This document shows positions 1 to 64,000 of a stretch of DNA of 64,000 bases, one piece after another. Within the stretch, counting starts at the first letter, position 1. Each line of letters starts with the position of its first letter. Source of the DNA: Owenia fusiformis (taxonomy: Eukaryota > Annelida > Polychaeta > Sabellida > Oweniidae); assembly GCA_903813345.2 (NCBI GenBank), contig CAIIXF020000002.1, forward strand, positions 14,466,150 to 14,530,149, written 5' to 3'. Position numbers and translations under genes: made by a program. Under the pieces are notes generated by a model. That model had not been told where the DNA came from. It worked only from the letters and a program-made list of their open reading frames with translations, and did not search any database.

Positions 1-22
1 CATCTTATAATTTAAAATATTT

Positions 23-2400
23 AAAGGATTGGTATCAATATGGAGAACTGAATTCAACAATGCTTTTCTCTTAAACCAATCACTGAAAACATTCTGTAAA
101 AAACATGGTATTTTATGTAATGTTGACTGATTGACAAAAATTTAATGCGAAAATTATCTAGAAATATTTTATACAAGGGTCGATCCAGATATTCTGATAA
201 AAATGCTCTCATTTCTTTATTTTTGGAAGTAATTACTTGTAATCTGGGCAGACAAAAGATAATTTATTTTGGCAAAAGATATAAAAATATAAATTTTATT
301 CCTTCATAACTCTGCTCACGGGAGAACTTATTCGTTGCCATGGTAACGGCACCTGGGACAACAAAACTAGAATAAAAGTTTCACTACAAAATCAAGAGTC
401 TCACAGACTGATTAAATCAACTATTATGTCCTTTATGTCTGCATGCGCTCAAAATAATGTCCTTGTGCAGCCACACATCGTCTATGTCTATCAACCCAGC
501 AAGTATATACATCATTGCAGTGGTGTGCAGGGAACGCATAACTGCCTGTTTCATCCCATTGACATCATGAAAACGCCTGCCTTTGAGGTCACTCTTCAGT
601 TTCCCAAAAATCGCAAAATCCAATGGCGCTAAATCAGGGGAATATGGTCATCCCTGGTACTGATATTGCATCATCTCTATAAACCCTTTTATGGCATTGA
701 TCGTCTCTCCTCTGCTTTTTCCATCTTTTACAAGAAACCTGATGGCACTCCGCACTTGAGTTTGTACTTCGCGTTTAGCCTCCTTTGCACTTATGCAGTC
801 TGACATTTTGATTTTCACTTTTGCACACTTTGATAAAACTTGCTCAAGTGATTTGAATTTGGAGCCAGCTTCTATTTGCTCACAATGGACAATTGTCTGT
901 TGTGATGTCATTAAACACTTAATTGATTGTAGGTGCACCTGCTAAAATGCTAATTGAAGAATATTTTACTCTAAAATGGGTCATAATGGATATAAAAGTA
1001 TGTAAAGACAAAATATGAATAGACAAAAAAGCTACTTGTCCCAGGTCCCGTTTCCATGGTTACCAATTTTTTACCCTAGCAACGCATTAGCGCCCGTATG
1101 TTGACTAAACTTACATATTTTATGAGCAATTAAATCATCCTCATTTTGTGCAAGTTTGATGTTATAACTCCCAAAAATAAAAAAATGAGAGCATTTTTAT
1201 CAGAATATCTGGATCGACCCTTGTATAACTGTTTTTGTTAAAGGGTTCCGATTAGCATCCCGTATAAAAACAATATGGCGGCTCCAGGCGAATCAACTGG
1301 ATCAGTCCATTTTTAAGAAATAAGGGGAGTTCTGTAAAATCCAGTTTATTGAAATTGTCTTTGAGATAAAGTAATCCGTTTATAATGATTTTGAAAACGT
1401 TATCCAAAGAGTGATTGCGTTCAAAGAATACATGTACAACAGCCAATATAAATCCTTGTATTAGAAACCGGTTTGTCTTGCTTTGTTTCATTTGTAGGAT
1501 ATTTCATATGCCAAGCTGTGTGCTATTACGTTATGGGGAAATTTAGATGCCAATTTTTCCTTATTATACACAAATAGAAGATCCTGAAACTTCACCCATA
1601 AATGTGGAATTGATTTGTCAAAATAAAAATCACCCTTTTATAAATGTGTGACGATCTATAATATACTTATGCTATATAACAGTTAGAGGTGTTGACACAA
1701 CGAACTCGAACCTGTGACCCCTTGAGTATTATTCCGGGATCGGGCCTTTTATACTAAACAGTGAGCAACACCAGAAACGAGCATTCGATTTGCTTAAACG
1801 ATATGCGTCACCCTTTAACATTTTTTGGTTTTTTTTATGCAATTGTTTTTGCTCCTTTCTACCAGTTCTTGAGCATGAAATAAAATGTCTTTCCGAACCT
1901 TGTTCAGTTGTTGGAACAAAATAGCATATACATGTACAACATGTTTTTAGATCTCTCAATATTATAGTTATACAAAGGAATTTTTGGTTGATTTTAAAAA
2001 AGTATTCAAAAATTAAAACAAAATCCCCCCAAAATAGATAAAAATCAAGATAACCCCCTTATTTCATTAACAAGATACTTTTTTGAAATCAATCAAAATT
2101 TCCTTTGTGCAATTACAATATTGAGAGACCTAAACATGTTGTGTTTATGTTGTTTTGTTCCAATGAGGTTCCGGAAAGATGGTTCATTTCACTCTGGAAA
2201 CATGATACCAAGAACAAAACAAATGTTTGATGTGTTTTCTAAAACAATATAGATGAAAGTATATATATATATATATTTTTCAAATTATATTGTTACCATT
2301 CAAAAGATGACCATTAAATTGACGATGTGTTAATTTTTTAGATTTTGTTTATTACTGGTTTAAGAGAAACGTGTGTTCTCCATATCGATACCACTCCTTT
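23..2400. mobile_element. Non-autonomous TIR DNA transposon, interrupted by a nested mariner
   Basis: The left end starts AAAGGATTGGTATCAATATG and the right end reads, reversed, as a close match (GGAGTGGTATCGATATGGAG), with similarity running on through a shared TCTCTTAAACCA block. A second copy of the family lies at 18334-19908 and shares both ends and much of the interior, including the stretch near 1836-1940. Without the nested insert the element is about 1.3 kb. No transposase frame was recognised. Target-site duplication is not clear. Confidence 0.7.
172..1225 (-). mobile_element. Mariner-family transposon, internally deleted, nested in the larger TIR element
   Basis: Inverted ends of about 55 bp begin TACAAGGGTCGATCCAGATA and sit between TA dinucleotides at 170-171 and 1226-1227, the usual Tc1/mariner target duplication. 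On the minus strand 648-938 reads like an N-terminal mariner helix-turn-helix (SAIRFLVKDGKSRGETINAI). The stretch 417-657 reads like the end of the catalytic region, with the hallmark SPDLAPLDFAIFGKLK. The two pieces nearly abut and are out of frame, so most of the catalytic core, including the first two acidic residues, is gone. It could move only with a transposase supplied elsewhere. Confidence 0.85.
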
Positions 2401-3472
2401 CCTGTCATTTTAGAAATCAACACTTTTATTTTTAGATCATCAAATTCAACACTTCAGGCAAAAGTCACATTATTTCACCCGTTCAATCTATGATTCTATG
2501 CCTTTATGCATATATAAACTTAATGAAAACTAAATAATTTTCTCTGAACTACTTTTCTGAGCTAAATTGAGTTAGTTGCTTGGTTATTTTTCAACACAAA
2601 ATAGGTTAGGATGTACATGTATGCTGTTCCAATATTTTAGGACAAAAAATCCAATATGTCCATCTTAACATTTACACAGAATGCCCAAATGAATCACCCC
2701 TGAAAACTTGAAACTGATCCGTCAACCATTCACCAGAAAACATGTAGACAAGACTTTTGAAGATTTTGAATAGAAAATCCAAAATGGCCACCTTAACATT
2801 TACTAGCTTCAACTAGCTTTGATTTACTGGCAAGTAATTGGCTCTAGATATGAATTTCAACAGCTCTGTTTCCTAAAATATGGGGTGATTATAGGCAGTC
2901 TATTGCTCACACTTTCAAATACTAGTAACTTGTCTGCTATCTTTGATTTTCATTTACGTGTGTAAGTGTTACCATTGTTATAACAGCTAATTGTTACTGA
3001 AGGTCTAAAACATTCTCTACAAGCACAGTTAAAACCATGAAACTAACTTGTCAATTTCTGTCATATGATTTTATGAGAATGAATCCCATTGAGAAAATGA
3101 CTCCCTCACTTGTTGTTGGTTGAGATATAAGAGCTGGTTCTAGCATAGGTAGTAGGTACCTATGCAAGATCATCCATTCTTGATGAGATTTGATATAGTG
3201 CTGCAAGTGGCATCGAATTTCAATACTGGTATCACATAGACCCATTTTGTACCTAGAGGTAGTACCTCAAGTTCTGCTAAGAGAGACATACTTAAAGAGA
3301 CTAAATGAGAAAAGTTTAAGTTAGTTTAGTTTCATAAAAAGTTTCATCAGTTTATTTCCTCATCGCCCATATTTGGGCATATTGAGTTTGCAAAATACTA
3401 ATACAAAGTATAAAAACCAATAGGGATCTTTACATTTTCTGGCCTCAAAAAACAAATATCAATGTCCTTATG
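2401..3472. other. Non-coding stretch with two copies of a dispersed repeat unit
   Basis: Around 2640-2820 two diverged copies of a unit containing AAAATCCAAAATGGCCACCT occur. The same unit forms the tandem array at 12060-12880. The rest of the stretch shows no coding region or RNA gene that I could recognise. Confidence 0.5.
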
Positions 3473-3924
3473 TTAATGTTGCGAATGCAATTCTAAGTGA
3501 GCTTTCTTGTTATTTCTTAGTATCCTCATGCCACATATGAGACACTGCAGGTCCCTAGCTAGGTGCATAGCAACACCAGGTTTGCCAGTGAATAACTTGT
3601 AGCAGTGCACACAGTGGTTTGGTTTCTCTCCTATATGTTCCCTGCCATGAGCTTTACACTCCTGCTCAGTCAGCTCATCCACTCTACTGTTACAAATGCT
3701 GCAGTATTTGTTGTGGACTAACATTGTGTGATGTTCTACACAACGGTTGCTAGGAAACAACTCCTCACACACATTACATTGGTGCTTCTCTACAACATCT
3801 ATGAATGTCTTCTGTTTATGGTGCAGCAATCTAGCTCCAGTTACGACAATATCTGATCCAGTTTGGAAAATATCTGCTTCAGTTTGGGAAACCTCTGCTC
3901 TAATGTATTGTTGGTTGCTTTTGT
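3473..3924 (-). CDS. Alternative terminal exon with four-finger zinc cassette (minus locus, distal)
   Basis: Terminal coding exon of the minus-strand locus. The acceptor is TCTATCTTCAG then AC, in phase 1, so the first codon completes as GAC from the G that ends exon 2. It adds about 149 residues and ends at a TAA. A leader of about 45 residues is followed by finger 1 (CNVC, x12, H, x4, H), finger 2 (CSIC, x14, H, x3, H), finger 3 (CVHC, x12, H, then D where the last His should be) and finger 4 (CLIC, x11, H, x3, H). The likely role is sequence-specific DNA binding in the nucleus, inferred from the C2H2 family. It closely resembles the exon at 6326-6771 and shares that exon's acceptor sequence, so the two are tandem duplicates. 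No ATG or promoter makes it a separate gene. Confidence 0.85.
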
Positions 3925-4223
3925 CTGAAGATAGAAATGAGTTTGTACATCAAATGTAGCTGTCTCATTCAGGAGTTTCAATTCACAACCACGTGCTGCT
4001 AGAGTATGATATGCAGGAAACAATGTTGATTTGGATGAATTATGTTTTCTGTGAAGGCTAAAAAACTGTCTTCATCAATATTTACATACAAGAAAGTCAA
4101 TTCATCTTAATTTAAAAACTTATTCCATTAGGTACATAAGATGCATTTTTTATGAAATAATGGTTAACACAGAAATCCAAAATTCAATGAGCTAAAAAGC
4201 AAAATTTTCTGTTTTACAAATTC

Positions 4224-4694
4224 ATCTGCATATTTCGATGTTATCAATGTCGCAAAAGATTTTCATATTTTTACGTGCTGTAGATTTCAATGTCTTTGTA
4301 TACCTTAGTTTTAATGATGGAATTGTTTTTAATTTTTTATTAAAAAATATTGAGTCGATTTCATGATTTGTACAACATGTATTGCATAATTCTGTTAGAC
4401 ACGATTTAAAAATTTATTGTTTTTCAATATTTTTAATAAGCATACATTATTCAATTGATTTTTTCATGTGATAATTTTTTTACATCTGTGCATCATAATT
4501 ATGCAAAACATGTTGTTCAAAAGTTTGTACCAATCATGAAAACGATGTAGGGGGTTTGCTAATATTTTATATGAAATAATAAAAAATATTAGCATCATTA
4601 AAACTAAAGTATACTATAAGGACATTAAAATCTGCAATACGTAAAAATATGAACATATTTGGCGACATTGATAATATTGAAATATGCAGATGAA
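4224..4694. mobile_element. Hairpin MITE with long inverted arms
   Basis: The arms at about 4224-4316 and 4590-4694 are inverted copies, each with TTCATCTGCATATTTC at the outer end and a shared TTCATATTTTTACGT block. The centre is AT-rich and partly self-complementary. No coding capacity was seen. Confidence 0.75.
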
Positions 4695-4929
4695 TTTGGT
4701 TCTCCAAGCCAAAAATCATTCTTTAATTTTTTAACATTTTTGAATGACTTTACATGAGGGCCTTAGACAGAAAATAATGTTCCTGGAATTTCTTTGTTAG
4801 GTTACTGTTTCCAGCATTGAACTCTGTCACTTTATCTACCCCTAAAAATCATGATGATGTCATTATAAATGTTTGTTGAAATTAAAGGGTTCCGTTTTCA
4901 CCAGTTTATCAGATCAAAACAAGGACATA

Positions 4930-5215
4930 TTTTGAATATTGTCATATAGTAACAGTGGTTCACATACTATATAGCGCTGTGCTTGAATTATTGCCACTTC
5001 AGATTTGAAATGATTTTGAAAAACATTGGTCAGTTTGAGGCAAGTTGAAAAAATACCTTTTTGACCTTTTTTCACAATATTGTAATGAAAAGGTCCTTGA
5101 AGGTCAAATTTCAAACTGCTGAGAACTTGGACATTGGAAGAATTTGTTACAGACGCCAACCATCAACCACCAACCACAGTCACAAAAATGGAGACTATAA
5201 CAATATGTCCACACT
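4930..5215 (-). repeat. Dispersed repeat, also present at 26175-26500
   Basis: Reversed, this stretch matches the intron sequence just after plus-strand exon 1. Shared blocks include TCTCCATTTTTGTGAC, GTCTGTAACAAATTCTT or its variant, and a TTTGACCTTCAA block. The two copies lie inside the minus and plus loci. Family unknown. Confidence 0.6.
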
Positions 5216-5841
5216 TTTTGGTGTTTGATGTAGCCTATTACAGAACACTTTTTTCTATTTCCTACCTGAGTTTCTGATGTGAGCTTTAGTAGGCCTAGTA
5301 CTCGAATTATTGAAAATTGAAACTCTTAAGTGGGGAACGTTGTTAAAACCATGGGAAAGCCTGTGTAAAAAATATCTAGAAGAGTATTGCCAAATTTAAA
5401 AGCAACTTTAAAACCATATTGCAGTATCTAAATGAGGTGCATAATAAAGGAATGTGCTGCTGTACCACTTCAATACCTGTTCAGCCAGAAATGGCAATGA
5501 GGACATTAGACTGATGCAACAGTCTCACACTTTAGATCTTATGTGCAAGTTCAATTAACATCTCTATTGTCAATATAGTAACAGTTATTTCTTACAAAGT
5601 TGTCATTAAAGTTACAATTTCATAATCAAAAGTCTGACTACTCAAGAGACATTTACTGACCAACCAACTTTTTAGTAACATAAAGATATTCACTACATAA
5701 CTACAAGTTGTTTATTATACATGAACAAATTATTTCACATGTTTTCTTAATCATTTATATACTAAATTATCTTAAAGTGAATCATTCACTTTGTAAATGT
5801 TCATACTTTAAAATTTGAATTTTCTTTAATTCTGATAATGA

Positions 5842-6098
5842 TGTTGTATTAATTATCACCCTATGTATATATAGTTTGTCATGTGACTTTTTGGATAATG
5901 GGTGGGTGAACCATTCCCGAGTCTTTCCACTTCAGGATTATAATTATACTTTTAACATATGGTTTTAGACTTTGTATCTCTGTGAAACTTGTCCCGTACC
6001 ATCAATGTCTAAAGATGATTTAATTCCACCCATCATCCATAAGGTCATGTGACAGACTATACATAGGGCCGTGATTATGTAATTTTTTATGTGAGGCT
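5842..6098. mobile_element. Small hairpin MITE
   Basis: Inverted arms of about 70 bp share CCCTATGTATA, a GTCATGTGAC or GTCACATGAC block, and GGATAATGGGTGGG or GGATGATGGGTGGA. About 90 bp separates them. No frame. Confidence 0.6.
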
Positions 6099-6325
6099 GG
6101 GAAGCAAGTGTAAATATGTTATTGTATAAATATATTATCATATCGTTGTACCTAATACCCAATGATTGGGCGATTCTTTAATAAATACATCAAGATTGTT
6201 TCAGAAGTTGTTCCATTGACATTTTGGTTGTAAGTGAATTAATAATGGTTGCTATGAAATGGCTCATGGTTGTTATGTCACTACCAACAATTACTTTGAA
6301 ATTGCTGATAGTTGCTATAGAACTA

Positions 6326-6771
6326 CTAACAGTTGCTATGCAAGTGCAGATGTTGTCTCCTATTGCTTCTAATTATTTGTTGTCCACATATTAGACACTT
6401 CAAGTCTTTGGCCAGGTGCATCCCAACACTAGTTCTCCCATTGAACAACTTAAAGCAATATGTACAGTGATGAGGCTTTTTGCCAATATGTGCCTCAACA
6501 TGACTCTGTAGCTCAGCCTCATGTAGGTTATCTAGCCTCATGTTACACTCACTACAGTACTTATTATGTACAGTCATAGTGTGGTACTCAACGCAGCGAT
6601 TCGTTGGGAAGTGTTTGCTACATATAGTACAAGGAGTCTCTTCTTTAACATCTATGAAACTTCTTCCTCTAGGATCCTGTGTGAGGGGGAGTTCCCCAGA
6701 AAGGGGGGATTCCACAAGTATGAATTCATCAGTCTGTCCATAGTTTGTGAAGTGGTGTTTATTACTTGGGT
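6326..6771 (-). CDS. Alternative terminal exon with four-finger zinc cassette (minus locus, proximal)
   Basis: The first terminal exon downstream of minus exon 2. The acceptor TCTATCTTCAG then AC is phase 1 and adds about 147 residues. The leader has an acidic and Pro-rich stretch (TDEFILVESPLSGELPLT) and then RSFIDVKEE just before the fingers. Finger 1 is CTIC, x12, H, x4, H. Finger 2 is CSEC, x13-14, H, x3, H. Finger 3 is CTYC, x12, H and then D. Finger 4 is CLIC, x11, H, x3, H. The frame stays open upstream of the acceptor with an ATG at 6928, but the acceptor, phase and match to the other seven exons argue for a spliced exon. It is the probable parent or sister of the exon at 3473-3924. 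DNA binding is inferred from the family. Confidence 0.87.
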
Positions 6772-6849
6772 CTGAAGATAGAAAGTACCCAATGTCAGCC
6801 TGTTGAACATATTTAACAGTGTTATCTGCTAAACTGTTGAATGTATTAT

Positions 6850-7340
6850 TAATTATTATGCACCTCATTAAAATACTCAAATCTGATTGGTTAAGAGCTG
6901 CGGGGTCTATTGCCATACGTGGCAGCAAGATCTCGTTCTATCCAGTATTGAAGCAACGAGATCTCCAACCATCCCGTATACCAGAATACCTATCCTCGAA
7001 AAAATACTTTCGACGAGTCCAATTGTTGATGACGTCATTTTCTTAGAATCTCTTCCATGTTGAATTTGAGATGAATGCGAGGGAGAAAAGATTTGCGTGA
7101 TATGAGAACAGGGGATTTCTATTCAATTTCCTGTGATTAACTGACAAAAGGTAGGTGGCGCTAGATACGGGATCGGCCAAACTTATTATATATGGAGGGA
7201 ATACGTAAGAATAAGGCCAAATGAGAGAATAAATGGAATTTTTGATTGTCGAACACCAGAGTTTTTAGGCTCCGCTTCTGTTTTAGTAGACCCATTCTTT
7301 AAAATAAAGTATTTCTCAAGGGAGGTGCATAATAAAATAA
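6850..7340. mobile_element. Possible short-TIR element
   Basis: The short inverted blocks TATTATGCACCTC near 6856 and 7333 could be the ends of an element of about 480 bp, and the block recurs near 5440. A CCAGAATACCTATCC phrase occurs both inside (6979) and just outside (7369). The boundaries are weakly supported. Confidence 0.35.
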
Positions 7341-8344
7341 ATACTGGATGACCATGAGGTGGATATGCCAGAATACCTATCCGAGGAAAAAATACTAGTC
7401 CAGTATTTGTTTAATATTACAATGAGCGATGTGTCTTGCTGTTTAAAGTCTTGAATATATCATCATTGTTTGTAGCAGTTAAATATCCATAATCAATCTA
7501 CATTATAATATATCCTTGTATTGCATAATAGCCACCGATAAAGTAAGCAGTATCTCAAGGGTATATATCCTGCCAGTCATAATTTTATGCGTGCAATCAT
7601 GGAAGATATGACCCAGGAACACCTTCTGGAAGAAACTTTGTGCACCCATACATAGGTGTACAGGTACATAGCTAAGCCTTTTATAAATGAATTGTGGACC
7701 ACCAGTTAAATACCTGAAAACCACCAAACTCTTTCAACTAAATTAATAGCAATATTCGTTGTCATCTTTATTGCATGAATGTAGTGTTTACTTCCATTTC
7801 CTTATCTCCTTATTAGAATGAAGTTTGTAAGAATCCTTAACATGCATGTGAATGTCTTTTCCCCTCTTTTCATCTCTCTCCTTGTGAATATATATTTTCA
7901 ACTTTCTCCCTTTGCATACCACACATTGTTCTTCTCAGTAAACATATATATTTTCCTTCTTATATACATATATTCAATGCACAGATCAAATCTTCTTTTT
8001 CTCCCCTTTCCTGTAAGAAGGGGATTTCAAACTCTTCCAATGCTGCCTTTAGGCATGCTAATTTCATCCAAATATTCACTTTTAAACTGTTTCTTTTCAA
8101 ATTTTGTTTGCAAATGATACAACTGTACTCATGGATTTTCTTCAAGAAACTTTTTAATTGTTTACTGTTTCTTCCATTTTACATCTTTCTTTTAAGCTGC
8201 TGCTGAATTGACAAACATCAAATCCTGGTTTCTTGATGTCAAACAATAGAACAAAATAGGGACTAATAAAACTCTGTTTAGAATTATAAACAGGGAATCT
8301 CCTATTTATAGAATTTCTTGACAGTTTCCAGCACAAGACGGGCT
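7341..8344. other. Stretch without recognised features
   Basis: Open frames here, including a hydrophobic one at 7818-8117, look like AT-rich chance frames. No repeat ends, RNA gene or zinc cassette was seen. Confidence 0.4.
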
Positions 8345-9757
8345 AGTGAACTCTATTTAGGGAAATGTTCACTCTAAATCCTACATTTCATTTGATCCTA
8401 AGAATCCTCATCAAATTAATAATATTGTGAACTCGAGTCTCCAGAATATTGAGCTTTGGTCGAAAACATGGGGCTTACAGTTTAAGCCTGAAAAAAGTTG
8501 TGAAATCATTTTTCATGGATCCAAAATGAAACTAGACAATGTTAGTTCATCTACTCTAAATAATATGGAAATTGAGAGAGTCAATGTGCACAAACATCTT
8601 GGTTATACTTTTGACCCTTTTCTAACTCATAGACAGCATATAAATGATATTTTTGACAAAATTAGTAAAATGCTTGGTCCATTAAAGGCACTCAAAAATA
8701 TGATGACTTCTAAACACATTGAAACTATTTTTAATTCTTTCATTCGTCCACATTTTGAATATGGAACTGTCCTTTACAATACAGCTCCTAAAGTACCTCC
8801 TTCAAAGACTAGACAGATTATACTATCAAGCTGCACTATCTTGCTCTGGCTGTCTCCATGGAAGTAGTTTCGAAAAGGTGCTTTCTTTACTTCAGTGGCC
8901 CACTCTGGAAACCCGGCGAAAAATTCAAATAAATAATCAAATGTTCAAAATAGTTAATGGCCCTGTTCCAATATACATTGATGAAATTTTTGAAAAATTC
9001 CGTAACCCTAGGGGTCGTGATCTTCGTGAACACCGTGAATTCAGATTACCTGTCTGATGCTCAGAAACCTATCGTAAATCAGCAGTTCCAGCTGCTATTT
9101 CTAGCTGGCTTAGCCTTCCAAATAAGATCAAACTTTGTAAAACTCTTCAAACCTTCAAACATAAACAAAAGTTATTTTTTTCGGATCAACCTCAAACTAT
9201 AACTACAAGCCAACTCAACATCTCAAGAAGTCATGAAATTATCATTAATCGACTTAGAGCTGATCTCCTGTTAAAAGCCCAGTTATATGCTCACAACTTT
9301 AATTTTATTGATACTCCTAATTGTACATGTGGACTTCCCCAAACCTTGAAACATGTTTTCTTTCACTGCCTACTATTAACTGTAGAGAGAGAAAAGTTAT
9401 TTAAAGATATCAATGAAATAGCACAAATTGAACATAGAAATCAAAATTATTACTTGAACTTATTTAAGCATGGAAGTCTTGACATCTCCTTAGATAAAAA
9501 TTCACTTATTTTGACAACTGTTGCAACTTTTCTTCACACCAACAACTTGGCTCTCAAAACCTAACGAGTACCGGCCCGGCTTCCAGACCTGATATCACCC
9601 AAGACCCAGGAAACTTATGTGCCTGACCAGCACACATTTGCTATTGTATTACATTATTTGTGCTTATTTGATCCTCTATAATGCTGAAAGGCGATCGAGG
9701 AGTTCTTGTGTAAAATATTTTACTGATATAAATAAATAAAGTAATGAATAAAAAAAA
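8345..9757 (+). mobile_element. LINE fragment, 3' end of a reverse transcriptase ORF, frameshifted
   Basis: The stretch 8360-8836 encodes the thumb part of a non-LTR reverse transcriptase, with IELWSKTWGLQFKPEK, then HLGYTFDPFLTHRQHI and FNSFIRPHFEYGTVLYN. The protein continues in another frame to about 9050, then in a third to 9564, which ends with a CTCG...H...C cluster (TPNCTCGLPQTLKHVFFHC). The catalytic YADD region is missing at the 5' side, so the copy is 5' truncated and carries at least two frameshifts. The 3' end is A-rich (AATAAAAAAAAA near 9746). The style is CR1/Jockey-like, but the clade is uncertain. It lies inside the intron between minus exon 2 and the first terminal exon. Confidence 0.85.
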
Positions 9758-10628
9758 ATTCTACATGACATGTTCTCTGTAATTAGCCCCAAGGCAAGTA
9801 CCGCCTTCAAATCATTCTAATAAGCGCATATACACAAAAGAAGTAAAAATTCCCCAGGAATTACATGTTTGGCAATAATTTGAATTTGAGGAGTTGTTTT
9901 CCCTGATTATATTCATTATTTCCACTATAGAGACTGTTGGATAAAAGTTATACCTTATGTTTTTTTAATCTAATCATAGATTCTCATTTTTCATGTAAAA
10001 TTCGTGAGAACTAAAGAGAAATGTTAAGAAGCTTTCTTCGCTGGATGCCGAAAGTTATGTTTGAACATTTCCATCATTCATTATGGAATATTTTGCAAGA
10101 ATATTAGCTTAGAATATGTAAAAAGTACCCAATGATAAATGTAATGGTGGTAACAGCATTAATTGTTCATGTATTTATCAGGAGGATGCATCAAATTACA
10201 AAATGTGTCACTTTTACCGCATTTTATTGTAAGTACTCTATCTTTGCCCACTTGATTTCTTTAAAAATTCAATACAATGGTCATTCCTCGATATTAATTG
10301 AACTTTGTGAAGAGGGATTGGGGCTTTTTAGGTCGTGGGCACTTAAAACAGTGATTACAGCAACTGATTGATAAACAGGTCATACAGACTTTCGAGAAAA
10401 CTGCATGAAAAAACAATGCACATGGCAACATTTTCTTAGTAGATAACATTGGTTACACCAACATGCTGATAAGTCAACATACTGAACATGCACCTACTCT
10501 TGTTAGAACTTCACCTATCATTTCATTATCATTTATGCATTGTTCTGACACAATAAATCCAAGTTCCTACAACATTCTTTCAAAATGCAATGTGATAAAG
10601 CTGTTTGTTTATATTTACTGCCATTATA
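9758..10628. other. Intron stretch with only a faint repeat
   Basis: A short segment around 9785-9890 resembles 39510-39600, with a shared CATTCTAATAAG and a following block. Nothing else was recognised. Confidence 0.35.
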
Positions 10629-11600
10629 CAGGGCGTTCAATAAGTATTGCTAATTTTGCTATAACTTTTGGTCGGTTTGTTTTTCCTTCATGAAACTTTC
10701 ACAACATAAGGTATATATATCTAACTTTATTTGAAAGTTTCAAGACAATCGAATGAGTATTAACAAAGTTATGGTTACTAAGGTAACCAGTATCATGGAT
10801 ATGCGGGGCAAATTTCTGACGTCACTTTGGACGACATTTTGAGTGTTGAAAGCAGTATCATTTATACCATTTTCAAAATGAGACACCCTTAGCGTCAATG
10901 CACAGTTGCTGTCTGGCGAACCATTCGTGGTACACATTTTTGAAGCCACCCTTAAAGTGTGTGGTTAGGGGGTGTTCACTGTAGACACCAGCTGATTGAG
11001 ATTCTGGTGCGATATTCCTCTCAGATCCTTTTCACTGAGGCGAATACAACAAAATCAAGTGGGGCCTTATCTGGGAAATATGCTGTGTGGGGCAATGCTT
11101 CCATGCCAAAGCTCTGTTATTGTATTTAGGAGAATAGAGGATCTGTGAGCAGGGGCCTTATCCTGGTGGAACATATAGGTCAATATTGCTCTTTGAGGAC
11201 GTTGAAGTGTGTGGCTAGGGATGTGCAGTGTTCACTGCAGACGTTCGCTGATTGAGATTCTAGTGCGATATTCCTCTCAGATGTATTTTCACCGCTGTTA
11301 GATAATACATATAATTCAAACTGACAACATCAAGATTTGACCATATCAACAGTTTTTATTCATCAAAGTGTTTATTTGATGTATAACAATAAGTCATCAT
11401 GAAAACCCTTAAGGTTGCCCCGCGTATCCGTGACAGTGGTTACTATAGAAACCATAACTTAGTCAATACTAAGTCGGGTGTCTGGAAATTTGGGTAGAAT
11501 TAGGTCAGATATGTGTTGCTTATGTTGTAAAAGTTTCATGAAGGAAAATGCAAGATAACAAAAGTCATAACAAAATTAGCAATACTTATTGAACGCCCTG
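10629..11600 (-). mobile_element. Mariner transposon with degenerate transposase
   Basis: The ends CAGGGCGTTCAATAAGTATT and its inverse lie between TA dinucleotides, with inverted similarity over about 75 bp. On the minus strand around 11040-11180 the translation reads MFHQDKAPAHRSSILL, a variant of the catalytic HQDNAPAHRS block, followed by a degraded APLDFVVFASVK block. The 5' part of a transposase was not found. A segment containing CTGATTGAGATTCT and GCGATATTCCTCTCAGAT occurs twice (about 10993 and 11248), so there is an internal duplication. Confidence 0.85.
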
Positions 11601-11654
11601 TAGTTACTTGTTTCCTTTTTTCACAGTGGATCTGTTTTTATTTACCTGAAGTAA

Positions 11655-13048
11655 GCAAGTCTACAAAAAAAGTATACCCAACTTCAAAGCTAGGATACTA
11701 GAATTCTGAGCAATTTTCAAAAAATACGAAGGTAGCAGTAAAAGGGCTAGTTTCTCCTCCATCCAATGGTACCTATGTAGCTGTCGTGGATGACTGAGCA
11801 ACCATGATTTTTATGAAAGGTGGTAAAATGAGCACTGTGCCAAGTTTGCATTCAAGAAAGAATGACACAGTGAATGTTTTTTGTGTTCAAAACATTATTA
11901 ATTAATTCAAACTTGTTTCATGCTTTTAACTCTTTTGGATAATTTTCCATAGCTTTTTGTTGGTACCTCCCTCTTGAGAAATTGGATCCGAAGAGCCTCT
12001 TGATCAATGAAACTTCTACTTGATGATATGCAGCTTTTAAGTCAATTGTATATCTAAAGTCTACTGAAAATGAGTAGACAAGACTTTACCAACACAATTT
12101 GAGGACGGAAAATCCAAAATGGCCACCTTAAAATTTACCCAGAATGCCAAAAATATAGTCAGTTCAAGATTTTCATACTAAGAACCACCCCTGAACATTT
12201 GAAATTGATCCGTCACAAGTTAACCAGAAAACATGTAAACAAGATATTACAGACAAGATTTCGGGATGGAAAATCCAAAATGGCTGCGTTGACATTTACC
12301 CAGAATGTCAAAAAACTAATCTGTTTGTAGATTTTCATACTAAGAATCATCCCTGAAAATTTGAAATTAAGCTACCAAACGTTTCACCTGAAAACGGGTA
12401 GACATGATTTAACAGACAAGATTTTAGGACAGAAAATCCAAAATGGCTGCCTTAACAATTTATGCAGAATGTAAAAAAACTAATCAGATGTAGATTTTCA
12501 TACTAAGAATCATCCCTCAAATTTTGAAATAGATCTACCAAACGGTTCACCTAAAAATGCGTAGACAAGACTTTACAGGCAAGATTTCAAAACGGAAAAT
12601 CCAAAATGGCTACCTTGACATTTATCCAGAATGCCAAAAAACTAATCAGATCTAGATTTTCATACTAAGAATCATCCCTGAAAATTTGAAATTGATCTAC
12701 AGAACGGTTCACCTGGAAATGCATAGACAAGACTTTACAGACAAGATTTTAGGACGGAAAATCCAAAATGGCTGCCTTGACATTTACCCAGAATGCCAAA
12801 AAAACTAATCAGTTCTAGATTTTCCTACTAAGAATCATCCCTGAAAATTTGAAATTGGCCGACAATATGGCCCCACACTATGTGGTGGGGACATAAAAAC
12901 TGCTTAGGATTCTGGACGGACGGACAGACAGTCGGACACGCCTAGGCCGACAATATGGTCCCACACTATGTCGTGGGGACATAAAAACTGCTTAAGATTC
13001 TAGTAATTCGCCTTTGAAGTTGGGTATACTTTTTGTGGACGCCCTGTA
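11655..13048. mobile_element. TIR-bounded element holding a tandem array
   Basis: Near the left end CAAAAAAAGTATACCCAACT, and at the right end reversed CACAAAAAGTATACCCAACT, are inverted copies. The right end finishes in a mariner-like GGACGCCCTGTACA. The left tip is eroded. The inside is mostly the 162-bp array, then a stretch with GGACGGACGGACAGACAG and two copies of GGCCGACAATATGG. No transposase was seen. Confidence 0.55.
12060..12880. repeat. Tandem array, five copies of a unit of about 162 bp
   Basis: Copies are marked by AAATCCAAAATGGC at about 12111, 12272, 12433, 12596 and 12758. Each is followed by a CATTTACCCAGAATGCCAAA-type block and TTTTCATACTAAGAATCATC. Related single units lie at 2640-2820. 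Confidence 0.8.
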
Positions 13049-13873
13049 CAGATAAATAAAATTTTAATTTACCTGATTTTTTGGATATGAAAAGGGAGAT
13101 AAACCTGAATAATGAATTCAATATAGTAAACCTGTCTCGTCTAAATGTCTCTAAAATTACAGAGGTGTTTGGACAGACAAGTTTTACTGTACATGACTTC
13201 ACAAAGTCATGTCTCTTGTTTCTCATTTAACTAGTGGCAAGCCATACTAAATAAGTTGACACAAGAACTAAATGGAGTGTTAATTTTTGCTGTAAATAAA
13301 TTTTGAAGTATTCATAGTGTTTTTATGAAAAATAACATGCTCTACACAGCGGAAAAATCTTTCGATATCAGCCTGTGATTGAAACTTGTGAAAATGAAGA
13401 AGAATAAACAGGAAACAATGTGATGTACATTGTATATTGCCACTCGAACAACAAAACATCTAGAACTGAATACAACGTTCATACTAAAAAAAAGCAATTC
13501 TGAATATTTCATATCAATCCATTTTATGGTTTTGCTAAAAATGTGATACAATACAAGGCATTGTAAATTACATGAAGAAAAAATCTAAAATGGCAAAATA
13601 ATACTTGTCAAGCACATCCAAAAACCAGTTAAAGATTAGCATACCTGAAAGTTTCCAATCAATTTATTGAATATGGAAGAACTTAAGAGATCTGCTTAAC
13701 AAACTGATCATAATATAGCACAAAACATCATTAGCAAAATTGATACCCACAGTCCAGACCTATTTGAGAAATGGAACCCTGATCATTTCGCGGTTTGTTT
13801 GTATGTATTTCCAATTAAAGATTGTAAAAGTATGGCTTGCCAATAGAAACTTATAATAATAAAGATATCTCAC
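13049..13873. other. Intron stretch without recognised features
   Basis: AT-rich. The frames at 12966-13226 and 13342-13551 have no family resemblance. No inverted ends or RNA gene was seen. Confidence 0.4.
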
Positions 13874-14041
13874 CTTGTTGCACAATTGCACCATTATCTT
13901 CCCCCATGTATGTCTGGTCAGTTGGCGTTGTCATGTCTTCTTCTATTAAAATGGGCTCCTCAGTTTTGATTATTTTGTTGGCAACTGAAGTTGTATCAAG
14001 CTCTGGTGGCTTACGTTTTTTTGCACTACCACTGGGGACAC
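13874..14041 (-). CDS. Shared exon 2 of the minus locus, basic NLS exon
   Basis: An internal exon of exactly 168 bp. The acceptor is CTTAAATAG then GTGTCC and the donor is CAACAAG then GTGAG. Both borders are phase 1. It encodes about 56 residues starting VPSGSAKKRKPPELDTT, where KKRK is a probable nuclear localisation signal. It continues with NKIIKTEEP (a psi-K-x-E SUMO consensus) and an acidic IEEDM stretch. The first 85 bp or so are almost identical to plus exon 2 (29941-30108), after which the two diverge. Because both borders have the same phase, skipping this exon would keep the frame. It links exon 1 to whichever terminal exon is chosen. Confidence 0.9.
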
Positions 14042-14714
14042 CTATTTAAGATAAATAAATAAATATAGCTATATATGATATAAAGGGCTATTTAGGGCAC
14101 TACTTTTGTAATAGCCCACATTGGACACACAATTGCATAACATAAATTTCTGCTGTTCTGATTACTAAAAGTGTTAACCATTATTGAATATCATGGAAAA
14201 TGTCAATAGTTTTGAAAAAAATTTAGCTAAATTTTTAGCATATTTAGCTAAATGCAGAGTACGTCAGATAAAACTCAAAATCATTACATATACTCGAAAA
14301 ATTGTATTGCACCAGGGTAAAATCATATTGAGATCACATTCACTCAATATGACATATGGAATTTAAATTTAATTCTGAGGGAAAATATGATATTGGCTGG
14401 GGAAATATCATATTGATTGAGGGTGATAGCCAGTGTCAAAATGATATTTTCAAAGGCCAATATCATGTTTTCTCAAGGAAAAATTCATATTCCACCATGA
14501 TAATCAATAACCTATTTATTCCATAATATCTTCTGATACGTGATCTGATAAAGGATTTTGACTTATACCAGATTCCAATACATGATCCGATACATGATTT
14601 GACTGATACAGGATCTGATAGAGGATTTTCTGAATATAAATTCTATTCCCTGAATTCTTTATTTCACAGAAAACATGTTTTTATGGAATCAATTATCATA
14701 AATAAGAGCCTTAC
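14042..14714 (-). other. Intron 1 of the minus locus
   Basis: A 673-bp intron with GT at the exon 1 donor (ATATG then GTAAGG) and AG at the exon 2 acceptor. It holds short AT-rich phrases repeated in both orientations (AATATCAT and TCATATTGA types, 14320-14480). It is far shorter than the 3.8-kb matching intron of the plus locus, which has taken in mobile elements. Confidence 0.7.
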
Positions 14715-15266
14715 CATATGAACTTTCAGGTTCAAAGCCATAACCAGTGTTACTATCCCCAGAGCCTACAGAACCAGACAGTGTCTGGCTGTCCAAATAA
14801 GGAGGCTCTGGTTTAATATTGATGCTGGTCTGTGGCATGCTATCAGGTATTGCATATTGTTCTAGTTGAGGTTGGTTGTCTAAACGACGTTTGGAATGTG
14901 GAGGATCATGTCTCGGTGATGGTTGCTGGGGGCTCCCTCTAATCTGTGATGATCGATTACGGGACCTCTGGGACTGAGTATGTGTAGCCTGTGGGCTTCC
15001 TGTGTATACATCAGACCCAGTGATATCTGCCCATTGTGCTTGAACTGGCTCTTCTGGCTTCATGATGGTACGATGCATCTTGATGACAATCTCCGGGACC
15101 ATCTCTCCAGGACTGACACATATGATGCCATCTATTTCCAGCTGGGTGTCGAAGGTGATGTGTTGAGTGCAGAGTTTCAGAACGGCATCTTGTACAAGCT
15201 GAGTCAGCAAGGTCTTACTGTTTGCTTTCATTTGAGCCATTCTATTGGTAAATATTAAACCTTCCC
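14715..15266 (-). CDS. Shared exon 1 of the minus locus, N-terminal domain and linker
   Basis: The acceptor is TTTCAG then GGGAAGG and the donor is ATATG then GTAAGG, phase 1. Coding probably begins at the ATG at 15240, which has good context (AGAATGG), giving 175 residues. The frame is open upstream, but upstream phase differs from the plus copy, so the 5' part is taken as untranslated. Residues of about 10-60 form an unrecognised conserved block: a probable helix (LLTQLVQDAVLKLCTQH), then two probable strands (DTQLEIDGIICVS and EIVIKMHRTI). A Ser/Pro/Gln/Arg-rich linker follows with KRRL and then NIKPEPPY (IKPE, a SUMO consensus). Function is not known. By analogy with lola-type loci the domain may mediate dimer or co-factor contacts. 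It is not a visible BTB, and its sequence is nearly identical to the plus copy in the middle. Confidence 0.85.
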
Positions 15267-15939
15267 CTGAAACACAAAGTATAGGTATGATTACAAGTAT
15301 TTCAACCTTATCTTTTTCCATAAAGAAGAGGAGGATTTTCTATGTATGTAACATGCAAAATCAAAACATGTTGCCAATTTTGGCCTGACAGAATAATACT
15401 TGTATAACTCGATCTGTTATCTTCAAAAAGACAAACCTTAGTTCCGTGATGGACCCAATATAATTGTTGTTCCCCTTGACGGAGTTCGTGAATGCAAGCA
15501 AAGCAAGCGCGAAAAATTTGAGGTGTCCAAAATTTGAATATATGTAATAAAATTTGAACCATTAGGTGTTCAAAATTTGGACCAAGGTGTTCAGATTTGG
15601 ACCAAAGTTTTCACAATTTGAAGGAAGGCGTTCAACAATTGTAAGTCACTCATTTTAGGTTCCCATTCCCAGGTTAATTGAAAGGCCTTTTATTGTGTTA
15701 ACAGCAATCTTTATTATTACCCCAGCCCTATCTATTCATAGTTATCAATGTATACCAGTATAATTGACTAAGTTGGATAAATAGATGGCTGGACACGCAA
15801 GCTAGTACATTGGGAGAACATTCTGAAGGAAAGAGGAGCACCAGCAAAGCAAGTGGTAAATAATTTAAAGACTTTAACGAGAAAAACAGCAACTCCACAG
15901 AGTAGCAAATCCCACAGAACAAAACATATTTTGATAAAT
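15267..15939. other. Upstream flank of the minus locus
   Basis: This should contain the rest of the 5' UTR or intron and possibly a promoter, but no first exon or clear promoter element was found. Short phrases with AATTTG and GGTGTTCA recur at 15510-15630. Confidence 0.35.
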
Positions 15940-16460
15940 AGCGGCCATATAAAATTTCATGCTGGTATTTGAATTAAGATTATGTCTTTATAAAATATGG
16001 TTGCCATTTTGAAATTCAGCTATCATCTTTAGATTTCTTCTTTAGCAGAGCTTCTATGTCCCAAGGCATCAACATATATAATTTAATCCAAATACTCGAG
16101 TTATCAAGGATTACATGTTTAATGAAAAATGGTGGAGATTTCGATAAATAGCAGCCACCTTGAAAATTTCTTCTCAAGCAGAGCTCCTTATTCCTAGGCA
16201 ACAGTATATAAATTTTGAAGTAAATCTGTTCAATGGTATTTGAGTTATTAAGGATTAAATTTTTTATGAAAAATGGCAGCCATTTTGAAATTCAACTGAC
16301 GCCTTTGAAATTTCTTCTGAAGCAGATCTCCTTTTTCCCTAAACATTAGCATATAAAATTGGAACCAAATCCATCCACTGGTATTTGAGTTATCAATGAT
16401 TACACACAAATGGATGAATGGACAGACGGACGAATGGATGGACGGCTTTTCTATATCTCC
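15940..16460. repeat. Degenerate tandem repeat with microsatellite tail
   Basis: About three units of 150-200 bp, each with an AAAATGG-GCCA(T/C)TTTGAAATTC-type block, a CTTCT-AAGCAGA block and GGTATTTGAGTTAT. They end in GGATGAATGGACAGACGGAC and a CTTCGTTCGGTGG tail. The related phrase TATCCCATCGAACAAAGTTC lies at 26581, and the tail phrase recurs near 42290, so this is a dispersed family. Confidence 0.6.
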
Positions 16461-17375
16461 CTCAAACTTCGTTCGGTGGAATAATAATGCAAGTGTTGTG
16501 AGCAGTGAACATTTTGAAGCTTTAAGTACTACAAGCGGCAAATATATTTAAAGATTTTAATACTGAAACGAGCAGCAAATATTTTACACCAAAAAAATTG
16601 CACCCACCTGAGAAAAGTCCAAGGGAGATCACTGTATATGTATTGCAAATGTTTTCTATGCTTTGGTAAATATTAGAGAACCAACATCAGGATTTTTCTG
16701 AAAATTTCCGGCTAAACTCTAATGTTAAGATGTGAATTGTGATAAAAAAAACTGAAAGAACCTTTTAATTCCCCAATTTGCCCCTTGTCTTGCTTGGCTG
16801 TTATCTGGATAGATGTATTCATGAGACTATCAGTATATCCCAGTGCTTGTTATTACAACTAATAAATTGATTGTATGCACTGGCGTCAGAAGGGAGACAT
16901 GTTCAGGAAACCCTTGCATGGAGTGAAAAATTGGTATATGTTTTAATTGATGGAAATTGTGTTGAGACCATCTGAGGGTACATATTGCATGGTATGAAAG
17001 ATACTGTATTTTCAGCAGTGATGTCTCAAGCAGAGAAAGTTTGGAAATTTTTCATGACACACACAAAATACAGATCATGACCATGAAAAGCCAAAAATAA
17101 TCATACATACATATTTTTAACTTTAACTTTTTGACAAATAATCAATTTTACCATTATCTGATTTTTTGTGGATTAAACTGCAAAAATAAAGACAATCGAA
17201 TAAATTGGAAAATGTTAAAATTTTTATTGGCCCACCCTGTAAGTTGTAATAACAAGCACAAGGATACTCTGAGAGTACCAGAGGGCACCCCAGGAGAATG
17301 ACTAACTGACGAGCATAGAGTAACAAGCCAGACAAAAGAATTGTGTGAAAAGAAAAGAAAGTGTGCTAAATTCAA
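16461..17375. other. Non-coding stretch with a solo mariner-like end
   Basis: At 17226-17238 the sequence TTATTGGCCCACCCTGTAAG looks like the end of a Tc1/mariner element, but no second end was matched. The inverted pair CTTGTTATTACAACT (near 16847) and AGTTGTAATAACAAG (near 17242) flanks about 390 bp and may mark a broken element. Confidence 0.4.
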
Positions 17376-17449
17376 TACCCCATGTGGGAATCAAACCTAG
17401 GACCCTCGGATCCAAAGCCTGATGCCCTACCGACTGAGCTATAAAGGCT
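17376..17449 (-). pseudogene. tRNA-like sequence, degenerate, possibly a SINE head
   Basis: On the minus strand TAGCTCAGTCGGTAGGGC matches the A box and GGTTTGATTCC matches the B box of RNA polymerase III promoters. The loop in between would carry TTG in the anticodon position. The acceptor and T stems pair poorly, so a working tRNA is unlikely. It is a tRNA pseudogene or the 5' part of a tRNA-derived SINE. No clear SINE body or tail was delimited. Confidence 0.6.
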
Positions 17450-18333
17450 TAAGCCACTATAGCTGGGCCATAGTAGCAACTTGGTATCAATCTCCCTAGG
17501 AATTTTTCTCAGGTGGGTGCAAATTTTTTTGTGCAAATATTTTTCGCTCACTTCTCTTGCAGTATTAAAATCTTGAAAATTTTCCCTGTTCACTTCCTAC
17601 GCATTATTTAAATCTCACGGATTTATGCCGCTCATTTCACTAATAAGGATAGCTGTTGGAATATATGAGCTGAAGAAGAAGACTAGGTTATGAAATGCAT
17701 GTACCACCCCCCCTCCAGTAAAAAAATCTGTCAAAATCATGCAGTTTTTTACTGTGAGCATTTTTCAAGTTTGGGGCCCTTTTTGTGGCCAAAGGTGTAA
17801 AAAATTAACTCCTTGGAATTTTTCAAAAAAATGAGCCCCCTTGGCCCTATAGCTACGAGCCTGTCTGATGAATCCAAATCGATTCAACAATATATATGAG
17901 TACAGAAAAATATTTTGACAGTGGAATCATGGGCCCAGGAACATGTATAGTTGATGCAAAATTGAAGTTTGATCAATCGGAGTCTCGGAGTCCTAAGTTG
18001 AAAAGATTTTTCTTAGGGGACTCATCTGATCATACCCGGAACTGTCACTACAACACCGAATATTCTTCTTTCTGGTGTTGAATATATTATGCTTTCAATC
18101 AATCCAACATATTTGCATCAAATGCTGTATAATACTTCATCAAGTATGGATATATATAAATACGTGGGATGCAATAAAATCAGAATGAACTTCAAAAACA
18201 ATCTTTTAAATTCTGCCATCGATGTTTTGATACATGAAAACTATGAACGATTTAAGTGTTCACTTTCTTATATTATTTAGAGAATCGATTGTATCGTCAA
18301 TCACTGGTAACAGCTAAATAAACCATAATTTAC
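17450..18333. other. Non-coding stretch without recognised features
   Basis: The frames at 17896-18081 and 18089-18280 show no family signature. No inverted ends or tandem repeats were seen. Confidence 0.4.
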
Positions 18334-19908
18334 AAAGGATAGGTATCAACATGGTGAACTGAATTCAACAATCTTTTTCTCTAAACCAATTATTGAACAC
18401 ATTCTGTAAAAAACACAGTATTTTATGTAATGTTGACTGATTGACATCAATTTAATGCGAAAATTATTTATATACATGTTACTTCCTGCGAAAGCTATTT
18501 GGATTTTGATATAATAGCTTTCCCACAGAGCATTTGGACAGCTGAATGATTGTGACCTTTGAAATCTAATTAAGTCGATCCGCGGCTTACTTTTGGTCTC
18601 TAACTGTGTCTTACATCAGTATCATCAATCCGTGTAAGTATTAGAGCGCTGAAATACTTCTTTTTCGATCAAGACTTGTAAATTGTTCATCGAGTGAATG
18701 TTTTTTAGACCTATTTCCAATATGGAAATTAGACCTATTTCCAATATGAAATGAATTTTGAGAATTAGTTAGGTTCGGACAACCTCCGGAGATTTACGAA
18801 AATGTCCGAGCAGAAAACGCCATATTGGAATTTGGCAGTAAAAACATTCACTCGACTAACAAATACAAGTCTTGATCGAAAAGGAAGTACTTCAGTGCTC
18901 TAATACTTACACGGATTGATGATACTGATGTAAGACACAGTTAGAGACCAAAAGTAAGCCGCGGATTGACTTACTGTACTCCGGGTAAATTTCGACGCTA
19001 TAAAATTTCGCTATTTTTTAAAATTGCAATTTCGCGGCTATTTAATTTCGCGCATTTGAGTTGATGACATTTCACCGGTAATTTTAGGCCGTTCAGAATC
19101 CGAATCATGTTTGTATTTCCCACGTTTAGGGCATTTTTTTGATTTTTGAATAGCTTTTTCAACTTAAATTTGTAGGATATCATTGTCGTCAACAGTTCTT
19201 GCCTTTGTTGGCCTTATAAGCCAATTCAAAATGTTAGACATTTTAGGCCATTTTTGAATTATCGCCCAACAACAGTTGTAGTTGGTGACGTATATGTCAC
19301 GCATTCCGTTCGAAATTTTTCGTACCTACCCCCCCCCACGTCGATGACTTCAAATTCTTCAGCAAATGCGTGACAAATACGCAAATTGCGGGACAGTTGA
19401 CAGGCCTGATATTATATCACTATTTTTGTTAACATTTTGCACTAATGTTCCTTAGTGCAATTGTTTTATGTTCCTTTCTACCAATTCTTGAGAATGAAAT
19501 AAAATGTCTCTCCGAACCTTGTTGGAACAAAATAGCATATACAACATAGACCTCTCAATATTATAGTTATAGCCTACAAAGGAAAGTTTTAGTTGGTTGA
19601 TTTAAATCAACCAAAATTTCCTTTTGTACAATTACAATATTGGGAGACCTAAACTTGTGTTTATGTTGTTTTGTTCCAATGAAGTTCGGAAAGATGTTTC
19701 ATTTCATTCCGAACATATATGATACCAAGAACAAAAAAAGAAGTGTCTGATGTGTTTTCTAAAACAATATAGAGAAAAGTACATATATTTTTTCAAATTA
19801 TACTGTTACCATTCAAAACATGACCATTAAATTGACGATGTGTAAAATTTTTAGAATTTTTAGAGAAACGTGTGTTCAAAAAGTTCACCATATCGATACG
19901 AATCCTTT
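18334..19908. mobile_element. Second copy of the 0-2.4 kb TIR transposon family
   Basis: The ends start AAAGGATAGGTATCAACATG and finish CATATCGATACGAATCCTTT, which are inverted copies and match the ends of the element at 23-2400. Interior similarity includes 18360-18470 with 50-160, and 19440-19880 with 1836-2370. It has its own nested hairpin element. No transposase frame was recognised, so it is probably non-autonomous. Confidence 0.72.
18573..18971. mobile_element. Palindromic MITE nested in the TIR transposon
   Basis: Long inverted arms (about 18573-18708 and 18840-18971) start AGTCGATCCGCGGCTTACTT. They lie between TA dinucleotides (18571-18572 and 18972-18973), as in Tc1/mariner-type insertions. 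Near the centre GACCTATTTCCAATATG is duplicated. No coding capacity. Confidence 0.85.
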
Positions 19909-20199
19909 ATCATTATGAAAAGAATACGCAATTTCCATGTTACATTGCAAAGTTAGTTCTGAAGCATTTAAGAAAGGATGGTACTGGTACTGGGTACCAA
20001 CTATGTTTTAATTGAAAGAGTCTCATTTTCCAATTATGTAGATTAAAATCCTACGGCGTACTCAAGCATGAACTATTCGTAATCATGTATATATTCCAAA
20101 AATAGTCGTAGGGTCGTAGGTCGAAGGGTTTTTAGTACATTCTGTTTCACATCTTCATACTAGATTATAGCCAAAAAAATTCGAAGAAACGCTGAAGGA
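19909..20199. other. Spacer between repeats
   Basis: No coding region, RNA gene or inverted ends recognised. Confidence 0.4.
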
Positions 20200-20790
20200 G
20201 CTATGAGACCCTATCTGTCGCAAAACTTATGCGTGGCACAACCGTCACCATGTTATTGAGTGTTTTTAAGTTTCGCAGGGATCCTGCTATACTATATTGC
20301 AAGGCCTGTCATGACTGTGGCAATGTTAAAGCACAATATGACCATGACAATGGTTATATATTAAGTGACATTTAGTAGCATGAGAATACTGTAATGAAAA
20401 ATTATTTTTGAAACAAAAGCGTGATATATACACATATTTTGTACCAAATGCGTGACATAAACGGCAATTGCGTGCAAAGACCGAACGGAATGCATTCGTT
20501 TTTTTTCGCCGTTCGGTTTTTACCGTATCGGCATTTCACAAACATGATATTTGATCATACACGCTAAATTGATGCGTGATTTCTATTTTTCCAGCAAATG
20601 CGTGACAATCATGCCTAATGCGTGAGGGTTGACAGGGCAGGGTCATGCAATATAGCATTGTCACGGTTATACCAGACTTTCACAATAACAATATGTCATG
20701 GCAGGATCCTTGCGAAACTTAGTAACACTAATAGCATGGCGACGGTTGTGACAGGCATAAGTCTTGCAATAAGCATGAGAGGCCTATGGA
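20200..20790. mobile_element. Inverted-repeat element
   Basis: The arms at about 20205-20300 and 20690-20785 are inverted copies that share CTTATGC, ACAACCGTC, AAGTTTCGCA and GGATCCTGC blocks. The middle also holds several ATGCGTGA phrases. No frame was recognised. Confidence 0.65.
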
Positions 20791-20825
20791 GAATCAGATA
20801 ATTGCAGATTTGAAGTGTGCAATCA

Positions 20826-20888
20826 TAGGCCAAGGGTAAAGTAATAGTCTATATACGGCTTACTATTACTTTTCCCTTGGCCTATGTG
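20826..20888. repeat. Near-perfect hairpin
   Basis: Arms of about 24 bp (ATAGGCCAAGGGTAAAGTAA and its inverse) lie around a loop of roughly 14 bases. Transcribed, this would make a strong stem. It may be the remnant of a hairpin MITE. Confidence 0.75.
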
Positions 20889-22267
20889 TGCAATCTGCAA
20901 CCAATGATAGCCAGATCTATATAGAGTGCACTTTGGGCTCTTATTTGTTAAAATTGGTCACAATGTAGCTAATTATTATTAGCAACAATAGAAGTTGGTT
21001 GCATTGACCTCAGGACTATGGTTGCAGCTTACACGGATCCTTGCAAATTTTGCAAAAGATCTTACCGAGTATAGAGGCTAAAACATGTAAAGAGCTGCTT
21101 TGCTTTGTTGTTCCTGATCTAAGTTGTGGCGTGTCATGGAGGCTAACACAACAGTTTATTTAAGTATTTTCGATGAACATTTTCATCAATATAAAAGTCC
21201 TATAATCTATATCATGATATGATTAAATCAAAATAGGCTTAACAATTACACAATCATAGAATCAGACGTACACATTTTCTGTTGATAATATTTTTGACAT
21301 AGACATTGAAAAGGTCATAATTGTGGTGTGTTATCATAATTGAATTGAACCGCCACGTGTGAAGACAATCAAGGCATTATTGCTGAGCGTTATCATCTAT
21401 ACTCAGTAAGTATGCAATTTACAACAGAATTGACTGGTATTTTCTTCTTTCTTTACGATTATCCATTCTCAAAATTCATTTCCTGCGTACATTCACTCGA
21501 TCTATCTCTTCAGGGTTCTCACCAGGAAATTTTTAGACCCCGGATTTTTGGGTTTGTAGGGAATACAGTTGTGAAAGAAATGATGGTCCCCCATTACTGA
21601 ACACAGCTGGCTCAAAAGCCAGCTGACAGACCGTTCAAATATACTGTCTTGTGAAGTGTTTTACTCCAACTTCCAGCAGGCGCGCTGGAATAAGTTAACG
21701 GTATTAAGAAGATAATTGAATTTAACTTGCCCTTTTCTTGATGCGTGGTGACAATAAGTCCTACTTGTTGTGTAATTTGCAATTAAATAGAGAAATTCCA
21801 GATCTGGCGCGCACCATTTTTTAATTTTTGCGCATGCGGGCACATGCGCATTATACTTTACAGGCGCATGGGCATCGCCGCTAAAGGATCACGTGACTAT
21901 ACATATTTAGCTAACGCGAGTTATTTTGTAGCAAATCTTAACTTTCGAAAGTCAAGAGATCTCGCGAGACCTAAAATGGCTGCAATCCAAATTCAAAAGT
22001 TTTGTTAACTGATAGAACATTGATTTAATACAACAACAGACTGTTGAAGGATCAAAATAAGGTAACAACAAATAAATTATGTATTGATTCAAATATATAG
22101 TGTGTTATAAACGCTACTCAGCACAGCGTTTATTCAAAATGGGCTCGATTTTTCCTCTTCAAGAATTTTCAATCCAACTTCCCAGAGCTGACTTCTGTCA
22201 GCTCTGTAGAGTAAGTCCCCCAGGGATTGTGGTCCCCTTTCTAAACGGCCCTTACTGGCCCTGATTG
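20889..22267. other. Non-coding stretch
   Basis: A CAGCTGGCT...AGCCAGCTGACAG palindrome lies near 21606. A bases-CATGCG-rich segment occurs at 21780-21880. No gene recognised. Confidence 0.35.
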
Positions 22268-22939
22268 CGAAATGTTACTGTGTGTCTACTGAGCAGTTCG
22301 TTCTATGTCATCCCTCCTGCTAGGTTACATTTAGTTCAACGTCGTTAAACTCAATAATGGCGTTCTTTACTATTAGGAATTTTCTTGGGGCCGTTATTGA
22401 GTTTAACCTCTTTACTATTCTTTCCTTTGATGCAAGTTCTGGATCCATCGAAACCATTTTGCCGCGATAACATGCAATTGATACTTGACAATAATATAAA
22501 AACACATAACATCAAGCGATATAACACAATATTATTGTGTTAAATGTTCATTTATACTCGTAAAATGAGGCTACACTTACCGATCTCTAAAATGACATTT
22601 CCGTATGTCCGTCATTGTGTCTGTTCGTCCGAGTGTCTCGGATCGTAAAATTAAACTACTAATTATTATCGCGATTACTCGCATTAAAAGATAAATTTTA
22701 AAAGGATAACAGGTATCTTCGTTATATTCCAAACCTGTCTCCAATATTTTCGTAATTATGCATCAATTGGGTCTAAGGTGGATACGGGATGGTGTATATG
22801 TATTCATAAGGTATGTATGCATGCTTGAATCACATTCTTTCTGTAATATTACCATGGTTTCAGGGTTAAATTAGTTCCGCTTGTCGAAACCTGCGGAACG
22901 ATTAAATTAACGCATCAAGGGCAAAATGATCATGGAGGT

Positions 22940-22998
22940 TAGACCTAGCCTGGGCCATAAGACATGTTAGATAAGAAACTAGGCCCAGGCTAGTTCTA
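22940..22998. repeat. Small palindrome
   Basis: GACCTAGCCTGGGCC and GGCCCAGGCTAG form an inverted pair with a short spacer. Confidence 0.6.
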
Positions 22999-23035
22999 AT
23001 GTTGTTGGACTAGGTTACATTGTGGACCGCAGCCT

Positions 23036-23245
23036 AGTCTATATCCAATTAGTCATATAAATCCGACCGTTGTATGCTGTTCTTCGATATTCCTTGTTCT
23101 TATTTGGATATTTATTTTTTATCATTTTCTATACACGGTCCTCGTATGCAAGAAAATAAGAAAAAATAAATATCCAAATCAGAAAAAATAACAACAAATA
23201 ACATCATACGAGGGTCAGATTTATATGACTATATCCAATAGACTG
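23036..23245. mobile_element. Hairpin MITE
   Basis: The inverted arms begin AGTCTATATCCAATTAGTCA and end with the inverse, sharing a TATAAATC(C)GAC block. Inside them is a second inverted pair, TATTTGGATATTTATTTTTT and its inverse. No frame. Confidence 0.75.
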
Positions 23246-23718
23246 AATTTCCTGAGAATGCAGTCTATTGATCATTATGTCCCTCCTGTGGGAAAAAAAC
23301 AGGAAATTTCAGGCACAAAGTTATCAATTTTAGGAAACTAATCCATTCCCAAAAATAAGCATTAGTCAGCATTAGTCTAGACTATAACAATTCAATTAAG
23401 TAGTAAGGTACAATTAAATGCTATGAAAAGTAACACAGCATATTGTCAAATGGAAATAAAGCTAGGGGAACAATATGCAAATTAATTTACCCAGTCGGCC
23501 ATTTTGAATGGCACTTCCTATGTAAACAAATATTTTTCAATCCCAAATTTTAACATATGTGAGCTATAGTCTGAATATTTTCATTCCAAATTTCAAAAAA
23601 ATTTCAGACTAGAGGATATAGTCTAGACCGCAGCCAAACATGACAACGAAGGCAACAACATGTCGATATTGATCTTAGCAGAATTTTTGTGGAAATTTAG
23701 ATCGTCCATTTTGCAAGC

Positions 23719-23780
23719 TCACGTGACTGATCGCGTAACACGTGTCTGATCATGTGACACGTGTCTGATCACGTGACTAG
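23719..23780. promoter_or_regulatory. Cluster of CACGTG E-boxes
   Basis: Four CACGTG cores occur in about 60 bp: TCACGTGACT, AACACGTGTC, GACACGTGTC and TCACGTGACT, with TGATC repeated between them. CACGTG is the binding site of bHLH-ZIP factors such as the Myc/Max/USF/MITF families. It lies 1.8 kb upstream of plus exon 1 and just upstream of the frame at 23795. Whether it serves either is unproven. Confidence 0.5.
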
Positions 23781-23794
23781 TTACTGTATCGATA

Positions 23795-24028
23795 ATGACG
23801 TGTCACCCAACCATGTCTTCAAGGAAAGCGGTAGTAAATATTTTGGAAAATGTTTTGCGAGCATTTGCTACTGATTATAGAAGAGGGCACGCCGAGATAG
23901 CAATGTCAAACATTGTAGGGAGGGCTGCTAAAGTCACCGGGTATTCCAAATCAGTTTTTTCAATGAAACTGCTAAATTGTAATTTTAGTCTGCGTATTGA
24001 TCTATTGATTCATAAAGACCTGAAATGA
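23795..24028 (+). CDS. Short frame with a helix-turn-helix-like end, possibly transposon-derived
   Basis: The frame of 77 codons has two early ATGs (23795 and 23813). The part from the second reads MSSRKAVVNILENVLRAFAT and then IVGRAAKVTGYSKSVF. The last block resembles the helix-turn-helix seen near the start of many DDE transposase-like animal proteins (R-A-A-x-x-T-G-x-S-K-S). What follows looks random, so coding may stop at a splice donor (CCGG then GTATTC near 23940) or the protein may be broken. It lies inside the possible TIR element, which favours a transposon origin. A host first exon is the alternative. Confidence 0.35.
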   Translation: MTCHPTMSSRKAVVNILENVLRAFATDYRRGHAEIAMSNIVGRAAKVTGYSKSVFSMKLLNCNFSLRIDLLIHKDLK

Positions 24029-24292
24029 TGCATTCAAATAAGACTGAAAGAAAACACCACACATAAAGTGGTGAAAAAACAACAAACTAAAGTTGAAAGA
24101 TCGCAACGTTCGCTACTTTGTTCAATTCCGGAAATCTCCAAGGGGCTGCAAATGGGAAATTTTTTAGATTTAGAATTAATAACCTCAGAATACTGCCTTC
24201 AGTGTCGTGTTTGGCTGAGTTCCACAATGTAACCTAGTAGGATGGATGACATAGGACAAACTGGTAAGTAGACACACGGTAACATTTCATTA

Positions 24293-25584
24293 TTTCGTTA
24301 TTTTAACCATATGAACTGATGACCAGAATAAGCGTTTTGATTCTATACTATTCGTAAAGGCTAGAGTACTGACAATTGTCGGTCAGGAGACTTTGCTGTG
24401 TTTACAAGCTGGACTGACAAATAAAATGTCGGCATTTTTGCTCCTCCTAGTTGGAAACGCTAGAGAATCAAATGTTGACACTGAAGCCACTCCTAATAGG
24501 ATCTAACTGAGAACCGACCAAAAGTCTTTGGGTCTGCTAAATATTGTAAAATATGCTAAATTCGCAAGCATAGTGATTTCGCCTTTATTTGCCTGAATGT
24601 AGATCGCGAATTTAAAACTGTTTATTTTCCTGAGTAATGTGGATGAATTAATGGAACAAATGAAGAATAAAATCTACTGGTATAAGTTATTTCTAATTGT
24701 GTTTTGTTTTTATTTTATTCAAGTGTAATATGCAATTATAAAACAAACGTGAAGAAAACTTAAAAGTCGTATTTGAATACATTTGTTTGTTTCAACACTA
24801 CATGCTGTGTTATAAACAATAACATGTGTACACATAAAGGTAGTTAAAAGAGCGTTTGTTGTTTAAAAAAACAACAACATCAGATTAAGATTGATTTGAC
24901 ATGTTTTTATTCAAATATTACTCGTTATATTCATGTCAAAAATTTGGGTGAAAACGACAGAGGCTTTCTAATGATGTTTAACTAAATATGTTATATATTC
25001 GTAAGGTATTTTTCGTTTTTTGAGGTACCCTTTTTTTTCACAGAGAACCGGGTACCCAGGTGGAACCCAGCATGGATGATTTACTACCGAGTACCCGGTA
25101 TTTTGTACAAACCCCAGATTTTTTGCGGTATATCGACTACTCCTAGTTCCCCCATGTGAAATCAGAAATATCCTTCCTATTAGTATACTTTTCAAAATAC
25201 TACTATGAAGATTATCTTCCTATTTAAATAATAATATTCATAATATACATTTCTAAAAAGTTTCTGACTTCCTGTTCCTTGTTTGTATCTAGTTTATGTA
25301 TTTTCTCAAGAGTTACCACAAATAATGTTACAGAAAAACTCCAGAAAAACACTTTAGACTCTGGAAAAGCTGTTAGACTCTGGAGCAGTAGGGTCTAAAG
25401 ACATTAGACTCCGGAGAATCTCTGGGGTCTAAAAGCCTAGTGAGGACCATGCTCTCTGACGATTTTAGGCCAGAGCCCAGGGGCCAGAGTGCACATTGGA
25501 ATTTTCATAAAGTGCTTACTATAAATAAATGACACCTGGATTTTCTCTCTCCATTTCCAACCATTGTATCTTTGTATTTTATAG
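24293..25584. other. Upstream flank of the plus locus
   Basis: Expected to contain the 5' UTR intron of the plus locus. GACTC(T/C)GGA-type phrases recur around 25345-25425. No first exon was found. Confidence 0.35.
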
Positions 25585-26102
25585 TCATTTAACAATGGGA
25601 TCAAACAACAAGGCTCTGTTAACACAGGTTGTACAAGATGCCGTCCTAAAACTCTGCACTCAACACATCACCTTCGACACCCAGCTGGAAATAGATGGCA
25701 TCATATGTGTCAGTCCTGGAAAGATGGTTCCGGAGATTGTCATCAAGATGCATCGTACCATCATGAAGCCAGAAGAGCCAGTTCAAGCACAATGGGCAGA
25801 TATCACTGGGTCTGATGTATACACAGGAAGCCCACAGGCTACACATACTCAGTCCCAAAGGTCCCGTAATCGATCATCACAAATTAGAGGGAGCCCCCAG
25901 CAACCATCACCGAGACATGATCCTCCACATTCCAAACGTCGTTTAGACAACCAACCTCAACTAGAACAATATGCAGTGCCTGATAGCATGCCACAGACTG
26001 GTATGAACATAAAATCTGAGCCAACATATCTGGACAGTCAGACACCATCTGGTTCTGTAGGCTCTGGTGACAGTAACACTGGAGATGGAGCAATAGTATA
26101 CG
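25585..26102 (+). CDS. Shared exon 1 of the plus locus, N-terminal domain and linker
   Basis: The acceptor is GTATTTTATAG then TCATTT and the donor is ATACG then GTGAGT, phase 1. Coding probably starts at the ATG at 25595 (context ACAATGG), giving 169 residues. Residues of about 6-55 form the same unrecognised helix-strand-strand block as the minus copy (ALLTQVVQDAVLKLC, DTQLEIDGIICVS, EIVIKMHRTI). A Ser/Pro/Gln/Arg-rich linker follows with KRRL and NIKSEPTY (IKSE, a SUMO consensus), then a Gly/Ser end. Between 25730 and 25975 it differs from the minus copy at only two bases, both silent, while its two ends are clearly diverged. It is the shared N-terminus for the plus-strand zinc cassettes. 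Biochemical role unknown. Confidence 0.87.
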
Positions 26103-26174
26103 GTGAGTACAATTTCTCAACACGAATATTGGGGCTAGTCATTTCCTTTATTATGTCACCACCAAAAAGTGATG

Positions 26175-26500
26175 ACACATTGTAATGGTCTCCATTTTTG
26201 TGACAGCGGTTGGTGATCGGTGGGTGGCTTTTGGCATCTGTAACAAATTCTTACAACTTTCAATACCTTAACAAGTACTGTTAAAGATAGACTTCATTTT
26301 TTCAAAATCATCTACAAGTTTTCTGAAGTCCAAATCTGACTAGATTTAAGATTTGACCTTCAATTACTTTCTAAAGGTAAAAATAAGAGTCAAAAAGGTA
26401 TATTCTCAACTTGCTTCAAATTGACCAAATTCTTTTTTCGTAATCATGTACAAGTTCTCAGAAGTTCAAATCTGACTTAAGATTTGAGATTTCACCTTCA
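26175..26500 (+). repeat. Dispersed repeat matching 4930-5215
   Basis: Shares TCTCCATTTTTGTGAC, CTGTAACAAATTCTTAC-type and TTTGACCTTCAA blocks with the reversed segment at 4930-5215. It also has an internal partial duplication (26300-26370 with 26440-26510). Confidence 0.6.
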
Positions 26501-27289
26501 ATGACCTTTTCAAGGTGAAAAAACGCTTCATAATATCGTGAGCTACTAGGTGGTGACATTTTGTCATGTTAATGCTTTGATTATCCCATCGAACAAAGTT
26601 CTGAGGGATATAGGGAACACCTCCCTCCATCAATCTGTGCATCCTTCCATCTGTCCGTCCGGGCAATAACTCAAATACCGTTGGCCCAATTTAGTTAAGA
26701 TTTTGTACACATATACCCTATGGGGTTTGAAAGTCTGCTTGAAAGCTGATTTTCGAAATGGCTGCTCATTTAAAAATGGAGGCCACTTTAGTCCCGATTT
26801 TACAGTAATTTAGGTACAATAGGTGAATACTATTAGCATTGCACACTGTTTACTGAAACTTTTGGTAGAATGCGGCCATTTCTAAAAATGGCCGCCATTT
26901 TAGCATTTTTTACTATAACTTAAAAAGTTGTGGAGCGATTTGTTCATATTTGGTATGTGAATACTATGGAGCGATTTTTTATATTTGGTCTGTGAATCAG
27001 AGTTGCAAATCCCCAGTCGTATGGTCGTAATTTTACAATTTTTATTCAACTTATCACCTATAAATTAAAAAAAACTTGCCATTCGTACGAGTATGACGTG
27101 GTCCTGAAACTTGTAGTATTAAAGGGAATGAGAAGTTTCATGTTCTAATTTACACGCTGACTATACTTATAACCATCATCTATCACTTCAGCTCACTCAT
27201 TCAGTCGAAATGTTCTGACATGCGCAAAGCTCTATTTAGTGATATTTTCATTTCAAATATGGCGGCCAATCCGATGTCTGACGACCCTT

Positions 27290-27960
27290 ACAAAGAATCT
27301 AGGCATTGTGCATTTTTACCTCCTGTGAAATAACAAGTGGAATTTAGTAGTTGTTTTGTGTTTTATTATCATTCTGCATCGTAATTCTATGTGATGTGGT
27401 GTTGAAATGTCAGCAGAAATACATATCCATACGATAATCGAGTGAATTAGATAACAGATTTTTCGAAAACCTGTCTCCTGCTAAATGTGTAAAAACTTGT
27501 ATTAACATGCTTAAAAGTGCCAATGTGCACATCAATGTTAAGCTAAATCAATGTTGTGTCTAAAACAGGTGCCTGATCTACTCAAAACAGTTTGTCATTC
27601 ACGTGTACATGCTTAGCAAACACGGCGAAATGATCTGGATCTTGGAATTTTATTCGAGAGCTAGTAATGTTTGGTCCGGTCTCCGTCATAAGTGTTCATC
27701 AGACTTCACGCATGCTCAGGAGAAAACCATCAACCAATAACGTATATAAATCAATTTCGCGCATGCGCCTTACAAGGGTAAAGAAATTTGTATTTATAAT
27801 CGAACCAATTTGAGATAACCCGATATCAGTCGGAGAAATCTGGCGATCTACGAAACTCACTTCAAAAAATCAAATCCGTATTCTACTATGCTGGGATCTA
27901 AGATTTTCAGTAAAGATAAAGTCTTTTATGATCTTTCGAATGAGGTAAGTCTCTAGTTCG
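27290..27960. repeat. Inverted partial copy of the mariner-like element at 28641-29366
   Basis: 27310-27490, reversed, matches 29160-29350, including CCTGTGAAATAACAAGTG. 27875-27950, reversed, matches 29085-29160, including ATCTTTCGAATGAGGTAA. A longer stretch in between is unique to this copy. Confidence 0.7.
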
Positions 27961-28640
27961 AAAGACAATCGTATCAACTTGAACAAAAGTTGAGTTTTGA
28001 AGAAAAATTTTAACATGCGCAGAAGTCCCATTTTAGTTGTACCATATTGAGTGCATTGGACATATTGTGTTTGAACTAACATATAATTTAAGTTCAAAGT
28101 ACCCATATCTGGATCGTTGCGGATGCCGCCATTGTTATGTATCAATGACGTCCTTGATGCCTTAAAATTGATGCCTGGGAAGTGTCGCTATATAATCACG
28201 TCATACTCGGATCGCAGAAATAGAACACATTTCACTGATATTTTATAACTATTTCTGTCCGCTTAACATTGCTGCCGCATGTTCATGTCCATATCATATT
28301 ATAAAAAGAAATTCTTCTCATAAAGAAATTGAATTGTTGCAATGTCTTTTTTCAAATGTTTGTATTTATTTTCTCCAATGTGGTTATATTATTCATTGAT
28401 CTGGGGTATTATCAGAATAATTCCCCATGATTAATTCATTCTTTGATTGAAAATACTTTGTTCAAGACTGTACCTAATTCCTATCTAAACAACACAGTTG
28501 TTAGAGTAGATAGTCAAATGTCTTGAAGAATTACTACAGTTAATCTTAAAATAAAAATCAAATTTTCAGATTTATGATGATTAAAATTGTCCATTGGAAA
28601 TTATATCTATGACTTTTATCTTCCATGATATTTTCAGATA

Positions 28641-29366
28641 CAGGGTGAGCCAAAAAAGGTAACCAAGACAAATGGTAACAATTCACTCAATCAACATGGG
28701 CTTAAAGTCATATTTAGCAAAATTAAATCTTGTTCAATGTTGTTTTATTCTACAAAGTGTCATCAGTCTACCCCAATGGTCATGATTTCATGGCCATTTT
28801 CCAGAACATGCTGTCGTATCTGAAGGCTCTTGGACATATCTGGCGAAGTTGTTCACTATACACTACTACACACCACACACCTTTTGTAATGGCTCTCATC
28901 ATCCTTCATATCTCTTGTCTCAATGTTTCAAGGGTTGTTCCTCGAGACTTTAGCCCCAAAACTAAACATCTGGAGTGTTTTATGTCCATTGAGTGTAACC
29001 TGTTTTGGCATTTGAAGCATTTTTGTAAATGGCCATAAAATCATCAGCTAATGGCATTACGAAAATGGGTCTTCCATGCATGTTACCTCATTCGAAAGAT
29101 CACAAAAGACTTTATCTATACTAAAAATCTTAGATCCCAGAATGGTCTAATATGCCGTCAGTCCGCACTTCTATATCTATCCTTAGTAGGAGACTGGTTT
29201 TCGAAATCTTTATCTAATTCACTCAATTATCATGGATATGTGTTTCTGCTGACTTTTTATCACCACAGCACATAGAATTACAATGCAGAATGATTAAAAC
29301 ACAAAAGGACCACTCAGTTTCACTTGTTATTTCACAGAAGGTAAAAATATACCCTGGTTCACCCTT
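28641..29366. mobile_element. Tc1/mariner-like element, degenerate
   Basis: The left end CAGGGTGAGCCAAAAAAGGT follows a TA and the right end is an eroded inverse (GGTTCACCCTTTATA). The interior shows no convincing transposase. It lies in intron 1 of the plus locus. Confidence 0.6.
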
Positions 29367-29940
29367 TATATTGAAAATAACCCTGATAAAAATACTAAAA
29401 CATAACTTTCAAGTGATATTTCAAAATACTAAAAATCAATATTAAAAAGCTAAATATTTAATCAAATATCAATTTGTTACCGTAAAAATGAAAAGGGGAT
29501 TATATAGTGTATAATATAGAGGAGAAAATCATTTATCAATTATACAAGTGGAATGAGTTCTCTTGGGATGAGTTGTGTAGAAACCTTTCGGTAACGGTAG
29601 GGTAATTTATGGTTACGGTAGTGGAGCAACGATTGACTCGTGGACTCGAAACTACTCGCCAAACCCTGTAAACACGATACATTGATTGGTAAATTCTGAC
29701 TCGAATTACCGGTATTAGTTTTCAGTACCATTGCGACATCTAGTATATAGAAATCTTACATGCAGATACCACAGGCATTCCGGCACGCACCTCAGAAATA
29801 AATTTCCTCGTGGAGCAGAGCATGGTGTACTGCTGTGCACCCCAGAAATAAATTGTATTTTAGTAGAATTAAATACAAGTATTGGTATATGCGAGATACT
29901 TAAGCAGTATATTAGATACATTATTGTTACTTTAATGTAG

Positions 29941-30108
29941 GTGTCCCCAGTGGTAGTGCAAAAAAGCGTAAGCCACCAGAGCTTGATACAACTTCAGTTG
30001 CCAACAAAATAATCAAGACTGAGGACCCAATTTTGATAGAAGAAGACATGACAACAGCAACTGACCAGGCATACATGGGAGGAAATAACAGTGCAATGGC
30101 AGAACAAG
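29941..30108 (+). CDS. Shared exon 2 of the plus locus, basic NLS exon
   Basis: An internal exon of 168 bp, the same length as in the minus locus. The acceptor is TTTAATGTAG then GTGTCC and the donor is GAACAAG then GTGAGA. Both borders are phase 1. It encodes VPSGSAKKRKPPELDTT with a KKRK nuclear localisation patch, then NKIIKTEDP (SUMO consensus IKTE), the acidic IEEDM and a Met/Asn-rich end. The first 85 bp are nearly identical to 13874-14041. Skipping it would keep the frame between exon 1 and any terminal exon. Confidence 0.92.
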
Positions 30109-31211
30109 GTGAGAACAGTTTGTATAACTCTCTTTGACTTCATTGTATCTGATGTGTTATTTTTCTGTGTTTGGTAAATGAGTACTATGTGAAACATTTT
30201 TGAAATTCCTCAAATGATGGTCTCAGTATTTGGAAGTGTAAAAGTCAGTCAGTTATGTTTTATACAGTATTACTTCAAAATAGATCATCTTGATTGATTT
30301 GTTGGTGTACTTGTTTAGGGGAGGTGGTGTACATATAAGTAGATGCACCAACTACATGTATGTATATCCCATATTATAACATATCTATGACGAAGTAAAG
30401 TGTAAACTGTTCACAAGAGAGTGGGCCGATATAACTTTTGAAAAGCCAGCGCCCGCTAACTTTCTGATTGGTCAAGCGCTGGGACTACGTCATACATTAG
30501 GCCTAGGTCAAATTGACTCGTACATTCGTAACATGGGAATAAATCATCATTTCCGAACCATTGCTAGTCAATAAGATAAGAAAACGATACTCTCTGACCA
30601 GACAAGATCACCTAGGTATGTTATAGATCGTTTATGTCAATATAGTTGCACATATACCCTCGGTTCTCAGTGATCAATGTCCGTCCCAAGGTCAGGCCAT
30701 ATCACTGAAACCCTCGGGCATATATGCAACGATAGTGACATAACCTCTAATTATTATTAAACTATTGTCAGAGCAATTTGGGTAGATAATATTATTTCCA
30801 AAAATTTACATCATCCTTGTGATGTTTCCCATATCAAATCCCCCTGGTTAATAACTACTTTTTATCCAATGGATACTAAATATATATGGAGATTCCAACA
30901 CAAGATAATTTTGGTATTATGCTAAACTAAAATTGTATCGTATTCGACTCATATGACGTCAAAAAATTAGCTTGACTGTTTGATCTGCAACAATATAATT
31001 CCAAGGCCTAGGAAAAATGAGTTAAATTTTTTCATGCAATCATTTTGTAAAAATAGGTTCACAGAAAATAAAACGAAAAAAATAAAAAAAAAACTTTTAA
31101 GTAATATTATATGAAGTCCATACAAAAATAGCGCTCCCTCGTTGAGTTGGGCAATATCCACCCATGGATAAAAATGGCATCACTCAAAAATCATAGGATA
31201 TCCTCTATATA
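30109..31211. other. Intron stretch with a large imperfect palindrome
   Basis: 30612-30750 is an inverted pair sharing TTATGTCA, ATATAGTTGCA or ATATATGCAAC, ACCCTCGG and CAGTGAT blocks. It is a probable hairpin MITE. Its flanks gave no frame. Confidence 0.55.
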
Positions 31212-32203
31212 CAGGCTGTATCAAAAAAACGCAACAAGCAGTTATCTCATAAAATCACGAAGCTAGTGATGACTACATCAATTTCATTCAATTTACTATA
31301 AAGCCACGCCCCTCCTCTTTGCAATGATATGTCATTTATTCACATGTTGTCATGGTTGGGTAAGAAATCCTTCCATTCACACAGTGGGTCAATATCGGCT
31401 CTGGGCCAAGTTTCAGAAATTGCAAAAATCAGTGCAAGAACTAAGTGCCAATGGAGTTTCTCCTGACTTTATCTGTTGTGACTTTTTCTTTTGGAGCTAT
31501 CTCAGGAGCATCTGTGCTCACCATTCCTTCACTAGATATTGCAAAAGTTCAAGAAAGAATTGCCAATGGGCTGGTTTTCTCCGCCTTAATCCACGGATGA
31601 CTCAGAGCTGAGCCATGAATGGCATGGAGAGATGAGGGCATCTTTGTGTCCTAAGAAGTGGTTGAAATTTAGAGGGTATAGGATTATTCTTGCAAAGGTA
31701 TGAGTATAAACACTTTACAGTTTATGTCACACATCCCATAACTTCTTCCAATATCCTCTATGTCCCATGCACTGACTTTTGCAATGTTAAAAACTTGGGT
31801 CTGAGCTCTGAATTTTGCCCCACTTTACAAAATAATGATTATTCGGACAGCCATGACTCCCTGTGAATGAATGACATTCCATTGTAAAGAGGAGTAATTT
31901 GGGTTTTTAGTACATTGAATGAAAAAGGATGCATTCATCATTGGTTTTAGGTTTTCTTCCAATATTGCATTGGGCCCCGTGCACCGACTTTTGCAATGTT
32001 TATAACTTGGCCCAAAGGTAATTTTGGCCTACTTTGCTTAAGGAATGATTACTAGCCCAACCATAACCCAATATCAACGAATGATATACCATTAGAAAGA
32101 GGTGACACATGGCTTTATGGTACATTGAATGAAATCAATGCTGTTATCACTAGTTTTGTGCTTTTCCGAGATAACAATCTGTTGCGTTTTTTGATACGCA
32201 CTG
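31212..32203. mobile_element. Tc1/mariner-like element with TIRs of about 100 bp
   Basis: The ends CAGGCTGTATCAAAAAAACG and CAGTGCGTATCAAAAAACGC (reversed) lie between TA dinucleotides. Arms also share GTTATCTC, ACTAGTGAT, TTTCATTCAAT and ATAAAGCCA. The interior repeats a GCACTGACTTTTGCAATGTT-type block (31770 and 31982). No transposase was recognised. A related left half is at 62556-62760. Confidence 0.8.
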
Positions 32204-33635
32204 TATATGGAAATATAAACACCTCAGCTCCATGCCATCCTCTCGCCATTTACATAGTCTCCCATATCTCCTTACCTAGGCATGTCCCCTGCTCCCTCCC
32301 TTTCACTACCTTTTTATTTCCATCTTATTTACCCGTCATCATCATTATTATTCCATTTTCACATTCTACTGATCCTCCTCCCTTTCTCAGTATTTTACAT
32401 TCCATTCTTACTCCCACAGTGATCAAATAGTCACTTAATTTTGATCAAGTACCCGGGAATCGCTTTGAAATAGAAAATCCATGTGGTCTTGATCTTTATT
32501 TTTTTGTAAAACATATTTTCTTGGAGACCAGAATAGAAATACTTAAAATTATCAGAATTTTCTGATTATTTCAATGGTGATACTCGGGGGACTCTACTGA
32601 ATTTTTATTTAAATTTTAAGTTGCTATGGTGTCAACTTTTTCTGTCATCTTTCTGTAAATAACCTTGAAACCATTGCAATTTCAAAGTTGTTGCGTCAAA
32701 CAGACATGTTAAGGTTGGTTGCGGGATATGTCATTTTACACCACTGTTTCTGGACGGATTTCGAAAATAGTTCCCTGACAGTAATCAGTATGAATGTAAG
32801 TATTTCAATAATTGATTTCACATCCATACTTTCATTGTAAATTATGTTTTATCATGTCTAAATATTGAGGAATGAACTGTGCTTGCCGTCAGAAATCAAC
32901 CTTTGACGTCTGAACCGTTCAGTGTATAGCGTAAACTTCAGATGGACAATTCAATAACTGAATTTGAATAGATTTTTGAATAGGTTTCAGATTCATGATC
33001 AGATTAAAATGAAGATTTGGAGGTTTTTTATTTTTTAATTCTTAATGATCTCAGTGTACTGAGCAGTGGGTGCATAAACATTACTCATTCGGCAATGCTT
33101 TTCTCAAGTGAAATCAGACAATGCTCAGAGTAAATTTTGTCCAACATTTGTGTTTACACAGTCGTATTTCAAAACTACGGCAGTATTTTAAAAATCTAAA
33201 ATGATACGATTGCGATTTAGAGTTCCTAGTTTTTGAATACACGTATGTGCATTCGAACTACATTCATTTATAAATGAAGAAAGTGGTCCTAATGTGAAAA
33301 AATATGACTATAAAAAATCAAATGTCAATGTCAAATCTTACATTTTATAAATGTAACAAAATGTAGCAAACTGGAAAGAACATTAAAAGCATACGATTTT
33401 TATAATCGCACGGATGTACATCAGTTCACATTCTCCAAATAAACGACTCAAGCTTTTTACATTGATGTTTAGTGGTTACATTATTATTAGATAGATATAC
33501 TGCATCTGGAGGCATCATTTCGAACACTGAGGTTATGATCAGCGCTAGTAGCGGTGATCAAAGTTTCGACACTTTTTGATCACTGTGTCCATATTTTCAT
33601 ATTCCATCTAAGGCAATGCCATCCACTCTTAGTTT
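32204..33635. other. Intron stretch without recognised features
   Basis: The pyrimidine-rich 32225-32420 gives a chance frame. Nothing else was recognised. Confidence 0.4.
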
Positions 33636-33992
33636 AGGGGAGGCATCAAAAGATCAATGTCTGATAGAAAACTAAATAAATCTAGTTTGGGGGAGGGGGT
33701 CAAAGCTTTGTCAGCTTGCTATTTTTGCAATTTCGGCTCGAAATGCCTTTGAATGGTTTAAAAATAAAGACTTTACCAGATGCCTTCTTCACCAAGATGC
33801 ATGCAACATGGAATATTATGCCTATTGTTGTTGACCCCGATGAAAGTCCAAACTGAGTCGTTAAAACATGTGAAAAGTCCTTAATCAACTTTCATTGTAT
33901 TTAGTTTTGAGGGGGAGGGGGGGGGTCCAACTCAAAACTAGATTTATTTAGTTTCCTATCAGACATTGAACTTTTGATGCCTCCCCTTAAGT
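33636..33992. mobile_element. MITE with 55-bp TIRs
   Basis: The ends AGGGGAGGCATCAAAAGATC and its inverse share TCAATGTCTGATAG and AAACTAAATAAATCTAGTTT, followed by a G-rich run in both arms. No frame. Confidence 0.8.
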
Positions 33993-35317
33993 GCATAAGC
34001 TCATTTATAATGTGTCTTATGCATGTGTTCCCAATAACAACAAAAATGAAAATGAAATACTAAACAGATTTTTATATAACATAACCATTTATCATTTATT
34101 TGGGATTACACAGGGGTCCCTTTTCAAAAAAAATAAATGTAATGTAAATTTTCAGGGATGTGAAAGTTTAGAACTGATTAGTTTTGAGCCATTCTAGGTA
34201 AATGTTAAAGCGGCCATTTTGGATTTTCCAACATAAAATCAGTAGCTAACTAGTAGCTAGTTTCATGATACATGTTTTCAACAAGCGGTACTAAGATATT
34301 TGGACATAGAACATGCATGACATACATATCATTTTCATCAGAACATATTCTACTCTGCATCAAATCCAAAAATACCAGCATAGAATTCAGTAAACATTAT
34401 TATCATTCCCTGAGACACAAATGGGTAATTTCAAATTTTCCTTATGAAAAACTGAAGCTAACCAGGTATTGAAATGCTGCAAAATTATGTGTGAAAGAAA
34501 CATTTGTTATTTAAACACCCAAGAGAAAGGGTATGGTTCAAAAGAGTAATATTGATATTACATGTAGTTTGATTTTGGATATTGAGTAACCAATGATACC
34601 AATAGTATGACTATTTACCAAACACAGAACTTAGAGTTCAAACAAGCATGCACCCAGGTTTTATTAAGACAGAATAGAACATGTTATTTTATTAGTGCCA
34701 AAGCATGGGATTTTACCTAGAAATGTCAAGAATTCTGCACAATTTATTTTTTTAATTTAATGCTGCTTGATATTTATGAAAATGTTATAGTTTTATAGAA
34801 AAAATATTTTATTACCATAAAATAATTGGGAAATATCTATACAAAGTTTCACGAAGATTTGTCTTGTAGTATTGAAATGGTAACATCTTTGACATTACTT
34901 CTGGATCACCCTGTATTTTGTGCTTGGTTTGTTCTACTAGGAGACCAATTGCCATTGTGCAATAAAGAACTTGATATTTAACAGCAAAAAGTTCCAAATA
35001 ATTAATACCCAAATTGAAAATACATTATATTACATTGTAGATACATGTAATTTCTTATTCATTTCATTCAAGCACAGCATAGTTAGCAGTTCATAATTTA
35101 AAAGTAGAACATAATAGTTCCGTCATTAGACTATAAAGTTCTAACACGGCTTGTGGTTATTTGCATAAGATAGTCAGAATATATATCATAATATAATAAC
35201 ATTATATATAATGACATAACATACATGTAAAGTAAGTTACTCTTTGTTTAGGTTTTTCAGCATTGTCTAATAAAGAGACATATGTCTCTGTCTAATAGCA
35301 TCATGAGGATCTCCTAA
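33993..35317. other. Intron stretch, one solo mariner-like end
   Basis: GATCACCCTGTATT near 34906 looks like a mariner end, with no partner found. The rest is AT-rich and unrecognised. Confidence 0.35.
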
Positions 35318-36186
35318 ATATAGTACCCCGGACAGGTTGTATGATGCAGTCGTTTTTTTACTCTAGTCTTTCCAGATGTATTTGATGCCATATTAATTAT
35401 GGCTGATTATTGTTATTCATTTTTGTCATATTCAATAGGCCTAATATTATTACAGTGCATTAGGCCCATGAAAAACTTGTCACGTTGGGTCACGTTTTCT
35501 CTGAAAATGCACCTTTTTCTCCACTGGGTTTTTCCGCCACCGTCACTCAGCATGCAAGCCCGTGGGAAGTAAATTGTACCATGCTTTTAAAATGTCAGGT
35601 CTCCCTGACAAATTCATGATAAAATTTGACACAGCTGTATTAACATCTCTGTAGGATCTAATGCCAAGAATACTTCAAACAGGAGATTCGTAATGTTTTA
35701 CTTCATTTTGGACAGTATGAACAGTGACCAAGTTGAACTCATGTCCGTGGACAAGAAGATTGACCTCCTCTATCTGGGCTCAATCTAGGGATTGCTTCAC
35801 AAAATGAGACCCAGAGCAACACGTTTTTATTGGCCTAATGCACTGTAATAATATTGAATATGACTCAAGTGAACAACAATAATCAGATACAATTATTAAT
35901 ATGGCAACAGATATATCTGGAAAGACTTTAAGAGGCCGGAAATTCAATAGCCAGACAATATTTGAAATGACGTTAAAAGTTCAATTGTTCAAAAACCTGT
36001 ATTTTATTGACAGTGTAGCGTTTTTGAAAAAAGCCCGTCAAAATCATAAAATTGGAAATTTGATAAGACATTTATTTTCCATGTTGGAAATTGTCTCTAG
36101 AATAAATCTTGAAAATTTCAATAAGAATGGTCGTTCTATTGCAAATATAGAGTAAAAAAACGACTGCATCATACAACCTGTCCGGG
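35318..36186. mobile_element. Inverted-repeat DNA element with a nested palindrome
   Basis: The outer arms share TAGTACCCCGGACAGGTTGT and a following CAGTCGTTTTTTTACTCTA. Next inward, CTTTCCAGAT(G/A)TAT and CATATTCAATA also recur in inverse. At 35453-35850 an inner pair CAGTGCATTAGGCC is flanked by TA on both sides. The right side holds about 200 bp (35930-36130) absent from the left arm, with a short open frame of 84 codons and no known relative. Probably a non-autonomous element with an indel. Confidence 0.7.
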
Positions 36187-36745
36187 GTACTATTTAGTTA
36201 CCAGAAAGGTGTTATCATAGTGATATTTTATAATGTTTATATATCAACTTTTGAATAAACTTTTACATGTTTCAGCTAGACTCAATCACAATTTACCATG
36301 ATATTTCTGTATGTGATTTTTAATGGTTCGTTAATTCAGAAAAAGATTGCCATTCACAAAAATATTGATGTTCGCTGAAGTGAAGTGAAAAATTAATGGC
36401 ATCGATAAAAGGAGAGAGGAAAATAGAAATTTCAATCCTAAATCCCATTCATAAAGCTTTTTCTGCTCAAAACATGATCAGAATAGAAGAATATAAAGTC
36501 ACTTAACTTATTTTAATGTACAATGTACATTAATAATTTGTTCATCCTCATTGTCAATTAAGAAGTTCATTATGTTCCTTCACCTTTAAAGCCCTAATTG
36601 TCTGTATGTGATATTTTATCACACTGGATGCTTCATAAGTTACCATGATATTTCTGTACAGAAACATGTTTGCCAAAATATATATTGATTCAAAGCAAAA
36701 AAAATATTTTAGGAAGTATATGTGATTTGTACTAGGGCTAATGTT
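36187..36745. other. Intron stretch without recognised features
   Basis: AT-rich, with no inverted ends and no coding region. Confidence 0.4.
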
Positions 36746-36752
36746 ACATGTT

Positions 36753-37730
36753 GAGATTATCTTGTTGTATGGCGCGGGAGTATGGGGCAATGCTCAGTAC
36801 ACCGAAATAAATGCAGTGCAACACAAGGCAGCGCGTTATTTTTTGGGACTAGGACAAAAGGCACCTAATATTGCAATGAAGGGAGATATTGGCTGGACCT
36901 CAATATTTACAAAACAACGCGTCTCAGTAGTTCGTTTATGGTGTCGCCTAAAAAACATGGACAATTCTAGAAACATGAAACATATACATATTTGGTCAAT
37001 GCGTCGAGCTCGGACCTGGGAAGCAAAAACAATTAAACTCATTAAGACTCATGATTTTGATCATCTTATAACACGAGACGAAATCCCTGACTTCAGAAAA
37101 GAACTTCGTGATTTGCACGATATTTTATTTAACTGTGATCACGAGCTTTGGCATCGTCAAATGTGGAATGACGGGCGCAATGTTAATGGTAATAAAGTTA
37201 GAACATATCGATTACATAAGACACACGCCATTGGTCCGGAATACTATGTTAATGCGAACCTCACTCGCTTTCAGAGGCGTGCTATTGCCCAACTTAGAAG
37301 CGGAATGTTGCCACTCAAATTAGAGACTGGGAGATATACCAACATTCCACTTAATGAGCGACTATGTCTCTGTGGCAACGCCGTGGAAACAGAAATTCAT
37401 TTTGTTATAGAATGTCACCTTTATGAGACTGAGAGGAGAGAGCTTTTGCATAAGGCCAGGTCGCTAATAGGGAATGACTTTGATACCACTAGTCTAGGAC
37501 AGTATTGCTTACTTATGAATTGTGAATTGTTGCAACGTTCCCTAGCAAAGACTGTAATTAAACTTTGTATGAAACGTCGAACATTCTTATATTAACTTAT
37601 TAATCGAATTGTTGTTAAGTGTCTCATATGCCGACATCGGCAGGGCCAATGTTTTTTAATATCGTTTTAGTACTATGTAATATTTTATGGCGTGACACTA
37701 TAATAAATAATAAATACAATACAATACAAT
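36753..37730 (+). mobile_element. Young 5'-truncated LINE, end of the reverse transcriptase ORF
   Basis: An uninterrupted frame to 37595 encodes the C-terminal part of a non-LTR retrotransposon protein: LLYGAGVWGN and HKAARYFLGLG at the start, then a Cys/His cluster (LCLCGNAVETEIHFVIEC). The catalytic domain is missing. The 3' end is a run of TACAA/AATAC repeats instead of a plain poly-A. The repeated ACATGTT at 36746-36752 and 37731-37737 is a probable target-site duplication, so the copy looks recent. It lies in the intron between plus exon 2 and the first zinc cassette exon. Confidence 0.88.
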
Positions 37731-37737
37731 ACATGTT

Positions 37738-38188
37738 AAAGTGTAATGTGAAATTTTAGAAGGTTTCTGAGTCTTTATACTTCACACTTTATATTATAAG
37801 TATATATGATAGAACATACACACCCATATAATGAACAGAGGGGACAGGAGTTCATAGGTAATTTATTTACATTCGAACCATTTTATAGGGTATTCCATAC
37901 TTTACGCAAACTTTTTCAATTTTTCTTTTTTTCAGACCCATTATGATTTTCATGGTGACTAATGAACTTGCATAACTTGTATAGTAAACTTTAAGAAGAT
38001 GACATCATACAAACACTGGACCTGAATGTGCATCATTGAGATACACATGTCAAGGGCTCTAATTGTCTTCTTTCCAGAGGCTGTGGATTGAGAAGAAGCA
38101 AGAACAAATGAAAATGAGTTTAGTAACTGCTGTACAGTCTTTTAATACTGAGACAGTTGATATTAATAAACTTTTCTTTCTTTTCTAG
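37738..38188 (+). other. Intron end before the first plus cassette exon
   Basis: Ends in a strong pyrimidine tract (CTTTTCTTTCTTTTCTAG). No other feature recognised. Confidence 0.5.
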
Positions 38189-38610
38189 GGGGCTACACAT
38201 ATCAGGATCCAGTCAGATTTGATGTTCATAGCATGTCAGGTGAAGCTTCCAATAAAATGAAATATCAAACTTCTGGAAATGTCATTGAGCTTGAAGTTGA
38301 ATATAATTGTGACCAATGTACAAGGATATTTCCTGGGAAACGTTGCCTTGACTACCACATGTTGATATCACACAACAAATTCTGTGATATATGTTCAAGT
38401 CGGATTGATCATGAGTCTGATCTTGATATGCATGGTCTGAAACATAAGGATGAAAAACCATACCAGTGTGATGTTTGCTATAAACTGTTCAATGCTGAAA
38501 GTGGGCTGAGGACCCACAGGGCAAAAGACTTGCAGTGTGTCTTATGTGGCAAGCGCTTGCTGAGGAATGAAAGAAAACGTCATATGTCTACAGTTCACCC
38601 AGGCATCTAG
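38189..38610 (+). CDS. Alternative terminal exon with four-finger zinc cassette, plus 1
   Basis: The acceptor TTTTCTAG then GGGGCT is phase 1, and the first codon completes as GGG. It adds about 139 residues. The leader is short (about 35 residues) with YQDPVRFDVHS and then VIELEVEYN. Finger 1 is CDQC, x12, H, x4, H. Finger 2 is CDIC, x12, H, x3, H. A DEKPYQ linker precedes finger 3 (CDVC, x12, H, then D), and finger 4 is CVLC, x11, H, x4, H. This is the shortest leader of the set. The nearest shared exon is 8.1 kb upstream. It is likely spliced to exon 2 or exon 1 of the plus locus, giving a nuclear protein of about 365 residues. Confidence 0.9.
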
Positions 38611-40538
38611 TAAGACAAGAACATAATAAGACTACAAGATATATGGAAAATTGTACCCTCTCAGCATAGTTCTGCTCCTTCAACACAAAAACTTCATTTA
38701 GGTGTTTGCTGTTGGGAATTATTTCATACAACTGCCACAAATAGGTTAATTTAGATACAAATGTACATTGAAAGTGATCTGCAAATACAATGTAGAATAT
38801 AATCAAAATGACATTGGATGGAAGGACTAAACAAATGTATTGTGTATCATGGCTAAAGTGATATTAAATTACCAATAATTTCAAACAAATTTGGAAGCTT
38901 TTTTCCTTGGCTCATCTCAAAAGACAAAAGGCAAATAAACAATAGAATAGTGTTGAAGGGCTCAAATTTAGCTATAAAATAGGCAGTTGTGAAGTTACTA
39001 TGATCTCCAAATATGGTAAAGTATGACAATATTGACAATTTATGGCAAAATCAGTCAATATCAATATGATGTGTCAATAATCCTGTTTTGCTAGTGAGGA
39101 GTGAAGAACATGACTTACACTTTAATTTGGTATATGATTTGTGAGTTCTTATTATGTGGGTCATAGGATCTACTTTTTTTAGGTACCCAGTGGCTCCCCT
39201 TCTAATTTTAAAGGACAATGATTATGAATTAAAATTAGGTTTTCACCCCATCAATAATTTCCCAATTTGACTGTGTTTGTGTCAGAGATAGATATGTTGA
39301 TACATTTAGAATTGTAGGCTTTATTATGCATTCTACATGAACAAGTTCTATAACAAATAGCATGTTTATATTACACACTATACTGCATTATATACTGCTT
39401 TATCATATGACTAACCAAGATACGGCCATCTTTCTTTCTAAAAAATCGTATGAGTTTACTTGTGACAAGTACCATATTCTCTGTGATAAGTGCCTGGGGT
39501 GTTTAGAAAATTAAAAATACATCCTTCAGACATTCTAATAAGTGCCCATATACTGTAAGAAGTCAAAAATCATCGGGAATTTCATTACATGGCATTTTTT
39601 CTTGCCAATTAAGAATGATTTATTTGCAACATCAAAATGAAGTAGGGGGTTGGGCGCTAAATATGGTGATTATGGTATATATTATTGGTTCAAATCAACA
39701 ACAACATGGCTACATATACCCTGTTTCTATGATTACCCTTACTTTTTTCTATTGAATAAGCTGAAATGTCACAATAATGGAGCTTTGTTGCCATTCATAT
39801 CCATTGATCTGAAGCTGTTTAACACCCAAGTTTTACATGATTTTGTCATAAAAAGCAAAAATATGACATGATACAGAGTCATTTGAGAAAAACTTTTTTG
39901 TACTCCTACATGTGCAATATCATCAATTCTTGACTCTCTTTGATAATGTTTCTCATCAAGAATAGAAGATCTTGCAAAGGTACTCAAACAAGAACCTCTA
40001 TATAACAACGATAAACAATATTTACAAAGATAGATTATTTGATATGTGGTGATTTCATTTCAGAGATTGTTAGAGCCGTTAACCCAGAGATTGTGAATCC
40101 TTAGAGGCAAATCTGCTTATACTGTATTTGTCATGGTTTGAGAAATGTGACCACCACACAATTTCAGAACTTGAAAAGTTGTTACTGTTGATGTTGCTGT
40201 TTTCTAGATCTGAGCCAAGACACGGAAACTCCCTTTATTTACAAATAAATTGTCTTATAAAAGTACTTTTATCAAAACCTCCTTTCTAAATCCCAAAAAC
40301 TACAATTCAACATCATTAGGAATTCTAGGATTGTTTGCATGGCAATTTGAATATCAAATGAAGACAGAATAAATGTTATGCAATACCAAGTCAGGATCAA
40401 ACATTTGACCTGTTTCTGTGGACTCACTCAGATTTTAAAAGCATGTATTACATGTATACTCCCTTAGTTTATACCTTGACTATGTATGGCAAAATAGAAT
40501 AAATTCATGTTTAAAATCATTATTTGTTTTTATCTCAG
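38611..40538 (+). other. 3' UTR of plus 1, then intron
   Basis: The 3' UTR end is not clear, and an AATAAA occurs near 38933. A segment around 39510-39600 resembles 9785-9890. Nothing else was recognised. Confidence 0.4.
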
Positions 40539-41014
40539 GTTGTACACTAATCCCACGTACTGGAAATCCAGATGATTACAGTGACATATGTGGACGTGGC
40601 TTTCCAATTCAGCAACTGATTCCTCCTGTAGCCAGTATTAGACAAACAAATGAGCAACAGAGATATCCTGAACCCATAGAAATCCAGAAAGATTACAAAT
40701 GCCCAAAATGCCACAGGGTGTTTCCAAGTTCTCGATGTGTGGATCATCATGTGATCGTTTTCCATAATAAATTTTGTGATGTCTGCAAAGTCCGTATTGA
40801 TCATGAACCTGACCCACAGGAGCACTATAAGCGCCACCTATCTTCTAAACCATTTAGTTGCAGTGAATGTTACAAATTGTTCAATAATGAGATCAGTCTA
40901 AAGGGCCACATTAGTAATGACTTTATCTGTCAAATATGTGGCAAACAAATGAGAAGAGATAAAAGAAACAAACATATGAGAGCACATATAGAAGGAAACC
41001 CCTTTAGAGATTGA
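40539..41014 (+). CDS. Alternative terminal exon with four-finger zinc cassette, plus 2
   Basis: The acceptor TTTTATCTCAG then GTTGTA is phase 1. It adds about 157 residues. The leader of about 55 residues contains RYPEPIEIQKDYK, a version of the PEPVEV motif seen before the fingers in the exons at 52374 and 58420. Finger 1 is CPKC, x12, H, x4, H. Finger 2 is CDVC, x12, H, x3, H. Finger 3 is CSEC, x12, H, then N-D so that D takes the His place. Finger 4 is CQIC, x11, H, x3, H, with a very basic GKQMRRDKRNKHMRAH. An ATTAAA lies about 165 bp after the stop and could direct polyadenylation. DNA binding is inferred. Confidence 0.9.
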
Positions 41015-41599
41015 CATGTCTGAGATAAATGTTCTTAAGATTGAGACATGGAGCTCATATAGTAGGAAATCTCTCAGGAGATTGAGACGAAGAGCTCTTA
41101 TTGAAAATCCTCCCAAGCAGGTGCCCAGAATCCATACCTCCTTCTTCCCCCCTGCTATAACCAATTTGGAAGCGCCCAATTAAACTAAGTCACTGTAAAA
41201 ACTGTAAAAAGAAAGAAGATATTCTGGATTTTGAAGCCCTGTGATCGGAAGATGTCACCAGAATTGCACATTGAAACCTATGAGTTATTAAAACACATAT
41301 TGGCATCACATCACATTGTTTGATGGAGACCACAAGCGCTTGAGGCAATCATTCAGAGCAATAACATTCATAACCATAGCATATTGTTTTTTTATGTGGA
41401 ATAACGCTATTTTATTGTCTGCAGACTTAAATAGCCGATCCTGCATCAGATCATAACATAAGAGGGAAGAATTGGAATAGAATTGGAATAGGTTTCTCAC
41501 ATGGATGGATGCCACTGGTACTGGGACTATCATCAGTCTGGACATTGTAAAACAACAATCAAATTAAATTTGTGTATTGTTTGTGTGTGTCAATAGAAA
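41015..41599 (+). other. Probable 3' UTR of plus 2 and intron
   Basis: A GAGCTC...TAGGAAATCTCTC-type phrase is partly duplicated around 41040-41100. ATTAAA occurs near 41179. The target duplication AGAAA of the foldback element begins at 41595. Confidence 0.4.
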
Positions 41600-42431
41600 A
41601 TCAAGGAGGATTGGCTCCCAGAATGCAACACCGATATTCTGCAAAACAATCACCTACCCTTAAGAAAAAACCCATGGTCTCCATGATTTGTCATGGTATT
41701 TACCAGTTTTCCATGGTAAATACCGGTTTTTCATGGTAAATACCAGCCTGTCATGGTAAAAAATCATGAACTTTTCCATGGTCATTACCGGTATTTCATG
41801 ATAAAAAAAACATGGAATTTTCTATGGTATTTACCATGAAATACTGGTTTTCCTTGATATTTGAAAATGAATTATTCCCATCAAGTGTGTCAAGGGTAAT
41901 GTGTAATATTGATGTATTGGTATTTAAAGTTGTAAACATATAACGAGTTTTCAATATTTTCTCAATATTTGAAGATCAATAAAATGAAGAACACAACACA
42001 GATGATAAATGACTTGAAAGAAATGAAGGTAAATATGCATTATTATTTAAAGAGAGAATCAGATAAAGGTAGCAGGCAAAACAAAAATTGTTTCAATTCC
42101 AATAAATCTTAAGTTCATTCTTTTGCAGCTTACATGTCAATTTTCTGAAGTGCATGCATGTACTTTATTTCAAGAAAAACTTTTCAAATTTTGCAATGAC
42201 CACAGTTTTAATAGCAGAGTTTAGCATAGCATTTTCAGGTAAATGAAGGTTAATAATCTTCATGGTATTTCCCATTGCGTTCCGGAAACACTTCGTTCGG
42301 TGGGATAATTATATATGGCAATTGTGTAAAATTGAAATAATTTTTGATATAACTTCACTTTATATGATTTCTTTTTTTCTTAAAAACAAAATTGCTAAAA
42401 AACATTAAAACACAAAACCATTGAATTCTGA

Positions 42432-42849
42432 TTCAAACATGACCGTGCTCTAATTGAATTTCTCAACCAATCAGAATGCAGCTTAGCCAATATAGAACGT
42501 TCTCTAATTCTCCATAGATGCACGACCGTGCTCTATCCAATCATCCGGGAATCTACGTATTGTATTTGCATTGTGACGTCACACCTGGGAATGGCGAAAA
42601 TAACAGCGAGCTCGAGTTTGGTGTATCTCATGTAGCTCCAATCCCCAATTCTCTGAACAATGTTTTCATTTTTTATATGTTTGAATCGGAATAAATAATG
42701 ATAGGCCATTCAATATGGTGAAATTCAGCACTCGTTGGACAGAATGTCAGTACAAATGCACTCACCTTCGGTTCGTGCTTTGTACGACATTCTGTCCAAC
42801 TCGTGCTGAATTTCACCATATTGAATGGCCTATCATTATTTATTCCTTA
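42432..42849. mobile_element. Repeat insert ending in a large hairpin, inside the first foldback unit
   Basis: It interrupts a foldback unit between GAATTCTGATT and TTACAATTTCC. The first 290 bp match 60857-61135. The end (42697-42846) is a hairpin with arms of about 70 bp: GATAGGCCATTCAATATGGT, then GTTGGACAGAATGTC, and their inverses. Confidence 0.75.
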
Positions 42850-44164
42850 ATTACAATTTCCAAAATCATGGAACTTGATCGCATTTTTCCCAAAATCATG
42901 GAACTTGATTACAAAATTCCAAAAATCATGCATTTTAATCATAAATACTATGAGATGTAGATGTTGGCATAAAAGAACATGTTATCAATCTCCATAATCA
43001 ATGGTCTAAGAACTTATACAAATATAAAATTGAAAATTGTAGGAAGTTAAAATATCAAAGAATATTTAATCTAATTTACCAGTCAATGGTTTAAATACTT
43101 ATACAAACTAAGTTAAGGTATGGCAATTGTGTAAAATTGAAATAATTTTTGAGATAACTTCACTTTATATGATTTTCTTTTTTCTTAAAAACAAAATTGC
43201 TTCAAAACATTAAAACACAAAACCATGGAATTTTGATTACGATTTCCAAAATCATGGAACTTGATTGCGTTTTTCCAAAAATCATGGAATTTGATTACAA
43301 AATTCCAAAAATCATGGAGTTCGATTGCACCATTCTGAAAAATATTTGTTTAAGAAATGTAAACAGGCTCATGATTTCTGAAAACTGCATGGGTGTATAT
43401 TTTGGTGAGGATACAAGGCTTTTCATCATTTTTTTTATAAAATATTGTCGACTCCATCCATGTGTGCAGTAAATTGTCTATAAATACTATGAAATGTTGA
43501 TATTGGCATAAAAGAACATGTTATCAATCTCCATAATCAATGGTCTAAGAACTTATACAAATATAAAATTGAAAATTGTAGGAAGTTAAAATATCAAAGA
43601 ATAAAATACTTAAACAAACTAAGTCAAGATATGGCAATTGTGTTAAATTGAAATAATTTCGAGATAACTTCTCTTTATATGATTTTCTTTTTTCTTAAAA
43701 CATAATTGCTACAAAACATAAAAAGACAAAACCATGGAATTCTGATTACAATTTCCCAAAAAATCATGGAACTTGATTGCATTTTTCCCAAAATCATGGA
43801 ACTTGATTACAAAATTCCAAAAATCATGGAGTTCGATTGCACTATTCTGAAAAATATTTGTTTAAGAAATGTAAACAGGCTCATGATTTCTGAAAACTGC
43901 ATGGGTGTATATTTTGGTGAGGATACAAGGCTTTTTATCATTTTTTTTGTAAAATATTGTCTACTCCATCCATGTGTGCAGTAAATTGTCTATAAATACT
44001 ATGAAATGTTGATGTTGGCATAAAATAACATGTTATTAATCTCCATAATCAATGGTCTAAGAACTTATACCAAATATAAAATTGAAAATTGTAGGAAGTG
44101 AAAATATGAAAGAATATTTAATCTAATTTATCAGTCATGGTTTAAATACTTAAACAAACTAATA

Positions 44165-44515
44165 TTTTGAATTGTTGATGTTATAATATCAAAGACAAAA
44201 TTACGACCTAAAACTTTTATTCTAGCATCTCCTCCCAGGTTCCAAATTATACTACAGGGTTTTTCAATTGAGTGTTTTTCTGACCAAGCCACATTGCTTT
44301 TGTTTCCTGTGTTCAGGCATGGGCTTTCAACTATAATCAATGATCTAAGAACTTTTATTCTAGCGTCTCCTCCCAGCTTCCAAATTATACTACAGGGTTT
44401 TTCAATTGAGTGTTTTTTCTGACCAAGCCACATTGCTTGTGTTTTCTTCATGTTCAGTTTAAGGCCAGTTGTTAGATAAAACCTATTTGCTTCATTTAAA
44501 ATGTTTTTAAGATAT
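44165..44515 (-). mobile_element. Captured LINE reverse transcriptase fragment, partly duplicated
   Basis: On the minus strand TGLKLNMKKTQAMWLGQK is the motif that follows the catalytic site in non-LTR reverse transcriptases. The segment with SIEKPCSIIW and LGGDARIKVL occurs twice in tandem here and once more at 46600-46730, so it was copied along with the array. It is a fragment only. Confidence 0.75.
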
Positions 44516-47500
44516 GGCAATTGTGTAAAATTGAAATAATTTTTGATATAACTTCACTTTATATGATTTTCTTTTTTCTTAAAAACAAAATTGCTACAAA
44601 ACATTAAAACACAAAACCATGGAATTCTGATTACAATTTCCAAAATCATGGAACTTGATTGCAATTTCCCAAAACCATGGAACTTGATTACAAAATTCCA
44701 AAAATCATGGAGTTCGATTGCACTATTCTGAAAAATATTTGTTTAAGAAATGTAAACAGGCTCATGATTTCAGAAAACTGCATGAGTGTATATTTTGGTG
44801 ATGATACAAGGCTTTGCATAATATTTAAAAAAATATTGTCTACTCCATCCATGTATGCAGTAAATTGTCTATAAATACTATGAAATGTTAATATTGGCAT
44901 AAAAGAACATATTATCAATCTCTATAATCAATGGTCTAAGAACTTATACAAATATAAAATTGAAAATTGTAGGAAGTTAAAGTAAGAAAGAATATTTAAT
45001 CTAATTTACCAGTCAATGGTTCAAATACTTATACACACTAAGTTTATGTATGGCAATTGTGTAAAATTGAAATAATTTTTGAGATAACTTCACTTTATAT
45101 GATTTTCTTATTTCTTAACAAAATTGCTACAAAACATTAAAACAAAAACCATGGAATTCTGATTACAATTTCCAAAATCATGGAACTTGATTGCGTTTTT
45201 CCCAAAATCATGGAACTTGATTACAAAATTCCCAAAATCATGGAGTTCGATTGCACTATTCTGAAAAATATTTGTTTAAGAAATGTAAACAGGCTCATTA
45301 TTTCTGAAAACTGCATGAGTGTATATTTTGGTGAGGATACAAGGCTTTTCATCATATTTTTATAAAATATTGTCTACTCCATCCATGTATGCAGTAAATT
45401 GTCTATAAATATTATGAAATGTTGATATTGGCATAAAAGAACATGTTATTAATCTCCATAATCAATGGTCTAAGAACTTATACAAATATAAAATTGAAAA
45501 TTGTAGGAAGTTAAAATATCAAAGAATATTTAATCTAATTTACCAGTCAATGGTTTAAATACTTATACAAACTAAATTAAGGTATGGCAATTGTGTAAAA
45601 TTAAAATAATTTTTGAGTTAACTTCACTTTATATGATTTTCTTTTTTCTTAAAAACAAAATTGCTACAAAACATTAAAACACAAAACCATGGAATTCTGA
45701 TTACAATTTCCCAAAAAATCATGGAACTTGATTGCATATTTTCAAAAATCATGGAACTTGATTACAAAATTCCAAAAAATCATGGAGTTCGATTGCGCTA
45801 TTCTGAAAAATATTTGCTTAAGAAATGTAAACAGGCTCATGATTTCTGAAAACTGCATGGGTGTATATTTTGGTGAGGATACAAGGCTTTTCATCATTTT
45901 TATAAAATATTGTCTACTCCATCCATGTGTGCAGTAAATTGACAATGAATACTATGAAATGTTGATAATGGCATAAAAGAACATGTTATCAATCTCAAGT
46001 TGTTAGATAAAACCTATTTGCTTCATTTAAAATGAATTTAAGATATGGAATTTGTGTAAAATTGAAATAATTTCTGATATAAACTCATTTTATATGATTT
46101 TCTTTTTTCTTAAAAACAAAATTGCTACAAAACATCAGGGGCATTCAACTAGATGCCCATGAAAACATTAAAACACAAAACCATGGAATTCTGATTACAA
46201 TTTCCAAAATCATGGAACTTGATTGCATTTTTCCAAAATCATGGAACTTGATTACAAAATTCCAAAAATCATGGAGTTTGATTGCACTATTCTGAAAAAT
46301 ATTTGTTTAAGAAATGTAAACAGGCTCATGATTTCTGAAAACTGCATGGGTGTATATTATGGTGATGATATAAGGCTTTTCATAATTGTTTTTAAAATAT
46401 TGTCTTCTCCATCCATGTGTGCAATAAATTGTCTATAAATACTATGAAATGTTGATATTGGCATAAAAGAACATGTTATCAATCTCCATAATCAATGGTC
46501 TAAGAACTTATACAAATATAAAATTGAAAATTGTAGGAAGTTAAAATATCAAAGAATAATTAATCTAATTTAGCAGTCAATGGTTTAAATACTTAAACAA
46601 ATTAAGTTTTTGAATTGTTGAAGTTATAATATCAAAGACAAAATTACTACCTAAAACTTTTATTCTAGCATCTCCTTCCAGCTTCTAAATTATACTACAG
46701 GGTTTTCAATTGAGTGTTTTTTCTGACCAATTTTCAATTTTATATTTGTATAAGTTCTTAGACCATTGATTATGGAGATTAATAACATGTTATTTTATAT
46801 CAACATTTCATAGTATTTAAAGACAATTTACTGAACACATGGTTGGAGTAGACAATATTTTCTAAAAAAATGATGAAAAGCCTTGTATCCTCACCAAATA
46901 TACACCCAAGCAGTTTTCAGAAATCATGAGCCTGTTTACATTTCTTAAACAAATATTTTTCAGAATAGTGCAATCGAACTCCATGATTTTTGGATTTTGT
47001 AATCAAGTTCCATGATTTTGGGAAAAATGCAATCAAGTTCCATGATTTGGGAAATTGTAATCAGAATTCCATGGTTTTGTGTTTTAATGTTTTGTAGCAA
47101 TTATGTTTTAAGAAAAAAGAAAATCATATAAAGAGAAGTTATCTCGAAAATTATTTCAATTTTACACAATTGCCATATCTTGACTTAGTTTGTTGAAGTA
47201 TTTTTTTTATTTTTTGATATTTTAACTTCCTACAACTTTCAATTTTATATTTGTATAAGTTCTTAGACCATTGATTATGGAGATTGATAACATGTTCTTT
47301 TATGCCAATGTCAACATTTCATAGTATTTATAGACAATTTACTGCACACATGGATGGAGTCGACAATATTTTATAAAAAATGATGAAAAGCCTTGTATCC
47401 TCACCAAAATATACACTCATGCAGTTTTCAGAAATCATGAGCCTGTTTACATTTCTTAAACAAATATTTTTCAGAATAGTGCAATCGAACTCCATGATTT

Positions 47501-49171
47501 TTGGAATTTTGTAATCAAGTTCCATGATTTTGGGAAAAACGCAATCAAGTTCCATGATTTTGGAAATTGTAATCAAAATTCCATGGTTTTGTGTTTTAAT
47601 GTTTTGTAGCAATTTTGTTTTTAAGAAAAAAGAAAATCATATAAAGTGAAGTTATCTTAAAAATTATTTCAATTTTACACAATTGCCATACCTTAACTTA
47701 GTTTGTATAAGTATTTAAACCATTGACTGGTAAATTAGATAAATATTCTTTGATATTTTAACTTCCTACACTTTTCAATTTTATATTTGTATTAGTTCTT
47801 AGACCATTGATTATGGAGATTGATAACATGTTCTTTTATCCCAATATCAACATTTCATAGTATTTATAGACAATTTACTGCATACATGGATGGAGTAGAC
47901 AATATTTTATAAAAAATTATTAAAAGCCTTGTATCCTCACCAAAATGTACACTCATGTAGTTTTCAGAAATCATGAGCCTGTTTACATTTCTTAAACAAA
48001 TATTTTTCAGAATAGTGCAATCAAACTCCATGATTTTGGGAATTTTGTAATCAAGTTCCATGATTTTGGGAAAAGCGCAATCAAGTTCCATAATTTTGGA
48101 AATTGTAATCAGAACTCCATGGTTTTGTGTTTTAATGTTTTGTAGCAATTTTGTTTTTAAGAAAAAAGAAAATCATATAAAGTGAAGTTATCTCAAAAAT
48201 TATTTCAATTTTACACAATTGCCATACCTTAACTTAGTGTGTATAAGTATTTAAACCATTGACTGGTAAATTAGATTAAATATTCTTTGATATTTTAACT
48301 TCCTACAATTTTCAATTTTATATTTGTATAAGTTCTTAGACCATTGATTATGGAGATTGATAACATGTTCTTTTATGCCAACATCTACATCTCATAGTAT
48401 TTATGATTAAAATGCATGATTTTTGGAATTTTGTAATCAAGTTCCATGATTTTGGGAAAAATGAGATCAAGTTCCATGATTTTGGAAATTGTAATCAGAA
48501 TTCAAGATTTTGTGTTTTAATGTTTTCACCTTCAGAAAATTGACATGTAAGCTGCAAAAGAATGAACCTAAGATTTATTGAAATTGAAACAATTTTTGTT
48601 TTGCCTGCTCCCTTTACCTGATTCTCTCTTAAATAATAATGCATACTTAAGTATTTACCTTCATTTCTTTCAAGTCATTTATCATCTGTGTTGTGTTCTT
48701 TATTTTATTGATCTTCAAATATTGAGAAAATATTGAAAACTTGTTATATGTTTGCAACTTTAAATACCAATACATCAATATTACACATTACCCTTGACAC
48801 ACTTGGTGGGAATAATTCATTTTCAAATATCAAGGAAAACCAGTATTTCATGGTAAATACCATAGAAAATTCCATGTTTTTTTATCATGAAATACCGGTA
48901 ATGACCATGGAAAAGTTCATGATTTTTTACCATGAAAGGCCGGTATTTACCATGAATAACCGGTATTTACCATGGAAAACCGGTAATTACCATGACAAAT
49001 CATGGAGACCATGGGTTTTTTCTTAAGGGTAGCGATAGCTTTGTTGGAGAGTATCGGGTCATTCTCCATGCAGTCGTACAAATTATACAGACACGAATAG
49101 CAAATGACGCATGCGTGGAGATTAAAGAATATCGAGTTGGAACCCTGGCTTCCAATCCTCCTTGATAGAAA

Positions 49172-50642
49172 ATGGAATATAATTAGACTCATTGGGTTAT
49201 AGCTTCCTTTCATCATTGTTATTATTAATTTTATAGTGATGACCAATGAGCTTTGAAGTCTGAACAGTCAAAGAATTAAGAAGCATGTTTCTTACAATAA
49301 GCATTCCAGAATATTCATACTCCTATTCTCATCCTAAAATTGTATTTCAAAGCTAAAGTTTTAACCTAACAAAAACAAAATGAACTACTGTTCCTGCATA
49401 CCAAATAGAAATATTTCTTTAAATAAATTAAATTAGTAGGGTTACAATGGAAATAATATCTAGTCCATCCCCTGAAGCGTAATAAGGATATGACCTTAAT
49501 AAGCTCTAATCCTAGCAGGAAGACCAAATTCTAAGCAAAGTGCTGTCTTTAAAAAATAAATCAGCATTTTTTTATATTCTTAATTTAAAACTTTTTTGAA
49601 CACTTGATGTCCTAGATACAAGTATATGAACTGATTCTCATTAATCAAACATTTGTGCCAATGGCTTGTCTGGGGGAAATTGAATTGAATATTCTTTACT
49701 CCAGATTCAAGACTTCTAAAGAGGGACATGGGGTATAAATAGGAGGCAGACTAATGGAACAGCCAAAAGAACTGTATTTTTGATATTTTCACAAAGCTGG
49801 TCAATTTTCTCAAATTTCACATTGATTGAGAAAATGTATTGCTTCCAAGTTTGTTATCTGTAACTTTCAATGTTTTTAAGTTCATATTCTGCAGTTAGAT
49901 TTTAACTTCATCATTTTGTTGGATTGTGATAGGACATTTAAAAACAGCAATAACATTTTTCAAATTTAAAAGTCCTCCTCAAGCTTAGCCAAAATCAAGT
50001 ATTTAGCAATGTTGTTGGTTATTACTTACTAATCCTGAGTATCTGTAAAAGTGTGGGTGTAACCTGATATTTTAATGAGAGTTGCAAGCAAGTTTAAAAC
50101 CGGCCTTAAAAACGATTTTACATCTGATTTTGATGGAAAAAAGAGAGAGGAAATATATGTGTTCTATTTCATCAATTCTGATTCTCATAACATTGACATT
50201 TGGAAATAATTTATATTGACCTACATTTTTGAACCTTTATCTCGAAACTGATTTAAGATATCTCAACAGGAAAAACTTTTATATCATTTGTTTGTCTATC
50301 ACTATACCAAGTTTAAACAAAAAGATATTAAATATAAACCATGTAAGCAGGATGTAAGTTCTTCTAGTTGGTAAGAAAACATGGAGCCAAGAAGAAATAA
50401 TAATAAATGTAGAAAACTGGTGAAGAACAAGAATACAGGCAAAAGTAGTAGACTCAAGATTTTCAATCTGGAGTCTAATAAGATATCATTTTGAGACAAA
50501 CAGTGCAGTTCTGCAAGGGTTTAGTATTTCAAAACATTGCAGTTCTGCAAGGGTTAAGCATTTCACTACCAGTTGAAAGCCAAATATTAGTCAAAGCAGC
50601 CATGCTGAGAAATTCATAAATTCTTTTTTGTTCCACATGCAG
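49172..50642 (+). other. Intron without recognised features
   Basis: The phrase CAGTTCTGCAAGGGTT is duplicated at 50505 and 50541, close to the next acceptor. No frames or inverted ends of note. Confidence 0.4.
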
Positions 50643-51094
50643 GAATGAAGGAAGCAGAGCTTTGGAGGGAGTCATACCACACAAACCCCCAGGAACAAGT
50701 ACAATTACCTAACCCAGATCATCAGGAGAATTATCAACAGCAGAGGTTGCCAGGTAGAACACGACGGGGAGACTTTATGGTAGACCTGGTGAAGGATTAC
50801 CATTGTGACCAATGTGGGAAAATCTTCCCTACAAGTCGATGTGTGGACTATCACAAGATGTTGGTGCATAACAGGTTCTGTGATGTTTGTAATATCAGGC
50901 TAGACCAGGAGGACCCAGAACTACACTGCATGGGTCATATGGAGCGCAAGAAGTTTGAGTGCAAGGCATGTATGAAACAGTTCAATGTTGAGGGAAGCCT
51001 GTGGAGTCACACTGCTATAGACCTGCTGTGTCAGATATGTGGCAAAGTAGTGACAAGGAACCGCAAGAGGAAACACATGAGTCTGCACCAGTAA
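50643..51094 (+). CDS. Alternative terminal exon with four-finger zinc cassette, plus 3
   Basis: The acceptor TTCCACATGCAG then GAATGAAG is phase 1, and the first codon completes as GGA, followed at once by Met. It adds about 149 residues. The leader is Gln/Pro-rich (NPQEQVQLPNPDHQENYQQQ) and then RTRRGDFMVDLVKDYH. Finger 1 is CDQC, x12, H, x4, H. Finger 2 is CDVC, x11, H, x3, H, one residue shorter than most. Finger 3 is CKAC, x12, H, then D. Finger 4 is CQIC, x11, H, x3, H. The finger 1-2 linker is HNRFC where most exons have HNKFC. The leader ATG is in good position but is most likely an internal Met. An ATTAAA lies about 250 bp after the stop. Confidence 0.9.
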
Positions 51095-51600
51095 CTCTTT
51101 ATGTGGGAATCTTGCATTAGTTTAACACCAAAGAAAGTGTTTACATTTATTGAATATGCTCTCCATTTGATTCCATGAAGAAATTAACCAGTTTCTTGGA
51201 AAATGTAAAATTAGCAAAACCTTTATTCATAACAGACCAGCAATGATGGACACTGTTGCAAGCATGACTGAAAAAGAGGGAGGGGTAGTGTTGATTCATT
51301 CACTTTGCCTTCATGAAATATTATTCTATCAAATTCTCACTTTTAGGTTATTAAAGCACTAAGCCTAGTTCTTATTGATATTGTAGTTTGTCATGATTTT
51401 CCAAATGTGGCCTTTTGTACCTGCTCTGTGATTTCATCATGTACAAATGTCATTTCATACTTTGTGAAGAAGTTAATATCTTGTGCAATTGTGATAGCTG
51501 CATACTGCACATTATGTATATTACATATATTGAACATGTGAATATGATTTCATGCCTTGTACGATTGTGTATCTTGTGTAATTTAACTGCATACCTAGTA

Positions 51601-52020
51601 CAGGGTGTTTAAAATGACCATTGACAGTCAATCCTAGATTACATGCCCCCATAATCTACATACCATAATAAAGCTTATTCAATTCTGGACTTATTGTGCC
51701 AAATCTTAGCAGTGATCTCTGGGAACATAATTAATATTTGGTAGACTTTGCATGAATTGAAGCTACTATTCCCAATGGATTTAAGAGAGGAGCAGATGGC
51801 TATATAACCATTGTATCATCTTGTGCTCTCTGTTTTTTTTGAAATATTTAATACTTTATTATTTTAAATATCATAAAGATATATCCTCAGCCCCAATCAA
51901 ATGTTAGAAGATGTACATTACTTTAGCTAATAGTATATCGAGTCCAGAATTGAAAAAGCTTTCATATATAACATGTGGGGGTATGCTATTTAGGATTGAC
52001 GGTCATTATGAAATATCCTG
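51601..52020. mobile_element. 420-bp MITE with mariner-type ends
   Basis: The ends CAGGGTGTTTAAAATGACCA and, reversed, CAGGATATTTCATAATGACC lie between TA dinucleotides. Arms share GTCAATCCTA, CCCCCA, AAAGCTT and TTCAATTCTGGACT. It lies about 500 bp after the plus 3 stop and may be part of its 3' UTR or intron. Confidence 0.8.
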
Positions 52021-52373
52021 TAGATACAAAGTGACTGCATTATCCTTGTGCAATTTGATTGTATAGCTAGTTTGTGAAAAAATGATTGCATGTACCCGAG
52101 CAATAAAATTGCTATGTGCCATGTAGTAATCCCTGCCAATTCATTTGTTATTTGAAAGTAAATGAAATATTAGTAAGTAGGAAATTTGATGTGATCATGT
52201 TCATACTTCATTTATTTAAAATCAGTGGTGTAAGACTATGTATCTACATGTATTTATTTTGTTAGTCTGTTTTGTGAAGTTTTCCAAAGGAACCTGACTG
52301 GATCTTGGTTATGTAAAGTCAAAGTAAAATTATTTATTTATTATTGATATTTGTTTTGTTTTTTTAACCACAG

Positions 52374-52828
52374 GAATGTGGGGTGATACACATGGCAACA
52401 GTGGACTTTCAGGCAGTTATGATGACAACCAAAGTTATATGAAAATGCCATCCAAGGGACAACTCAGAATTTATAGATCAACTCGAGATATTCCAGAACC
52501 AGTTGAAGTGGATCGAGATATCAATTGTGAAAAATGTGGAATAACATTTCCAAGTATCCGTTGCCTCGATAACCATAATATGATTGTTCACAACAAATTC
52601 TGTGATGTTTGTTCTAAGCGTCTCGATGATGAAAGTGTAGAAAACCTGTTGCAGCATGGCAAGATGCACACTGGCATGAAACCATTTCAATGTGAATACT
52701 GCTACAAGTTGATCAACACAAAAGCAGGCCTCAAATTCCACCAAGACAAGAACCTGAGGTGTTTGATATGTTCACAGGAGTTCATGAAGACACACAAGTC
52801 AAACCATATGAAAACACACCTAATATGA
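52374..52828 (+). CDS. Alternative terminal exon with four-finger zinc cassette, plus 4
   Basis: The acceptor TTTTTTTAACCACAG then GAATGTGG is phase 1, with Met as second residue as in plus 3. It adds about 150 residues. The leader is Gly/Ser/Asn-rich, then DIPEPVEVDRDIN before the fingers. Finger 1 is CEKC, x12, H, x4, H. Finger 2 is CDVC, x14, H, x3, H. The linker TGMKPFQ precedes finger 3 (CEYC, x12, H, then N). Finger 4 is CLIC, x11, H, x3, H. The shared VHNKFCDVC spacer is kept. It lies 1.3 kb after plus 3. Transcription-factor C-terminus inferred. Confidence 0.9.
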
Positions 52829-53231
52829 AGCACACCTAATGTTAATAATATCTAATTTAATGAAAAAACAAAATAGAATGAAAACATACCTATTTATTGC
52901 CCTGGAAAATAGAAAAATGCTTTAAAAATTAAATTATCGAAGAAAAGGCAAAGATTTCCCCTTGAATTAGGGAGTATACTCATGGATTTTTGCTTGCAAT
53001 TAAACCTGTTTAAACCTGTTCATTTCAATTAAATTTCTCGCGTTTCGCGATTAGGGTGAAATAATTGATATTTTTAAAACTTTAGGGGGCCTCGGATAAT
53101 TCAATTTACATTTATGCTTGAGGATTCAGAGATTAATGAAATTTGAAATTCTGAAATCCAAGACATTTAGTTGCAGCGAAATTGTGATTTCTCAAAATTT
53201 GTGAAATTAGATGAGTACAATATCTGCTAAT
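52829..53231 (+). other. Probable 3' UTR or intron
   Basis: AT-rich, with the ACCTAAT and AACACACC phrases of the exon end repeated just after the stop. No feature recognised. Confidence 0.35.
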
Positions 53232-53946
53232 CAGGTGTCCCAGAAAAAATGAGACACTTTTTGAAAAGTATTTGCTTAGCAACTAATGAACCAAAACTGA
53301 AAATTCGTACAAAGTAGCCCAAGAGTATTGTTAGCAAGATTCAAAAACATATGAAGAAGATCAGAGGTAAATGTTATGTGAGAACTAATATCGAACTACA
53401 TGTATAAGGAATTCAGGATAGCATGTCAAAAGATCCCATACCATAGCAACGCAGTGAACTTCATAGCGTTTGTACCAAAAAATGGGAAGCAATTTGACAA
53501 GTAATTTCTCAGCAATAGATGAGCCAAATTTCTTTAAAAAAATTGCTTGAGGCTCTTTAGGCTATCTTCTGCTAGTGATATGAATATGTAAGAGATTGGT
53601 CTCATATTACGTATGTATTTTTTTTGTTGAGATGCTTAACAACTTAGTAGAATTAGACGGCAGAGATCATTTCTACACATTTTAAAACAATTTTTGGGTA
53701 TATTGGATGAAAATTGTTCAAATAAGAGCAATTTAGTGAAAAGAATTTTGGTCTCATCGCAGAGCTCTGGTATGGGAATTTTTGACATGCTATTTTGAAT
53801 TTCTTAGTACTCAAAGAATATTAAAAATACTTTATTTATATTTTTACAGCTTGCTAATGATACTCTGGGGCTACTTTGTAATTTTCAGTGAATTTGGTTC
53901 ATCAGTTATCGAGAAAATACTTGTCAAATTCTTATTGGAACACCTG
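53232..53946. mobile_element. TIR element with ends of about 100 bp
   Basis: The ends TCAGGTGTCCCAGAAAAAAT and its eroded inverse share GATGAACCAAA or AATGAACCAAA, ACAAAGTAGCCC and AGAGTAT. The terminal sequence is Tc1/mariner-like. No transposase was seen. Confidence 0.65.
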
Positions 53947-54017
53947 ATATATTGGGAACAAATGTTTCTTTATTTTGAAGAATTGTCTCATTTCACAAGG
54001 TACAAGGGATAGTTATT

Positions 54018-54197
54018 GTACAAATAGTGACTGCCATTGAGGGAAATAGTGCAAAATATTTTCCTCAAGCGAATATCCTGTCCACTGACATGTTCCCGAG
54101 GCTGCAGGCCGAGGGAACAAGTCAGTGGACAGGATATTCCCGAGAGGAAAATTTTTACACTATTTCCCAAAAATGTGGCAGTCACTATTTGTTTTAT
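54018..54197. repeat. 180-bp hairpin
   Basis: Near-continuous inverted arms share ACAAATAGTGACTGCC, GGGAAATAGTG, ATATCCTGTCCACTGAC and a central GAGGCTGCAGGCCGAG. This is a hairpin MITE type. Confidence 0.8.
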
Positions 54198-54333
54198 TAT
54201 ATACCTGATAAGTACTCTGTAAACAAAAACAAAATGAGAAGTCTTCATTTCAATATCAAATGTTCACAGGTTCTTATTGGCATTTAAAGGCATTTTACCT
54301 TTCAACTCCTATAATCTCAGATTTGGGGGAAGA

Positions 54334-54476
54334 TAATAAACAATTATTGACCTCTCCAGAGGTTTACTGTCAAAATTATATCCCGAGACTGTAAACCGAG
54401 ACCGTAGGTCGAGGTTTACAGTCGAGGGATATAATTTTGACAGTAAACCGAATGGAGAGGTCTATAATTGTTTTGT
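54334..54476. repeat. 140-bp hairpin
   Basis: The inverted arms share ACAATTAT, GACCTCTCCA, TACTGTCAAAATTATATCCC and a central GACCGTAGGTCGAGG. The design is like the hairpin just upstream, with unrelated arm sequence. It directly abuts the Crypton-like frame. Confidence 0.8.
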
Positions 54477-54754
54477 TAGTCCGAAGAATATCTTAGATTT
54501 TTCTGACCCTTGAAGTTGACTTGAAGTTGGATCCAGACCCTCGAGACGTTCATGTTGTATTTCAGTATATCGGCAGTAAGTTCACTCAATGGAGTCAAAT
54601 TACTCTCCTGGGCGAAGTCCACTAAAAGCTTAAGATTTTTCTTCGTATTTTGACTGTCTTTACTCTCTAAGAGACTAATAATATCCTCATCTTCAACATT
54701 TTTGAAACGGCTTGTGCTAGCGGCGGCCATTTTATCGTCTGATAATGACGTCAT
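54476..54754 (-). CDS. N-terminal piece of a Crypton / DUF3504-like protein
   Basis: A frame of 92 codons reading MAAASTSRFKNVEDEDIISL, then LESKDSQNTKKNLKLLVDF and PLSELTADILKYNMNV. The pattern R-F-x(4)-(E/D)-(E/D), then K-D-S-x-N-T-K-K, is typical of the N-terminus of Crypton tyrosine recombinases and their domesticated relatives with a DUF3504 core. Only the first part is present: no recombinase core follows on the minus strand, and the frame runs into the hairpin. It is probably a dead fragment or the first exon of a mobile element. ACTAACAAAA near 54870 is the inverse of TTTTGTTAGT at 54471 and may mark its borders. Confidence 0.5.
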   Translation of the reverse strand: MTSLSDDKMAAASTSRFKNVEDEDIISLLESKDSQNTKKNLKLLVDFAQESNLTPLSELTADILKYNMNVSRVWIQLQVNFKGQKNLRYSSD

Positions 54755-54899
54755 TTTAGTGGAATGCTGGGAATATTATTCACCGGCAATGCATTGCGCG
54801 GTGTACAGTTAAAATTATTCACCGCTCATTGACCAATCAAAATCGAGTATTTCAACTGAGGTACTAACAAAATGCACTATTGACTGGTCACATGACCTA

Positions 54900-55768
54900 A
54901 CTGGTGATTAGTACAATTCATCTTCCCTGAAAGCAGGGATTTAGGACTTTCCAGGGAATTAGTTCATCTATTCCATGTCATGTGACCATGAATAAGCCAA
55001 TGAGCATCTAGAATACATTTGAGGTATATAATAATGTAAACTACTGCATTTGTAAGCATTTGTTAGAAAGTTGTCATTACATTGCAAGTGGGAACCTTTT
55101 TATCGCACTTTGAAAATGTGCTATATTGCCGTCATCCTGTACTACTGATGGTTGGGTGCCACATAAATTAAATCTTGTCATCAAAATTCTAGGAAAACCA
55201 CTGGCCAGTGTTAAACCTGAAATTTGTACAAATGCTGCAAGAGAAGAAGAGTTCCAAGATGTAATAAATTAAGGTTTTGGGCATGCTAGGTAGATTATTT
55301 GGTGGCCATTTTGAATTTTTCATAAATCTTGTCATTAAGATTCCAGGAGAACCACTAATCTATTAAACTTGAAATTTTTACAGATGCAAGAGCAGATTAG
55401 TTGAAACATCTGATTGGGTTTTGGGTATGATGACTTAATTACACAGTGGCTTTTTAATTCTTTGGTTGATCGACTATTTTGATTTTTTCATAAATCTTGG
55501 CATCAATATTCCAGAAAAACCGCTTGTCTGTTCAACTTGATATTTTCACAGATGCAAGAGCAGAATAGAGCCAAGATATGCTTAATACTTTGGGCATGCT
55601 GGGTAAATTCCTTGGCAGCTATTATGAATTTTTCCATAAATGTTGTCGTAATCAATATTCTATTCATCCATTCAACTTGTGTCTTATTCAACTTTGTAAT
55701 TGTTTCTTTACAAGAAAACTATTTTTGTGTTTGCCACCAAGTGCTGGTGTTGCATATTGTTATATATA
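54900..55768. other. Intron stretch with a faint tandem repeat
   Basis: Three diverged units of about 150-170 bp (55170-55640) share TTTTTCATAAATCTTG, a CCAGGAGAACCACT-type block and GATGCAAGAGCAGA. No gene recognised. Confidence 0.5.
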
Positions 55769-57310
55769 CAGGGTGGGCCAAAAAAACCCACCCCCCTAAC
55801 CAATATTCCTGATAAATATTTATTTTTTAACAATCACACCAACAATGATATATCATATTAAAGATAATTTAATTTGCAACAAAATGATATATAATAGCAC
55901 CATTTTCAACAACCCAATATAGAAGTATGACCATTTATGTGACATGGGGGTCAAAAAACACCTTTTCAATTTTCGTCGATTTTGCAACAATTGCCTATTT
56001 CTACCAAATTTTAGTAAATTACAACATTGTCATGAGTCTTTCATAATTGGATATTATATATTGTTTTCATTCAATTTTTGAACCACACATGCTCAATATA
56101 CATGTGTATGCTTATAAAACTAATTCATTTCTTCTTCAATCTGTCCAAAAATAGCTCAATAGACCCACCCCCCGGACCCATCCTCTGATTGGATTATTCG
56201 CTTAAGACGCGGAAGCCATTGGTTGATGGCATAATTGATGGATGTATGCAGAAGTACCATTTAACTGCTAGTTATTCTTTCTTTTAGTTCCTCTACATCC
56301 CTGATAGGCTTGGTATATTTAAATATCAACTGTTCTAGATGCTCCCAGGTATGGTAATCAACATTATTGGCAACTGGACTGCTAGTATGCCATTATTTTG
56401 GGCTAGAGATGGTGACATTTCCAATCTCCAAAAACTCCAGGGTAGCATTGGACCTGTGTGATGGAGCACTGTTCTTTCAGAAAATGAAATTTCTTTCACA
56501 TGTTTTTTATATTCTCGAGGAGTCCTTTTTTACCACCTCACGTCATTAACATTCAAAGTATATTTTTGCTCCTGGTTCAAAAAACAGTGACTGTATGGTC
56601 TTTCCTTTTTGGGAAACACTGAGTGGACACCATCTACTTTTCAGAAAAATGTCATCTTGATTTGAGTAGCCTTTTATCGCAATGTCACTATTCTTGCTTA
56701 CTGATATAGAGTATAGCCTTTTTATTACATGTATAGTACTTGGGGCATTTTGAACAGTTGGTCTATGGAGATCCCTAGCCCATCAGGGGTGTAGACATAC
56801 TGAAAGAATGAATAATTAGGTGTTGGATGGTACTTCTGCAGAGGTCCATCAATTATACCAATGGCTTTCGCGTTTTAAGCGAGAAATCAAATCAGAAGTT
56901 GGGTCCAGGGTGAGTCTATTGAGCCATATTTGGACAGACTGAAGAAGAAATGAATTAGTTTTATAAGCATACACATGTATATTGAGCATGTAAGGTTCAA
57001 AAACTGAATGAAAACAATATATAATATCCAATTATGAAAGATTCATGACAATATTGTAATTTACTCAAATTTGTTAGAAATAGGCAATTGTTCGCAAAAT
57101 CGACGAAAATTGAAAAGGTGTTTTTTGACCCCCATGTCACATAAATGGTCATACTTCTATATTGGGTTGTTGAAAATTGTTCTATTATATATCATTCTGT
57201 TGCAAATTAAATTATCTTTAAAATGATATATCATTGTTGGTGTGCATGTTAAAAATTGAATATTTATCAGAAATATTGGCTAGGGGGGTGGTTTTTTTTG
57301 GCCCACCCTG
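55769..57310 (-). mobile_element. Tc1/mariner-family element with inverted arms of about 480 bp
   Basis: The ends CAGGGTGGGCCAAAAAAACC and its inverse lie between TA dinucleotides. The inverted arms reach from 55769 to about 56262 and from about 56831 to 57310 and stay highly similar. The middle, on the minus strand, has a degenerate transposase: SAPSHRSNATLEFLE (catalytic block), then SSPVANNVDYHTWEHLEQL and KPIRDVEELKERI. Several breaks are present. It lies between plus 4 and plus 5. Confidence 0.85.
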
Positions 57311-58419
57311 TATATTCCTTGTCATGCCTATTTTATAATAATACTCAAACTATATACTGTATTTGAGGAATACTAAAGATTTTTACAATAAAACATTCAT
57401 TTTTTTCTATTTTGTGGTTACCATTTTTATAATTTGGTAGAATTTAAACAATTTTCCCCCATTTGAGACTAAAATAACTTCACCAATTTATAACATATCA
57501 TAGATCTTTTGGGAGATATTATATTTATGATTTTGAAGAGTATATTGGGAAGTCAACTGTTGCTTTTAACCTAGCACTCCCAGTGGACCTGGTTCTCCCT
57601 AAAACAATAATTTTGGGCATTTGCTTCAGCATTTGAGTCAAAAAGATATTGTGCATCTTGTAGGATATTATATTTGGAATTGTAAAGTACTGACTTCCAT
57701 TTAAGAGCACAAACTAGATTCCTCATTCAGTATTAACCTATTTCTCTGTATTGTGACATGAATTTCATACAATTGAATCTTATGCATACAGTAGTTGAAC
57801 TGTTCAAATTTTCTGAAAACAGATCTGAACCAAAATGTTAGAGTCTTAGAATTACAATTTTTCTTTTCCCATTATTTCACAAGATGTAGACAGAATGTTC
57901 ACAACCTTTTTGGCAAAAATCTGTGTCAGCATCAAATGTTTGAGTAAATCGAATCCATTGCAAACAAATAGTTAATAAGAGATCAAAATAATGGCCCACT
58001 TTTGTTAACGATATCGCAAATGCTTAGGTTTTCTTGAACATATGATGCTCACTCTTGTTTGTGCCAAAAAGGTCTTTAAGATATATCTGTCTACATCTCA
58101 TGAAATCATTTACCAAAATGGATCTGTTTTCGTAAACATTTTGAAGAGTTCCACCACAGTGATGCAGAAGCATGCTTGACTCATCATACCATGATGTACA
58201 AAATTCTATAGCAGTAAATGTTAAGTTGTCTGATTTTTACTTCTTTCCAAGGCTGTTTATCTGTCCAATTGTATTCTGGCTTCATAAAACGGACAGCCCC
58301 TTATATTAATATGAATGATTATTATAGAATCAGATTGTTTGTAAACAAATAACTTAGAAGATGTAAATAAAGCATTTATTCAAAACTATAATTCTTGTTA
58401 TGTTTCCTTGTACCTTCAG
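57311..58419 (+). other. Intron before plus 5
   Basis: The two 'GTAGACAGA' or 'TCTGTCTACATCT' phrases near 57887 and 58088 form an inverted pair with neighbouring blocks (TCA(C)AAGATG, TTTTTGGCA), suggesting a hairpin element of roughly 57880-58110. Nothing else was recognised. Confidence 0.4.
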
Positions 58420-58856
58420 GTGCTTGGGCTAGTAACTATGGGAACCATGATAGCACTGTTGCTGACATTTCAACTGTGGGCCCATCTCAAAAATCACCAT
58501 ATGGTTATCCTGAGCCTGTAGAAGTAGAAGATACATACACATGTGAATTATGTGTGACACAGTTCCCCACTATACGGTGCGTTGAATACCATAAACAACT
58601 TGTCCACAACAAGTTTTGTGATGTTTGTAACACTCGACTAGATCAGGAATCTGATGCAGCTATCTTGGAACATGGATTAACTCATAAGCACACCAAATCA
58701 CACCAATGTTCACACTGTTTCAAGTTGTTTAATTCTGCAGCAGGATTAAAAGTACACCTGGGCAATGACCTGAGGTGCTTAATGTGTGGACACCAGTTCT
58801 TGAGGAGTGGTAAAACTTCCCACATGAGACAATGTAAGAAGCAGCACCCAATATAA
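58420..58856 (+). CDS. Alternative terminal exon with four-finger zinc cassette, plus 5
   Basis: The acceptor TTGTACCTTCAG then GTGCTT is phase 1. It adds about 144 residues. The leader is Ser/Asn/Gly-rich, then YGYPEPVEVEDTYT. Finger 1 is CELC, x12, H, x4, H. Finger 2 is CDVC, x14, H, x3, H. The finger 2-3 linker is KHTKSHQ. Finger 3 is CSHC, x12, H, then D after GN. Finger 4 is CLMC, x11, H, x3, C, so the last ligand is a cysteine (HMRQC), and a basic tail KKQHPI follows. AATAAA overlaps the stop codon, too near to be the only polyadenylation signal. The 35-bp minisatellite starts about 315 bp downstream. Confidence 0.9.
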
Positions 58857-59170
58857 TAAAACCCAAAGACCCTTACTGGTATTAGAACATAATAGTTGGA
58901 TTTACAACCCAATATGTACACTTGTATGGTAACACATGTTTGGGGCTCATGGCGATGTTTAAATATCTCACACATAGATTCTAAAGTGACATTTGTACAT
59001 CATGTGGAGTTGAATACACATATTTATATAGGGAAATACAAATCCTATACCTTCTGCTTAGTAACATACACAATTATCCAATTTTTGAGTAATCTTGCTA
59101 TTAAACACCTAATACATTGAACTCATAATGACATATAGACATACAATATAAGGGATTTATTCTATAAAAG

Positions 59171-60645
59171 CATATCAACACCTAATGCAAGAGGCTTCAT
59201 AGTGGCATTGAAACACCTAATGCAAGAGGCTTCATAGTGGTAAGAAGTACCCAATGCAAGAGGCTTCATATTGGCATAGAAACACCCAATGCAAGAGGCT
59301 TCATATTGGCATATAAACGCCCAATGCAAGAGGCTTCATAGTGGCATAGAAACACCCAATGCAAGAGGCTTCATAGTGGCATAGAAACACCCAATGCAAG
59401 AGGCTTCATAGTGACATATTAAAACCCAATGTAAGAGGTTTCATAGTGGCATAAAAAACAATGCAAGAGGCTTCAAAGTGACATATAAACACCTAATGCA
59501 AGAGGTTTTGTAGTGGCATATGAACACTGAATGCAAGAGGCTTCATAGTGGCATTGAAACACTCAATGCAAGAGGCTTCATAGTGGCATATAAACACCCA
59601 ATGCAAGAGGCTTCATAGTGACATATTAACACCCAATGCAAGAGGCTTCATAGTAGCATATAAACACCCAATAAAAGTGGCTTGGTAGTGGCATATAAAC
59701 AAGCAATGCAAGAGGCTTCATAGTGGCATAGAAACACCCATGCAAGAAGTTTCATAGTGGCATATAAACACCCAATGCAAGAGGCTTCATAGTGACATAT
59801 AAACACCCAGTGCAAGAGGCTTCATAGTGACATATAAATAACCAATACAAGAGGCTTCATAGTGGCATATAAACACCCAACGCAAGAGGCTTCATAGTTG
59901 CATATGAACACCCAATGCAAGAGGCTTCATAGTGACATATAAACACCCAATGCAAGTGGCTTGGTAGTGGTATTTAAACACCCAATGCAAGAGGCTTCAT
60001 AGTGGCATTGAAACACTCAATGCAAGGGGCTTCATAGTGGCATTGAAACATTCGATGCAAGGGGCTTCATAGTGGCATAGAAACTCCAATGCAAGTGGCT
60101 AGGTAGTGGCATAGAAACACCCAATGCAAGAGGCTTCATAGTGGCATAGAAACACCCAATGCAAGAGGCTTCATAGTGGCATATAAACACCCAATGCAAG
60201 AGGCTTCATAGTGGCATTGAAACACTCAATGCAAGGGGCTTCATAGTGGCATATAAACACCCAATGCAAGAGGCTTCATAGTGACATATTAAAACCCAAT
60301 GTAAGAGGCTTCATAGTGGCATAAAAAACAATGCAAGAGGCTTCAAAGTGACATATAAACACCTAATGCAAGAGGCTTTGTAGTGGCATATGAACACTGA
60401 ATGCAAGAGGCTTCATAGTGGCATTGAAACACTCAATGCAAGAGGCTTCATAGTGGCATATAAACACCCAATGCAAGAGGCTTCATAGTGACATATTAAA
60501 GCCCAATGCAAGAGGCTTCATAGTGGCATAAAAACAATGCAAGAGGCTTCAAAGTGACATATAAACACCTAATGCAAGAGGCTTTGTAGTGGCATATGAA
60601 CACTGAATGCAAGAGGCTTCATAATGGCATTTAAACATAGTTGTC
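59171..60645. repeat. 35-bp minisatellite, about 42 copies, with higher-order structure
   Basis: The core is CAATGCAAGAGGCTTCATAG followed by a TGGCATATAAACACC-type spacer. Variants (TGACATATT, TTGGTAGTGG, CTAATGC) recur in the same order. A block starting with the AAACCCAATGTAAGAGG variant is at about 59422 and again about 870 bp later. The short AAAACAATGCAAGAGG variant occurs near 59456, 60326 and 60532. It lies after plus 5 and may be transcribed in its 3' UTR or the following intron. Confidence 0.92.
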
Positions 60646-60856
60646 ATGCTGTAAATATTTTATATTTTTGTAGTTAGTTTAATCTAGATTAGGTTATGTT
60701 TTGTAAATTGCACATTGTCCTGACTAATATTTCATTGTGATGACATCAAAGAGTCAATAAAAGAGGATTTGAACAAGAAACTAGTTGCAAGGAAATTAAA
60801 TCTTGGGTTTTTATTTAAATTTTATTATATGCGCTTTTAATGTTTTTTAATGCATA

Positions 60857-61135
60857 TTCAAATATGACCGTGCTCTAATTGAATTTCTCAACCAATCAGA
60901 ATGTAGTACTGCCAATAAAGAATGTTCTCTATTTCTCAATACATGCATGACCATGATCTATTCAATCATCCAGGGATCTATATATTGTGACATCACACCT
61001 ATGAATGACAATAATAACAGCAAGTTTGGTTATTTTATGGACATCAATCCCTCATTCTCTGAGCAATGTTTTCATTTTAATGTTTGAATCGGAATAAATA
61101 ATTATAAGCCCTTCAATTTGGTGAAATTTTTCGGA
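60857..61135. repeat. Dispersed repeat matching 42437-42725
   Basis: Shares GACCGTGCTCTAATTGAATT, TCTCAACCAATCAGAATG and TGTTTGAATCGGAATAAATA. This copy lacks the terminal hairpin present at 42697-42846. Confidence 0.75.
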
Positions 61136-62555
61136 GGATGTTTCATCAAACCTTTTGTATAGATTATTTATTTAGTATTTTTTCAATCCTTGCATATATA
61201 TTGATATGCATTGTCTTTGAGGCCAATATTCTTCAAAATCGTTGTTCTTCGTATTCTCAAGATATATTAAGGTTTAATATGTGTGTTTGAGTTGGTCAAT
61301 TTTCCCAATTACAATATTCAAAACTATACAGATATTTAATTCCAATAATATTTATTAGAATAGAATTAAACATTGTCCTATTATTCACTGTTTTATTCCT
61401 CACCACATTAATGGAATAACAAACTATTGATGTCTAATTAATCATAACAATGTACTCCCGGGCATGATGACTATTAAAATTACACTGGACTATGTCGTGA
61501 CTGGTAAATATATAGAGGATATCCTATGATTTATGAATCACATGATATTTGCACGACCGAGCGTATCACGAGTAAATCATAGGATGTTCTTTTTATTCCA
61601 TAGTTAAAGTCATCATCAGAATCGTCAGAAATTAGGTGATTTAAATCGAATTTTCCAAATATTGACACTTAGCCTCGTTTTGAGTCTGTAGTAGCAAAAA
61701 ATCCATAATTTATAGCATACGGCGCCGTATGTCATGGCTAAAACACCATATGCTATGTTTAAGTGAAAACTTGATAAAAATATCATATTTTACCACTGAT
61801 TACAAAAATAATATTTTTATTTTGACATGTTATTCTATGAATATAATGCTAACTATGGAATAACATTTGATATTCAACATAAATCAAGTGACTTCCGTTG
61901 AATATTGCTTGTTATTTTTAGTTGTGTGTAAGACATGAACCAATCAGAGAGTGAGGAATATGACAGTGAAATAAAAGAGGATATCCGACCCATTCTCTGA
62001 ATATGAAGCAGTTTATGTTAGTAGAAGTTCTATTAATGAAACATGATTACTAATGTACTGTAGCTATATACTACAGTGATTTATTGTTAAAGGTCAACTA
62101 TTCTAAGACTACACATGTTTTTTTATATACTGTACATGTACATGTTTTCATATACATGTGTATACACTATAATGAATTATTAACATCACATAAACTTTTT
62201 CACGATCATGTTCTGCATGTAATGACATTTAATTTATATTGCCTTACAGTTAATATGTTCTTTTAGACAAAGAAACCTAACTTTATAGACATTCATTTAA
62301 AAAGCTGACAAAGAACATCTTGAAAATAAATAGGCTAATGTAGTCTAGAGATAGTTAAAATTTATTAGTTAACGCTGCAGCATGTGCCCTGTGTGTGTCT
62401 AGTGGATTGTTTTATATTGTAATTTGTAAAATACATGAAATAAATTGAACTAAATGTGAATGTAAAAAAAAGTTAATCGAGTGTCATTCCATAAAGGACA
62501 TGTACCAAAAATGTAAAATATCATCCCTTATTGCATTGCATTGTTGATGTACTAC
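61136..62555. other. Stretch with a weak inverted pair
   Basis: AATCATAGGAT and ATCCTATGATTT occur around 61520-61585, and ATAGAGGATATCCTATGA also appears, reversed, near 31190. No gene recognised. Confidence 0.35.
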
Positions 62556-62760
62556 AGTGCGTACCAAAAAAATGCAACAATCAAAATATGTGATGATTAC
62601 ATCAATTTAGTTGAATTAACCATGAAGCCACGTGTCTCCCCTTTTCAATGGTATATCATTTGTTCATATCTGATGATGGATTATTGAATAATCATTGTTT
62701 TTTCATGCATGGGTGAAAAGGCCTTTGTGCCAAGTTTTGAAATATCCTCAGTAACTGAAC
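62556..62760. mobile_element. Left-half fragment of the 31.2-kb mariner-like family
   Basis: CAGTGCGTACCAAAAAAATG and following blocks (GTGATGATTACATCAATTTA, GAAGCCACGTGTCTCC, AATGGTATATCATT) match the ends of the element at 31212-32203. No right end was found. Confidence 0.65.
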
Positions 62761-63223
62761 AACAAGTCAAGTCAAGTAACAAGTAACAAGTCAACTGATC
62801 CTATTGTGCAATCAGGTATTAAATCATCATGTAATTGGGACTGGGGATTAAATTCTGGTCATATAACACAAGTTTCATATTTATATCTACTAAGAAAAAA
62901 GATTTAATTTTAAGTGTTCATCAATATCCTTGATGGTTCAGTTTGACAAAAAGGAAGTGGCATAAACAGTGAAGTCATTTCAATAAGTCACAATCATTGC
63001 CTGTCATCTTATGAAAGATTGCTGTAAAAGGGACTAAATTTTGAGATATTTTAGCATCTAACTGATTTCCTCCAAGAATTTTGTGTGTTACAGAATGTTA
63101 AGCAACTAAGTAAAAATAGTTTTAATTGCTATTTTATTATTAGGAATTACTGTTCATGATATCAACATACAGCTTCAGAAAAAAACTATTCTTTGCATAT
63201 AATGTTAGACATTATATTTGCAG

Positions 63224-63738
63224 TGCTGTTCAGTGAGTCCATACATGGCTCCAGTCATTCAGTGCAACTGGACCAAGGACATGCTACAATTAGAGATTCT
63301 ACCAAGCAACCTGCTGATGAATATGGAACAATTTATGTCAACTTCAACGTACCATATGGAGACAATTCTGGGGTAGATGCTAGATCATTAAATGAGTTAC
63401 CCCAGCCAGAAGAAATGGAAGGTGATGTGCTATGTGAGTTGTGCCACTTGACTTTGCCCACAAAGAAATGTTTAGAATATCATACAGCTTTGGTGCATAA
63501 TAAATTCTGTGATGTATGCAGGGAAAGGATTGATGATGACCCAGACCCTGGTAACCATGGCAGGAAGCACATTGGGTGCAAACCTATACACTGTGACCAC
63601 TGTTTCAAGGGCTTCCAGACTGAAAGTGGCCTCAAATTGCATCTAAGTAAACCACTGATGTGCAAGATCTGTTTTAAAACATTCAAGAGCAATTATAAAA
63701 GCCAACATATGAAGAGTCACACGTTGGGAGAGAAGTGA
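63224..63738 (+). CDS. Alternative terminal exon with four-finger zinc cassette, plus 6
   Basis: Two in-phase acceptors are possible: ATATTTGCAG then TGCTGT (used here) and CAGTCATTCAG then TGCAAC at 63263. The exon adds about 170 residues, the longest leader (about 73 residues), ending LPQPEEMEGDVL. Finger 1 is CELC, x12, H, x4, H. Its usual FPx[N/S/T]RC is changed to LPTKKC, losing the core Phe. Finger 2 is CDVC, x12, H, x3, H. The linker IGCKPIH precedes finger 3 (CDHC, x12, H, then P). Finger 4 is CKIC, x11, H, x3, H. It is the most diverged member of the set and the last in the window. Confidence 0.88.
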
Positions 63739-64000
63739 ACAACCACTGTTGGGAGAGCAACCACAGCAATACAATATACGCTTTGCGTCAAATTGTATTT
63801 GATTATATGTAACATGTTAAAATTGGAAAAAATGAAATTTTAAATGTTAAGGATTGCCTGTGACTTTACTTAGATTATTGCTCCATTTCAAATGATGTCT
63901 TAAATATACAATTTGTAAATCACAATTTTATTTGTCCTTAAAATTCCGATGCAATATTTAAGCTAGAATATGTATATTAAATACATATCCATTTTGACCA
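63739..64000 (+). other. Flank after plus 6
   Basis: Probable 3' UTR. No clear polyadenylation signal or further exon before the window ends. Confidence 0.4.

Follow-up and report, generated by a model that had tools for sequence, protein, structure and literature searches.

To our knowledge, lola- and mod(mdg4)-type factors have been described in insects, where they rest on a BTB domain. The lola locus is described as producing at least 20 isoforms, three of them without a finger (PMC5127561), and 17 of 20 isoforms are reported to carry different C2H2 ends behind a shared BTB domain of the TTK type (PMC11426971). In mod(mdg4), constant front exons are described as combining with alternative 3' exons to give more than 30 isoforms, with exons on both strands and trans-splicing from independent promoters (PMC12692577), and the isoform ends are given as mostly FLYWCH (PMC11426971). 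The loci described here, from the annelid Owenia fusiformis, are best read as a lola-like terminal-exon system that expanded independently of BTB.

The window, the whole stretch of 64,000 nucleotides that was analysed, is part of the 35.75 Mb contig C2 and holds two divergent loci arranged head-to-head, A on the minus strand and B on the plus strand. In each, two shared exons precede a series of terminal exons with four fingers apiece ("cassettes"), which are splice-compatible in phase 1. The original prediction had placed the two shared-exon pairs and the eight terminal exons correctly (Table 1). The arrays extend beyond both window edges, and the flanking genome, which had been singled out as a place to look for cassettes of the same phase, adds five to A and one to B, giving seven for each locus and 14 in all. 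As part of the best explanation, A and B are paralogous loci of one annelid zinc-finger family. A haplotype artefact was rejected because their introns are unalignable (39-45% in a forced alignment of 400-base flanks, and elsewhere just short repeat-like matches) and their cassettes differ.

Table 1. Shared exons and terminal cassettes of loci A and B in the window.
Feature	Position	Strand	Remarks
A, 5' exon piece MTFSMSMSKILSTENV	21271..21318	-	exact translation match to annotated model P0001
A, second 5' exon piece LHDTPQLRSGTTKQSSSLHVLASILG	21064..21141	-	exact translation match to P0001
A exon 1, from internal ATG: N-terminal domain and linker; donor ATG/GTAAGG, phase 1	14715..15240	-	present in P0001
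A exon 2: basic stretch, psi-K-x-E motif, hydrophobic-acidic stretch; donor AAG/GTGAGA, phase 1	13874..14041	-	present in P0001
A_C2 terminal cassette; acceptor ttctatcttcag, tied with a phase-0 AG	6326..6771	-	
A_C1 terminal cassette	3473..3924	-	joined to A exon 2 in P0001
B exon 1, from ATG; donor ACG/GTGAGT, phase 1	25595..26102	+	
B exon 2; donor AAG/GTGAGA, phase 1	29941..30108	+	present in P0002
B_C1 terminal cassette	38189..38610	+	
B_C2 terminal cassette	40539..41014	+	
B_C3 terminal cassette	50643..51094	+	
B_C4 terminal cassette	52374..52828	+	
B_C5 terminal cassette	58420..58856	+	joined to B exon 2 in P0002
B_C6 terminal cassette; weak acceptor, further phase-1 AGs at 63173 and 63209	63224..63738	+	

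Exons 1 and 2 together encode a domain of about 60 residues, a long linker, a basic stretch and a psi-K-x-E motif next to a hydrophobic-acidic stretch. The fold model of the domain is one helix and a hairpin, at low confidence (pLDDT 60). The 231-residue shared part matches no Pfam family at E<=1, hence no BTB, KRAB, ZAD or SCAN, and the domain is not BTB.

Joining exon 1, exon 2 and a cassette gives an in-frame product with a single terminal stop in all 14 cases, including the eight in the window. For each of the 14 cassettes, the AGs that precede the fingers were ranked by a simple score of our own. The top-ranked AG is solely in phase 1 in 12 of them (P 0.0038, the pooled phase-1 share, 0.47, being the expectation), or in 13 if one tie is counted (P 0.00049 on the same basis). 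The prediction of an identical phase 1 thus holds for the frame of every join and for the best acceptor of most cassettes, but not for B_C6, whose acceptor (63224) is weak and ambiguous and whose best AG lies in phase 2. The A_C3 acceptor likewise scores weakly, and at a neighbouring locus one of six cassettes is without a phase-1 AG in its frame. Poly(A) hexamers lie 3' of every window cassette, at a frequency that would be about that predicted for such AT-rich sequence.

The eight window cassettes match a profile built from them, as they must by construction, with E values of 1.7e-55 to 7.8e-62; a search of the window with it returned no further full copy, the next match having E 0.001. The cassettes are homologous to one another, as had been proposed. 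Finger 3 is without a canonical fourth ligand (H-x3-D/N/P/E), so that in a "four-finger" cassette three fingers are canonical and the remaining one is imperfect. A Pfam C2H2 family is matched at E<=0.0045 in seven of the eight, three of which pass the curated cut-off; A_C1 matches no C2H2 family at E<=1, yet its zinc ligands are intact. FLYWCH has no match at E<=1 in any of the eight. Across 15 cassettes, 14 zinc-ligand columns are invariant, whereas fourfold sites have reached saturation (525 of 756 differ, with non-independent pairs pooled). A and B carry related cassettes in matching order, A_C4 pairing with B_C2/B_C3 (83), A_C5 with B_C5 (77) and A_C6 with B_C7 (80).

Joins between front and cassette in RNA are known only from annotated models, namely P0001, P0002 and the pairs P0003/P0008, P0026/P0027 and P0028/P0029. 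The C-terminal portion of P0001 is identical to the whole predicted A isoform of exon 1, exon 2 and A_C1, the nearer A_C2 being skipped. P0002 (partial, 204 aa) corresponds exactly to the last part of the B isoform predicted for B_C5, so that four cassettes are passed over. The Owenia gene models are described as the output of a pipeline that draws on RNA-seq, splice junctions, Trinity and Augustus (PMC9977687), and P0001 and P0002 could be partly ab initio models. At the neighbouring locus, P0003 and P0008 share 262 identical residues and then run into different cassettes about 11.5 kb apart, P0008 ending in an out-of-frame tail without fingers. P0026 and P0027 have 235 residues in common before different C2H2 ends, and P0028 and P0029 have 253 in common. 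Among the proteins retrieved by searches that admitted 0.55-1.75 of the query length, two of the 14 A and B cassettes are present (A_C1 and B_C5) and the remaining 12 are absent.

The design reaches well beyond A and B, and the count of two loci in the original prediction was too low. The shared N-terminal domain has 51 matches genome-wide, 45 of them on C2, where they fall at about 44 places that include eight divergent locus pairs. With three cassette queries, cassettes were matched at 20 of these places, and two or more at 16. At least 138 cassettes were counted on C2 (77 two-finger and 61 four-finger), and 120 of the 138 lie downstream of an N-terminal exon on the same strand: 70 of the 77 two-finger cassettes, against 7 in a strand-flipped control, and 50 of the 61 four-finger cassettes, against 16 in the flipped control and a mean of 3.9 (maximum 12) at random positions. 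All 18 exceptions sit inside two fragments of 25,000 bases with N gaps on either side. One fragment, exactly 25,000 bases long (35348609-35373608), carries 11 four-finger cassettes on the plus strand inside the minus-strand locus at 35374765; the other, of the same exact length (32258109-32283108), carries 7 two-finger cassettes on the plus strand. Most likely both fragments were misoriented by scaffolding, and we have therefore set aside opposite-strand exons in the manner of mod(mdg4) on C2. If a misoriented fragment is turned, one locus would have up to 21 cassettes. A stop codon lies inside five of the 77 two-finger cassettes and none of the 61 four-finger ones, so some cassettes have decayed.

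Given the exon anatomy, frame, phase and intact cassettes observed at A and B, and the joins annotated for both of them and for a neighbouring locus, we consider it highly probable that each locus splices one shared front to one of seven cassettes through lola-like alternative terminal exons. Each locus would make a single N-terminal part from exons 1 and 2, and its pre-mRNA would be spliced in cis from the phase 1 donor of exon 2 to one of seven terminal exons, one cassette per transcript and every cassette in use. Each terminal exon would supply a finger cassette and a stop of its own and, presumably, a separate 3' end. The common front would presumably serve in protein contact, perhaps in SUMO-linked repression, and the isoforms would bind DNA and differ in their DNA-contact residues, mainly in fingers 2-4.

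It is also possible, although we favor it distinctly less, that the fingers bind proteins or RNA and that isoforms differ in partners rather than DNA targets. The contact-residue sets are distinct in all 15 cassettes; variability over all sixteen contact positions of the four fingers is not significantly above that of other positions (P 0.073 for 15 cassettes, 0.11 for eight). Taken by finger, the contact positions of fingers 3-4 are more variable than random position sets (P 0.0055, four sets tested), with P 0.029 for finger 2 and P 0.99 for finger 1 in the same test, and the sequence and fold matches of the cassettes are largely to DNA-bound C2H2 fingers, both of which speak against this alternative. 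The proposal of at least eight DNA-binding specificities goes too far, as only two of the eight window cassettes have an annotated join and the specificities themselves are deduced.

Transcription of each cassette from a promoter of its own, followed by trans-splicing to the shared exons as in mod(mdg4) (PMC12692577), is unlikely. The uniform phase would permit it, and, because mod(mdg4) trans-splices from independent promoters, cassette promoters alone would be compatible with the design. However, all seven A cassettes lie on the A strand and all seven B cassettes on the B strand, each set downstream of its own shared exons, and 264 kb contain no strong opposite-strand cassette, the best being a 15.7-bit fragment (E 0.001) on the minus strand inside locus B (39054-39221), at most a relic. 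P0001 and P0002 each join exons of their own locus only, so cis-splicing suffices. Very improbable, finally, is the use of one cassette per locus, the others being relics or separate, merely homologous genes: only A_C1 and B_C5 were found in a retrieved protein, in-frame ATGs lie upstream of the acceptor in A_C2 and B_C6 and just after it in B_C3, and stops interrupt some two-finger cassettes elsewhere on C2, but all 14 A and B frames are open with 14 ligand columns intact despite saturated silent sites, just two N-terminal exons are there for 14 cassettes, related cassettes are collinear in A and B, and the neighbouring locus has two annotated cassette isoforms.

The annotated proteins P0001, P0002 and P0003/P0008 support the prediction, a lola-like design whose shared domain is not BTB. 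Like lola, the Owenia loci would combine a common N-terminal part with many alternative C2H2 ends on terminal exons of one common phase; unlike lola, they have an unrelated small domain in place of BTB, about 44 N-terminal places on one contig, mutually homologous multi-finger cassettes and divergent locus pairs. Constant front exons and alternative 3' exons are shared with mod(mdg4), but A and B have C2H2 ends and one strand per locus in 264 kb, and mod(mdg4) is the poorer analogue because of its mostly FLYWCH ends and its trans-splicing from independent promoters. In clustered protocadherins, too, homologous variable exons form arrays next to constant ones, but there the variable exons are 5' and have their own promoters, whereas in Owenia they are 3' and terminal. 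Zinc-finger clusters of the KRAB, ZAD and FiNZ types consist of separate complete genes, unlike the Owenia loci, in which one front serves arrays of terminal exons. Those families are described as lineage-specific expansions, and mobile-element targeting has been proposed for some clustered families, not for fly ZAD genes (PMC10547256).

No description of the Owenia family was found among the literature matches listed, and "zinc finger" occurs zero times in the main text of the genome paper (PMC9977687). We are evenly divided over a broader proposal: a very large lola-like system on one Owenia chromosome, in which about 44 front loci, many feeding arrays of zinc-finger terminal exons, and a domain without a Pfam entry that is not BTB yield one to several hundred transcription-factor isoforms, possibly as a SUMO-linked, rapidly evolving system that keeps mobile elements under surveillance and diversifies by exon and not by whole-gene duplication. 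At A and B, retrieved proteins contain one cassette each, against seven offered by the DNA. Zinc-finger expansion through exon arrays is a route that gene counts miss. If the reading is true, an annelid has arrived at this exon logic with an unrelated domain in the shared part and at many loci, which would be convergent evolution of a design, and the system would make it possible to study how a splice donor picks among up to some twenty terminal exons.

Two head-to-head loci, A on the reverse and B on the forward strand, each carry a shared first and second exon followed by terminal cassettes, which are exons with C2H2 zinc fingers and a stop of their own. The six-frame listing of the window makes eight cassettes and both shared first exons visible, and all eight joins of shared exons to cassette are in frame with one stop at the end; every one of the two shared-exon pairs and eight terminal exons of the original prediction is present. 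A profile from the eight cassettes found no further full cassette in the window; a single weak fragment was its sole additional match there. A half-cassette of 15.7 bits, possibly a relic, lies on the opposite strand within locus B (39054-39221, -). Also in the window are a repeat block between B_C2 and B_C3 (42300-48600; units of roughly 530 bases, some copies direct and others inverted, with 594-nt arms at 96%), a minisatellite between B_C5 and B_C6 (59170-60637; about 42 copies of 35-base units), two frames resembling retrotransposon remnants by eye (8361-9564 and 36726-37595; no Pfam match at E ≤ 0.01) and a marginal tRNA match (17376-17448, -; 29.3 bits, E 0.05), perhaps a tRNA-derived short interspersed element.

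Both arrays are longer than the window. A search of 100 kb on each side (264 kb in all, free of N) for more cassettes of the same phase, as the original prediction had suggested, found six, five at A and one at B, and with these included 14 of 14 joins keep the frame. For these 14 cassettes there are just two N-terminal exons. A third belongs to a neighbouring locus, with six weaker cassette-profile matches further on, all on the reverse strand and each showing one or two C2H2 patterns; a phase-1 AG in frame is present in five of them and absent from the sixth. The annotated protein P0003 joins the front of this locus to the cassette at -51966, and P0008 equals P0003 over 262 residues, then skips two cassettes to a piece at -63455 to -63577 and continues at -64892 in another frame.

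Features of the loci (window-relative unless prefixed)
Feature	Position	Strand	Basis
A1	14715-15240	-	splice edges
A2	13874-14041	-	splice edges
A_C2	6326-6771	-	splice edges
A_C1	3473-3924	-	splice edges
A_C3 to A_C7	starts -325, -1472, -2542, -5196, -9187
B1	25595-26102	+	splice edges
B2	29941-30108	+	splice edges
B_C1	38189-38610	+	splice edges
B_C2	40539-41014	+	splice edges
B_C3	50643-51094	+	splice edges
B_C4	52374-52828	+	splice edges
B_C5	58420-58856	+	splice edges
B_C6	63224-63738	+	splice edges
B_C7	68176-68609
Third N-terminal exon	-39819 to -40289	-
Exon 2, neighbouring locus	-40472 to -40783	-
25,000-base N-bounded fragments, wrong-way cassettes	G000:C2:35348609-35373608; 32258109-32283108

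Of the 22 proteins retrieved with a predicted B isoform as query, 18 belong to Owenia fusiformis, on the 35.75 Mb contig that holds the window. P0001, which has two extra 5' pieces (21064-21141 and 21271-21318), ends exactly as the predicted A1-A2-A_C1 isoform (381 residues); because it joins A2 to A_C1, A_C2 is skipped in this model. P0002, a partial protein of 204 residues, matches the C-terminal end of the predicted B1-B2-B_C5 isoform exactly, so that B_C1 to B_C4 are skipped. The other 12 A/B cassettes are absent from every retrieved protein. Different ends follow 235 common residues in P0026/P0027 and 253 in P0028/P0029, and an N-terminal exon lies 7.9 kb upstream of P0027's end on the same strand. 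These gene models are probably but not certainly read-supported, since the pipeline described in the genome paper (PMC9977687) used PASA to merge RNA-seq, Portcullis junctions, Trinity and Augustus.

We consider it very likely that the shared front is joined to the cassettes, and hold less firmly that this occurs by cis-splicing only. Most likely, a single transcript at each locus would contain exons 1 and 2, and one terminal exon would be picked via competition between acceptors and 3' end formation. Trans-splicing of cassettes to shared exons, which is described for Drosophila mod(mdg4) from independent promoters (PMC12692577), may occur but is not needed, because at both A and B every cassette follows its shared exons on one strand.

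This arrangement recurs along the 35.75 Mb contig, C2, on which the window occupies 14466150-14530149. With all 57 candidates scored, the N-terminal domain has 51 genome matches at E ≤ 1e-3, 45 of them on this contig (7% of the assembly) at 44 places, two matches sharing one frame 252 bases apart. All eight N-terminal pairs less than 15 kb apart there, A/B among them, are divergent (- then +), which suggests duplication around shared bidirectional promoters; in two of the eight, a member is only weakly matched (E 4e-5 and 3e-6 or weaker). The window's cassette type has at least 61 matches at E ≤ 1e-5, all on this contig and none with an internal stop; with 150 candidates scored, 50 of the 61 have an N-terminal exon on their own strand no more than 100 kb upstream, in six loci with at least 5, 15, 6, 7, 7 and 10. 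Random positions gave a mean of 3.9 and a maximum of 12 (2000 draws); flipping strands gave 16, because the 11 exceptions are one inverted block. Two-finger cassettes occupy at least 77 places on C2 (two queries, E ≤ 1e-10, frames under 200 aa), a count that leaves out 8 C2 places with longer frames and, for one query, 12 matches on other contigs that lie in long frames (270-944 aa) and look like ordinary zinc-finger genes. Seventy of the 77 are assigned to a same-strand N-terminal exon (flipped control, 7), and five contain a stop. Each of the three cassette queries was scored over 150 candidates, which makes the cassette counts lower bounds; cassettes matched at at least 20 of the 44 N-terminal places, two or more at at least 16. 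The 18 unassigned cassettes form two blocks, each in an exactly 25,000-base fragment between N gaps, most simply explained by a scaffolding error that probably misoriented both.

The shared part itself has no Pfam match and no solved-structure relative at E ≤ 1, and its predicted model, of low confidence, consists of a single helix plus a hairpin. All 30 proteins retrieved from the database by a profile search are from Owenia; in the full set of 31 Owenia proteins there are 26 distinct N-terminal domains, P0002 being without that part. P0018, P0023 and P0024, on other contigs, carry a recognisable relative that is 34% identical to the A copy, so the domain probably occurs outside Owenia fusiformis as well. 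In many family members psi-K-x-E motifs adjoin a stretch such as EEPITIELDDD, which we take to resemble a SUMO site with a SUMO-interacting motif next to it. In P0036 (Owenia, same 35.75 Mb contig) the N-terminal domain precedes a homeodomain (Pfam E 3.6e-20) with engrailed, PDX1, GSX2 and Hox types as best solved relatives, and no zinc fingers.

The closest known kind is Drosophila lola, which has a common BTB-containing N-terminal part and at least 20 isoforms with mostly C2H2 ends (PMC5127561, PMC11426971); mod(mdg4) ends are mostly FLYWCH (PMC11426971). The Owenia loci would work alike, with a common front and alternative C2H2 ends, but are not lola members because BTB was looked for and not found. 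The annotated proteins support the predicted lola-like design with a non-BTB front. Among the literature matches listed we found no description of this Owenia family. Zinc-finger families that form clusters and have been connected with mobile elements generally consist of whole genes. The connection with mobile elements is proposed for some such families (PMC10547256).

Similarity between the two fronts is uneven. A1/B1 (495 nt, 92%) and A2/B2 (177 nt, 90%) are inverted pairs, and the A and B introns do not align to each other. In the middle of exon 1 only 4 of 109 codons are changed, three silently, versus 31 of 60 at the ends; the longest stretch without change covers 42 of the 169 codons (P 0.0006 by permutation). 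Between 14738-15232 and 25594-26088, the middle is near-identical including silent sites, and ends and introns have diverged. This pattern points to gene conversion restricted to coding sequence, or else to an unusual constraint on silent sites. Gene conversion, if it has occurred, would hold the shared front common to loci A and B.
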